Assembly (NCBI GenBank): GCA_014871385.1 | Contig: CM026422.1 | Span: 15,758,127-15,822,126 of the forward strand | Source of the DNA: Ceratodon purpureus | Lineage: Eukaryota > Streptophyta > Bryopsida > Pseudoditrichales > Ditrichaceae | Length of the DNA: 64,000 nucleotides | Direction of reading: 5' to 3' | In this document: piece by piece, positions 1 through 64,000 of the stretch | How the letters are laid out: each line of letters opens with the position of its first letter | Position numbering within the stretch: position 1 is the stretch's first letter | Program-made: the position numbers and the translations under genes | The notes under the pieces: model-generated | What the model was told of the DNA's origin: nothing | What the model saw: only the letters and a program-made list of their open reading frames with translations | The model's database searches: none

Positions 1-115
1 TGATGCAAAATTGAAAATCCAAGGTCGAGGCCTTTTATTGTAAAGTCTACAACCATGCGTTCCATTTATATTGACTCTAACAAAAAGAAACCAATATAAC
101 AATACTCTGAAAAGA

Positions 116-1147
116 TCACCATGCATCAAGATCAATCATAACATTGAATAATTCACATTGTAGGTATTGAAAGATTGACATTTTCTCACCAGTAAGTTGA
201 TTGCCCTGAAGAACTAATACCACTAATTGATGTAGATCACCAAATGATGTAGGGATGCTTCCATTCAATTGATTGAAATCAAGTAATAATGCTGTCAAAT
301 TCTTACATCTATTCAAGCTGCTTGGAATGGCCCCAAATAAATTTGTGTATGTTATTCTTAGATTTGTCAAGCTATAACAGCTATTCTCTGGAACCTCCGG
401 AAGAAGACCTGAGAAGCTATTATAGGAAAGCCTCATAAACTCAAGCTTTGGTAATGTGTAAATATACCCAGCGGATAACTCGCCATCCAAATAATTGAAG
501 CTCAAATCCACAGCTACCAAATTTCTGCACTTCATCAACTCAAAAGGAATGTTGCCAAATAGGCTATTTCCACTCATATTGAGATACGACAAATGCATGA
601 GGTTGCCAATCTTGGAATTGATGGTGCCATTGAGCCTTAAATCCGTAAGCTTAATGCTTATGACGTTTCCCATCTCATCACAGTCGACACCTTTCCATGC
701 GCTGCAATAAGTAGAATTTTCTTCATTGGTCCAATTTGCAAGTGCTCCAAATGGGTCGATTTGTATGGACTTTTTGATGGCAAGGAGTGCATTCACCTGG
801 ATTGTTGTTGTGGTGGTGTTGATAGCAACAAGGTTTGTTCCAAGAGGGTTGGCTATGGTATGATATGTTTCTCTCCATAGTTGGTATGAGTGATTTGTTG
901 TGCTTCTTTTGGAACTTGTTTCCCGGTTGCCTGTGCTTGTCCAAATTCCATTGGACTCAAAGTGATTATCGGAATGACGGACGAGGAAAGTACGAGGTGC
1001 CGAGAGGGCTAATACCTTTGAGAAGAAGGGAAGCAAAAGGAGTAGGAGAGAGAGGGCATACAAAGGAGATACGAGAACAACATTTGAAGTCGTCATGGTG
1101 GATTTCAATAACATATTTGAAGTCTTGGCAAACTTGGATATACTCAC
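116..1147 (-). CDS. LRR receptor-like protein, first exon (3' part outside window)
   Basis: Start of a plant leucine-rich-repeat receptor-like protein, expected to act at the plasma membrane. The start at 1147 is followed by a basic stretch and a strongly hydrophobic segment (about residues 22-48) that can serve as a signal peptide or anchor. Next come an LRRNT-type cap (ALLAIKKSI, then W...YCSAWKGVDC at about residues 119-155) and about six plant-type LRRs with the LxxLxLxxNxLxGxIP pattern. The open frame runs to a stop at 116, but the real exon probably ends at 190, where CTG is followed by GTGAGA, a good donor inside an LRR codon run (QLTG). The rest of the LRRs and any kinase domain would lie left of the window. 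The 100-residue stretch between the hydrophobic segment and the LRRNT cap is longer than usual, so the true start could be further downstream. Family call is secure; receptor kinase versus receptor-like protein cannot be decided. Confidence 0.8.
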   Translation of the reverse strand: MSISKFAKTSNMLLKSTMTTSNVVLVSPLYALSLLLLLLPFFSKVLALSAPRTFLVRHSDNHFESNGIWTSTGNRETSSKRSTTNHSYQLWRETYHTIANPLGTNLVAINTTTTTIQVNALLAIKKSIQIDPFGALANWTNEENSTYCSAWKGVDCDEMGNVISIKLTDLRLNGTINSKIGNLMHLSYLNMSGNSLFGNIPFELMKCRNLVAVDLSFNYLDGELSAGYIYTLPKLEFMRLSYNSFSGLLPEVPENSCYSLTNLRITYTNLFGAIPSSLNRCKNLTALLLDFNQLNGSIPTSFGDLHQLVVLVLQGNQLTGEKMSIFQYLQCELFNVMIDLDAW

Positions 1148-2035
1148 TTCCTAGTTAAATGAATCATACCTGCAATCAATCAATGAATTCCATATATGTG
1201 AATATCTTCAATCTTTTCTTTGTTAAGAAACCTCTGCATGAGATGAATGATTTAAATAACAACTTGCTACTTTGAGCTCTTTGCTATTAATGTAGGCACT
1301 ATTATGTTCCAAGCCGTTTGCTTATTTCCAAGTCGAATTTCAGTGTCTACAAGTTTGGCAACTTATACCATAGAGACTATCTTTTCTTTTGTTTGAAATG
1401 TAGTTGCAAAGCTCCTAACAACATCATATGCATATAGAGCTAAAAAAATTGATATTCTATTTGGAGGCTATATTGAATGAAGAATATGTTTCTATATGCA
1501 CAAATTTGACTAGAACCCTAGTTTCAGTCAAAGTGGTAATCAAACGTACACTCATGAGGTAAAAGACATGACTACAAATGGCAATTTGTCTTAGGTGTAA
1601 CATCACCCCTAAAGATGCAAGGACAGAGATTGAGCAACGTACCTCTAAATGTAAGTTGGAAATGAAAGACCCAACATGATTGCTTCTACTGCTCTATAAG
1701 GCCTTTATATAGAAGGAAAAAGAGATTTAAGCTCCAACATGATAGCTACTTTAGAAATTAGCATCGGTCGTGGCTCATCTTCCGCGCCGTCATTCATGAA
1801 ACAATCCAACTTTGTTGACCACTTAAGCATCAATCATGGCCCATTTGACCCACCATAATTGACAAAACACTCCAACTTGTAACCACTCTAGCATCAAACG
1901 TGGCCCATTTGCACATGATCATAATTCAGGGAACAATGCAACGTGATATGCCACTCTATCATGGAACATGGGTCGTGATTCATGGCTACTAGACTCTTGG
2001 AGGGTGTGATGGTGGACCTCCATCAGCAGTCATAC

Positions 2036-2850
2036 CAGCAGTCATACCAAACACCAAACTGTCCAGAGATCACAAGTTGGGGCTGGGGATCAGGATGAGA
2101 AGCCGAGAGTGAGAGCTGGAGATCAAAATAGTAATGGAGTGTTCCAGTTCATCTGCACTGCCCACTTCTAGTTTCTCACACAGTACGTAGAACAGGATGA
2201 TGATCTGATCATCAACATGACCTGGGAGCTTCGCGTGTCGATCGGCTTCGACATAAGCTCCATTTGCACAAGATTCTTCGCTGGAAGCAGCTCAACACTC
2301 TTGGATCTATCACCTGGAATATATTTTAGCGATCATTTTGGGGCTCAAACTTGGAGATTTCAGTTTTGATAGGGAGTGAAATGTAGATGCTCACGAAGTG
2401 CACTTGGCTGTGGGGATCAATATCCCTTGTTAATCTAGGCACTCCTCTCGGTTCCGTGTATATTTGTTGGAGTTATCAGCAGCTCGATGAGCTGTGTGTT
2501 GGATGGGCTGTGGTGGTAGACGTCGTGTGTTGCCTGGTGTAGAGAAAGCTTTATGTCCGGTGGAACAGTTGTAGTTTTACTGCATCTGCTTAGCAGTTTG
2601 TTAGTGATAAAGAGCCCCGGACAAACTACTTGAATCTGTATTGATTCATTTTCTTTTGGCACAAATTAAGCATTCTGTTAATACAAAAATATATGAATGG
2701 ACAATCTTTGGAGTAATTTTGTTTGCAACTGGGGAGTGCCAAAGTCGGACTTGACCAAATGCAGTAGTTCTGGGAGGCTGCGTTCAGCCCATTTCGCTCT
2801 TCGGACTGCCATCTGAAGCTCCTTGCCTCGAATGAGATGGCTGGGATCTG
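2036..2850. repeat. Dispersed repeat family, longest copy
   Basis: Parts of this stretch recur three times elsewhere in the window. Its left part (gagagctggagatca; ggttccgtgtatatttgttg; gagctgtgtgttggatgggc; cgtgtgttgcctggtgta) matches 44268-44600, just after the cyclase gene. Its middle (ttagtgataaagagcccc; acttgaatctgta) matches 34618-34760. Its right part (caatctttggagtaat; cagcccatttcgctct; tcgaatgag) matches 37440-37620. The copies overlap end to end, so this is probably the most complete member. It encodes nothing recognisable. It could be a non-autonomous transposon or an old LTR; terminal repeats were not found. Confidence 0.7.
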
Positions 2851-3386
2851 TAAAATGAACAAATTGTGTGCATGTTCAGCATTGATTTAGAATAATATCT
2901 CATTTGTCCCATGTTGAATTCACTACCAAACATCTTGAGTCATTGCACCGAATACCACCTGTCTCTACCGTTAATGTACGTTTCAGTGGCTAAACCCAAA
3001 ACATCTAAGGACAACATCGGTACAGCCTATCCCACCTGACAAGCGCATGCAGCCTCCACTGCGCATGCGGCATAATTCATTCATTCATTCATCACCATCG
3101 CACTGCATGCCAGGTCTCCTTTTACCATGGCCTGATCTGCATTTAACTCAATGCTAGCTCAAGTTGAGCATCACAACGTCACTCGTCAATGTTGGCCAAT
3201 GTTGTCCCAGAGGTGAAGATGATGTTGTTGCAACGTACTGGCAATGACGTTGGAGAGTATACTTCCATGAGCGAAAGATGGGTTCGGAGGATTATGCAAG
3301 GTTTGACGTTGATGTGAGTTCGTTTGGTGCATTGGGTTCTGATTTCGAGGGAGGCTATGACATGAGCAGTGAGCAATGAGCTGTAA

Positions 3387-3415
3387 GCCATGAGCGTACT
3401 TTTTACGCTCATGGC
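3387..3415. repeat. Perfect 12-bp stem hairpin
   Basis: gccatgagcgta, then the 5-base loop ctttt, then tacgctcatggc: an exact inverted repeat. It sits in a patch of repeated words such as catgagc and gctcatggc. A related patch with several gctcatggctcatg units lies at 31598-31650. No terminator-like U-tract context or coding neighbour explains it. Confidence 0.7.
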
Positions 3416-3862
3416 TCATGAAATTTATTTATTTATAGTAAGTACGACCTAATGAAAAATTGCATGAGTGATGACTGAAAACTTGCTCCGAATGATTTTC
3501 ATCCAAAAATTCAAGGGTCAGGATTCCAAGTGTACAGATAAAAGGTATTAGGTCTGAATATCTAGGATATAAAATAAGATACATAGATTATAAATGGCTT
3601 ACAAAAAATAAGAAGGTACATAGATTATAAGAGGCTAACAGTAAATAAGGAGATATATAGATAATATAAGGCTCACAAAAAACTGTGAAGGATGTTTATT
3701 TAATTGGCACAAATCCAATCAAATCCAAACTACTTGCCAATTAATACTAGAATGGAGAATGAAACATACGCATCATTCTCTAAGACATTCTATCACTATA
3801 CTTATAGCGGTAAGGCATCCTTAGAGTACTCTCAAGAAAAAGTTACTCAGAAAAAAAAATCA

Positions 3863-6800
3863 TTAGATCTCCCCTGAACACCTGTCTAAAAGCATGCCAA
3901 CTTCATTGAATGTCCAAGCTGGACGGTGAATGAACTTATCGTCCAACGTACATCCCATGTATCGCTGTAGAAGACAGTAGAGGTGCTTGCAAAGGATCCA
4001 CTTTTTCTGCCCACGACCAAGGGCTGTGGTCTTCATAGTAATAAAATCAAGGCACGTACAGGCAGGAAAATCTCCAATGGTCACCTCATAAAGTTGATTC
4101 TTGGCAATGGAACCAGGAGTGTGGATAGTGTAAACTACTCCATATCCTGGATACGGAACCTTCACATATTTTACCACAGAGCAGTCGGTGGTAATTGAAT
4201 TGACAAACTTGGCAACATGCTCAGGTGAAGGTTCAGAGACATTTTTGAATTTCTTACCATCTCTCATAGTGGGACGGTAATCTCCTGATGCCTTTGGGGG
4301 TCTTGGACCATCAACAGGCTCAGATGGAGCGTAGATAGGATTGCTCCAATGAAAGGCATCAGTAGACTTTCCTTTTTCCGTCATTGGCGGATGAACATCT
4401 TGCTTCTCACCTTCAATCTCCTTAGATGGGGCAAGATGATCTTCTTCCAGTATGAAACCTGCAGATTCCAATCCGTCCACCTCTGCTTGTGACAAATTAG
4501 TCCCAAGCATAATAGGCCAGACCTTGGGAACAATAGGGTAATGCAAAACATACTTGGATCGACTCCCCATAACGCAAGTAGCCAGTTTGGATGGACAAAA
4601 CCAGAACTGCTTCTGCTCTGAATCTTGAGATTTGAATTTCCTTTGAAGGCCAGTAAATGTTGGAGCAGCTGTAGCCCTTCGATACTTTGCCATCACCGCA
4701 TTGCATCTCTTGCCATCGCTGTTATAGCCTCTGCATTGGTCCTTCGATTGAGGTGAAATTCTCTCAATCCGCCAGTCCATGGGATTGTAACAAGGAGTCT
4801 CACGGATTGGAAGGCCGTTGCGAGTTACCACACGTCCTTCTACAGTGCCTTCAGTGACTGAAGGATTGCTTGTGGTGGAATTCTGATTCAACGAGCGGCT
4901 CTGTCCAGGCGTCATATTCTTCCCTAGCTTGGGAAGAGTAAAATTCACCCGGTCATGACGATGGGAATCATCATCATCACCAGGAGCCAAATCTAGCTTC
5001 CTCTTCGCTGAACCAAAAACGTTCTCACCTTCAAGATGAGGCAACCTCGAATTCAAACCGGCCTCACTTGAAATTTTACCAACAATCTGAGCCACTTTTA
5101 CAGGGTTACCCTTACGAGTAGCGAGACGAAGCGCCAACACATTCCGACATGGCCCTTGTCCACCAATACGCCCCTTGAGGAAGTTGTGATACTGTGTTGA
5201 CTGTAATGCGGCTCTGCAGTAGTCATCAAGTGTGGCGTTGTACAGATCCACCATATCATTCCCAGATGCTTGCAGCCATTTGTTATGTACTGTCTCAGAC
5301 AAGTTGCAGGTTGGCATGGATGTCTCTTCCTCAAATGAGAGAAACTGCAATCAAGAATAAAGTTACATATGTTAATATCATAGTATGATAAAGCACTGAT
5401 TATAAAATGGAAAGAATATAAAGGTTAAAATGATGATATAAATATATTATACCGAATTAATTAACAAGCATAGATTCGATTCAAAATAAAGAAGTATAAT
5501 ACTCTGACATATATTCAATAAGAAACGATTTCAGCCTGATGACCAGAAAATATTGCATATTGCGTTAATAATATAATGGGAATATAGACTGCAGAAGAAA
5601 AATGCTGACTGTACAGAACAGTAACGTATACCGAATTCTCAGGGCCACTGTGCAATAGAAAGGGCGTTCTGTGCAGAACTACCCTTTTGGTACCAACGCG
5701 ACTTACAGCTAAGAAATGAGAACATGGCGTTCTGCACAGAACACCCCTAGGGGTCCCAAACATGGAAATTCAAAATGGACGGGAAGAGGGTGTTCTGCAC
5801 CGAACACCCTACTTGATCGAAGATCCCGTCGCCACTTTTATGTGCACATAGCCCACTAACTAAATAAATATAGAAACAAAGTAATTATTTCAAATGACTT
5901 TAGAGTTTCGGACTATTACCTCTGAGATGTGTGAGCCCCATTGATGGTACCGAAAGTGCCAAAAATTAATCCAGTCGTTAAGCTCTTTTAAAGAGCTCTC
6001 AGCGACTGCACCCGATGAAAACCACCAAGCCTTGATGGCTGCCAAAGCGGTATCAGCATCCGATTTGGTGCGAGATTTTCGATAATCTTGGCACAACTTC
6101 AAGTGGACTTGTTGGAGCTCTGGCTTGATAAGTTGTTTGGTGTGACGATCTAACGCCATTCTCCAATGGAATTGGCATGTACGTTCCCTACCTTCCATCG
6201 GCTCTTTCGGGTTCCCTGATCCGAATAAGGTTCTCACAGCATTGAAGTTGGCTTGAGCCGAATCTGCCATGAAGCCTTTAAAGTTCACATTTGTGACCCC
6301 ATGCTTCTCGAGTACGTTCAGCATTGACAACCACATTCGCTCTTGCGCCTCTGTTGTCTCAGACTGCATGTCACAAACTGCTATGGTCATAACCTTGCAA
6401 TAATCGGGGTCATAGACATGGATTCCCAGTGTTGTCCACTCCTTGGTTCTCTTGACGTGGTCAAACATGACCCACTCGTTCTCAAGGTCACCTCCAGGCT
6501 GCATTCTCTTCACAAGACCAACCCCGCTCCCTACGCCACAAGTCGACATCTTGAAAAGATACACTAAGTCACTCCCTTGTCCAGGGAATACACTATCATG
6601 TATATAGTCGTAGGTTGAAGCCTTCTTCAACTTGAGGATGTTGTCAATGAATCCGCCATCGCCACAGAAGCGCCTAGCCTCTGCTATCATATTACGGATG
6701 CTTGGAGTGCTAAGCTTCGCCCATTTGTCAAACACTTGGGATATTTCTGCCTCCGTCAGCTTCTTGCCGTCGCCACTTACATCAACGAGGCCTTTAAGTA

Positions 6801-8208
6801 GAAGCTCTCGACCTACTGCCATCCCTATCGCCGAAACCTTTGCAGCTGGTGTCTTGGCCACTTGGGTCAGAATCTCCTCCTTGATGAGATCTAGAGCCTC
6901 TCTACATTCTCCATTAGCAACAGGGTGATCATGTGTTCCTATGTGAACAGCAGCCCTCGACATGCAAGGATTCTTAGAAACAATATAGAACATCCTGGCC
7001 GTGCACAACTTTAGACAAGCGGGGGCAACTCTACAAAATCGACAAAGGAGAGAACACCTCTTTGGGAGAAGAGGTGTTGGTCCGGGTGTCAAAATCTCGG
7101 GAGTGGATCCCTCCCAGTACATGTCGTTATAGTCGCCATTACGAATTAAATGAGGACAAGTAGGATTCAAACATCGAAGATGTCCTAAACACTTGACGTA
7201 CTTGAATGAGAGTTCTGAATTTCGATCTGAGATGTTGGTTGTGGCCGTCTCCGTCCATGCATGCCCATCACTTCTTCGATCCATACCTTCAAGCAATCCT
7301 GCTCCTCCTCCCTTGACACAAGGCAAAGGCGGCAACTCAAAAATGACATTCCCATTGTATTGAACAGGTAAATACTTCACCTTCAAATGGGAAAATGATG
7401 ACAAATCCGAAGATTTCAAAATACTCTTGGAGGATCCTTGATTACCAAGGGCAACAATCAAGTCATAGATGCTTATTGTTGATGTCTCTGTGGTATCTGC
7501 CACAGAAACTTTTGTAGACTTGATCTCAACAGAAGCAGTCACTTCAATAGATTCCGACTTCACTGGCATGGAGGTCTGAGACTCTACTGTAAAACTAGCA
7601 TCACGTTGTACAGATGCCGAGCATGGTGTGTCAACAGAGAAAGACTCTGAAACTATATTCCGTGATGGCGTCTCAGAAACAACGAAAGAGTCGTCAGCAA
7701 TAGCGTCAGAGGATTCACAGATGCGGTCTTTCTGATCACTTGGTCCATCTGCACTGAAATGAAATGTCTGCATCGTAATGTTATCATCATCATCTTCATC
7801 ATCAGAACTCAACAAGTTGATACTATGCTCGGGAGACTCTTTAACGGTTGGTAACGTCCTCTTGAAATAATCACGATGTCGTCGCTCCAAAGTAGCTATA
7901 GACCGAGGAGTGAGAGTAGATGACTGAGACATATCAAGAGTGGGATAGCCTCCCATGATAGTATAGCTACCTGCACTGAGGGTGTAAACTATACGGCCAT
8001 CTGTAAGGTTAGGTTTCTGATAGATAGTCCTGACAACCATCCCATCCGCTCCAAACTCCTCCTTCTCCACTATTAAAGAGCTCTCATGTAACTGAAACTT
8101 AAGACACAACAATCTCTCATCTACACTGACAAAGCCTGTGTCATCGACATGAAGAATGAAAGGAATCGAAGAAGTCAAAATCCGGAACGATACTACTTGG
8201 CTAGCCAT
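3863..8208 (-). CDS. MULE-type DDE transposase with SWIM zinc finger
   Basis: Two exons, 8208-5920 and 5344-3863, joined in phase 0 (GAG|GTAATA donor, TTGATTGCAG acceptor), give about 1256 aa. DDE residues typical of Mutator-like transposases are visible: D613 (VCDMQSE), D649 (MADSAQ), a C678-x2-H681 motif (CQFHW) after the second Asp, and a probable E780 in NLSETVHNKW, just across the splice. A SWIM zinc finger follows near the C-terminus (C1192-x-C1194 ... C1215-x-H1217). A Cys-rich cluster at about 355-420 and another CxxxxxxGKRC...FCPSKxxTC region in exon 2 look like extra metal-binding DNA-contact modules; about residues 120-260 are acidic or Ser/Thr-rich. The frame is open throughout, so this copy may still be functional. 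The 575-bp intron carries three copies of the 14-bp palindrome. The gene is divergent from the ParB-methyltransferase gene. Superfamily is confident; the exact MULE clade is not. Confidence 0.85.
5345..5919 (-). other. Transposase intron carrying three 14-bp palindromes
   Basis: The intron of the transposase holds palindromes at 5666-5679, 5729-5742 and 5792-5805, spaced exactly 63 bp start to start, plus a half-copy near 5608-5619. The even spacing (six helical turns) could place bound protein on one face of DNA, though a decayed tandem origin is also possible. Confidence 0.75.
5666..5805. promoter_or_regulatory. Three 14-bp palindromes at 63-bp spacing
   Basis: GTTCTGTGCAGAAC at 5666, GTTCTGCACAGAAC at 5729 and GTTCTGCACCGAAC at 5792. 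They belong to the window-wide family described in the findings. Proposed role (inference): sites recognised by the element's own transposase or ParB-methyltransferase protein. Confidence 0.55.
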
Positions 8209-9619
8209 GGTTGTATCAGAAAGAGTGGTATAATCAACTAGAACTGCTCTCTTATGTACTTAGTACCCTCTATGTGCTTAGATCCAATTTAAAACATCTG
8301 GAAACACTTAATTCCATTTGAATACTTACATACTTAGATCCATTTTAGAACATCTAGAATCACTCCCTATTTGGATCTGGCCACGTAAAAGGCAATACGT
8401 GTTACAATACCTTTATCAAAAATATAACTTAAAATGCACAAATCGGCTGGCATATAATTCTGTAGGAGAGTGGTGTTGCGAAAATAGAGCCACTGGGGTT
8501 GTTCTGCACAGAACGGCTGACATATCCAGTCAATGCGGCCCTTGAGTGCAGCTTAAGGCACTGGTGATGTGAACAAGAATGCAAACACTAGTGCCTTTGG
8601 CAAAATGTAAGGTCTCCTGAAATATGGTGTTCTGTACAGAACGACCTTTACTAACATGCGTGATATACAATATGCTACCTCAAAACTCACATGCTTGGAG
8701 AATAAAACACTAGGTAATAAAACGTAACATGGAACGTATCAAATAGGCTAATTTGACAATACTAATTACTACATAAGTCTTGGCTATTCCTAATTCAAAT
8801 TATATATCTTGATGAAATTATTAAGTTCTACTCTAACGACTAGGAAATTGTCATTTCAAAAAATGTAATAACTCATTTTAAATGATATTCATAACGAGAA
8901 CTCACCGATGACGGAAATGTCTTAACGTGACTTACACTTCTCTTGATTCATTCAAATCTGTATTCTTTAGCTTATAATAATTATCATCAACTTCACATAT
9001 TCACTTATTTCAAATTTGATTACTGAAAATCTGAATTCTTTAAGTTGTAATAATTTACATCTACTTATTACATTCAGTACTAACATTTTTCTTTACAATA
9101 ATTAGGGATTCTTTAACTTCTAACAATTTACATCTAAGTAATACATTCACTTATGACAATTTTGATAAATTTATTGAGAATACATAACTTGGCGCACATT
9201 GGTCATAACTAGGCTAATTTGTATTATAGACATGGCAAACTGTGTAATTAAATAGTAATGGCCGAAAGTGCATTAAAATGTTTAGTGCGCCAGCAAGGAT
9301 GAAGACAAAGAAAAGTTGTTACTGTCAGAGAGGGAATCGTTTCAGACGGCTACGTATTATTATTTAATATTGATAGATATCTAAATAGCACTCCAGCCGC
9401 TTTTGCGTTTTAGAACCAATGTCAGAGTATTACAATAGCCTATATGCCCATTACTTTTCAGCGAACACTTAGGATCGAACATGTGACCGATTTTAATTCA
9501 AAGGGATACAATTAGAAGAATCAGACGGTCCTTAGAGGCTGTCAAATCATTATAAAGTTGGCTTAGTCACGTACTAGTCACAATCATTTCAAGAAGTTCT
9601 TGTGATGAGTTCCTGAGTT
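8209..9619. promoter_or_regulatory. Shared intergenic region between divergent transposase and ParB-methyltransferase genes
   Basis: A 1.4-kb, A+T-rich spacer between two start codons facing away from each other, so it should hold both promoters. It contains two palindromes, at 8501-8514 (GTTCTGCACAGAAC) and 8629-8642 (GTTCTGTACAGAAC), near the transposase start. Such sites could allow autoregulation, but this is inference. No coding exon is recognised. Confidence 0.5.
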
Positions 9620-10230
9620 ATGGTTGAGACGAGAGCTGTAAGGAGAGCAAAGGCATTACTAGAGTCTGTGGAGAGATCTTTGTGTGAAGAGAGGACCCTT
9701 CCAAACACGAGTGGACCAGAAAGTGACTACTACTCAAGGACTTACTCGAGACGTGTATTAGCTACCTCGGAGCCACGACATCATCAGGTAACAAACTTTC
9801 ATATGCTCACTTTCCTACATCTAGATTATGCATATAGGAATTTGCTTGTTTCAGTTTTTTACGAACATGACAGTCAATTGCGAATTTGCCTTTTCAGAGT
9901 ACGATGACGCCTGAGACAGCATTTACTTTAAACGTTTCACTGGAGATGTCAATTGAGACAATTATATTAGTTGCGATCACTACTGTTATTGTTACCTATT
10001 TCATGGTCCAGACATGGTACGTTCCCAGAGAGAGACAGAATATAGGACTTGACTCGAGAGTTCAATCAGATGTCTCCTCGGATAATAGCAATGGTAGTGA
10101 TAATGATGAAGATCACTTTAGAGAAGCTGGTGAGGTATGGACTCAAGAGAAATCATATCACATGTACGCAGAATTCTATGAAGGACTGAGCGATGAAGCG
10201 CTTCACAATTTAGAGAATATGATGGAGTAG
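9620..10230 (+). CDS. Alternative model: small single-pass membrane protein (exons 1-2 read separately)
   Basis: If the GAG|GTATGG donor at 10134 is not used, exons 9620-9787 and 9898-10230 encode a 166-residue protein. It would have a basic N-terminus, one hydrophobic span (IILVAITTVIVTYFMV) and an acidic tail ending NLENMME. Splicing from 10134 to 11944 in phase 0 would instead make it the N-terminus of the ParB-methyltransferase. I see no family resemblance. Transcript data would decide; the fused model is slightly preferred because phases agree through all eleven exons. Confidence 0.35.
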
Positions 10231-13200
10231 AATTACATAGGGTAAGAGTAATTACATTATTAGGATCAGCCTATGAATAGATAAACGCAAACGAAGACAT
10301 TTTATTGTAGCTAATTTGAATGCAGTCAGTTCTTTATTTATTGATATTCAGATCCCGGAAGTGGTTCACATTTTCAATCAGCTTGCATTTTCTTCTTGAA
10401 ATGTATGATAGTCCAGAACGTATTCTCACTGTAATACTGCTCAGACTAGACCGACTGGTAATGCGTCGGCTGTTTCTGTGCAAAGTTAATTGGGACAACT
10501 AAGTTGCCATTAATGAATGTAATCCCAACGGAATGGCGCGTTACCATGGTGCACTTTATAGTTAATGCGATCTGGTGGACTTGAGCGCACTTAGGGTTTA
10601 TCAGATTAGGGTACGACCATCTCCAGAAGGTCATTCATATGCAATGGTTTTGTTTGCCTATTCGCATGTGTGTTGATGATATTGTGAGGTGGGTGTGTCT
10701 TTGTCAATGTCGAGTGAATCTCGTTTCTTATTCCACCGTCACAGATGCTTTCTCTCTGATCTGTAAGTTTGTAATGGTCTGTGTAATGCAACCGTAGGTA
10801 CAGATGTGTTTTAGCAGTCTCATCAATCTCATAAGCAGATCAGGATATGTTTGTTGAGACCCAATGGATAGGAACTGTTCGGCACAGAACATGGTGTAGA
10901 TGATGCGAGTTTTTGCAAGTGGTATTGATATACTAAATGTTTAAGTCGATCTTCTAGTTTCTCAACCTGAAGTTCATCATCATATTGCATTTCGAATAGG
11001 TAGAGATTCATAAATACCTGCCCTGTTCTCATGTAGATCTCGCTGTACTTGACCTCAGTCTTTGCTCCAAACGATCACTCTCGCTGTGAATCCAGGGTTC
11101 TATTTATTGAGAGATTAGACTGTTCTGTGCCGAACAAGGGACTCGAAGGTAGATTAGGAGTTCATTAAGTTTATATGATAAATACTATAGGTGCTCAATC
11201 TAGTATAACGACAGTGTAGGTAGTCACTTCGGTTGAATAATATTACTTTAAGATGTCGCCTTGCACATAAACTTAGGAGAGATGACCATGTTCTGATGCG
11301 ACCTTGGGAATTTATATGGGGGTATGTATGACATGCTAATGTCTTGGTCGCAGTCAATTTGGCATTACTGTGCCCAACAGTCATGTGAGAGATAGAAATG
11401 ATAATATGCATTAATTGGCTTCTATTCCGAAAAGTGCTGTTCTGTGCCGAACAGGTCATACCGCGTGGGGTGTTGTCATATGTGTTATAATGTTACATTG
11501 CAATTCTGCGTTCATCCGAGGCATCATAGGATTATACTGTAACCTTCATTTTGGATGTCTGTTATGAGAATTTGCTGTTCTGTGCCGAACAGGGGTTTCT
11601 TTCTGTCTGGAGGGGTTCTGATGCTCCGAGTAGGGTTCTTAAAACAATGTATATCGTTTATAAGGGATTTTTTTTAAATGATGTCCATTTAATCTTTGGA
11701 GCTGAAAAAAGTCGGATTTGAATATTTGTTTACACTTCAGAGTCGTTCTGCACAGAACATGGTATTCTGTAGTGATAAAATGGCCATTTTATCAGTGATT
11801 CTAAGGATACTCGCAATATTATTCAAATTTATTGGAGTGTATGTCGAATTATATTAAATTTATGGGCAGAAAAGTTAGTACTGCGCATTTGTTTTACCTT
11901 GTTCTGTGACGAACGGCTCACTGACTGCTTATATTGTTTTCAGATTGTATGTGAAGACCAGCTCTCTGAGCAAGAGGGGGGCGAGATGGCTGCGGAATTC
12001 GTCCCTGGAGAAATTGGTATGATAACTAATTTAAAGCTCACTTACACAGTAGTCATAGTTAAATGAATTGAATGTATTAGGATAAGTTCTGAACCGAATG
12101 CATGCAGAATGTGAATTGTGATGTTATCTTTTCCTGTTTTCTTTCAGATGTTACAGACATGGACGAGGACCATATCATAGTGGCGCCAACTCAAAGAAGC
12201 ATTAGTATTGATCAAGGTGACAACAATCCGACAGCTGATGATCAAGGTAATATAAATCTTCAATTTCAGCGATGCTTATTTAGATTCATTAGAAACAACA
12301 AATGTGGGTACATTTTAATTATCCTACTCTACTGTGCACTTTACGAACTAACAAGTCTTTATGATCTGCTGTGAGACTAGGTGGCGGCAATGACTCTGAC
12401 ATAGAGGGCGATTGTGATCCTGAGGAAGGTGATCACTGCAATGAGATTAAAGAAGAGGACCTTCAGGAGGATGATGCACCTGATAGAGTCGAGGTTCCAA
12501 ACCGCGACGAGGAGGATGGCGATGCAGAAATTAATGAGGGTGAACCGGAGATGTCTGGACCTGCATTAGATTCTGAGCAAGAGTACGAGCTGATCGTTGC
12601 ACATCGCCAAACCAGGGTGAACTCGATCCAAATTCTAAAGCGCCTCGAGCTGTTTCAAAATGGTAAATCGCACATTGACATACCTCTCTGCAGAATGAGG
12701 AAATTGCAGGTAGTACGCCCAGCGCTTGAGATGGATATCACGAAGATGCAGGCAGAGTTTGTCCATGGCTACCGTGACGGAGCTGCTGCTTTCTATGTCT
12801 CAACAACAAACTTTGAAGGACAAGAGAAGATTGTTACTGCAGAGGAGCGGGCAAAATGGAGTCCATGTTGGCGGAAAAGAGACCAGGAGTTTGAGGATTT
12901 TCTAAAGCAGGACAGTGAACTCTCTTCGCTATCTGACAAGTATTTCTACGTGTGGGATGGTAACCACCGTTTGGTAGCCTGGTATGATTTTATAAAGAAA
13001 TCACACAAGGCTGAATATGATTGGCATTTCAGGGTGAGGTCAATTCTGCTGAAAACACATGAGGACGTGACGGATGTACTAACAGCTATGCACGACATCA
13101 ACAAGTCGAATGAAAATTCCCATGTGAAGCAGAACCAGGTCCATACTATGCACCGAATTCGAAAACTCGGATCTCTTCCTCTTGATCAGTTTCGGGATGT

Positions 13201-16200
13201 GCTTTTACCTGACGAGATGACTGCGGCACTGAAGTCACTTGAACTACCCTTGGATAAAAGGCCGTGGTACCCGGTACCAAGAGCAAGGTTTCTCGAATTC
13301 ATTTACAGCGTAAGCAATACCAGTTGATCCATTATCGTGTATTCTTTGAAACTGAAGTTCAATTATTGTAGACTCACTTTTTCTCTTATGTTTATTGCAG
13401 CAAGAGATCACAGAGGCTGGAGATGAAGGTCAGAGGAAATACGAGGAAGACGTGCCGCGGCGTAGGCGCACGGCAGATGGAAAGCTACAGGCAATAAATG
13501 GAGCAATGGAAGCAAAACGAAAAAGCTTCTCCTCTGCATTTAACAAGTTGTTGTCGATTTCAAATCCCGCAAATGGGAAATTTTTTCTGACCGAGGTAAT
13601 GCTCATTCAAATTATACCATGTTCCAAACTTCTTTGAATTCTCTTAGTTAGACAAATAAAGTGTTCTCATTATACTATGAATGAACTCGTGTTGTAAGGA
13701 ACAAGTGACCCGTGCAAGTCGAAGAATCCAGTCTCAGCTTTTCGACCTAGGGGTGCTCTGAGCCGAACAGGACTTTTAGCATGATGCTGCTTAAACAGCT
13801 ACTAGGCCAATTAGAGGTGTTCTGTGCCGAACACCAGTATATCAATAATACTTAATCAGAGCAATGCTATATTCTTTAAAGCCAATTTGGTTTTTGGCCA
13901 TTAAGTCAATGGAATTAGTATGCGTCATACTAATTCATGCGGGTGTAGTTATATTTGAGCATGTATAATGAACGGTAAAAATTATAAATATTGTTCCCCT
14001 GATGCATGTATCGAGAGATGCCGTTTCAGATGAATTAGAAACGCTGGGTGTTACTTGCTTTTGAAACTAGAATGTTGCTTCTGATTGACTCTTCTTGTCG
14101 TTGATGATGGAATTTCGAGGTCATTGCCACGAGAATATCAATGTTCAGTGCGACCTTTAATGTTCGTTGCGAATATTGTAAATATTGTATAATTTGCTTA
14201 GAATTTTTATTTTGAAAGAACCGTAGATCTTGGAATAGAGGCTGGTAATTTTATCTATCAGAGTTGAGAAAGCTGATGTAAATGCTGGTGCAAAACTGGA
14301 TTAGCACCGAGACTTTAGTGGTCGAGGCCAGGGTGATATTCTGCTCGTTTTTAGAAGAAGCAATCTCGTCTGGCGAAGTGTTGGATTTCCCCCAAGCTCG
14401 GGTTGAGGTGATCTTACATTGGATCGTTGACGCTGGAACATGTGCTAAGGGCAGGCGTACGAGGTGGGATCTCAGTTCTGAAATTGTGTGTTCTGCACCG
14501 AACGACACGTCAGTCAAGCAGTCCTCTACCTAATATGACTTTGAGTCGCAACTGAGCTGCATACTCTAGTGCATTGAGTGACTCATTTCTTTGTTAGAGT
14601 TTAAGGTTGTGAAATCGATTGCAATGATTACTGAGATTACTTGTTAGTGAGTGAATGGATCCCCACATGGGAGCTGTTCGAAGATGAAGCCATGGTCAGG
14701 TAATCGATCCCTAGTCTTGCATCCGTTTGTGTAGAGTCGAACTTGCTCGAGGTGTAGAACCGTTTAATATGCTTACGAGATTTTCTGAGATTTAATCTCC
14801 ACTTTATAATTCTATTTGCTTTTCTTACAAATGTCGATCAGAAATTGTGATAGGCCGTAGATCATCTGATGGTAGAATAACCTGTTCGAGTCTTGAAACT
14901 GAGTTCACTTCGTTTGCTCTCGTAGTGCACTGACTTTTCGTATGATACTTCATTGATTATAATTGGACTGCACATTTGATATGCATCCTGACCTCCTTCA
15001 GTTCCCTGGTTGCTCGTTTCATACTTTCTTTTTAATCTGAAATGGTGTGTTCTGCACCGAACGACTCATCAGTCAAGGTAGGTTCTACGTAGTATGACTT
15101 TGGGTCGCAACTGAGTTGCATACTCGGGTGCATTGAGTGTCTCATTTCTTTGTTAGAGTTTGAAGTCGCGAATTCGATTGCAGTGACTATTGAGATTTCT
15201 TGTTCGTGAGTGAATGGAATAATACGTTTCTTCGCTGTGTTCTTTGTCACAAGATTAAATGATGTCGAGCAAATCAATAGAGCTCAAGTCAGGAGTATGA
15301 CTAATTCATTTTCTGTTATATTATTCAGATTGCCAAGCATTGGTCGACGAACTCAACCCCTGAGATGACAATTGAGAAGTTACAGAACCTGGCTTCTTCC
15401 TGTATACCCTCGACGGAGAAGGAGCAGATTCTTAGAATCTGGAACTCATCAGATGCAAACAGGAAGCTTAAAAAGTTTCCCCTTCATCCGTTCAATGACA
15501 GTACGTTCAACACTTACCTTCATAAATATGTATTCTGGCATATGTTGAAGGTGAAATCCATTGAGTTCTACGCTGATGTTGTTAGTGATTACGCAATCAC
15601 GGATATCAAACCGAGTATAAATTTCGAAGCCTACGTCGCATCGAATCGAGTCAGACAATGGGACTACGCTTTCAACAAGCCGATTCTGAACAAGGAGATT
15701 CAAAAGTCCGCGGAATGGGGAAGCCCGAAGCAGCCACATGGCGAACGTGCTATGAATCGACTCATTTATCGGTGAGTTCTTTCCCTCTACTCGAAATATT
15801 TGTTTGCTATTGGTTATGAAGATGTGACAATTTGCAAGCAGCCATTTCAGGTTCTCTTGATTATGCTAACAGAATTTCGTGTCATGATTGTAGCTACTGG
15901 ACACATGTTCTACAAGCAGAGAAGCTTGTGCCCGAGGCACATCCCTGCTTTGCAAGTTGGCTTGACCTGAATAATGAAGACTGCATGTTTACCGCCGACC
16001 AAGCACAGGATTGGAGTGAGGAACATTTATTCAAGTGCCACTGGTACTTGGAGATGGATCCAAGTGACACTCCTCCGCATGAGCTTGAATTCCGGCGGTC
16101 AGTTGAGCCCTCATTTCAACGCCCGATTGCTGCTGCTAAAGAGAACGAGGAGCATCCGGCACAGCTTGAGGTCGCAGCCGGAAAGGCCTCGAAGGCAAGA

Positions 16201-19200
16201 TCCAGAGGAGGTGCTCTTGCGGGTAAGAAAGCGGCTCCTTCAGGTATAGTATCAGGTGCTAAAGAACCTGCTAAGGGCAACAAACGAGCTAGTGGAGCAG
16301 ACAATGAGCAGGCAGGATCTTCAAAGAAGGGCAGGCATGATATGGATGGTGCACAATCCGAAGCTAGGTCATCCAAATCCCATTCACATGTGACTAGGAG
16401 TATTGGAGGTGGCTATTTGACAACTTTGCGGACCTCTCTTGTCCAACGTGCTCCAGAAGGTGTGAAGTACCATGTCCAAGTAATTAACAGTTCCGTCGGG
16501 GATTTTCTCCAGAGTGAAGCATCAGCGTTTGAAGATTTTGCATTGACGGTACTACTCTCCATGCCCCTGAATTCCAAACCTCTTTAGACATTTACTTCCC
16601 GTCATACATGATCTAACTTTTATCTAACTCTAACAGGCAAAGGAAGAGGAGGAAACATATCTGCGTGGAAAGGCAGGCATGTTCCCAGTAGCAAACCTCG
16701 TCATCATCGACCAACCTTTTGAAACACTTGTTCCTGGTTTTGGAGATAGCATACCCGTGTGGAATTCTCTGGATGGTTCTATCAGGAATTGGTACTCGTC
16801 GCGATTTGAGTTTGCCAATGACTATCTGCACGATGATGGTGCTATCCTCGTTCTCATGCCTACGGGATTGTGTCACGAGCTACAGCATTGGGTTTTAAAA
16901 TACAGACTGAAAATCAAGTGTGAGTGGCAAGTTCATCAGTCAGAGCCCCTTACGCACCCAGCCTATGAGGGCATGATGGTATGTCAGACTCCTACCTTGC
17001 ATACAATCCATATTATGTGCATGTGTTTCATGTGCTTGCAGGCCACTTTGGCAATGACTAGGTCCAATTTATTTTAGTCTTGAACTTTAATGCATTGCCA
17101 CAGTACCGAATCAGAATTTGTGTGGCGAAGACTGCTTGTGAGAGGCCGAAACTTTACGCTTCTCCTCGCATATCATGCTCTTGTCAGAGGTCATTGATTT
17201 AAGGGAGGGTCGCTTGGGGACTATTTAGAAGCTGTTCTGTACAGAACGCCCGTTTCGTTGTGTGTGAGGGTCGAATGGCATAACCGTCGAGAGGCCGTTC
17301 TGTACAGAACGCCGGTTTCTTCCTCACCCTTACAATTTCATTCTAAGTCATCTCTGGCCCTGGTATTTCTCTTTTTCTGCAGTTCTGTTTCGAGGCAGTA
17401 AGAGTTGAGCATGAGGTAGACGAATGTGGCTACAGTACGAATTATTTACTTTCATTACTCCAATGGTGATTTTAATTGAGCCCTGACTACGCAGTAATCT
17501 GCTAGTGGTTCGGAGGTATCATGTGATCCGTTCCATTACATTGGGTATTGTTTTGTTTCGTTACTTCAGTATCTAATGATGGTCCATAGTGCGCGCTTTG
17601 TTAATGAGTTAAGTTAATAGCTCTTAGTTTTTTCGTGTAATTATTTGAGTTGTGACGGAGCGTTGATCGGCTGAGGGAGATTTCTCTATAATTTAATTTT
17701 GTTTTTGGATCGATGCTCTAACAGGCATTTCTGTAGCTCGCCTCTGTGCCGAATTTCACTAATTTGGTGTGCAGTTAGCTTTCTTTATTGTCTTCGAGCG
17801 AGTTCTACTTTAGCGTACGACCTCCTGATGGCCAGGAATTCTCTTCAGTTCCATATCGTTTTTTATTAATAAGCTTCGTGGTCTTCTGTTTTCTTTTACC
17901 GTGCATTTGTTGGAGAGAAGTGACGTCTCTGCTTGGGGGTTTGTGTTCACTATAAATGGGTGATGCATTAAGATCGTGGTAAACCTCACTTGATCATCAT
18001 GTTCATGTCGAGGCTGTGGTATAAGATCGAGAGAGGCTTTTTTTTTTGGTGGGATATAATCTCAGTGTGGGTAGCTTGTCAGCATTGGTAATATTGAGTT
18101 TGAGTCTGCATACCTAAATCGTCACTTTGCAAGTCTGGGCTAGATTTGTATTGCATCTTTAGAGGCAGTGCCACTCTTACAAGCATTTTGGTCTATTCGA
18201 CCTCTCTTGAAAATGTGTGCAGCATTTGAAATTACATTCGCATGAAGCATATCTTGTGTGACATTACCGTCTGTCAATCGGTGTGAAGCTTGGCTTAAGT
18301 CAAGCACTTCCTCTTCTATTGAGTTTAAATGTGACAGTTGAAGTTTTTCCGACCATGTTTTAAACCATTGCTCATGATTGAATAGGATGGTGACGGTGGA
18401 AATGATGTAAACTGACGGTGGACATGTTGTTTGTTTCAGACATTCAATTTCTCGGCGGTCCTTTTAGTCAAAACGGGACGACTCAAGGACAAGCAGTGGG
18501 AGAGATTGCCAATTCCATTTAAGTTCAATGCTGATCCGTTGCTGGCCAATACCGCAGATGATCCGATGAGGTACCTTACACTCACCAACTATGTGGAAAA
18601 ACCGTCCATGGACAAACGCGGGAATCCATGGCGTGGTCCCCATGAGAAGTCCTGTACTTTCTTTCAAATTCTGATTGACATGTGCTCAAACCCAGGAGAC
18701 ATAGTAGTCGATCTGAGTGCCTCTACAGGGGCATCTCTTTTGGCGAGCCGAGCTTCAGGGCGCCATTTTTTTGGCATTGAAGAATTCAGCGACATATACG
18801 ACGCTGTACTCAAGCCGCTTATCCAGCCAGTAGATGCTCAGAAACCGAAGAATCGTCGTGGTATGGAGAGTACCCCTAGCCCTTGAACTTTAGTGTCTAC
18901 CTTTCTCCGTTTTTCTTTGGATTCTGATGGCAACCTTCTCAGATTATGGTCATCCTCGTGGCTCTGAATGTTTAAATACATGGTCACTGTAACACAAATT
19001 ACAGCTACTATATCAGTAAATTTGCAATCCTAATTTATTATCTTTATCTAATGTAGTTGATTTTTCCACTCAACTCACCAGATTTACTCACATTGAATGA
19101 CATTGCTGAGAGGACGCTTGGAATCTCTGTTATTTTGAACTTAGCTCATGAACTTAGCCTCCAACAATTGCCACTGATAAGGACTCTTTGCAAGGTAGCT

Positions 19201-20321
19201 ACTGATAATACAGACACGTCATGTATACAGTCCCTTTGCAGGGGCGACTATTTCCTTCTCGACTTGTACCCTCAAGTGGTGGATGCTTTCAGATTTTGTA
19301 ATCTGAAAGTGGGTTGTCTTGGTCTCTAACTATCATACTGTGACAGCACTAGTCCCGGGTTTACCAGGTTTACTACGTGATAGCATTGGCAGTCTTTCTC
19401 AACAAGTCAGTCACCAGAGGCACCTTGGTTGGCTGCGTACTTCGAAGAGTCGCTCTTACTGTTGATTCTGAAACTTAGTTCTCGGCCCTTGTGACTATGT
19501 CTCATCCCTAGATTTCTGGGCCGTCGTTATTGTCCCCACAATCTGCACATAATGTAGAGTATTTCGGTTTGGGCTTGGCCGTTTCTTCTGTACGTTGGTC
19601 TCTCTTCCACTGTAGAGCGATTTTCATTCTTGACTACATGTTGTCCGTTGCAGTTTAGAAGTTCTTTTGCTGAGTTTACATCTTAGACTGCGAATCCACT
19701 CATCTCTTTGTTCGGCTCGCAGTCTATGGAGAGCTGTGACACTTGTTTGGGTCGGTCTTCCACCACACCTGCCATTCAACTAAACAATTTGCTCAGAAGT
19801 CGTTGTCAGATAAATAATATAACATTAGTTCACCTTAATTTTACAACAGAAATTAGATCATCGAGAATACATGAAAGAGCAGATTCGTACCCGTATACGC
19901 TCCCCGATGTACATCATGTCTGCTCTCGGTAATATTATAATCCATTCACTATATACAAACGAGTTCACCTGAATTAACATCACAAAATACCTTTGGACTT
20001 TTGTGTGAATTCTCTTGATACAATAAATCTAAGTCTTTGACCTTGTCTGCAGGGGTTCGGCCCAGAATGATTCCGTTCTTTGCAGATCCTAATTTTATGA
20101 GAAGTCCTTCACCAACGTTCTCACTTCCTCCCGAGGCCGCAGCACATGCTTCATACCTCGCCCTCCAAGTATCACCGGAAGACCAGGCTGAAGAAATAAA
20201 GCGCCGCCCAAAAGCAAGTATATACGTCGATTCTGAAGCAGTAGAATCCACCTCTGAAGGTGAAAATACCATAGATATCATGAACTCGGACTCTTCTGGA
20301 TATAGTTCATTATCTTCGTAG
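9620..20321 (+). CDS. ParB-like domain fused to beta-class N6/N4 DNA methyltransferase
   Basis: Eleven exons fit with correct GT-AG junctions and matching phases: 9620-9787, 9898-10134, 11944-12016, 12148-12246, 12381-13309, 13401-13595, 15329-15771, 15894-16548, 16637-16978, 18440-18860, 20053-20321; about 1276 aa. Residues 1-135 include a hydrophobic segment (about 75-97); 136-260 are acidic. A ParB-like core follows, with WDGNHRLVAW at about 384-393 and a helical region after it (INKSNEN). A low-complexity basic linker rich in Ala, Lys and Ser precedes the methyltransferase: motif IV as DQPF (958-961), then GPHEKS...NPGDIVVDLSASTGAS (motif I, D1138) and GIEE. Order IV then I marks the beta class. 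Bacterial and phage proteins that join ParB-like and N4/N6 methylase domains are known. Here the gene has introns and a transposase neighbour, so it is probably cargo of a eukaryotic mobile element. DQPF and a weak motif I leave catalytic activity uncertain. The first two exons could be a separate 2-exon gene ending at 10230. Confidence 0.75.
10877..11914. promoter_or_regulatory. Six 14-bp palindromes in intron 2
   Basis: Copies start at 10877 (GTTCGGCACAGAAC), 11122, 11439 and 11577 (each GTTCTGTGCCGAAC), 11745 (GTTCTGCACAGAAC) and 11901 (GTTCTGTGACGAAC). All lie in the 1.8-kb intron between 10134 and 11944 of the ParB-methyltransferase model. Both half-site forms (CAGAAC and CCGAAC) occur. 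Confidence 0.6.
13755..15062. promoter_or_regulatory. Four 14-bp palindromes in intron 6
   Basis: Copies start at 13755 (degenerate GCTCTGAGCCGAAC), 13819 (GTTCTGTGCCGAAC), 14490 and 15049 (both GTTCTGCACCGAAC). The last two sit at the same place in two copies of a 174-bp intronic duplication. Confidence 0.6.
14486..14659 (+). repeat. Intronic direct repeat, copy 1
   Basis: About 174 bp, diverged, repeated at 15045-15218. Both begin gtgttctgcaccgaacgac (the palindrome) and end gtgagtgaatgga, with shared words such as gcattgagtg and ctcatttctttgttagagtt. The duplication carried the palindrome with it. Confidence 0.8.
15045..15218 (+). repeat. Intronic direct repeat, copy 2
   Basis: Second copy of the 174-bp unit at 14486-14659, 559 bp downstream in the same intron. 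Equal length with scattered substitutions suggests an old duplication without indels. Confidence 0.8.
17234..17310. promoter_or_regulatory. Two perfect palindromes in intron 9
   Basis: GTTCTGTACAGAAC at 17234-17247 and again at 17297-17310, 63 bp apart start to start. That is the same spacing as the trio in the transposase intron. Both are perfect inverted repeats. Confidence 0.6.
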
Positions 20322-21002
20322 GCACCTAGTTTATATATATATATATGGAAAACAAGAATACCATCAGGATCAACTTATATTGGGCATGTGTCTATCAACT
20401 AATATCTTAAGTAGCGAAGTCACATATTTATAACTATGTATTCCAATCTTGGTCTTCATTGAAGTTGTACAAATTAATATTTCTAGTAATAGATATACAA
20501 TACAATTAAAATTATAAAAAAAAATGAACCGATACGCTACGCAATCCCAAACGCTAAGCACGGTAAATTTGATTGCTTAAAGTCTCTGCACATTCGAATT
20601 GGTATAACAACCACTTTACATGAGAAAGGCATGAGAGAATTATAAATGAAAAAAAATTACACCTACCAAATAAGACCATGCCAGGAGACTCGGTCATTAC
20701 AATTATGACACATATTCCATTCTGGTACCAAGGACTAGGTTGGGCTCAATTTTTTAAAATTTACTTCGTATACTTACGAATAATTAAAAATACTGATATG
20801 CTGTTTAATACGTGTCCTCATATATATTTATACATGTTATACACAGGACTTTAAATTACTACATATGTATTTATATGTATGTATAAATAGATATATGTAT
20901 TTATATAACATCAATATATATATATATATATATATATATACGTATAAATTTATACAAATATAACTATATTTAGGTATATCTATATTTAATCATTATAAGT
21001 TT

Positions 21003-21066
<64 letters not shown>

Positions 21067-21185
21067 TGTATGTACATACAAAAGTAATTTTAGATATATA
21101 TATAAATATATATTCTTAGATAAATATTTATATGTACAATTGTTGACATATCTTATTCAAGTTATAGACATATGTATATATATCT

Positions 21186-21239
<54 letters not shown>

Positions 21240-21403
21240 CTAAAAACATTTTTAAATTTATACTAATATATATATATTTAAACATATGATTAAACATATG
21301 TTTAATTATATATCTAAATATTTATTTACATGTATATATATATAAAAATTAATTTGACAATATTATATATAAATTAATTTGACAATATTATATATAAATA
21401 TAG

Positions 21404-21448
<45 letters not shown>

Positions 21449-23918
21449 TACATTTATATATATCTATATATATATATTTATCAACACAAATAGATATACA
21501 TATAAATTTATATCTCGTTTATAAATTCAATTTAGATATAAATTTAATTATGTACATATATTGACATATTTAAATAAAGATAATACATATATAGATATCT
21601 AATAAAATATATATATTTCTAATAAAATGTTTAAATTTATATTAAAATACATGTTTAAACATATGTTTAATTATATGTCTTAATATTTTTTTTTTTTGTA
21701 TATATATAAAAAAATAAATAAAGTCAAAAATATATATTAATTAAATCAACTTTATCATATATAAATATAGTTACATTTATATACATATATACATATATAT
21801 ACATTTAGATATATCTATATATGTAGTTATCAATACAAGTAGATATATATAAAAATTGATACCTCGGTTATAAATATAATTTAGATGTAAAAATAAGTAT
21901 ATATATTTATATATCAAATACAAAATTATGGTTATATTTGTAGTTTTAAATTTCTTTATGTAATCATATAGATATAAATTGTTTGATTTTCAATATTTAA
22001 TTTTAAAGGAAAATGAAAGCATGTTTAATTCATAGAGTTTAGAAGTCTATTGGATTATTAAATAATACTTCATTTAAAATTCAAATACTAAATCCATTTA
22101 TTAGCGTTTGAAATCCATAAGAATGATTTGATATTAAGAAATTGTCATAAAGAACCTATTTCGTACCAAACGCCACTCTTTGACCTCAACTTGTTTGTAT
22201 ACATAATTCGTTTTAGGATTTATCTAGTTTAAATCATCTTCCATCCCGTACTCACTTAGTGTATTCCGATTTTCCTATTGTAATCCTCGTTGTAAATGGT
22301 GATGGCGATTGCGCCATACAGGAGCTGTTATTGCTCAACTATCAAATGGAGACCTTTTAAAAATTATATATTATATAACTATTAAAACTTTGTTAAACAA
22401 CGCTTAAACCTCATTATTGATACTTTATTTTAAATTGATATATTTAATCTTGTAATTGCACAAAAACAAGATTTCTGGTGTTTGATTTTTCATTTATATG
22501 ATATTGAATATATATACGCTATTATATCATATTATCATAACAAGACAACTTTTATTATGCAAAATAATATATATATGCATCTGTTTTTATAAATAAATAT
22601 AGAAATAAATATAGCAAATCACATGTTAGGCCCAGAACTATGGTCATCCATGGATCAAAAAAATATTCTTTCAAATCTCAACTCTGCCATTTACATCTCC
22701 AATAGCAACTTAGATAGAACCTTTTAAAGCAAAGTACAGTTATCAGACTTCTAGTCCTTAGTGAATGAAACCATTACTAAAAGAGAAAATCACATACTAT
22801 AAATCATGTTGCGGTTTAATTCTTCTAGGTAATTATGAATAGGAATTTGATTATATGTAAACAAGTAAATAAGAACACATATATATTTAAACTTTAAATA
22901 AAAATAAAAATTACAAAGTTGCATAAAACTATTCAATATTTATCCATTATTTAAATAGATAAAATTATGTAATATAAAATTATATATTAAAACTACTATA
23001 TGTATCTATATTATGTACATATATATACACTTGGAATATTGATATTCAAATATCTAGAATATACATATAAATTATATTGAACATATGTGTTAATTAATTT
23101 ATATATATTTCCATATATATTTTATTAGTTATAAGAAGCATTAGTGATTAAAAATATTATAGATATACTAACATCATGCATTAGCATAACATTACCATAA
23201 GAACACTAGGTAATTCTGCACGGAACATGTGATCACTATGTCATACGATCACCATGTCAAACCATCCGATTCTATACCAATTCATATCATCATCATGCTA
23301 TCGCCATATTGTTGCATCATCTTGGGTTCAGAGGGGTGTTCTCTAAAGAATAGGGGATCAACTAATTATAATCTTACACTTATAAATAAAAATGGTATAA
23401 AGGTATAAAATTATAAACTTTTATACGTATTTAAAGACTCATGTACATATAAATATATAAACACTGATATCTGTACCTTTAAATATATTTAATCTAATTT
23501 AATATAAATTTTATCATGTTTGACCATCATAAAATACTTAAGTTAAATACAAGCAATATTACCTGCGTGGTAATTTAATAATTTATATGTTATTGTTTCG
23601 TAATATTTTGTATTCATATATAAACTCATGCTGCGTTTAATATTTTAAGATGTTTTTTAAAATATTTTAAATTATATGTATACAAATAAATATGAATAAG
23701 AATTTATCTATATATTTAAAACTTAAATAAATTTCAATATAAATATATAGAAAATTCCATAATATTAAATTTATATTAAACATATAAGAATATATACAAT
23801 TTGATAAAAACATTATAATTAATAAATATTTATAGATTTAAACCATCATATGTAAATACTAATATTTAGATATTTTATTCATATATGAATATCGATATAT
23901 ATATAAATATATAAATAT

Positions 23919-23968
<50 letters not shown>

Positions 23969-24240
23969 AAATATACAGTACATATTACTCTTCGTTATTA
24001 AAATATATATGTGTATCATATGTATGGCTATATATACGAACGCACATACATGTATCTAGAATTTGTTAAATACTTGAAAGAGTAGCGTATCAAGTGTAAT
24101 AATCACTGTTCTTTTATAGCATTCTCATCCACCTAGTAATTTATCAATAGTAATAAATTATTTTATTGAATTAAAATAACTTTACATTCAATATTTATGG
24201 CAATATGAATGTTAGATTTTCTATACCATCTATACGTGAG
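20322..24240. repeat. A+T-rich desert with (TA)n microsatellites
   Basis: About 4 kb of very high A+T content without a credible gene. Long TA tracts lie at about 20914-20940, 21009-21068, 21190-21238, 21408-21441 and 23920-23965, with many tatatacatatata interruptions. A single degenerate palindrome (ATTCTGCACGGAAC) lies at 23213-23226. It directly follows the end of the ParB-methyltransferase gene. Function, if any, cannot be read from sequence. Confidence 0.85.
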
Positions 24241-24341
24241 AGAAAAAGAAACTACCACTACACAGTACCGTGGAATGTCCATCATCGTATATTTGGTATT
24301 TTATGTCTAAATTAAGAAGTATAGTAGGGCTTGAAATAGGT

Positions 24342-24645
24342 GTTCTGGACGAACAACAGTATTTAGCTTTTCTGAAACCTAAAAATAACCAAGCATTGTC
24401 ACCGGTTAAGAAGAAACGGAAATCGATACCCTTGGTGATTTATTCCACGGCAAGTGGTGTTCTGTGCAGAACACTCTTTTTGGAGTTAGCCGGAATCCCC
24501 GTTCGGCACAGAACGAGGAAGAAGAGAGGATATGGGGGTGGGGGGGGGGGGGGTTGGTGTGGGGGCGCGTAAGAGGTCGAGTAAAACTAGTTCTGTACAG
24601 AACACGTTTTATTATAAGTCCATTATTGCCCGTTCGGCACAGAAC
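24342..24645. promoter_or_regulatory. Palindrome cluster beside a poly-G tract
   Basis: Copies at 24342-24354 (13 bp, GTTCTGGACGAAC), 24469-24482 (GTTCTGTGCAGAAC), 24501-24514 (GTTCGGCACAGAAC), 24590-24603 (GTTCTGTACAGAAC) and 24632-24645 (GTTCGGCACAGAAC). A G-rich run (13 or more consecutive G) lies between at about 24535-24570. This is the densest group of the family in the window. Confidence 0.6.
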
Positions 24646-24913
24646 GAGGTTCTTTCCAAGCAGGGTGGATAATTAATACGCTTCTAGAATGATTATGTTA
24701 CGTATTTTGCTGCATGCATCTGATGCGAATTATGTGCTCCATTGGTGTATTCGCAACACCAATAAGGGCGGTGTTCATAACTGCTGGTGGGGGTTCATCT
24801 ACAGCTAGGCCTGAATCCAGAACAGAACTTTCCTAAAAGCACATAATTCCTAAAGACATCTGCACATTCCTAAATGCTGTAGTCAGGTGCTAAGTCATCC
24901 ATGAAATTCCATG

Positions 24914-25122
24914 ACCAAATTAACCAGAAAAGACTCCGTCGAGTTCCTTCCTTTTCAAGTTGAGAAGCAGTTTTTAAATGACTTTGGTGCAAACGGAGTA
25001 AATCGATCATCATGTATAACCGTCTCCAGGACCCGTTCTGCACAGAACGACTAAAAGGCAAGGAATTTCATAAAGTATGTCGCACAGTAACAGTCTAGGA
25101 GTCTAGTGTAAAGCATGATTTA
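24914..25122 (+). repeat. 209-bp direct repeat with palindrome, copy 1
   Basis: Near-identical to 26641-26849: it starts accaaattaaccagaaaag, contains GTTCTGCACAGAAC at 25035-25048 and ends aagcatgattta. Only a few substitutions separate the copies, so the duplication looks recent. Confidence 0.9.
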
Positions 25123-26640
25123 TTCTCTTGACAAGCTTTCATACAACAAAATCCTTTTGCATTGTGAAGAATCCTTGGATCAAAAGACATACATTATAAA
25201 CGCTATATATCAAATTTGCGAGTCAATGAGAAAGGGCTCGAAGCACTCCATTGATTGAAGTTGATACAAGCTTCCTTTGCGATGCGACACTGCCATTGCA
25301 TCAGCGCAACACGTCTTTGTTTTCCATCCCTTCCAGGTATAGCGCAACATCCAAGATTATTTCCTACTCTTTGCAAGCATATTCATAAATTTTTTCAACT
25401 TGATTTCCTTAAGTGGTGGAAGACGCTAAGTGTTAGCTTAGAGTTTAGTGTGGCGGAACTGGGAGCAAGAAATAATTCGTTAAGTAGCGTAGGGATCCAG
25501 TGAGGAAGTCTTCTAGCGGTTGCAGTGTAATCGTTGCTTGAATTTGACACTATCAGTGAAATTGTTGCATTGCATTTCAATGATTCCTCCATGTGAGCGA
25601 TCATATTTAGTAATTTGGCTGACATTGTTGCTGCAGAAGGTCTCTCATAGCTAGGGCTAAGAGTTGTTTCAACATTCTAATTACAAGAGGTGGATTGAGT
25701 AAAATATACCAAAACTAGGAGGCGGATGATTTTAAATAGATTCGTACTCAAATGTACGTGAATTGGAGAATGTTTTTACCATGACTTAGCGCACTTGATC
25801 AAAATTGCAGTGCTTTTCTGCGAATTGCAGATACCAAATACCTCTCCTGCTTCAATCTCTCACTACGATCAACATAGTTGAGATGCTACTGTTCTCTTTC
25901 GGTAAATTAAAACCAATGGTTTCTTGAAAATCAAAAATGAGTCGGGTAGTCAAGGTACACACATCCATCGCTTAACTCTCTAGTCAAGTTGCAACCAACC
26001 ATCATCTCAACTTTGTTTGAAGTAAATTTCGTCGCAGTAATTGTAGAACCCACATATTGCAACACATCAGGCAAAATAAATATGGCATTTCTTCACGGGG
26101 GCGAAGAGTCATTGATTTCCATCCAACCTCAACTACAAACACTGTCCAACCAGAAGAAAATCGACAGAAAATTTAACCTGCCAATATATGTGCTTTCATG
26201 TGACTTCATAAATAACCATCGAACGGAGTGTAAAGTCTCTCAAACAAAGACTCATACTTTTCGAGTAGTGCCACGCGAAGGGGCCATTTAATTATAAGTT
26301 GATACAATGATCACATCCAAGTCTGACATAGTTCAGCAAATCAATAATTCAATCAAACAAGAAGTTAACCAAATAAATCGACGAACAACCCTACAGGTAT
26401 CTGAATTGCAGCGTACAACTTGTGGTTACAAAATGCATTGTAATATGACCCTTCCGAACGACAAAACGCAAGCAGTTGAGAAGCGTACACAGAGGCACAC
26501 AGATTTCATTAGGACAATATTCTTCTCCGAGAGAAACGTATGTAAGGTGTTGAGAGAAACAAGCGTTGGAAAGCGATGTGCAAGTTCAAAACTAAAAGCA
26601 AATGGTGCCAAGTCGGTATAGGTTGCATAAAAGCTCATGG

Positions 26641-26849
26641 ACCAAATTAACCAGAAAAGACTCCGTCGAGTTCCTTCCTTTTCAGGTTGAGAAGCAGTTT
26701 TTATATGTCTTTGGTGCAAACGGAGTAAATCGATCATCATGTATAACCGTCTCCAGGACCCGTTCTGCACAGAACGACTAGAAGGCAAGGAATTTCATAA
26801 AATATGTCGCACAGTAACAGTCTAGGAGTCTAGTGTAAAGCATGATTTA
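26641..26849 (+). repeat. 209-bp direct repeat with palindrome, copy 2
   Basis: Second copy, 1727 bp downstream of the first; same length, palindrome at 26762-26775. This is the rightmost palindrome in the window and may mark the right side of the element's territory. Confidence 0.9.
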
Positions 26850-27048
26850 CTAATTTCTTGTAGCAGCATGATAGAAAACGCCAAAGCTGTCCACATATAG
26901 TCCGAACAGAAAAGTCACATAGAGACCATTGCAGTACTCTGCACAAACATAGCAACTATGTTAGATACTTTAAAAAAACATGTTTCATCTACATAAGATA
27001 GGATCACAATATGGACAAATGTTTTTTTTTACCTTTGATTCCGATTCT

Positions 27049-28424
27049 TTATGTTTCTTGTCGTGGCTTGCGGCTGTAACTCGTGCCCCCTATGTCGCTG
27101 TTTAGGAATCTTCTCTTCCTCTTCGGATTGGAAAATTCACCAACCGTAAGTTCCTTTGTGATATCTGTACTTTCAAAATTATAATTAGTTGCTTAAATGA
27201 CAATGCACAGATCATATGTTGATAATGTTTGATTTGTGCTAACATACCTGGCAATTTGACAATGCCTACACTGGTCTTCCATTTTTCGGTGAAGGCTGTC
27301 CCACATTCCCTCATGGCGCACCCATCTTCTACCGAGGTCTGCATCACTAGACACCAAGTATGATACGTGCATTTGCAAGGAGCCACAACAATGTCCATAT
27401 GTGGGAACTTACCATTGCAAAATGCACACGAGTTTATTGTGATGAGATCGGTGTCATTGCTTGGTATTCCGTCCTGTAGAGCCTGACTTGGTCGCAGCCA
27501 CATGGGTAATCGAACCCGTTCTTCCATCTTCTTGAGGACGGCTTTCAGTCGATCCATATCTCCTTCAAGTTTCGCCATTAGAGTCTGCAATCGATCCAGC
27601 TCACTCACAGCTTCAACAATCTCACCCTTTGTGTCCACTAAGGCTATCTCCTTCTGTTTGATTTCGTATTTCAACTTGATGATGCGCCTCTCTTGCTTCA
27701 CCATCCTCATAGCAATCTTCTCGGAAATCTTCTCATTGCTGCTACCAATTGCTGACTTATCCTTACACTTCTGTAGGATCTCCTCTGCCACCTGCAACTG
27801 AATCTTCAAGACCGCCAATCGCTCCAGTAGGGCATCTCTCTCGGCCCCCTCAGCAGGATGCTTAGGTGATGTCACCCGTGAAGTAATTAGCACCTGGGTG
27901 TTACTAAAATCTGCATCGGCCTTGCTGTAAGCAAGCCTAAAATCCTCTATCTCCCCCTCGAACTTGGACTTGGCTGCTTCGTAGTATGTCCCTTTCAGTG
28001 ATTCTGCTCCAACATAGCGTATCACAGTTTCACTCTTCAAGTGTTTGTTCTTGCACGAACTCCATCTCTCAGCTGCGTACTGGGCCCAATTCATTGGGTA
28101 CCCATGGTTAACTTCTGATACAATAGCTCGAGCAAAGCTCTCTGTAATACACTGATTTTTAGGCATATTAGTGAACTGGTAGACAGCTGGATACAATTCC
28201 GATACACGGCTTTTCACTCTATCCGACTTAGCACCTGGGTAGAAGTATCCTAAATTCTGCTGCCTGGCACCAAAAACCTGAACCAGCTCCTCATTCTGCA
28301 CGTGATTTACATCTCTGGAAGGATCTAGCCCATAGTTGGGCAATGATACCTCCAATGCAAACCACGACTCTTTTCCTCTCTCCACGTTATTCCTCTCCAT
28401 CACCTCAGATACATCTCCTGTCAA
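27049..28424 (-). CDS. Coiled-coil protein with C-terminal RING-like zinc finger (family copy 1)
   Basis: Main exon 28424 (or an acceptor near 28410) to 27248, then 27164-27049; phases agree (G|GTATGT donor, ACAG acceptor). The N-terminal ~160 residues form a globular module with VFGARQQNLGYF and YPMNWAQYAAERW. A long charged coiled coil follows (about 170-320), with E/K/Q-rich heptads. Then comes a RING-like cluster (CAFC ... CKCTYHTWC ... CAMREC) and a basic tail (NPKRKRR) that could be a nuclear signal. The same architecture recurs at 56879-59000 and 62847-64000. RING proteins often act as E3 ubiquitin ligases, but the spacing here is non-standard and the role is unknown. It lies just right of the palindrome field, so it could be a third element gene or a neighbour. 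An upstream first exon is likely. Confidence 0.65.
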
Positions 28425-29163
28425 ATTGCAATTAATACATCTTAATTAAAAAGCAGAAAAAAAACACCTAAACCAGCCCATGGATTCCAATGATTCACTC
28501 TACTACAGCACTAACATTCGAAGATCTTGAAATTAGTAGAAACAGTATATGCAATGACAAGATTTACCTAACCGAAGTAGAATGGGATCGGTGTGTGTCA
28601 TCAGTAATCAATACAGTTTCAGCATGATCTGCATTTATCATAAGCTCAAGTTAGTTCATGTTTTCAAAACGCTAAACCAGAGTAACTGACTTAGAGACAA
28701 AGAGAACCAAGGATATGAAATTGCCAAGATCACGTACCAGCATAGGCAAGTATGCAATCCAAAAGTATGCAATCCACAAAATAGAGTAAACTTGACCTTT
28801 TTAGACGTTCAGTGGGGGCCAAATCTTGGAGAAGTGCTACTGAATCTGTTGTGTGTTGTTGATGTAGCCATTGAGCCCTGGTTTTAATAGATCCTCAGCC
28901 AGTGGGCCCAAAGCCTTAGCAGTTTTTGCCTTCATCGCACTTTTACAACTACAATGTACATGTCCACAAGATTAGCAGGAGAATCCAAAACATTTTGTCA
29001 GCAGATTAGGAAAATTTTCAATTGGAGCATGCACAAAAAGCAGCTTAAACATCACTCAATATCATTTCTGTTTTTAAGAGAGTACCAAGTGCCAAATATG
29101 TATAAAACATTCGATTCGTTATGAAAAAATAATCCTCTTTAAAACAAAAGCAAAATAGTTTAC
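28425..29163. other. Spacer, no gene recognised
   Basis: Probably holds the promoter and/or a first exon of the minus-strand RING-like gene. I see no open frame or motif that identifies it. Confidence 0.4.
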
Positions 29164-29358
29164 CTCGTCTTCTGAAAACCTTGCAGCCTGAGCAACTGAT
29201 GGGCTCAAGCGTCTTGCAAATGCATACTTGTCTTCTGGATCAGCCTTCGATTCTTTCAAAGACTTGAGCACCTTCACTGGAACAATGAGGTAATCGAGCC
29301 TGCATCCCAATTCCAAAACACACAAATCATTCCATTCACTTATTGCCTTGTATGTATC
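29164..29358 (-). pseudogene. Exon-like fragment, source gene not recognised
   Basis: An open exon bounded by a good acceptor (CCTTCAG at 29359-29365) and donor (GAG|GTAAAC). It encodes a stretch that includes YKAISEWNDL, RLDYLIVPVKVL and RRLSPSVAQAARF. It lies in a row of gene fragments on the same strand (OTU, POLD1). I do not recognise the family. Confidence 0.45.
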
Positions 29359-29587
29359 CTGAAGGAAATGCAATTTACCAATCGAAACTTCACCCATGAT
29401 TAGCGCCAAGTCAATTTATTATTCGTCATCTACATCCCAGTATTCATGCTGGTTTCTTACACGCTAAAAAACTACCTCAATTGGGACGACAACTTTCTTA
29501 TAAAAACAACATGAAAACATAAGCAATAAATACATGCACAACAATGTTATTTCATGCCTAAATCCCTAGAAATCAATGAAATCATAC

Positions 29588-29670
29588 CAGGTGCTGAACA
29601 TATCCCAAAAGACGAGTACTTCCCCCTTGCCCTTTCTTTCGCAAACCCTTGCTTACAATATTGAACATTC
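29588..29670 (-). pseudogene. Exon-like fragment, source gene not recognised
   Basis: Bounded by CCCAG acceptor and CTG|GTATGA donor; encodes MFNIVSKGLRKKGQGG and RLLGYVQHL. It may belong to the same source gene as 29164-29358. No family assigned. Confidence 0.4.
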
Positions 29671-29866
29671 CTGGGAAAAATGGATATTCAATCAAACAAA
29701 ACGCAAAACAGTAGAAAACATCAGGCTCTATAGAAGTCATCAAGGCGAATCGGATGTTTCTGGTACAGCTTGTGATAGGCACTAACTTAACAGAATTGTT
29801 GATCAGTAAAAATTGCATACTCTAGATCAGCACAACTTAAACAGAAAAGCGGATAGGATTCCTCAC

Positions 29867-29973
29867 CTCCAACGTGCTACGAAATTTAGGAATATCATCT
29901 GGCTCAATGCCGTCTAGGCAGCTGAAGTAAAAATATGCTTCGAAGCCGTGCACATTGCGACAAACGCTGTTTC
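29867..29973 (-). pseudogene. POLD1: DNA polymerase delta catalytic subunit fragment (one exon)
   Basis: One exon between GTGCAG and GAG|GTGAGG encodes NSVCRNVHGFEAYFYF followed by GIEPDDIPKFRSTLE. It resembles the N-terminal region of plant DNA polymerase delta (SVCC.VHGFEPYFY ... GPDDI..F...LE). Only this exon is present; the exonuclease and polymerase domains are absent. Its frame phase does not match the OTU-like exon upstream, so the two are not parts of one translatable chimera. Read as a captured host gene piece. Confidence 0.65.
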
Positions 29974-30154
29974 CTGCACCGTTTGGACAATAACACCAAA
30001 TTGGTGTCACATAGGAAAAAGCTGGTACACATTTCAAACCCCAGTTCGGGGACTAAGCATTCTAGTTCCTCAAATGAGATCAATTAAATCATATCAACTT
30101 CTGTCGAGTTACAAAGAGCATAACTCGTCCTAGTAACTAAACATATAAATGTAC

Positions 30155-30249
30155 CTGAAAAAGCAGTTACCGTCAGCTGTGACGGGAACAACTTTGAGAC
30201 CCAACAGGCCTAGTTGTTGACTCAGATTTGCAATCTCCTTAGACTTATC
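30155..30249 (-). pseudogene. OTU-type deubiquitinase fragment (one exon)
   Basis: An exon with acceptor GTGCAG and donor TTCAG|GTAC encodes DKSKEIANLSQQLGLLGLKV then VPVTADGNCFFR. The D-G-N-C-F-F motif is the catalytic Cys signature of OTU cysteine proteases, and the preceding helix resembles OTUD3-like proteins. The His part of the active site is not present nearby. It is probably a captured fragment, like the POLD1 piece next to it. Confidence 0.65.
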
Positions 30250-33036
30250 CTGCACACCAGAGAACAACATTAACGTGTAATAAATTTAGAAGCTTGGTAC
30301 AACTCAGGTGCCTCCCATGTTCAGCAAATCTAAGTGTTAAATAGCTCAAATTTTAGAATAATCGAACTCCCGATCGTTTCAAAGTAGGCTTTCTATAACG
30401 AGCATCTATTGAACCGTGAACCCTAATTCACTAAGGCCTGTAATCTGATAGTGATGAGCTGAATTAAAGACAATTGAGAGGTCCAGCTAGATAGGTTACA
30501 TGTTCCACCAAATATCTTACCACTACAGCTCATCGTGTGGAATGGGGACACAATTATCAGATGTATAATTTGTAGAAATCTATTATTTTACGGACAGACA
30601 TCTCTCATTTTTAAACATCTGAATGCAAACGTAAAGAGAAACTTGACTCTGATACCCATGACTCATGAAACTTGTGAATAAGTGCAATCAAGAAGAAATT
30701 CAACAGAGCGAGAATCCGCTAATTGAAATACCTTGTGTCCGTGAAAAAATTTTCATCCTCAAGCCTGTCCGTTTCTGGCATTGCAAATCGGAATCACTTT
30801 TCTAACCGCAAAGGCGGCGATCACTCTCGCTGACCACTCTTGAAGAAAATTCTGCTGTAATCAAAGTCCCAAACTACATGCGATTCCCCTAAACCTCGAA
30901 CTCCACCTGATCTCCTTCTGTAACATGTACTCCGCCTCTCTCCCCCTCACACCACCATGAATACCTTCGCCTCCATCACTCTCCCAACTTGCCTCCACAA
31001 ACCATACCCCTCTCCCACCACCGCCTCCACCGCCTACATTAGCTTAGCAATTTGATTCATAGTTTCTGCGACGGAAAGTTGCGTATGAAATATGTTTGAG
31101 AATGTCAATATCGCAGATGCATCCAAGACTAGACAACTGCGTCACGAGTAACAAAAAATGGAAACTAAATTGAGGTTCCTACAGGTTTCTTTGCCGACAC
31201 TACGCTGTGGCGCTAATCCATGACAAGCAACAACGATATTGTAATGAACTCAAAACCGCAGTGAGTACTGTATACTTGTTATTTATACTACTTGTGTATC
31301 AGGAGCTTCGGCTTGTGAGAGTATGTCGCACTGGCCATGGCCATGGCTGCTAAGTGGCTATGGTTGAAATTGAACAGGTCCAAATTGTCATCAATCATCA
31401 ATTGTAGTTGTTTCCCAGCAGTCGTTTTGTTACCCTAAATTGACCATCAACTTGATTGAATTTGACATGTTGGTGTATAGGTCATCATTTCAATTGGAGT
31501 ATACTTTGATAGTTGTCAAATAGTTCATTAGTAATGGATGATTTCATCCTCATATACAGAATGAAACTGTCTTACTAAATAAAGTAATTCATTTGCTCAT
31601 GGCTCATGGAATCCTGCTCATGGCTCATGTGCTCATGGCTTTATGCTCATGCTCTAGCATTCCCCTCTGATTTCTTAGCTTAATTGTCTTGGTTTTCCGC
31701 AGTTCGGAACAGTGAGTCCTATTCTGGGTTTGTGTTTGAGTGGAGTGTTAGATTTGGAGGGCATGGAGCTAGCTGCATGTTTGCATTGTTTAAGTTGATG
31801 ATCATCGACACGGTTGAGTTGTTGGTATTGAAGCCATAGTGACATTGGGGAAATAGTGATGGTGGGAAGACATTTTGAACATGGTGTTAACAATGAGTAC
31901 ACAGCTTGTTTCGGAAATTTTGGAGGTAGTCCGTCGCGGTTCTTGTGTTTCGTGTTCAGGAGTGAAATTGCAGTAGCTCTATCGTTTTCTATGGATCCAC
32001 TTTGTCCGATTGCTTCACGTCAGGTCATCGAACCAGTTTTGGGCGAGTTTCGAAACCCATGAAGCTGGCGCCGGAAGCTATTTCAGGGTAGGAGCGCATT
32101 GAGTGTGATGAAAGTGGACTTTACAGTTGATCTATCTGCTTTCGATGTGAAACATAAGCAGCACTTGATGGAGATTGTTGGGGTAATCTTCTTTTTGCAC
32201 GTCGGCGAGGCATCTCTGGCTCTCGATTTCATGGACGAAACCGAAGAACCTGCAGAAATGTTTGCCAGGCAATGTAAGGTAAGTTGCTTCTCACGGGGCA
32301 GGCTCTTCACGAGATTAGGTCTTTCAGAACTCTCGGCTGGAAAAAATACTCCTTGTGGAGCTCACCTCCTTACAATCAATCACTTTGCTGAAGTTTTCAG
32401 TATGTGTTTAACTTCTCATACTGTTTTGGGCAGGTAAGTGAACTTCACCCTAAAATTACAGAGAAAGGATCTCTAGAAACTAAAATTATCAGTTAGTGAA
32501 GTCTTGACCTATTTGTTCAGCACTTAATCATGTAGGTTTTTTCAATTTTTCTGCAGTTGATGGTCGATCCATCGAAGTAAAAGTGATCATGAAGCACGGA
32601 ATAGGACTCGTTTGACCTATTTGTATTTCAAAACGAGTTGGAGGTTGATTCCAAAACAATGAATGACCCGTCTATCATAGTAACCGGTCATATTTTTTTG
32701 TTCGAAAGCAGGGCTCTCTCGATTTGCACTGATGTACTGATTTGCAGAAAAGGCTGTAGATCATCAAGGTTACTAAAACTATATTTGTCTCTGTGACCTC
32801 GTCTTTGTGCAGCTTTCTGCTTTAAATTTCTGGTACTATCAACTAATATATTGAAGCTCCAGACTTAATTTTCGTCGAAGAGGGACCAGAAGTGATCACA
32901 GAATATGTATTCCAGAACTTGGATCATCCCAATATTTCCCAAGGCGATCGATTCTGGAAGTCGACTTTCATGCATTTCCTTCGTTCGCTAGTTTGAAAAG
33001 TGAGACCATACAGTTATTGTTCCTTGTTTCTATGCA
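30250..33036. other. Mixed spacer with one possible exon
   Basis: Mostly without recognisable genes. At about 32108-32280 (+) an open stretch (VDFTVDLSAFDVKHKQHL ... LDFMDETEEPAEMFARQCK) ends at a strong donor (AAG|GTAAGT) and looks like an exon of an unrecognised gene. A patch of gctcatggctcatg repeats sits at 31598-31650. 30930-31060 is C-rich with ccaccgcctcc words. Confidence 0.4.
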
Positions 33037-34622
33037 ATGTCTTTGGGAGCAGTGACAGCATCTGACCTATTGACTTCACTATGGATCAATGTGGTAACAT
33101 CAGCAGTGTTTTTGATATTTTATGCAATCTCTAAGAACCTGCCCTTCTTTTTTCGAGTTTACTACCCACGACGATACTTGAAAGGTCAGGTTGAGCACGT
33201 AGATGATTTGGTACGTTCAGGAGATGAGAATCAATATGATGTTGGTTGGAGGAGCTATCGCAATATTCTGAAATGGGTCAAGTCAGTCTGGCGGAAGTTG
33301 AATTTGACAGACAATTCAGAGTTTATTGAACGCTATGGACTTGATTCTGCTATCCTCCTCCGTACCTTCTTGCTCGGGTACGACTTACACTCAGCAATTT
33401 CAATTTAATATGTAGTTCCTTCCAGATGGATGCACTTAGTATTTTAAATACTTTGAGTGTTAGACAATTGCGTAGAGATAGGCTACAGCTCTGTTGTGGC
33501 AGAATTTCCTCCACATGATGCTCGTTACGTTGTCATTTGATGAGTTCGAATTGGTTCACTTCTTTCTGTCCTCTACTCACTAAGTGTCTGTGTGGGGATG
33601 TACTTGTGCAGGTTGAAGGTGTTCCTTCCGCTCACATTATGGGGATTTGTGGTGCTCATTCCAGTGAACAAGACAGATAACGAGATCGCATCGTTTCAAT
33701 CACTTCTGTCAAACGTGACATATACAAAAGTCGATAACTGGTCTATTGCGAACGTGCATGATCTCTCAGAAAGGTGTGTACATATTTGATTTGCATGCAT
33801 TCCACGTATTTACAATAACTACAACCACTTTAGATCTTTTTGATTCCATGTCCAATCCTACGTACTGATGCATGCGGAAAGTGTAGTTTATACATTAGTT
33901 CTAATATAAATTGAAACGATGAAGAAAATTATGTAGTTAAATGCTGTGGTTGACTATGTTGTCATCATGACTTAGCACGTTACGCAAGTTGCCAAAGTAT
34001 GAATTGTTGACGGTCTGAACTGGAAACACAAAGGATTGTTTAGACATTGTGAATGCTGATTTCAGTCAGCATCTAGTTTATTTGTTTTCCTTTCTGGTGG
34101 TGTTTTCAATTTGAGATCGTAAACAGTCTATAGCGAATATGCTTATCATTGGCACTGGTGGCTTCATATTCTTAAGTTCTATTTATTGGGAAGTAGGAAT
34201 GCTCTCGATCAATGCAAATGTTGAAATGTGATCTGATGCGAAAAAACTATTGTCTTGTAGGCTATGGGCGCATTTGTTGGCATCATATCTGTACACTATC
34301 TGGACATGTGTCTTGCTATATAAGGAATATTCTAAAATATATAAGCTCCGTTTAGATTTTATTGCAAATCAAAAACGGCAGCCAGATGATTTTACGGTCA
34401 GTGTTTTCCTGATCAATCTTCACATTTCTGTTCAGCAGGGTCAAACTTATTGCTTTCAAAGGACCTATCAATAATTGAAGATGCGCATCAAAGTTAGTGT
34501 GTTTAACTCCATGTTTACAAGATTTTTATGATGAGTCTCGTAGACATCTTCATTCTTTGCCATGGCAGGTTTTGGTGCGGCACGTGCCTGAAGACAACTC
34601 TATGTCTGTGGGAGAGAAGCTC
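33037..34622 (+). pseudogene. OSCA/CSC1-like cation channel, N-terminal part, truncated
   Basis: Four exons in agreeing phases (33037-33377, 33612-33773, 34261-34396, 34569-~34622). They match the N-terminus of plant OSCA/CSC1-like hyperosmolality-gated calcium-permeable channels. Visible: a first membrane segment, the NLPFFFRVYYPRRYLKG motif, GLDSAILLRTFLLG, a second membrane segment ending LIPVNKTDN, WAHLLASYLYTIWTCVLLYKEY, then PDDFTVLVRHVPEDNSMSVGEKL. Coding similarity stops abruptly at about 34622, exactly where a copy of the dispersed repeat begins. The cytosolic domain and the remaining membrane segments (roughly three quarters of the protein) are missing. A truncated, probably non-functional copy, by insertion or by capture of the 5' part. 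Confidence 0.85.
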
Positions 34623-34775
34623 ATGAGATGTGTGTTGGATGGGCTGTGGCGTTAGACGTGTGTTGCCTGGTGTAGCGATATCTTCAGGTTTAGCGGTTTC
34701 TTAGTGATAAAGAGCCCCAGAAATTACTTGAATCTGTAATGATTCATTTTATTGGCTCTGTGGCTCTGTGGCAAT
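34618..34775. repeat. Dispersed repeat, partial copy at the OSCA break
   Basis: Matches 2490-2660 (gatgtgtgttggatgggctg; cgtgtgttgcctggtgtag; ttagtgataaagagcccc; acttgaatctgtaatgattc). It starts within a few bases of the last OSCA-like codon, so insertion of this repeat or a rearrangement at it explains the truncation. Confidence 0.8.
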
Positions 34776-34895
34776 ATGGTGCCCGTGGCGTTGGAATTCT
34801 GCGCGGAGTTCTCTCCTGTGCTTGATATCCTGGTTACTGGATTAGCTTAGTGATTCTCTTCCGACATCTTGCTGGTCTCTAGAGAAAGCATTGTG

Positions 34896-35135
34896 CATGA
34901 CCCGACGTTTGTGAAAGGATACTCGAGGAAATGCGCTATCCAGTTTTTCATGGAGTATGAAAAGGCCTTGGAAATCTACCAGATAACGTAAGTCTGAACA
35001 TTCTTCTGCCATTGAGTTGAAGATCTTGTCCTGATATTTCAATCAGCGTTTAACATCTGAGCTGTTTGTTTGCAGGCGAGGTTGATGCAAGACCCGGAAA
35101 TTCAGAGGATATTGCCAGATCCCATTATGAGACAG
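34896..35135 (+). pseudogene. HOP/STI1 co-chaperone fragments (TPR and DP2 region)
   Basis: Two exon pieces: 34896-34987 encodes HDPTFVKGYSRKCAIQFFME then YEKALEIYQ (a TPR helix pair of Hsp70-Hsp90 organizing protein), and 35076-35135 encodes RLMQDPEIQRILPDPIMRQ (start of the C-terminal DP2/STI1 domain). These are adjacent parts of plant HOP. Sequence missing between them (the end of TPR2B) and the lack of flanking exons show a decayed fragment. At about 35290-35335 another short stretch (VKGYSRLG) resembles a HOP TPR as well. Confidence 0.75.
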
Positions 35136-36644
35136 GTGTGTCATGCCCGTGTCATGTTTCCTTCGTTTTTTCCTATGAATACTTTTGGCACCCTAGCAAC
35201 TACTGTAGTCAGATTCGATCTGGTTACTAAACTCCTTAGCTACGGAGTCTCGATTGTAGATGCTGTGTCAATTTTTGTTGGAATATTCATTTTGGATATT
35301 GTGAAAGGATACTCGAGGTTGGGCGGCTCTCCTCATGTCTACTTTTGTCAAACAACCCGTCATTCTTTCCATGTGACGCTGCTCTATGGGAATGTTGATG
35401 TGTCACGGTATAAGTTCCAAATTGCATGACGTTCTGTCGGGGTTTATATATCGTTTTGTGAAGGTTTTGTGAAGGTTTTTATTTATAAGTTGATTGCGTT
35501 TTTGTGTACTAATTTGACATTGGTCTTGAACAAATGACTGGTGGCTTCGATTTTTGGTTGTTTTTTCATCTGGCATTGTGATTCTAACTTCTTTCGTCAT
35601 GAGAGGGACATATTGTGTATGTTGATAGGAGTCAGGGGTTGATTGCTGCGTTGGCATTATTGTTGCGAACGAACTTGATGCGGACTTCCTCTTCTCAGCC
35701 GAAGCATGTACAGTGAATTTGTACGATTGTGAACTCTCACCGCCTATATGGAACAATCCGAGAAATTGTTGTCGATGAAGTTTAATCAATAATCGTATTT
35801 TTGAACTCATGGTTGATGGTTCTAATGAAGAAGGAGTTGAATTTGTGGTTTTCAGCCACGTATGGATATTTTGTTACTCTTTTCAGCTTAAAATTTAGCT
35901 GGGGCTAGGATTGATCAGTTTTTTGGTTATGTATTGACATAGGAAGTGCAGATGACATAATTGTGAGCATACACACTCTGTAGGAACAGTATGTACTATA
36001 CAGCGGCTAGTGAAGGTGATGCTCCGGGGGGTTTCAGCGCTCTCCGGAAGATGGCGTTCCTGAAACCTAAGTTCAAGTTTGGATCGAGTGGAGGAAGCAG
36101 TAATCTGCTACTGGATGAAGCTGAGCATCAAAGGCGAGAAGAGCTGGGAAGGCCATGCACCTCCACTAGGAAATGTGTTAACATCAGTTGCATCAGATTT
36201 TTGTTCAAATCAACAATGGAAGGGGTGAGTTCTTGGTTTTTTTGTATTGGGAATGCTTGAAATTTGTGAGAGATTGCATGTGATCGGAATTGGCGTTGAG
36301 ATCATTTTTGGTCTCAGGTGATTTGTTAGGCATGGTGATAATGGTTGTGTGTAAGCCGTTCTAATCCTGCCCTTGTTGATATCCTTTACGCTGAAGAAAT
36401 GTGCGTCGTTTGTTGAGGCTGGACAAATGATTGTAGAATAGTGTTCAGGTCGTTATTGCTGCTCTTACAGACCAGTTCATTGCAGTTCAATTTTGATTTT
36501 CTCTCTCGTCCATGAAGTAGTGCAACTTACCGTAGAAAAACGTAGAGAATATGGTTAATTTTTTCTTTGTCAGCTTCACTCTTACAGAATGTAACATATG
36601 CAATCGATGCATCTCTTAATCTTTTTTTTTCCTCAAATTACTCA
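35136..36644. other. Spacer with one open exon-like stretch
   Basis: 35991-36260 (+) is open and reads SEGDAPGGFSALRKMAFLKP then KFKFGSSGGSSNLLLDEAEH; I do not recognise it. It may be another captured fragment. Nothing else in this stretch is convincing. Confidence 0.35.
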
Positions 36645-36649
36645 AAGTA

Positions 36650-36875
36650 CCCAAATCACTCAATCTACTCAAAAATATGAATTCAAAAGCCTGAATTCAA
36701 AAGTATGAATTCAAAAACATGATCTCAAAAGCATGAACTCAAAAGCATGAATTCAAAAGCATGATCTCAAAAACATGATCTTAAAAACATGATCTCAAAA
36801 GCATGAACTCAAAAGCATGAACTCAAAAGCATTAACAATTTAACTCAAAAACCTGAACTCAAAAGTATTCACATT
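36650..36875. repeat. Short tandem repeat, ~15-bp unit
   Basis: About a dozen imperfect units of the type aactcaaaagcatga, with variants gaattcaaaagcatg and atctcaaaaacatg. Confidence 0.85.
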
Positions 36876-36879
36876 TTTA

Positions 36880-39120
36880 TGTTATTTGTAATCTTTACAT
36901 CTTTGCAATATCTCAAAAGCATTTATATTTTCTTGAAGATATTTTTACAAAGGAATTGACTAAAAGGCAATTACTCAAATTTATTTGTTGAATTTTTCTT
37001 TTTATTAAAATGTATATGTTCAAAGGTATTCATTTGAATTATCAATTCAAAATACATATCTTCAAAAAATATTTATCAACATGCATTTGTTCAAGCGTTA
37101 ATTATTTATAAGATCTTTTTAAAAATTTGTTAGTTCAAGATTTTTATGATTAGATTTTTTACATCTAACAAATTCAAATTTCGAAACATTGTTGAATTTT
37201 ACATGACATCTAGACATCTAGTGATTTATTAATATCATCAATACTTGATAAAATTGAGAGGTTTACTTCTTTTTGAGATTGTGCATTATACTCAAGAAGA
37301 TTCAAATTTTATAAAACAGATTAGATTGTATAAAATACAATAAATTTATAAATAAAGTAATTACTAAGAGGATGTTCTAAAAAATTTATTTTAGTTATGT
37401 ACTTCATTCCATCTCCATTTTTTTTTAAAGACAGAGCCATGACGGTTCCACCGTGCTTCTTGTTTTGGCATAAATTAAGCTTTGTGTAATTGCAAAAACA
37501 TATTGATGGCCAATCTTTGGAGTAATCTTGTCCATGCATGATCAGCCCATTTCGCTCTCCCAAGGCTTTCGAATTGCCATCCGGAGTTCCATACCTCAAA
37601 TGAGCTCCTTACAACCGACACCATGCATGGCAATCTCTACGGTAACGAGAGCAGTCCCCATGTAGCTCAGCGTGCTGCTCCTGCCGCTTGGTGCTGATTC
37701 GGAGTGCAGTAGAGGTCGTGTAGACATGTGAGCAGACTTTGAATGGATGCAGGTGCAAACTTTCCAAACTGGTCATCCCAAGCTGCCAAATACGAGACAG
37801 GCTGTCTGATCTGAAACGGAGAACCAGACCGAAACCATTTCCTACTCGATCACAGTCAAATTATTAATCTTAGAGCCTGACATGGATGTCTTGCTTAGTC
37901 GTAGGGAGGCCTCCATTCGGATGCTCAGGTCTGCAAGTTTCTTCTGCGACATGCAAACGCACATCCGAGCTCCGACTGCGCACGACGGCAGGACCCGTGC
38001 GCTTACTATTCCACGTTGCTGATCTCAGCTTGTCTCAGCTGCATGTAGTCATGTACTCCACAGCTGAGACAAAAGACCGGTCCGAAAGTATATCGTCATC
38101 AATATCTCACCCTCGTCGTATGGCTCGCCATGATAAATGTGTGCACCATTCATGTATTGTAATTGATCTTTACACAAATGAAAGTAGTCTACGGAAAAGG
38201 ATGAGTACGTACAGCCTCATTGGATCAACACTGGTAGCGTACATGACGCTTTTGACTCCGCAGTCGTCATTGTATTTTTGACACACTAAAGGATCACTTT
38301 TTCTTGTTGTAGTCTCGCCCATGAATAAGGTAGAGACACCTATTCATGATTGATAGTATAAGGGAATTGATAACCTGGGAGTGCAAAGAGCATGGAGTGA
38401 AATCATAAATGTGTTCGTAAATCCAAAAGGAAGTGTTGGGCGTTGGAATCGGATGTGAAGACTTGAGCAGTTTTACACAAATTTTTGAAGCAAGGGTGTT
38501 GTAGACACCTATTTTTGACCCATGATAGGTGTATTCAAAAGAAACAAAGGAACAACTTACTGTGAAAATTTCATGTATATTTTAAAAACTTGGGAGTTCC
38601 ATCTATTGACATCTCTCAAATGTCAAAAATTGGCATCCTCCATCCCTTAAACCGCCCATGTGAAGTTATGGGCAATTTCAGATTCACTCCCAACGAGTTT
38701 ATGGTGATATTATAGGGGTCTGAATTAGGTAGTTGTCATGAATGGGTGTTCCTACCTTACTAGTTTCAGAAACTGTAGCTCAAAATAGGAATTAAAAACG
38801 TCGAGGTTCCTAGTACCACTGGGGACACTAGGAAAGTGAAAAAAAGGGGACTCCTGGACACTGCAAATAGAATCAGTGCACCATTCATTGTATCTCAGTA
38901 TCTCACTCAAGCGCAAATGATCACTCTGAGTAGCATACATGACGCTTTTGACTCTACAGAACTGTCGCTTGTGAAGCACTAAAGGATGCTTGTGCATCGA
39001 TTTGCATCCATTTTATTGTCTGTTGTGTGGCCCCGTGACTCCAGAATGATCGAGTTTCAGAAGTAGCACAACAAAGGAATAAAAAGCGTCGAGCTTGCTA
39101 CCAGTGGTCCAGTGGAAGCA
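36880..39120. other. Intergenic, repeats only
   Basis: 37440-37620 repeats the right part of the dispersed family seen at 2640-2840. A diverged pair at about 38135-38310 and 38875-38995 shares gtgcaccattcat, tacatgacgcttttgactc and cactaaaggat. No gene is recognised. Confidence 0.55.
37440..37620. repeat. Dispersed repeat, right-part copy
   Basis: Shares ttttggca.aaattaagc, ccaatctttggagtaat, cagcccatttcgctct and ctcaaatgag with 2652-2838. Confidence 0.75.
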
Positions 39121-39200
39121 GATATATTATTCCCCTTTGAAATATATTATTCCCCTTTGAAATATATTATTCCCCTTTGCAATATATTATTCCCCTTTGA
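39121..39200. repeat. Four tandem 20-bp units
   Basis: aatatattattcccctttga repeated four times, nearly perfect. It lies about 200 bp upstream of the cyclase start codon, so it falls in its promoter or 5' UTR zone. Confidence 0.95.
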
Positions 39201-39403
39201 AAGGAATGACATACAGACTGACGTAGAATTAAGTACTGTATTACGACTCTTACGTTGGACTTAGTAGATAGCGTACACTATATAGCTCTCAGACCTACTT
39301 AGCACTTGTGCACCAGTCCGGATCTGTCAGATGTAGGAACAAACTAAGTTACTGGCTTCTACCAACTCAAACTTAGTCCGTGCCAGTGCAGCCCAGCGGG
39401 ACA

Positions 39404-42400
39404 ATGTGGAATCTCAAGTTGGGCCAAGGTGGGGGTGCGTGGCCGCTGAAAACCATTGACAACTTTGTTGGGCGGCAGTACTGGGAGTTCAAGGAGACTG
39501 ATCATGAAGATGTTCCTGCCCGGGACGACATCCGAAGTTTCAGAGCTCAATTTGCAGCGCACAAGTACGATAGGAAACATAGCTCCGACCTGCTCACGCG
39601 ACGTCAGGTTAGTGACAAGCTCGGAAGATGGACCTCAGTCTGCTGCGTACTCCGTACTCAGAATGCTAAGTAACCTTGGAAATGTACTGGTAAACTTAAC
39701 TAGACAGTTTGCAACAGTCCTAGATGGATTGGGACCCGACAAATCATGGTCTAACTACTGACTTGTGATCACTCCTGAACACGTGTGCAGCTTGCCAGCG
39801 AGAATCCGTTGTCTGAACCCCTGCCTCCGCCGGTGAACATGGGTGCTGATGTAGACATCCCTGCTGAGGCAGTTGAGACCACTCTGCGCAGGGCCGTTCG
39901 CTACTACTCCACCATCCAAGCGGATGATGGCCACTGGCCGTGCGAGTACATGGGCAACCATTTCACTTTGCCAGGAATGGTGAGTGTGAGGGTTTTCTTC
40001 TCTGGCTGCTTGCTAACCAGACACCAGTGAGGGTGGCGGTAGAGTTTTAGTATACTAAATGTGGAGGGAACAATCCCTTCTGCTTACTCCTATATGCCAG
40101 GCCTGGTGAGTGAGTATATATGTCTCTGCTCTGTAATAGGTCATGTCTGAAATCTACCTTGAAGGAGGTTGACATTCCATGCCTGACAACTAAGTAGTGC
40201 TAAGTCATTGAATGTGAACTCGTACACTCAGATTATCGCCCTCTACATCACAGGAGCAATGAATGTTATGCTATCTGCAGCGCACAAGTACGAAATACTT
40301 CGCTACATCTACGTTCATCAGGTACCTGCTGATTTATGTTTCAACAGGACATGCCGTTACATATGATCGTGGTCCGAACCCTTGGAAGTTAATTTAAAAC
40401 TTATCTATTCTTGGAATTTAATTTGCAGAACGAGGATGGAGGCTGGGGCTTTCACATTGAGGGGCACAGCTCCATGATTGGCACCGTCCTCAACTATGTT
40501 TCTCTTCGACTATTGGGAGAAAAGCTCGAGAACCCACACTCCATGGCCCTGGAGAAGGCCCGCAACTGGATTCTCAAACACGGTAGCGCAACTGGAATTC
40601 CCAGCTGGGGCAAGTTTTGGCTGTCGGTAAGGCTACTATACCCTGCCAGTCAGGCATTTCCTTCAGCTAAGTAAAGCCTGTCCTGTGAACTATTCATAAA
40701 TGCATCCGTCTTGAGGCATGCATGACTTCGGCGACGCAGGTCCTGGGAGCTTATGAGTGGGAAGGAAACAACCCTTTGCCTCCAGAGCTCTGGCTCTTGC
40801 CCTACAGCTTGCCTATCCATCCAGGTGGCGGTGTACTCCTCCTCCAGGCCCTCAATGTGTATTTGGCTCTTAATTGTAGCTAAAGCTTGATCGCATGTTA
40901 CAGTGTGAAAGATGTGTTTCGAACAGACACTTGGCAGCCTCCATCTGTTGTTAAGACTGGCCAGAACTTGATTGTTCGTTTTGCCACAGGACGAATGGCC
41001 CCCCATATCCGCATGATTGCTCTGCCCATGAGCTACGTCTATGGGCGTCGGTTTGTTGGTGAAATCACACCCACTGTTGCAGAGTTGCGAAATGAGCTCT
41101 ACAATGAAAGCTATCAAGAGATCAACTGGAATGCGCAGCGAAATAATTGTGCCAAGGTAGCAAAACCTAGCAGGTTGTCTTAGGAGTTCGTAATTTGGGT
41201 TCCTAGGTATGGGAATTTTTTTGTCCCACAAAGTTCTGCAGCTTCAATGTACCTGGCAATCTGGACATGGCCTGATTCAAATGTTTGTTGTGCATATGCA
41301 AAATTTTGAAAGGAGGATCTCTTCTATCCTCATCCGCTCCTCCAAGACTTGCTGTGGGGCACTCTTCATCATGTGGTGGAGCCTGTTCTGACCTCCTGGC
41401 CGGGCTCAAAGCTCAGGTCCAGAGCTCTTGCTAATGTCATGAAGCATGTTCATTACGAGGATGAAAACACACGATACCTTTGCATCGGACCTGTGAACAA
41501 GGTATACATGCATGTATCTAAATAGTTGATCAACGTGATTTCTTAGTTATAGGTCGTAGCATCTGGCTTCTCACGTATGGATGGCATGCTTGTATTTGTA
41601 CTGGACAGCCTTTGAATCTGCTGGCATGCTGGATTGAGGATGCAAACTCAGAAGCCTTCAAGTTGCACTTGGGAAGAGTCCCTGATTACCTCTGGGTGGC
41701 AGAGGACGGTATGAAGATGACGGTAATTTTCACCTCTCACATCTCTCATCATGGCTCCACTGCCTCCACAAAGATTTTCAACAAGGGAATACAGATTTGT
41801 GCCCACTGAACCACCTACTCTTTGAATTAAGGGTGCTCTGCATGCCTTGCAGAGTTACAATGGTTGTCAGTCGTGGGATGCGGCACTGGCTGTGGAGGGC
41901 TTAGCTGCTACCAATTTGGTTGATGAGTGCACCACAGCAATGACGAAGGCATACCACTTCCTCGATAAATCACAGGTGAGTCCAGGACTCTTGAGGAAAC
42001 TTATGCGGCTGGAGAATGAATAATTCCTGCCCCCTATCATGACCTAATCTCGTACCATGCAGGTGCGAGTCGATTGTCCGGGGAAGATCGAGGAGTGGCA
42101 CCGCCACATCTCCAAAGGTGGCTGGACATTCTCCACACGAGATCAAGGCTGGGTGGTCTCTGACTGTACTGCTGAGGCACTCAAGGTTTTCCTACTGTCC
42201 AGGCTCCCTAAATCTGATTTACTGCGACAACCTCCTTGCCAAGTTTGCTCCTCCTTGTCATGTAGTTGCAAGCTCACGAAACTGGATCGTTTCTTTTGGT
42301 TCCAGGCTTGTTTAATCGTGTCGAAGCTGCCAGAGAGTGTAGTTGGGGAAAAAATCCCCGATGAACGCATATTTGATGCTGTTAATCTTCTCCTCTCATA

Positions 42401-44227
42401 CAAAGTAAGTTCTGACCGTACGAACTACTGTTCCGTAGCTGCTTCTTCCTTTGTAGCGCTTCAGGAGTCCCTTGAGTTGCCTCGGTGCATGTTTGCCTCA
42501 GGAGTCCCTTGAGTTGCCTCGGTGCCTGTCTAACTTCTTCTTGCGTGGTCACATTGCCCGTAGCTTACAAGTCTTCCTCTTTCTATTCACAGAATCCTGA
42601 TGGTGGATCCTCGGCCTACGAGAATAAAAGATCGTACAATTGGCTGGAGGTGAGTCCAAACGATCCTAAACAGTCTTTACTTGTGCCGAGAACTTTCTGG
42701 TCACAGAAACTATGATCATAATATTCCTTATTAAAGTGAGCCTTTTCACAATGCTGATTTTATGTTTGTAATGGATTTCTCCGCTGATTATATGTTTGTA
42801 ATTGAATAACCATCCTTGAGTCAAGGATAATCTATAAATAAAATATCAAAAAAAAATTCATTTGCTTAAAATCGTTGCTGAATTTGCAGGCAAAAAGTCT
42901 CAAAATTCTGAAATTGTCTCAATATAACAGATTTGGTCATTAATAGACTTATAGACCTAGCTGGTGTTCTTAATCAAGCTTGCATTCTTTTCAGCTAATC
43001 AATCCAGCAGAGACATTTGGCGATACGATGCTTGATTACTCGTAAGTTCCTTTCTCCACTCCTCTGTGACTGATCGTGCACGCGCGTGGTACATGTTTGG
43101 GTGTGCCGATCCTGACGTACCGAAGCTGTGCTACCATCTTGGATCGCAGATGTGTCGAATGTACTTCCTCTTGTATTCAAGCCCTGGTTTCCTTCACAAA
43201 GATGTATCCGGAACATCGGACAGACGAAATTGAGAGATACGTACAAGAGGGTTGTGAGTATATCGAAAGCATCCAACTACCCGATGGATCCTGGTAATAG
43301 TTTCACTGTTTCAGTTTCAGCAGTAATTGCAACTTTCGACTCATTCTTGTGCACCGCAATGGACAGTCTTTATGTTCAGTATTTGAATGTCTGCTGCAGG
43401 TATGGCTCTTGGGGGATCTGCTACACCTATGGCACATGGTTCGGAGTGGTGGCGTTGTTAGCTGGTGGGAGGAGGTACAACACGTCCCCAGCAATGAGAA
43501 CGGCCTGTTCATTTCTCCTCTCTAAACAGCTAGAGGATGGAGGCTGGGGAGAAAGCTACCTTTCTTCTCAAAATAAGGTAAAGCTCTGAAGATTCGCATA
43601 GAAAAACATTTTCCATAGCCAGTTGGTGTGTAACTCTGTTTCTCAAACTGATAATTTCCGATCCCCCTCGTGTACGTCTTCCAGGTATACACCAACTTGA
43701 AAGGTGATCGATCACATGTCGCGCACACATCTTGGGCAATGCTGGCGCTTCTGGCAGGTGACCAGGTTAGTGGAGACCTAAAACATTATACCAGTTGCAC
43801 TTTGCAAATTAATGCTAAGGTACTTGTAGACAAGTTACAAGTGGACACATTCTGATAATTGCCCATGAAAACTTACACTCAGGCTAACCGAAATCAAGAG
43901 CCACTTCACAGAGCAGCCAAAGTTCTTATCAATCGCCAAATGGAAAACGGGGACTTCCCACAAGAGGTGTGTAGCGTGCTGCACATGGTCTGCTACTACT
44001 TGCTTGTTGGTGACATTCAAGTATATGTGCTGGTCTAGAGTGGAGAATAGATTCTGTATACATGTCATTGATAAAAAAAATATTCTTTGCTGCAGGAAAT
44101 TGTAGGTTCCTGCTTCAGAACGGTCCTGATCTCCTACTCCAATTACAGAAATATCTTTCCAATATGGGCACTGGGGGAGTACCGCCGATTGGTGTTTTCA
44201 TCCAAGTCCAAGTTAAACCACGAATAG
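39404..44227 (+). CDS. Oxidosqualene cyclase (cycloartenol-synthase family), 18 exons
   Basis: Cyclises 2,3-oxidosqualene to a sterol or triterpene skeleton at the ER membrane. Exons: 39404-39607, 39791-39979, 40232-40321, 40429-40626, 40740-40824, 40990-41156, 41313-41501, 41609-41722, 41853-41975, 42063-42185, 42306-42404, 42593-42649, 42995-43041, 43150-43293, 43400-43577, 43685-43765, 43883-43966, 44096-44227. All phases agree and give 767 aa, the usual plant length. It starts [12 protein letters not shown] motifs are visible (QNEDGGW, QLPDGSW, QLEDGGW). The catalytic DCTAE is intact in exon 10, and the C-terminal [12 protein letters not shown] is conserved. Oddities: the nearly invariant MWCHCR block reads MAPHIR; the positions equal to Arabidopsis CAS1 His477 and Ile481 are Gln and Val, while the Tyr410 position (SYNG) is kept. 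The product is therefore unlikely to be plain cycloartenol; which triterpene it makes cannot be told. Confidence 0.93.
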
Positions 44228-44242
44228 ACTTCCTCTTGTAGT

Positions 44243-44248
44243 AAATAA
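44243..44248 (+). terminator. Candidate polyadenylation signal of the cyclase gene
   Basis: AATAAA 16 bases after the cyclase stop codon, followed by T-rich sequence. It sits just before a dispersed repeat copy begins. Confidence 0.4.
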
Positions 44249-44267
44249 AGTTGATTTTGTTGTCAGG

Positions 44268-44600
44268 AGCTGGGGAGGAGAGGCCGAGTCTGAGAGCTGG
44301 AGATCATCTGATCAACACTTGGGAGCTCCATTTGCAGACGAACTTTCGGTGGAAGCTCCAATATTGAAGCGGAGGTCACGTTCATTTCGGACTTAACACC
44401 TTGATGGTCAGGAATTTTGATGTTGGCTAGTGGAAGATCGATGCTCACGAAGTGCACTTCTAAGGCTGTAGAGATCACCCCTTGTAGGCAATCCTCTTGG
44501 TTCCGTGTATATTTGTTAGAGTTATCAGCAGCTCCATGAGCTGTGTGTTGGATGGGCTTTGGTGTTAGACGTCGTGTGTTGCCTGGTGTAGTGAAAGCTT
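44268..44600. repeat. Dispersed repeat, left-part copy
   Basis: Matches 2060-2575: ctgagagctggagatca, gggagct, ctccatttgca, ggttccgtgtatatttgtt, gagctgtgtgttggatgggc and cgtgtgttgcctggtgta. It lies between the cyclase 3' end and the Copia LTR. Confidence 0.8.
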
Positions 44601-44604
44601 CAGG

Positions 44605-44751
44605 TGTTAACTATACCCTAAACCTAATCGGGGTATCTTTTTATTAGTAAACCTAAACTAGCCGTCTCCGAGGCTTCGCCTTTGTACATTGTATATATTC
44701 CTTACAAGTTAATCAATCGCTCTCTCAGAGCTGGCATTCTAAGATACAACA
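44605..44751 (+). repeat. Copia 5' LTR (147 bp)
   Basis: Begins TGTTAACTA and ends ATACAACA, with TG...CA termini, directly before the primer binding site. Inferred from its termini and position, as no second copy is in the window. Short for a plant Copia LTR. Confidence 0.65.
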
Positions 44752-44763
44752 TGGTATCAAAGC
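44752..44763 (+). promoter_or_regulatory. Primer binding site, initiator tRNA-Met type
   Basis: TGGTATCAAAGC differs by one base from TGGTATCAGAGC, the complement of the 3' end of plant initiator tRNA-Met that primes most Copia elements. Confidence 0.85.
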
Positions 44764-44822
44764 GATTCTGTTGACAAAGAAATTGAACCTTCTAGTCTCT
44801 CTTCCTCAGCCAGTTTTCAGAA

Positions 44823-45489
44823 ATGGATTCAATCCTCAGGGACGTATCCGAATCTGCAAAACTTGATGGCCAAGGAAATTATCTCCTATGGAGCTACAGA
44901 ACCAAAATGGTTTTGATGCAGGAGAATTTATGGCGGTTCATCGACGTACCTGGCAACGCACCGTCTTCAGACCGAAGAAGTTCTAGCGCTACCTCTGCGA
45001 CGTCAGCACCTTCAGTCACTCAGGTGACCACAGCCACTGCAGCCGCCATGACCGCCACCACTTCCTAGCCAGCTGCAACCCCCTCCATGGACAAAGCCGA
45101 GCGCAAGGTTCGCGCCTGTAGGATCGTTGTATCCACAGTTAAGGACCACATAATCCTCCATCTTCTTCATTTGACATACCTGTTTGAGATTTGGACTAAA
45201 CTTAAAACAATGTATGACATATAGTCCCCCTCTCGTCGTCTTGCTCTTAAAGAGAGATTGCACTCATTGCAAATGACAAAGGATACATCTCTAGATTCAC
45301 ACTTACAGAACATTAACTCTATTATCCCCCAACTAGCGAGTTTAGGTGTCGTTATCCAGGAGGAGGATCTAGTAGATCAGGTTCTGTCCAGCTTACCGAG
45401 AAGCTGGAGTACCTTTAGAGCCATTCAGCAGAGTCAAGACAAGAGTTCCACCTTCTCCGAATTGCAGGGCTCACTGTTGCTCGAGGCCA
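44823..45489 (+). pseudogene. Copia gag fragment
   Basis: Starts MDSILRDVSESAKLDGQGNY and continues with LLWSYRTKMVL, typical Copia gag. An in-frame stop occurs at 45066, but gag-like coding continues (IWTKLKTMYDI, LQNINSIIPQLASLG, DQVLSSLPRSWSTF). It ends in LLLEA at the TIR-element insertion and resumes at 48052 with SSRASDKNE. No clear CCHC knuckle is visible. Confidence 0.85.
45478..45489 (+). repeat. Target-site duplication, left copy
   Basis: TGCTCGAGGCCA, repeated exactly at 48040-48051 on the other side of the inserted TIR element. Removing the insert plus one copy restores the Copia gag frame (LLLEA|SSRAS). Confidence 0.9.
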
Positions 45490-45614
45490 TGGTTGTCATA
45501 ATAGACCGACCGTCCGTTAATCCGTCATGGTGACAAGACACACCCCCATGTCCGTCACATAAGGGCATTCACCGGTTGACTCATGGTAAGGGTAAAACGA
45601 ATTTACCTAGCGCT

Positions 45615-45683
45615 GACTTTCGCGCGCACTCGCGCTCGCGCGCGTCCGGACGAGCGCGAGCATACAGGCAAGTGCGAAAAAAG

Positions 45684-45723
<40 letters not shown>

Positions 45724-45775
45724 TTTTTAGCACTCGCCCGTATGCTCGCGCCCGTCCGCACTCGCGCGCACACAG
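45615..45775. repeat. G+C-rich fold-back with A-tract/T-tract tip, left
   Basis: The left arm (gcgcgagcataca.gcaagtgc) is the reverse complement of the right arm (gcactcgcccgtatgctcgcgc). Between them lie a ~45-base A tract and a T tract. The right arm recurs again at about 45875-45935 and 46025-46075. Confidence 0.8.
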
Positions 45776-46589
45776 ACGGGCGCAAGCGTATCAGGAAATG
45801 CGCACACAGAAACAAGCCAAATTTGTTTTTAAATTTTTTATTTTATTTTATTTTTTTCTTTTTTTTTCTTTTTTTCGCACTCGCCCGTATGCTCGCGCCC
45901 GTCCGCACTCGCACGCGCACAGACGGGGCGAGCGTATCAGGAAACGCACACACAGAAACCAACCAAAGTTTTGAAAACAAAAAATAAATAAATAAATAAA
46001 TAAATAAAATAAAAATAAAAAAATTTCGCATTCGCCCGTATGCTCGTGCCCGTCCGCACTCGCCGGTCCGCACTTGCCCGATGGCGTGCGCCGGACTTCC
46101 ACCAAGTTGTTGTTCATTTCATTTTGGTGCTACTTCCTCCTTTGCACTCGCCGGTATGCTTGCCCCGGGTACTGGCGCTCGTCCGCACTCTCCCGATAGC
46201 TTGCATCGGACTTCCATCAAGAAGGTGTTCATTGCAATTTTATGCACGAATAATTGTTGCCAGACCAAGGAGCTCAATTTCTCAGTACGCGATGTGATGG
46301 AGATCGGTGAGTGATGAGAACATTTTTGTAATATGATATTAGAATAAAAATAGTAGCAAAAAGCATAGATAATTAGATTAGTAAAAGATTTTGGAGTTAG
46401 TTTAATTTTCTTTAAACTAGAACATTTTGTGTACATTTCCACTATCTTCGCGTTGATTAAATCATAATCTATTGAAACGTCAATTCATTGTTGACTATGT
46501 CGTTCATCACACTTGATGGCTTTTTATCTATGACTTTTTTTTATATTTCTCCCATTCTATCCCTTTATTTGTTGATTTTTCTATTCTTC

Positions 46590-47340
46590 TTCCATTCTAT
46601 CTTCTCGTTTTCCTTTTCTTCTATATCCAGAGGATGATGTATTTATTTATTTTATTAGCCTTCCATTGGTCTCACATTCTATCTTTTATTTTTATGTATT
46701 AAATTTTCCAATTGTCTTCCATTCTATCATCTCGTCCCTTTTAACTTCATTATTATTCCATTCTATCTTCTTGTTTTCCTTTTCTTCCATTCTTAGTTTA
46801 TCATGTATTTATTTATTTATTTATTCTTCGATTAATCGCCCATTCCATCTTTTATTTTTATATTTATTTTTAATTGTCTTCTATTCTATCATCTTGTTCT
46901 TTTTAACTTCATTATAATTCCATTCTATCTTCTTGTTTTCCTTTTCTTCCATTCTTAGTTTATCATGTATTTATTTATTTATTTATTCTTCCATTAGTCG
47001 CTCATTCTATCTTTTAATTTTATGTATTTCTTCCAATTGTCTTCCATTCTATCATCTCATCCCTTTTAACTTCATTATAATTCCATTCTATCTTCCTGCT
47101 TTCTTTTTCTTCCATTCTTAGTTTATCATGTATTTATTAATTTGTTTACTCTTCCATTAGTCACCCATTCCATCTTTTATTTTTATTTATTTTTCTAATT
47201 GTCTTGTATTCTATCATCTTGTTATTTTTAAGTTCATTACTATTCCATTCTATCTTCTTGTTTTCTTTTTCTTCCATTCTTAGTCTATCATGTATTTATT
47301 TTATCATTCCAAGTCTATGATGTATTTTTTTTCCTATACT
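46590..47340. repeat. ~163-bp tandem array, T-rich
   Basis: About four and a half units sharing ttccattctatcttcttg, cttccattcttagtttatc, atgtatttatttatt and attctatcatctt. Spacings between like words are about 161-166 bp. Confidence 0.85.
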
Positions 47341-47739
47341 TGTTATGTAAACTTATTATATGTGCCAATTGAATGAAACATGGTAAATAAATTCAAGAAT
47401 AATATGAAATATAAGTTATTTACATATTTAATTAATGAATGCAATCATGAACAAAATATAAAACTATATTTAACAAGAATAACTTTAATAGTACAAAAAT
47501 CAGGATTCAAATCATACAAGAACATATCTACATGAGTTTTGGGAGTTCGGTTTCATTTCATTTTTGTGCTAGTTTTTTCTACGCACACCGACACGCACGC
47601 ACCCAACCTCCACCAAGAAGTTGTTCATTTCATTTTGGTGCTTTATTTTTTCCTATGTGCATGTCTACATGGACATGCCCAAAGGATGAACTATCGCCAA
47701 AATTAAATGAACAATTGCTTTGTGAAAGTCTCGCGCAAG

Positions 47740-47890
47740 CTCTCGGGCGCGTGCGAATGGGCGCGAGCATTCACGCGCGAGCACTCTGGCGCGCGCACCA
47801 AAATAGAAAAAAAAAAAAAAAAAAAATTTTTTTTTTTTTTTGGCGCACACGCCCGAGTGCTCCCGCGTGTGCCTACGGGCGCGAGCAGAC
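47740..47890. repeat. G+C-rich fold-back with A-tract/T-tract tip, right
   Basis: Left arm gggcgcgagcattcacgcgc...gagcactc..gcgcaccaaaa pairs with the right arm ttttggcgcacacgcccgag...gctcgcgcccgta's reverse complement. A run of about 25 A and 18 T lies at the tip. Confidence 0.75.
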
Positions 47891-48039
47891 GCGACGATGG
47901 GCGCCACCCATGGTAAACAGTAGTAAACTGTGAGGACAGTAATTTTGCTCGCGCGGGGAGCCCGTCTGATAAGCGTCCGTCACGTCCGTCACGTGACTAC
48001 ACGACAATTTTATGGCCCGTCCGTCTATTATGACAACCC

Positions 48040-48051
48040 TGCTCGAGGCCA
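48040..48051 (+). repeat. Target-site duplication, right copy
   Basis: TGCTCGAGGCCA, identical to 45478-45489. Confidence 0.9.
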
Positions 48052-50110
48052 GCTCCCGCGCTTCTGACAAGAACGAGACAGAGGAAGTCCTCTACACATA
48101 GAAGCAAGACAAGCCCCAACGACAGTACCCCTTCCATAACCAACGAGGAGGGAGATTCGGCAGGTCAGGACGAGGCCAAGGACGAGCCCCCTCAAATCCG
48201 CAGGCCTGCAAAACGCTCCGGCTCAACCACACACACCGAATTAGATTGTGAAGTAACGAAGGTGGAGCGCCAAATCCAAGACCTCCAAGTACAACTTTCG
48301 AGACTTAAAACATCTCATTCAACTTCCTATGCATTTATTGACATCGAACCTGATGAAGATTCGGACAACGAAGAGACGCAGGCAGCTCTCAATGCTTGCA
48401 TGTCGGCATTCGAGGTAGACGAGGAGCCTTGGTTTCTAGATTTAGAGGCAAGCTCCCACGTAACCGGTAACCCTGATGTACTTGCCGATACGTCTCACTC
48501 CTCTATCTCTAGCATTCGGACAGCTGGCGGTCAAGTCCTCCTTGTGAAACACAAAGGACGTGTGAGCTTTTCGGATAATGAAGTAAAGAACATTCAAGAT
48601 GTTTTATATGTCCCAGGAGTTCAGACAAACCTGCTTTCTGTAGGTAGATTTGCCGATCTTGGCTACACCATACTGTTTGATTCAAACACCTACCTGATTT
48701 ACGACATTCTACATCTAGAGAAAGTCTTCCTCCAGGCTCACACAAATCGCCGAACCAAGTTGTACAGGTTAATCGCAAAACCTATGTCGGTCGCTTCAGC
48801 AGTTCTAGCCGCTGTTCACCTGCCTAAAGTTTCCACAGAAACTGTCAACTTATGGCATAAGCAATTGGCACATGTAAACCAGCAAAGTCTGTATCATCTA
48901 ACAAATCGAGGGCTGATAAACGGAATTCCCAAGCTGCCTTACCTAAAACGCCCATGCACAAGCTGCATCCTAGGAAAATCCCATCGTCAGTCATTTCCCA
49001 AGACTCGCACGACTTTCTCCACGGCTCCACTTCAACTGATTCACAGTGATCTCTGTGGACCATTATCTACACCAATTGTAAGTACATACTCACATTTATT
49101 GACGACTACTCTAGAAAGACGTGGATTTATTTTTTGGTTAGAAAGTCACAGACATTAGACCATTTCATCAAATTCAAAAAATTAGTTGAGACACCTACCA
49201 CAAGAATCCAAACCCTTTGAACCGACAGAGGAGGCGAATATTTATCATTAGACTTCGAAGACTTCTGCCAACGCCACGGTATCCACCATCAATTGACCTC
49301 CAATAACTCTCCTCAACAAAATGGCGTGGCTGAACGACAGAACCGATATCTTCTCGTGGGCATTCGTAGTGTAGCTTCCGATACCCGTATACCAAGGTTC
49401 CTCTGGAACAAGATAGCTTCCACGTTAACTACATCCAGAACCGTCTCCCCTACCGAGCCCTCAACCTGCAAACCCTGGAAGAAAAGTTTACAGGTCAGAA
49501 ACCAAACTTATTCCACTTCAGTGTCATTAGTTGCATAGCATTTTGCCATGTACCTAAAGAGAAAAGAACTAAAATTGACCCAAAGGCAATTCCTACTATA
49601 CTTTTGGGTTACGATGAGTTCTTGAAGGCTTACCGGTGCTACAATCCTGTAACTCGAAAAATTTTGATTAGCCGGGATGTAACATTTGAAGAAACCCTCT
49701 TCAACCTAGAATCTGAACCTGCACAAGCAAATCCCAGCTTCTTAGATCTTTTAGAACCTAGTCCCGAAAACAAGCCCACACCGAACCCGTCCCTTCCAAC
49801 TCTATCTCTCCCTCCAGTCTCGGATCCCTTACCTAATATCACTAATTTGCCACGATCTCCTTCTTGCTCCCCTTACAGCTCCATTGCTACGGTCTCTGTC
49901 ATTTCCAGCAAAACCACGTTAAAAACCAAAACCTTTCAGTACCGAACCCTTACCTCGCCGCAGCTCTCGCTCTCGTGCACCTAGCATAAAGCTTGGTGGT
50001 TACTATGTGTACATGACACAGGACTCTCCCGACTGCAGCGCTGTTTCCAACAAGCTGGACAAGGACCCTACACCAATCATTCCCGACAGCGATGATTCAG
50101 TTTCAACGTT
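48052..50110 (+). pseudogene. Copia protease, GAG-pre-integrase and integrase region
   Basis: The aspartic protease is seen as WFLDLEASSH (usually D-S-G/A-S-x-H; here L-D-L-E-A-S-S-H, so altered at the active site). Then ILYVPGVQTNLLSVGR (spelled DVLYVPGVQTNLLSVG), the GAG-pre-integrase LWHKQLAHVN ... CTSCILGKSHRQ, and the integrase core (HSDLCGP, then DRGGEYLSLDFEDFC, then NNSPQQNGVAERQNR). Frameshift near 49090-49160 and a stop near 49218. The C-terminal GYDEFLKAYRCYNP motif is at 49604. Inactive. Confidence 0.88.
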
Positions 50111-52190
50111 CAAAGGAGCTCTATAGACACTACAAGGAAAACAGCCCTGTGACCAAGAGAAGATAAAATGATCTCTCTTGGGACCAAGACCGGGAAGTTT
50201 ATTCCGGTACCAGGGCGTGTAATTAAGACATATTAATTTCAAGATTTCTCTCTTAGTTGATTCTACGTTCGCGACTCTGGTCGGTTGTGTCTCCGTGGAC
50301 AGTCCGACCTGTCCAAAACCCTACCCGTTCATACTGCGTGTGACACTTAGGGCAAATTGCCGGCTGGGAATCATCGGGGGAGAGGAGGGTTTGTGGATGT
50401 GAGGGATATGTTTGCGTGAGTGGTTGTGATAATTAGGGAGGGGTTTGGATGGGTTGAGGTGGTGCGCTACAGTGCGATGGAGCCCACAGGGACGGCTCTG
50501 GCGCACCTCATGCGGCAGCGCATGTGCCCTGTGGTTATGCTCATGACCACGCCTCGAGCGTAGCAGTCGTCGCACAGCGCTGGGCTCTGGAGGGCGAGAT
50601 CGTGTGCAAATGCCTCTCCCGGCCCGATAATCAGGTCAGTGTGCTCTTGCACAACTGTTTTCGGTTCTGGGTGTGATGGGTTTGATTGATTGATGCATGT
50701 GAGCATTTGACGATGTGGTTCAGTGGGTGGTTGTTTGTTGATCTTAGGATGGGGGAGTCTAATCAGTGCCCTGGATTACATTGCTTGGGTTTCTATGTTA
50801 GAATTGTACATGATGGGAAATCTGTTATTATGAATTGCAGATTGGGTTTTTAGGGTTTTGTGGTTCTGAAGGAGGGATGGTTTAGTGATTTAGCGGTTTA
50901 GAGGTGGTTTTGTGGGTGAGAAGACGTGGTCAGTAGGGAAGAGTATTGTTGGAGGATGTTAGGGATGTTCCAATCTAGCGTGTTGTTATGTGCTCAGTGG
51001 ATGTGTTGGTAAGACTTCGAAATGTTTCTTGTGTGCTTCCTTGGTCAGATTGACGGTATCAGTCTTCGGTTGATTTTTCCTGGATTTTTAGAATTCTACT
51101 CAATGAGGGTTTTGGTGTTGTTATGAAGTTGTTGGTGTGGGATTCGTTTGTATTGATGAAGATTGTGGAATCGTGTGAAATAGGGACAGGAGTTGTTGAT
51201 TAATTGAGGTTGTGGTTTTGTTCTTCGCAGTTCCTGTGCGCACAACGAGTGAGCTGCCTTACAGGTTACAGGATTTTGAGCAGGTTACAGGATTTTGAGC
51301 TTCGGATGTTTCTATTGCTCAACCTAGTTTTGAGGTAGGGAAGCACATGTCTCTGTTTTGTGATTATTTGGAAGCACATGCTCTGGAAGGCCAAGTATTA
51401 AAGTCCAGTTTTATTGATTCTAAGGGTTATGAATAGTTGGTTTGCAGTTTAGACTCCTTAACATAACAGGACTCTGGATTTTGATGTATGCTTTCCTAAA
51501 TGCATTTGAGTTCATTATCGTTTGGTCGGATTAACATTCTTGGCAGACCTCCTTCATTCCCTTGTTTTTGTGCTAGTGATCCTTTTGTTAGGGAGATTTA
51601 TACAGTTTGAATGAGAATGATACTCTATAATGTCTCCTTCTCGAATCGTACCTGATTCAATTTCGGAGCATTTGTTTATACCAATTGCACTGTCCAATGC
51701 TGGGAGGACACGCGTCAATAACCTGTGTGCGCGGGAAAATGAATCGATACACCAATCAGCAATTTTTATTTGAATTTATTTATTTTTTGTAAATACAAAA
51801 TATAGTCCAATCCGCACACCCCAAATGTCCTGTGCTATGAATTCTGTTGCTGAAGGAGATCCATTCACATACAGATACGTGGGTGACGATAAATTCACCG
51901 TGCAACATCCTAATTTGGCAACTCTGCAATCAACGTGTCGATCTTTCAGCGTACATGAACATAGTCGACGTATGTAAAAAGCGAATTCATTGTCTCCACC
52001 GTGTCATGGCTGTAATCCTCGTCAGCAGCTCGAATCCGACGTGGCAGTACAGTCCCAGCTCCCGAATTTCACGTTAATAACTAAGAGAAATCTCTGTATT
52101 CCAAGCCGGGGCAAGACGACCGATCCAAGAGAGACCTACAAGAGAAACCTCTTACAAATCTCTCCATCCGACCCTGTTTCCGTTGTAGTG
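50111..52190. other. DNA splitting Copia integrase from reverse transcriptase
   Basis: About 2 kb that does not read as Copia. 50420-50700 is G+C-richer with a short open minus-strand frame (LALQSPALCDDCYARG) that I do not recognise. Insertion ends, TIRs or a target duplication were not found. Confidence 0.45.
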
Positions 52191-52199
52191 AGATCCTCC

Positions 52200-52680
52200 G
52201 TGGTTACAGGCCATGCAAAACGTAATAGACAACATACACCAGAATCACACCTGGAAATTGGAAAAATTACCTCCGGGAATCAAACTCATCAACTGCCGGT
52301 GGATTTATAGAATGAAACCAAGTCCTTCATGAGCTCCACCAATCCGGAAAGCTCGACTAGTTGCCAAGGGGTTTGAGCAGAAACCTGGCCTCGATTACTA
52401 CGAGAATTTTGCACCTGTAATAAAATGGGTTACAATTCAAACTACAGTAGCTCTTGCTGCCTCCAATCGCTGGGACGTCCATCACATAGACGTCCGAATA
52501 GCCTTCCTTCACGGCCTCTTCAAAGAAGATATTTACATGACTCAGCCGCCTGGATTTGCAGTCCTAGGACAAGAAGACAAACATTGCTATCTCCACCGTT
52601 CCTTGTACGGCCTCAAACACTCTCCTCGTGCCTGGTATGACCGCATCAACTCATCTTTGAAACAAGTTAGTCTTCACCGT
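52200..52680 (+). pseudogene. Copia reverse transcriptase, N-terminal part
   Basis: Reads NHTWKLEKLPPGIKLINCRW, ARLVAKGFEQKPGLDYYENF, APVIKW, then FLHGLFKEDIYMTQPPGF and LHRSLYGLKHSPRAWYDRI, the standard Copia RT sequence up to just before the catalytic YVDD. Coding stops at about 52680 by insertion. Confidence 0.9.
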
Positions 52681-55060
52681 TGGTTTGGGAACAGTGTTCA
52701 GAGCAAATAGAAATAAAACTAAGAAAAATAAAAGTATAGACAAAAGGGAGGGGGGAGATCAGAGGAATGAAGGGAGAAGAAAAAGGACCGTGGTTTTAAC
52801 CACAAAACTTGGAGTCTCTATATGTTCTCACATGCTCAGAGGGTAGGTGGCGCCAACTGCTAGTTTCCTGCCTAGTTTTCACTAGCAGTGCCAAGCCACG
52901 TGGCCATTTGCATGCTCATACGGGTCCAAAGGGTTTCGAACTTGGACCAGTGCTATGGCGCTCGAAGCACTTTACCAGTTGGACTTCCGCAGCTTGGCGA
53001 TTATCAGAGCATGGTAAAGGGATTTATATCCTTATCCATTGTTTTATATTTTTATTTTTTATTTTATTTGAGTGGATTTTATTAGAGAAATTAGATCACA
53101 TCTTTGAGAATGCTTCAAGGTAACGCCTACTACAAAGTATTTGTGTTACAAGAAGGAGGTTCATTTAGAGCTTCATTAGTTTTATGTAGTTGTTTTGATT
53201 TTTTTTTATCATAACAAATTGGAGAGTTTTTTCTGAGTCTCAGGATGAAGAGCTTCAACCAAAGCTTTTTCTTTATTTCAACTGCCAGTTCGTACTCTTC
53301 TGCCATTTAGTCCTACACCGTTGCATGAGCGTCCACAAGAAGAAGTTGGGCCTTCTCGGCCACCAAAACAACCTCGTGTGGAGCAGCGGTGGCACGGCAA
53401 TCTTCAACAAGATGCTTGTGCCTTGATGATTCTGTTGCAGGTTGGATGTGTTGAAGCTGGTACTCGAGATGTGACGTTTGGAGGGATCTTTGAAGGCTTA
53501 AATGACAATCAATACTTTTGTTGTCTTAGGCCTGTTAAAGGGAGCCGCGGTCATCAACGTTGGCTTAAAGGTCCAGTTAATCTGTTGACCAAGGCTGCTC
53601 GTGCTGACTTTATTACTCTTATCCTTTAACGCATCCTCAAGTTTTTGCAAATGGAGCGAAATTCCTCTTGGAATTCTTTTCAAGCTCTTTTAGACATATA
53701 CTAAATTTTATTTGGTTAGTTTTTAATGCTTCCAAACTACACCTTGCATATTAGAAGTTTGGTAGATAGAAGGTAAAAATAGTTTACCATTTGGTAGATT
53801 TTTGATGCCTTATGGCTAAGACAAAGGATTGATAAGGCTGAAGTAAATTTGAGGGAGTTAGCCAATAAGTAGTTAAGGCCCATGAGGCGTAGGTATGGAC
53901 TGGTGTTGACTTTAGAAGGAGGCAAAAGGGTCGAGTTCTCCTCTCTCCTCCACCAGAGTTCAATTTTCGGTGTGCAGTTTTTGGAGAGCAAGAGCTCAGT
54001 GTGTACTATGAGTTTTTCTATGAGATTTTGAAAGCTTGTACATCTTCTTGTTGTGGTTTCATGATGATATGACATGCTCTATTTAGGCTCAGTATGTAAT
54101 TTCTATGTGTGTTTGAGTGGGGACAGTGTCTGCTGTTAAGAAATTTAGAAGACCAAGACTTCAAAAGCTTGTAAAAACTTGTTTATGGTGTTTTTGTTTA
54201 TGAAATTAGAGCATGTCAAGCGTTATTGTGTTATTTTTCTATGGAGCTTTATAAGTTTTTATTTAGATTGTTTGAGACAAAGTTATGGCTTTGAAGGTGA
54301 GAGGGTGTTGAGCTGCCAAATAGATTCAAGAGTGGAGGTAGGCACCAACTTTAACTGAGCATTGAAACCGTTTGATATAGATTCTAAAGATGAATTCTGG
54401 AGAAAATATAGATGATGTTATCAGCTTTCTAGAAAGCTATCACTCGACTTCAGAAAAGCTTGTATAAAATCAGAGTGTTCTGTGAAATAAAAGGAGGTGC
54501 AGCTGATGCTGAATTTGGGAGTACGACCTTTGACGAGCTACGGCTTTTTGACAGTACTTTGTTGAGCTTTATTCTTTCTTTTCCTTTGTGAAGCACTTTG
54601 ATAGCTTTCCAAAATGCTAAAGCACTCCTGATTTGAAGTGTTTATGCTAATTTGGTGATTATTTGAAGTTTGGCTATTATTCTAGAGGGAGATTCGGGAT
54701 TTTGAAGGTATGTACAAGACTTCTACGGGTTTGTATACGGTAGATCATATTTATACTTTGTACATATATATATATAAGACTATTATACTTGTACGTATAA
54801 ATTATGTATTCATATAGTATATTCTATTATATTTATACATGACAAATATACGTATAAAATATTCTACATGTACGTATGAAAATACTCTACATATATGGAT
54901 AGAAATATTCTACCTATACGTACAAAGGGGTATAGGTTCAAATATGTATACATGATGTGTTCAAGGGTTAATACTTCTTATATTATCCTTGTCTTTCATG
55001 TCTTGAGCCAAAACTAATTGCATCCAGAAATCCAGTATTTTCCCAGGGCGAAGACTTCTC
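52681..55060. other. DNA inserted within Copia reverse transcriptase
   Basis: About 2.4 kb. It contains a tRNA-like SINE candidate (52820-53020). An open stretch at 53321-53629 (QQDACALMILLQVGCVEAG; FGGIFEGLNDNQYF) resembles no family I know. A T/A-rich tail with tacgtata words lies at 54740-54920. Boundaries and target duplication are not resolved. Confidence 0.5.
52820..53020 (-). repeat. tRNA-derived SINE-like sequence
   Basis: On the minus strand a D-arm/A-box-like stretch (CCAACTGGTAAAGTGC) is followed after about 30 bases by a B-box-like stretch (AAGTTCGAAACCC). A possible anticodon stem GTGCT/AGCAC lies between. Arms are too imperfect for a working tRNA. A tRNA-derived SINE is the simplest reading. 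Confidence 0.45.
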
Positions 55061-55069
55061 TATCCGACA

Positions 55070-55965
55070 CCGTAGTTCATACATGACCTTAACTTATACT
55101 ATCTCCACAAAGCCAACCATATCTTCGTGGTAATGCTCTACGTCGATGACGTCTTCATAACAGGCAACAGCTCAAACGTCATATTCTAGATCAAACAATA
55201 CCTAAAAGATGAAGTCGACATGACTGATTTAGGAAAGGTTCAGAAATACCTTGGTGTGATTTTGGAGTACCTTCCACACGATATTCTTCTCCATCAGCAC
55301 CAATACACTCTCTCTATCATCCGAGAGTTTCTTCCCAGCAATATTCAATCTGCTAAAGTTCCTCTTCCTGTTGGACATCTTCTCACATCTGAAACAGGGA
55401 CCTCTCTTGAGGACTCCACTCATTATTCACAATTACTTGGTAAACTAATTTTCCTGACAATCACATGGCCAGATATTGCCTACGCAGTCAATCGAGTAGC
55501 GTCCTTCATGTCGAAGCCACAGCAACATCACTTAGACTCAGCCTTCCATATCGTCCGCTACCTCAAAGCTACATCTGATCACGGTCTACTCTACCAGTTC
55601 GACAAGCCTCTCTCTTTTACAGCGTACACCAACGAGGACTGGGGAACCTGCCCTAAGATACGAAGATCAATAGGAGCGTACATGTTTCGCATCAGGGACA
55701 CACCCGTCAGCTAGCAAAGTAAGCGCGAGCTTACCATCTCTCGATCTTTCACGGAGTTGGAGTACAAAGCGCTCAATGATGGCATGTAGGAAGTTGTTTG
55801 GCTATCATGTCTCCTTCAAGAGCTTCAGGTACTTCCTAATCTCACCATCTCAGTTCATCACAAGAATCCCGCTATTAATGATGACCTCAAATCAGCCATT
55901 AGTATCCATTGAGACAATCAATCTGCAATAAAATTAGCCAAAAACCCTGTTTTCATTAGAAAAGT
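55070..55965 (+). pseudogene. Copia reverse transcriptase C-terminal part and RNase H
   Basis: Resumes with LNLYYLHKANHIFVVMLYVDD (catalytic YVDD present, about 55090-55152), then MTDLGKVQKYLGVILEY, PDIAYAVNRVASFMSKP and the RNase H (FTAYTNEDWGTCP; the catalytic D of A.AD.DW is changed to N). It ends in DNQSAIKLAKNPVF at about 55912-55955. Contains frameshifts and stops. Confidence 0.9.
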
Positions 55966-56878
55966 TTTCGAGTCTCCAAGGGGCCCTGTGGAAGATCAGG
56001 GGGGCAGCAAGTTTGTGGCGGGGAAAGGACTTACAATGTACAAAAACCTTGCTGGCACGGTGGGTGCCACCTTTGCTTGGGACATTGTCGTTGCTCCCAG
56101 GTACTAGAACCACAGCCAATCAGGTTCGACATCCATTTCTGCGAGTACCAAGTGCTGTGTGCGGTAGCGATGGTACCGTGATTAAACAACTATTCTCCAC
56201 TTGATGTGGTGAACATTATTTTAGAACTTGTTGTCCTGAGAGATGGAATAGATTAAGCGGAATAGATTGGCGGGAACATATAGTTGGGTTACACGTCGGT
56301 GCTTCACCACTGATCCAGCCTTGTTAGTTTATCGACAAAAATGCAGTGTTCATTGTTGCAGCCGCAAGAGTATAGATAAGTAGCAAAACTACGTGCTGAC
56401 AACCTTGAATAAAAATTTCCGCAAAGTTTATAACAATGTGTGCAATGACATGCTTATATCAAATGCATCGCATGCTTGGGCTGCGGTTACAAACATCTTG
56501 CTACAATTTTTGAATGTTATTCTAAGTTCACAAAATCTACTACGAAACCAACAAGCTTAACAAACTTAACAAGCTCACCAACAAACCTCCAAGCAATGTA
56601 TACAATATAGCAGACCACCTGATACAACATTCTGTATGGTTCAGAACTTCCGCAAGAGCTCTTCAAATTAAGAAACGATACTCTATTTACAAGAGGAAAA
56701 CATTGAGTTAGTCTGCAACTTCAAGGCCCAGGAAAGTCTTTGTCCATCAATATCACCAAAATGAAAGCATTATGTAAGTCTGAAATTTGAAGAGTTTAAG
56801 GTTATGGTCTGTGAACAACGTGTATGTAGCTAAAAACGTTGAAGTCCTCAGAATTTCCCATTTTCGCAGTAACATGTA
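55966..56878. other. Spacer, no gene recognised
   Basis: No LTR copy, no exon with recognisable product. A short open frame at 56013-56204 has no support. Confidence 0.4.
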
Positions 56879-59000
56879 CTACCCGCTAGTTTGCGTGGCT
56901 GCATAAAGCACAATGGCATTATGCTGTAATGGGCTCGGTGTAGAAAGTCCGAGTGACTGCTGGCGTGCATCAGCAACCTTCGCTTGAGCACGAGTCAACA
57001 AATCAACTGCCGCGTGGTGTGCTTCACCCTGCGTTGCGCAGATGGACTCGAGCCTCTGCACCTCCTCCCGAAAAGCGGCGTCTGCTGCTCGCAAAGTATC
57101 AAGGTCAGTGGCCAAGGACTTCACCTCCGCGGCCTTGTTTGCGTAATCTGCAGCTGGAGCGCCCTCACGCAGAAGTTGCTTTGCCTCCTTTGATGCTGCA
57201 AGATAAGCTGCATGAAGTGCATCCGCAGCGTCGTCGTCCTCCTCACGCAACTTCTCCAAGGCGGAGTCGAGCTTCATCCGCGCCTCCTTCAGAAGCGCTT
57301 CTGTCTTAGCAACCTCCTTTGCTGCCGCTAACTCCTCCTCCTTTGCGCCAGCAAGTGCATCTTGAGTCTGCGTGCTTTTGTTGCAAGTAACCGCTGCTTT
57401 GCAAACAGGAAGCACACATTGAGGTAAGTAGGTCTTCATAAATCGATTGTGCGTGGTCAGTACGTAGATTCACCACAGAAGAAAACTCCCCATAAACCAG
57501 AGGCAATGTTTTAGTCTTGAGCTCACAAAATTCCACCCTCATTTTTAGCAAATTGCAAAGACGTCAAATATCAGAAACAATGAAATGCTCTTCTGAAATG
57601 ATATGGAGGCGGAAGTCATAAATGATTAAGCAAACGCTCGTGGTTATCTTTTTTTTTTTTTTTAAAAAACATTGCAAGGATTGGTTGAGTATCATTCAGT
57701 AGATGAGTACTGAAGACTCTGAGGGTGGTGGACTCTACAATTTTTGATTCTTTCTACAAATTGAACTTTTCTAATTATGTGCAAAAAATAGAACTAGTTT
57801 CCAATCCGCCAACACGAACTTCTGAAAGTTCCGTATTACTTTTGAGAAATTTCAAAAATAAATCCCAATCCGGGTATCAAGTGGTCTCACGGTTCATACC
57901 CCCCAGCACCTTGCACGAATCAACAAAACAGTCCGCAAATTTATTCAATGCTACGATGTTAATTCTGATCTTATCCCTAATCAACTGACTTGTTGAGAAG
58001 TTGTTACCGCATATTTATCTTGATTATGTAGGAATCAATCCCAAATGTGTTCAGACTGGACGAGGCAATGAAAGGATGAAACAAAAAACATCGAATACAA
58101 CACTTTCACGAAACCTTAAAAGTAAAGAGCATCGTCGTTACAGAGTGGAAAATGAAAGACAAAAAACGAGAAACATGTAAGCACACAACATAAAGGCTCA
58201 AAACAGATCCTCTCAAATTAGAAATGAAAGTGGAATATTACAAAGTGGAATAAAGCAAAGGCAGATGAAGAACCTGAAGTGGATGCCCCAGGGTCAAGGT
58301 TCACCGGTGCTGCGCTCCCGCACGACAATTGTGCAATAATTTTGCACAATCCTTCGACTTGGCAGCGCGTCGCTACCGGCCCAAGCTTCAGAGGATTGCG
58401 GCGCTGATTCTTCAGTCGAAGCGCCATGCGGGACATTGCTTCCGCAAGCCAATTCACAGGTAAACCATAACCAAAAGTAGCGTAGCAAGCCCTCAAGAAT
58501 CGGAGGGAATAATACGAATTGTCGGGCTTGTTCCCGTAGACTTTGAAGTACTGGATTGCAAATTGCTTTCGCTCAGCAAGATCTGTGCACCTGGAGATCT
58601 CGTACCGGTTTGGTTGACCACCTGGCCTCCACACGGCTACAATCTCCTCTTCGGTGATGAAGGGATAGGCCTTTGGCAAATGTTTAAGCAATGGACCTTC
58701 GGCGCAGAGGCCCACCTGAGACATGAAGAACTCACGGTCGTAATGCGCATCACGCCCGAGCAGCATTGGTGCTGCAGCCAGCATGCGCTGACGAACTTCG
58801 GGGAGGATTCCAGACAAATCAAACGGTTCATCAAACTCCTCCATTGTCACTGCCCGCCCATTCGATTGCTCGATGTTACTGCCCTCTGAAGAGGAGTCAT
58901 CGGAAGCATACTGTGATGGAGCACCGTGACGAGTCGGGGGTGGACTACAGCTTGGCTTCCGCTTGGTGCGCTTCGCCATCTGCTTGGAACGCGACGTCAT
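56879..59000 (-). CDS. Coiled-coil protein, RING family relative lacking the RING (family copy 2)
   Basis: Two exons, 59000-58274 and 57393-56879, in phase 1 (CAG|GTTCTT donor, AAAGCAG acceptor). It starts MTSRSKQMAKRTKRK, a basic nuclear-signal-like stretch, followed by a Ser/acidic linker. The conserved N-terminal module follows: ITEEEIVAVWRPGGQPNRYE, DNSYYSLRFLRACYATFGYG, PVNWLAEAMSRM, LGPVATRCQVEGLCKI. It is closely related to the gene at 62847-64000. Exon 2 is an Ala/Glu/Lys-rich coiled coil. It stops at QHNAIVLYAATQTSG, before the RING-like cluster found in the other two copies, so it is either truncated or a RING-less variant. Role unknown. Confidence 0.6.
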
Positions 59001-59810
59001 CGGAGCGAGAAAACAGAGAAATCCAAGGTAAGAGTGACACTTCTGTGAGCTTAGGTGAGTCTGTGACAACAAGCGGCAACATAAACAGAAAAATCAAGGG
59101 GCATGCCAAGCAATCAAGCAATATGTGAAGCGTGGATGCAAAGTGAACCTGCTCAGACTATGAGGCTGAAGCAAAACCCAGACATGGCGATTAAGCATAA
59201 AGGTGTTGTGGAGAGACGGACATGGCCACCAATGTTCCATCACTCCCAGTACCAAGTGTGGAATTAGTGGGACTCGACGGTTTGTTATCATGGCAAATAT
59301 TTACATGGTGTGAAATTAGTGGGACTTGACGGTGTGGTGTCATGGCAAATATTCACATGATCTTCATTGCATGGGGAGGGGACGTTTGAGTCTACATGAA
59401 GTCACACTACTGTAGGGAAATAGTGAGGTGTACCATTACATGAGAAATGAAGTTAGTAACTGCCGTAGGATGAGGATGCTTCAACAAAGATGTGGTCCAT
59501 GGGCTCTGAGATTATTCGTGGGAACTTGGAAGTCTGAATCAGTCACAGGTAGAGCTGGATGGATGGGTCGATAGCAAGTGGAAAATGGGTAGCCTCGGTA
59601 GCTTGGAAAATGGATGGGGGGTGGACGCCTATTGCCATGTTGGAGCCTTTAAATTTAAGTCAATTGGTGATAAATAAGGACATATGAAAAAAACCGAAAG
59701 TAGCCATAAAATATAAAACAAAAGGCATAAAAGTAAATAATAAATGAAAGAACAAAAATTGAATCCCAGGAAGGGTAAATACATAATTCCAGAACAAAAA
59801 ATGAAGAGAT
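59001..59810. other. Upstream region of family copy 2, no gene
   Basis: Includes a short direct repeat (gtggactcgacggttt and gtgggacttgacggtgt, with the shared word atcatggcaaatatt/gtcatggcaaatatt, about 59265-59355). No exon recognised. Confidence 0.4.
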
Positions 59811-61445
59811 CATTAAGGAAGAATTAGTTATTATTCACGTTTCACTCAAACTTCATTTCTCATCTCATTTTTAATCCACTCATAAAAGATAAGTTCACTT
59901 CAATGTTTCCTTCAATTTCCTATAATTGTGAATATTGTTTTCAACTCTTGCCATGCTGCACTACTGTAATTTTTAATATGGTTCTAATTGGGGTTAGTTC
60001 TGTGCACAATGATTAAGGAAGAATTAGTTCTTATTCATGTTTGACTGAAAATTCATTTGTCATTCATCCATTTTTCATCCGCAAAAGATAAGTTCTCTTC
60101 CATGTTGCTTTCAAATTTCATATTTACGAATACCATTTCACCCTTGCCATGCTTCATTGCCTTTTTCTGTTATTTGGTTCCAATTGGGGAGCTATATCTC
60201 GCACAGTGATTAAGGTGGAATTAGTTCAGATTCATGTTCAACTGAAACTCCAATTTTCATTCATCTATTTTTCATCCACCCTTAAATGAATGTTTCCTTC
60301 AAATTTCAGTAATTACAAAAATTGTTTTGACCCTTGCCATGCTTCAGCGTCTATTTTTTTTATTTGCTTCAAATTGGATTGAGTTCTGTACAAGCCGATT
60401 AAGGAAGGATTAGTTCTGATTCATGTTTCACTGAAACTTCAATTTTTAGTCATCTAGTTTTCATCCATCCACAAATGATGCACGTGCACTTCAAGGTTTC
60501 CTTCAAATTTCAGCGATTATGAAAATTGTTTTGACCCTTGCCATGCTTCAGTGTTTTTTTTTTTTTCGCTGAAATTTGCTGAAATTTTTCACAAATGATG
60601 CACATGCACTTCAATGTTTCCTTCAAATTTCAGTTGTTCTAATTGGATTGAGATCTGTGCAAACCGATTGAAGGAAGGATTAGTTCTGATTCATGTTTCA
60701 CATAACTTCATTTTTCAATCTTTCGTTTTACCTCCACCCATAAAAGAAAAGGTCACCGTTATGTTTCTTACAAGTTTCATAATAACGGATACCGTTTTCA
60801 CCCTTGCCATGCTTCAGTGCCTTTTTTTTTTATTTGGTTCTACTTGGGGAGCTATATCTCGCACAGTGATTAAGGTGGAATTAGTTCACATTCATGTTCA
60901 ACTGAAACTCCAATTTTCATTCATCTATTTTTCATCCACCCTTAAAAGATAACATATGAATGTTTCCTTCAAATTTCAGTAATTACGAAAACTGTTTTCA
61001 TCGAGCCTCCATGCTTCAGTGCTTTATTTGTTATTTTTATTTGGTTCTAATTGGGTTCAGTTCTGTTCACACTGATTGGAGGTGTGTTCTTTCTTATTCA
61101 TGTTTCACCGAATCTGGCTTCTTCATTCATTCGTTTATCGTTCACAAAAGTTAGGGTCTCTTTAATGTTTCTTCATCCTTGCCATGCTTCAGCGTCCTAT
61201 GGTTTAGATGCTTCAAATTGGATTGAGTTCTGTGCAAGCCGATTAAGGAAGAATTAGTTCTCATTCATGTTTCATTGAAACTTCAATTTTCAGTCATCTA
61301 GTTTTCATCCATCCACAAATGATGCACGTGCACTTCAATGTTTCCTTCAAATTTCAGCGATTACGAAAACTATTTTGACCCTTGAAGTGCTTCAGTGTTT
61401 TTTTTTTTTTTTTTAGTTGTTCTAATTGGATTGAGTTCTACGCCT
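59811..61445. repeat. ~195-bp tandem array, eight units
   Basis: The word gattaaggaagaattagttc or a close variant occurs near 59813, 60010, 60208, 60399, 60666, 60869, 61072 and 61242 (spacings mostly 168-205; one of 267 reflects an internal duplication). Each unit also holds caatgtttccttcaaatttc, cccttgccatgcttcagtg, a T run and attcatgtttcactgaaac. No long open frame is conserved between units. Confidence 0.92.
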
Positions 61446-61859
61446 TGAAAAAAGATTACCTCTAAATGGGCTAGAAACTGGGCAAAAAATGATTAATTGT
61501 GAATGAAGAAGTAACAAAGTAGCAGGATTTAATTCACAAGTATAATGAATTTAGAAATCTGTAGCAGATTGAATGGTATCTGAAGATAATAAACTGCTGA
61601 AACATACTTGTGTTCTTTGAAAAAGAAAGACATTAGACTTTGGAATATAAAGATACGTCTGGAAAGAACCTTGGATACTCAGTTGCTTATATTGGTTTTA
61701 GAATTATACAAGACTCTGTTAATGGTTGAACAAAATTCTAAGTATTGAAAAAAACGGTGATAGTAAAGAAGTTCCTACAAAACAATTTACATCAAAATCT
61801 TCATATCTGGTAAAAGAACACTTCAGTGAAAATAATTAATAAAAGAAGAAAAAAATTAA
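61446..61859. other. Spacer, no gene recognised
   Basis: A+T-rich, without repeats or exons that I can identify. Confidence 0.4.
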
Positions 61860-61864
61860 AAAAA

Positions 61865-62075
61865 GCACTCGATCTGTGCGGGCGTGTAAGCGTGGTGGGG
61901 TGGGTGTCGGAGGGTGGATTCGAACCCGGCACCAGCACCCTGAGGCCGCCACGTCAGTTCAATCCGTAGCCTCGGAACACCAAGCCACCAAGGCTTTGAC
62001 GAAAGGGAGTGTGTTCTGAGCATATTTATATCAAAGCTGACATCCAAAAAATCCAAAAAATATAAAATAATAAAA
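61865..62075 (-). repeat. tRNA-derived SINE-like sequence, copy 1
   Basis: The minus strand carries an A-box-like TGGCTTGGTGT and, about 60 bases on, a perfect B-box core GGTTCGAATCC. The long separation suits a class II (Leu/Ser) tRNA ancestor. The T stem does not pair fully, so it is not a working tRNA. It lies next to a second copy with the same flanking sequence. Confidence 0.6.
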
Positions 62076-62089
62076 AGTTTTGCGCCTTC

Positions 62090-62275
62090 AACTGCGCTTC
62101 GAAAGCGTGGTGGGGTGGGTGTCGGAGGGTGGATTCGAACCCGGCACCAGCACCCTGAGGCCGCCACGTCAGTTCGTATCCGAAGCCTCGGAACACCAAG
62201 CCACCAAGGCTTTGACGAAAGGGTGTGTGTTCTGAGCATATTTATATCAAAGCTGAGATCCAAAAAATCCAAAAA
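62090..62275 (-). repeat. tRNA-derived SINE-like sequence, copy 2
   Basis: Near-identical to 61865-62075 over about 180 bp, including A and B boxes and the flank gagcatatttatatcaaagc and atccaaaaaatccaaaaaat. The pair forms a tandem direct duplication with a unit of about 205 bp. Confidence 0.65.
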
Positions 62276-62279
62276 ATTA

Positions 62280-62846
62280 AAAAATTAAAGAATTCTACAT
62301 TAGAACTTTAAATCTCGTATTCTGATTTATGCATAACTAATAAGCATCTCCTTGTTCCAAACTCGGGATTGCATAAAAAATTCGATTTTAAATTAAGCAG
62401 TGGACACCAAATTGAACATAGGAAGCAAATCAAAGCCGACACCAAATTGAGCAATCTGGACAGCAAGCTTAGGCAAATGAAACAAGTCAAATTGAAACAA
62501 ACTGGTCAGCAAGCTTGAGCAAATGAAACAAATCAAACTGAAATTACACATGCAATTGAAATATTTAGAACCATATAAGTTTTTAAGCACATCATGCTAT
62601 TTGAAGTCCCGGGAGTGGTAAGCTCCACTGACTTAATGAGATTACCGAATCACTTGTCACCAATTTCCACGGAAAATTTAGCAACAACCAATTAAGGCAC
62701 AAAATGTGCATGCTCAATGTTCGAGGGGCTTCATTCTACGTACACACAGTAGGAGATAGAAAGTAAGTTCCGGGATAAACGGGCTCTAGAAGTAACTTAG
62801 AGTTCTAATTTAGGCTTCAGCATATAAAGTGAACCACGACTTTCAT
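62280..62846. other. Spacer at the 3' side of family copy 3
   Basis: Contains an imperfect direct repeat of words such as aaattgagcaatctgga/aaattgaacataggaag and gcaagcttgagcaaatgaaac/gcaagcttaggcaaatgaaac (62400-62530). No gene is recognised. Confidence 0.45.
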
Positions 62847-64000
62847 CTAGTTCCTTGCAGCTGGGGGGTATGTTGCTCCAACACGCTTGACAAGGTCCAC
62901 TGTTTGCTCCATCCAACGATCCTGCTCAGGAGTCAACTGCCCGCCCCACTGTGCAACCCACGATGCGTCAAGATCTGTGTCGCAAAAGAGGCAACGGTGA
63001 CACTTGGAATCAATCATCTCTGCAACACAAGTGTTATGGAAAAGGCAACCACATGATCCGAGCACAGCAGCCCCAGCCACGAATCCCTTTGAGCACATCG
63101 AGCACCAATCCTTCAAACTTGCCACTCCAACCGGTGGTACCGACTGTCGATGCGGGTACTGGAACAAAGACTTGGGACGCAACACCAAATTATCCATCCG
63201 TGCCTTCTTGAATGCCGCATCAGCTACAGCACGTGCCACCTGGGATTGCTTGAAAACCGCGGCAGCCATGGAGAGTGGCCCATTCTCCTCAGCAAGACGG
63301 TCGATGGTAAATCGAGCGGTCATCACGGCCTCCTGCAAATCAGCGAGTTTTTCGGAGGTGGACCGAACCACTTCCACCTGGGCCTTGTAATCCGCTGGAG
63401 TCCCCGATTGGAAGAGCCTTTTCTGCTCCAACAAGGCCGCGGCAGCCCCTGCTTCGGCATCTGCTAAATCCTTGATGGAGCACCTTCCCATAACTGCCTC
63501 AGCGTCATCCTTCTCCTTTTGAAGTGCACGAAGCCCCTCCGCTGCGGATATCTCAGCTGCTGCCGCAAGCTGCGCCGCCATTTCCGCTGCATCGACCAAG
63601 GTTTCCAGTGTCGGTGGAGATGGAGATGCTCTGGACAAGCTTCGGATGATGCCGCATAGGCCCTCAACTTGGCGGCGGAGTGCGATGGGGCCAAGCTTGC
63701 GGGGGTTCTTCAATGCCGTGGCGATGCGTCTGCTCCGACAATGCAGTGCTTCAGCCACCCAGTTGACCTCCAATCCGTGCACAAATGTCGCAAAGGCAGC
63801 CTTCAAAAACCGCATGGAGTAGTACTTGTTGTCGGGGCTGTGTCCATAGACTTCGTAGCAGTGTTTGCTGAATAACCGAGCCTGCTCCTTGTCGGTGCAG
63901 TTGATAATCTCAAAACGGTTTGCTTGATTTCCAACCCTCCAGATCTTGGTGATGTCACTGTCCGAAATGTGCGGGTAAACAAATCCAACGTCGTCGACCA
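62847..64000 (-). CDS. Coiled-coil protein with C-terminal RING-like zinc finger (family copy 3, 5' end outside window)
   Basis: One open frame from the window edge (reads VDDVGFVYPHISDSDITKIW inward) to a stop at 62847; its start lies right of 64000. It has the N-terminal module (NQANRFEIINCTD, DNKYYSMRFLKAAFATFVHG, VNWVAEALHCR, LGPIALRRQVEGLCGI), an Ala/Glu-rich coiled coil, and a RING-like cluster CSMC ... CGCLFHNTC ... CHRCLFC. The CxCxxHxxC core is the same as in copy 1 (CKCTYHTWC). Cys and His ligands are all present, so it can fold. Possible ubiquitin-ligase or DNA-associated role, not shown. Much closer to copy 2 than to copy 1. Confidence 0.65.
   Translation of the reverse strand, partial: VDDVGFVYPHISDSDITKIWRVGNQANRFEIINCTDKEQARLFSKHCYEVYGHSPDNKYYSMRFLKAAFATFVHGLEVNWVAEALHCRSRRIATALKNPRKLGPIALRRQVEGLCGIIRSLSRASPSPPTLETLVDAAEMAAQLAAAAEISAAEGLRALQKEKDDAEAVMGRCSIKDLADAEAGAAAALLEQKRLFQSGTPADYKAQVEVVRSTSEKLADLQEAVMTARFTIDRLAEENGPLSMAAAVFKQSQVARAVADAAFKKARMDNLVLRPKSLFQYPHRQSVPPVGVASLKDWCSMCSKGFVAGAAVLGSCGCLFHNTCVAEMIDSKCHRCLFCDTDLDASWVAQWGGQLTPEQDRWMEQTVDLVKRVGATYPPAARN

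Follow-up and report, generated by a model that had tools for sequence, protein, structure and literature searches.

All 21 exact copies of the palindrome GTTCKGNNCMGAAC in the window, a stretch of 64,000 nucleotides from the moss Ceratodon purpureus, lie inside one 28.3-kb DNA transposon, against 0.01 copies expected from dinucleotide shuffles. On balance, we think it probable that a DNA-binding protein encoded by the element, likely its 1116-aa second gene product, recognizes the palindromes, with an anti-silencing role analogous to that of VANC from the VANDAL transposons of Arabidopsis.

Palindromes and genes of the transposon

The exact matches are all located within 5666–26775. When up to two mismatches were allowed, the window contained 35 matches, compared with a whole-window expectation of 5.9; 29 of them fell within 5666–26775, and the six outside correspond to the chance level. 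The original prediction, a list of 25 palindromes, had included every exact site, and the observation proved stronger than claimed. Its premise that a 14-bp palindrome should be very rare by chance is borne out by the shuffles, and the "few degenerate" copies amount to four of the 25, namely 11901 and 13755 (one mismatch), 23213 (two mismatches), and 24342 (one base short, as read by eye). One start had been misprinted as 24469 and is correctly 24459, and three copies with one mismatch (12086, 20055, and 22625) were absent from the list. The clustering described as confinement to the transposase/methylase region holds; the correct frame, however, is the interior of one transposon whose ends had not been seen.

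The element is MULE-like and extends from 3347 to 31665. Its left end was placed by the alignment with a 98% copy on C1, which begins at 3346, and its right end by a 9-bp duplication and imperfect inverted ends of the window copy alone. The duplicated target site TCTGATTTC flanks the element on both sides (3338–3346 and 31666–31674, plus strand) and has a length within the 8–11 bp given for MULEs in the available text of PMC6446971. The left terminal region (3347–3420) carries an imperfect inverted repeat of ~22 bp and four copies of the heptamer CATGAGC/GCTCATG, and the right one (31595–31665) carries six; 10 of the element's 14 heptamers sit in these two regions. The termini, where the transposase should act, hold this other repeated word and no palindrome, which we counted in favor of the second protein as the binder.

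The transposase is represented by two large exons on the minus strand, both open frames, the first at 5890–8208 and the second at 3863–5350. A Pfam search of the transposase gave no match above cut-off for a MULE-type DDE domain; DDE-like and SWIM-like residues, the latter a CxC..CxH pattern in the second exon, were recognized by eye only. The second gene (9620–18886, plus strand), based on a gene model and the annotated relatives P0001 and P0002, has nine exons (9620–9787, 11944–12016, 12148–12246, 12381–13309, 13401–13595, 15329–15771, 15894–16548, 16637–16978, and 18440–18886). Protein searches, each of which scored only the ~8000 candidates sharing most words, found 12 relatives of the transposase and two Ceratodon proteins for the second gene.

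Three sites at 63-bp steps (5666, 5729, and 5792; 5666–5805) are situated in a transposase intron, and two (8501 and 8629; 8501–8642) in the upstream region shared by the two divergent genes. Intron 1 of the second gene holds five exact sites (10877, 11122, 11439, 11577, and 11745) and the degenerate 11901 (10877–11914). The one-mismatch site at 12086–12099 is likewise intronic, the sites 13755 and 13819 (13755–13832), 14490–14503, and 15049–15062 share one intron, and the last intron contains two sites 63 bp apart (17234 and 17297; 17234–17310). The degenerate site at 23213–23226 falls in an A+T-rich region, the sites 24459, 24501, 24590, and 24632 (24459–24645) form two pairs 42 bp apart, and those at 25035–25048 and 26762–26775 occupy the two copies of a duplicated segment of ~250 bp.

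Distribution, conservation, and spacing of the sites

In the whole genome, the exact pattern yielded 1173 matches versus 76 for the reversed control pattern. Within the part listed, the first 50 matches (C1, 0–19.94 Mb), the motif is not equally dense away from the element genes, the question on which the prediction had been made to depend: for 45 of the 50, a close relative of the two genes is present at a distance of up to 25 kb. Three of the other five belong to a relic copy that retains part of a transposase, and two are isolated. A gene-less cluster at C1:15543466–15546616, considered as a non-autonomous element, was rejected as such, being a relic with a transposase remnant. Comparison of the two match lists by eye placed transposase relatives mostly a few kb from second-gene relatives, with at least three pairs about 22–24 kb apart. 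Four to ten sites were present in 24 of the 30 family loci fetched, and one or no exact site in five group-D copies (76–78%) and L022. Despite the site loss, the ParB-like exon still looks constrained in the two group-D copies tested. A broken transposase was rejected as the cause of this loss because site-rich copies (L011, L017, L019, L020, and L027–L029) also carry transposase stops.

None of 212 sites in 31 family records was found in coding-matched DNA, which makes up 35% of their length. Motif identity exceeded flank identity in three copy pairs (98 vs. 83.8% for 7 sites, 96.7 vs. 89% for 15, and 99.5 vs. 96.7% for 15), the first of which showed a synonymous divergence of dS 0.32–0.86. 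Sites were also kept in C1a, L027, L030, and L034, copies whose divergence from the window copy is too great for dS.

Neighboring sites are often exactly 42 or 63–65 bp apart. Site pairs 24–54 bp apart numbered 98, compared with 0 for the control; among the 50 close pairs listed, 33 were exactly 42 bp apart, and eight were near no listed gene copy. The triple in the transposase intron has steps of 63/63 in two copies and 42/42 in a third, and the same spacing recurs with unrelated intervening DNA. Helical phasing was strong only if families of intervening sequences, judged by eye, count as independent (n = 30, p = 2e-6, best period 10.75). With only unique distances counted, p was 0.02 (n = 17); after strict homology clustering (n = 10), it was 0.013 for a period of 10.5 bp and lower still, 0.004, for 9.5 bp. 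The strict claim is thus weakened by clustering. Clustering reduced the 106 close pairs to 10 clusters, and segments with weak homology to one another contain many of the intron sites.

The second protein and the words of the sister clades

The second-gene product combines a DGNHR motif (ParB/DndB-like) with an N6_N4 methyltransferase-like domain. In Pfam scans of its relatives, PF01555 was the sole match above cut-off, covering the domain of P0001 in full (E = 4.9e-7), and among relatives of solved structure adenine methyltransferases come closest (DpnA, E = 0.001). Every copy read has a degenerate form of the catalytic motif IV, usually DPPY (DQPF, DTPF, and DQPY; DVPE in clade III), and of the SAM motif I, usually DPFAGSG (DLSASTG, DLAASTG, DWKAGTG, and EWSAGTG), the usual glycine of which is lost in clade I. 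Judged by sequence, the protein appears to lack the intact motifs IV and I of an active N6/N4 methyltransferase. The second-gene exons, including those for the methyltransferase domain, are under purifying selection in the computable comparisons, with dN/dS of 0.02–0.18 in 14 of the 23 for which dS was computable.

Pfam, NCBIfam, and PHROGs scans of the protein detected no ParB family by profile, and the best Pfam match for the ParB-like region, DndB, remained below cut-off (E = 0.07). The label "ParB" is a weak one, derived from the DGNHR motif only. The suggested parS-like role with a ParB domain gained no support as regards family membership; palindromic sites near the gene, as in ParB/parS, are present, and the element may work somewhat like such a system. 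Structure prediction for P0001 from 8 alignment rows gave a mean pLDDT of 37.6 and no usable model.

Three clades were resolved in the tree with support values of 98/96, 100/99, and 100/100. L043, a locus of the sister clade, carries a related word of its own, CCGAGCASACTTG, with 494 genome-wide matches versus 5 for the control. Of 100 matches listed, 95 lie within 20 kb of far-subfamily genes; among the matches listed, none comes closer than 10 kb to any of 19 close-family genes, and the word is absent from close-family DNA totaling 226 kb (about 16 kb counted twice). The clade I word is GTTCKG-YR-CMGAAC and that of clade II CAAGTSTGNTCGG-NN-CCGANCASACTTG, with the core GNTCKG-NN-CMGANC common to both. 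Clade III has arrays with other palindromes, its loci L044, L045, and L048 being without this core. At L043, the whole symmetric core (up to one mismatch) is found in two sites only, most sites being half sites. Five far-subfamily genes have pairs of GTTCGGGCCCGAAC, a word that matches the window pattern, at a distance of 9–11 kb (10 of 50 pairs listed). The clade words are distinct, not strictly exclusive. Related words and different protein versions in distant relatives suggest self-tagging of the element's DNA for a captured bacterial-type protein, perhaps as an escape from host silencing. The transposase also differs between the subfamilies, and therefore the co-variation of word and protein cannot distinguish the second protein from it.

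Proposed recognition of the sites and comparison with known systems

According to the explanation we favor, the methyltransferase-like product would be the most likely binder of the palindromes. Several of its molecules would bind the many sites in introns and spacers and thereby mark the DNA of the family, probably on one helix face where sites are paired at 42 or 63 bp, and the bound protein would remove or block host silencing, as VANC does for VANDAL. We infer binding by the second-gene protein rather than the transposase, cooperativity at the palindromes, and, by analogy, anti-silencing as the effect. The predicted "binding sites for element protein" draw support from the family link, the absence from exons, the conservation, the spacing, and the sister-clade word, whereas the "modification sites" offered alongside are possible but less likely, given the degeneration of the catalytic motifs in all copies read.

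Modification would require an active N4-cytosine/N6-adenine methyltransferase writing a self mark, like a captured bacterial orphan methylase. The PF01555 match over the whole P0001 domain, the DpnA-type relatives, and the purifying selection on the methyltransferase exons agree with this, and palindromes suit the marking of both strands. The altered motif IV and the missing glycine of motif I in clade I make it unlikely, as do spacing rules and a site density that marking does not need and a 14-bp site that is long for N4/N6 methyltransferases. Slightly less likely still is transposase binding at the sites, or a parS-like function of them in replication, partition, or copy co-localization, given that they are spread across 21 kb, that no ParB family reached threshold, and that the terminal regions hold a different heptamer; the three sites in the transposase intron, the two in the shared upstream region, and the DGNHR motif would fit. 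A further point for this reading is that some relatives of ParB, VirB among them, act at palindromic sites to counter silencing. The available part of a VirB paper speaks of offsetting silencing.

Noncoding, palindromic, conserved sites are also typical of dimeric host factors, and the element might have co-opted the sites of a host transcription or chromatin factor as enhancers. Such sites are expected at host genes, however, and the two of the first 50 listed (C1, 0–19.94 Mb) that lie outside family copies are about as many as, or fewer than, one would expect from 76 control matches per genome. The sister clade moreover uses a different word, and we regard this origin as very improbable. We give even less credence to a passive interspersed or tandem repeat without function. 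The collapse into 10 clusters, the weakly homologous intron segments, and the duplicated segment with sites 25035 and 26762 do point to spread by duplication, but the motif is conserved above its flanks, is absent from exons, keeps its spacing despite unrelated intervening DNA, and persists in the four copies diverged beyond computable dS. The first three of these observations led us to reject duplication alone.

The recognition-site explanation can be compared with VANDAL/VANC as far as the available parts of the papers go. VANDALs are MULE-type elements with a 9-bp duplication (PMC6446971) and extra gene(s). VANC targets are noncoding, dense, family-specific, and often tandem (Hosaka 2017, PMC5735166), and the moss element likewise has a dense, family-specific, noncoding motif. 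In both systems, a short motif crowds the introns and spacers but is rare in other places, and related families have different motifs. The VANC21 motif YAGTATTAY is non-palindromic and in single orientation (Hosaka 2017, PMC5735166; Sasaki 2023, PMC10398659), whereas the moss sites are palindromic and regularly spaced; no spacing rule is noted for VANC in these parts. The element protein is methyltransferase-like, and the host is a moss. We put forward as a serious but tentative possibility that, in a superfamily of moss DNA transposons, a captured bacterial-type methyltransferase became a sequence-specific anti-silencing protein coating helix-phased palindromes, that protein clades and words co-diversified into separate codes built on a common core, and that the VANC strategy was invented independently. 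The N4CMT of bdelloid rotifers is a host gene, whereas its moss counterpart is a transposon gene. The two share a bacterial N4/N6-type methyltransferase domain in a eukaryote (PMC8885841, available part). Retrotransposons with captured C5 methyltransferase genes (de Mendoza 2018, PMC5890265, available part) are likewise mobile elements with a DNA methyltransferase, but the moss element is a DNA transposon with a degenerate N6/N4-type domain and its own address word. Fungal TET/JBP DNA transposons also carry a gene with a likely role in DNA modification; they remove marks by oxidation, and the available part of the source (PMC12730594) mentions no dispersed address motif.

In the literature searched, VANC alone was found as a self-addressing anti-silencing transposon system. 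If our explanation is true, a second VANC-like system with a bacterial-type protein and a palindromic, regular code would suggest a general route of transposon escape from silencing. It would also provide matched protein/motif pairs ready for testing in moss, where gene targeting is practical, and new parts for sequence-specific epigenome editing. A partial parallel to VANC self-addressing is maize Spm, whose TnpA protein binds many short sites and counters methylation; these sites are subterminal and also serve transposition.

Palindromes within a DNA transposon

The palindrome GTTCKGNNCMGAAC has 21 exact matches in the window (0.01 expected), all of them within 5666-26775 and in introns, intergenic DNA or spacers, which bears out both the restriction to one stretch and the noncoding placement of the original prediction. 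With up to two mismatches allowed, 29 of 35 window matches fall inside this interval. Across the genome (362 Mb), we counted 1173 sites versus 76 for the reversed control, the motif read backwards. Among the sites listed (contig C1 to 19.94 Mb), 45 of 50 had a close relative of either the transposase or the second gene no more than 25 kb away, so that there the motif is not equally dense away from these genes; of the other five, three lie in one relic and two are isolated.

The window sites belong to a whole DNA transposon of 28.3 kb (3347-31665) with imperfect inverted ends and a flanking 9-bp duplication, TCTGATTTC. Alignment to a 98% copy on C1 placed its left end at 3346; its right end was placed from the duplication and the inverted ends alone. 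We call the transposon MULE-like because of the duplication length; its divergent transposase is encoded on the minus strand, and the transposase exons gave no Pfam match above the cut-off. The heptamer CATGAGC/GCTCATG is present in four copies at 3347-3420 and six at 31595-31665, i.e., 10 of its 14 copies in the element sit in the termini, where these repeats are likely transposase sites. The termini contain no palindrome site. Thus, the transposase with its own heptamer suits the termini, and the internal sites would be left to another protein.

Over the 4 kb from 20300 to 24300, the G+C content is about 22%, and there are two degenerate sites (22625 and 23213) but no exact one; most of this part can be aligned to the C1 copy. 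A segment of ~250 bp with one site occurs twice in the window (24872-25122 and from 26636 onward) and apparently once in the 98% C1 copy.

Conservation and spacing of the sites

In 31 close-family records, comprising part of the window element, four 20-kb copies and 26 of about 4 kb, none of the 212 exact sites fell in coding-matched DNA, although such DNA makes up 35% of the length. The central dinucleotide is YR in 209 of the 212 and differs between groups inside clade I, the close family; the commonest form is GTTCTGTGCCGAAC or its complement (90/212). Motif identity exceeded flank identity in all three copy pairs compared, with 99.5 versus 96.7% (15 of 21 sites alignable), 96.7 versus 89% (15 of 21 alignable, two sites lost) and 98 versus 83.8% (7 of 21 alignable).

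Most fetched 4-kb loci (24/30) carry 4-10 sites, and six carry one or none. Group D accounts for five of the six, with 11-12 degraded sites per locus, mostly at one or two mismatches; the commonest changes are G to A at position 11 and C to T at position 4, which pair with each other. The transposase copies of group D have stop codons, but so do several site-rich copies, so that these stops do not explain the site loss.

The spacing analysis is post hoc, because 42 and 63 bp were first seen in the window and the genome listing. Genome pairs 24-54 bp apart numbered 98 versus 0 for the control; among 50 of these listed, 33 were at exactly 42 bp, 14 at 53 bp (one family) and three at other distances. 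Pairs 55-85 bp apart numbered 132 versus 0, those listed being mostly at 63-65 and 74-78 bp by eye, apart from composite 84s. In the transposase intron, two copies have steps of 63/63 and a third has 42/42. Rayleigh tests at 10.5 bp gave p = 2e-6 when 30 families, judged by eye, were counted (with 10.75 as the best period), p = 0.02 for 17 unique distances and p = 0.013 for ten strict clusters, which 9.5 bp fits better; with 60 pairs under a looser count, R was 0.507 at 10.5 bp. From these pair counts, intron steps and tests, we conclude that a fixed spacing is well supported and that a helical phase is likely, though not proven.

Motifs of the other clades

The tree of the second protein comprises three clades of 31, 3 and 3 rows (supports 98/96, 100/99 and 100/100). 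The window motif occurs neither in the fetched clade II stretches (L043, L046 and L047; 25 kb) nor in 53 kb that cover clades II and III. Locus L043 contains dispersed CCGAGCASACTTG, and L046 and L047 carry related words in tandem arrays 3-3.9 kb long. In L043 and L047, some CCGAGCASACTTG-type sites stand in facing pairs with a 15-bp separation, at least two pairs in each locus, and together make a longer, CAAGTGTGCTCGG-NN-CCGAGCASASTTG-type palindrome. Clades I and II therefore have the core GNTCKG-NN-CMGANC in common, although only two L043 sites keep it complete to within one mismatch and the rest there are half sites. Tandem arrays lie directly upstream of the clade II gene in L046 (60-3941, 171-bp unit) and L047 (900-3855, 150-bp unit) and of the clade III gene in L044 (1-3882, 200-bp unit) and L045 (6-3903, 203-bp unit). 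The 200-bp arrays of L044 and L045 contain CCCTACTGTC-GTCACA-GACAGTAGGG; the 180-bp array of L048, the third clade III locus, is possibly coding sequence.

Genome-wide, CCGAGCASACTTG has 494 matches versus 5 for the control. Among 100 sites listed, 95 have at least one of the 23 far-subfamily genes compared on C1-C3 at a distance of 20 kb or less, and none is within 10 kb of the 19 close-family genes on these contigs; 12 of the 23 have CCGAGCASACTTG nearby among the sites listed, clades being assigned for fetched loci only. CCGAGCASACTTG also has no match in 226 kb of close-family DNA, a total in which about 16 kb is counted twice. The separation of clade words is incomplete because GTTCGGGCCCGAAC, which fits the window pattern and bears the extension CACACTTG, occurs in triplets with a 53-bp step, at a distance of 9-11 kb from five far-subfamily genes, including that of L046 (C1:24153049, C3:384634, C3:17243191, C4:4944638 and C4:9289391). 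On C6 (110.5 Mb), which we take to be the sex chromosome of Ceratodon purpureus, the moss named by the protein matches, three equal-score matches 4970 bp apart (19183788, 19188758 and 19193728) are probably a broken copy triplicated in tandem.

The second protein and its proposed role

The nine plus-strand exons of the second gene encode a protein of 1116 aa, which the annotated relative P0001 matches along its length with 60% identity. Its end corresponds to the N6/N4 DNA methylase family PF01555 (E 4.9e-7 in P0001). The usual catalytic motifs of such methylases are DPPY and DPFAGSG. Clade I proteins have DQPF, DTPF or DQPY at the former position and DLSASTG or DLAASTG at the latter; in clade III, L044 and L045 have DVPE and EWSAGTG, and L048 has DWKAGTG at the latter position. 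In 14 of 23 exon comparisons, those with computable dS, dN/dS was 0.02-0.18, and the tested exons are under purifying selection. Judged from its sequence, the protein is conserved but probably non-catalytic. The ParB label originally given is weak, being based on a DGNHR motif and on a DndB match that falls below the threshold.

According to two reports, VANC proteins of VANDAL elements bind short noncoding motifs that differ between VANCs and often lie in tandem repeats, with density-dependent localisation (PMC5735166; PMC10398659). The moss element likewise combines a dense, family-specific, noncoding motif with a conserved protein. Since the methyltransferase-like protein and this motif match the role of VANC, we propose sequence-specific anti-silencing, in which the protein would act on the element via the palindromes. 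Among the open-licence papers listed by our literature searches, none dealt, judging by title and start of abstract, with this element or with a methyltransferase-type transposon anti-silencing protein. A third open frame of the element (27102-28445, minus strand), with no Pfam match above the cut-off, shows a coiled coil and RING-like cysteines by eye.
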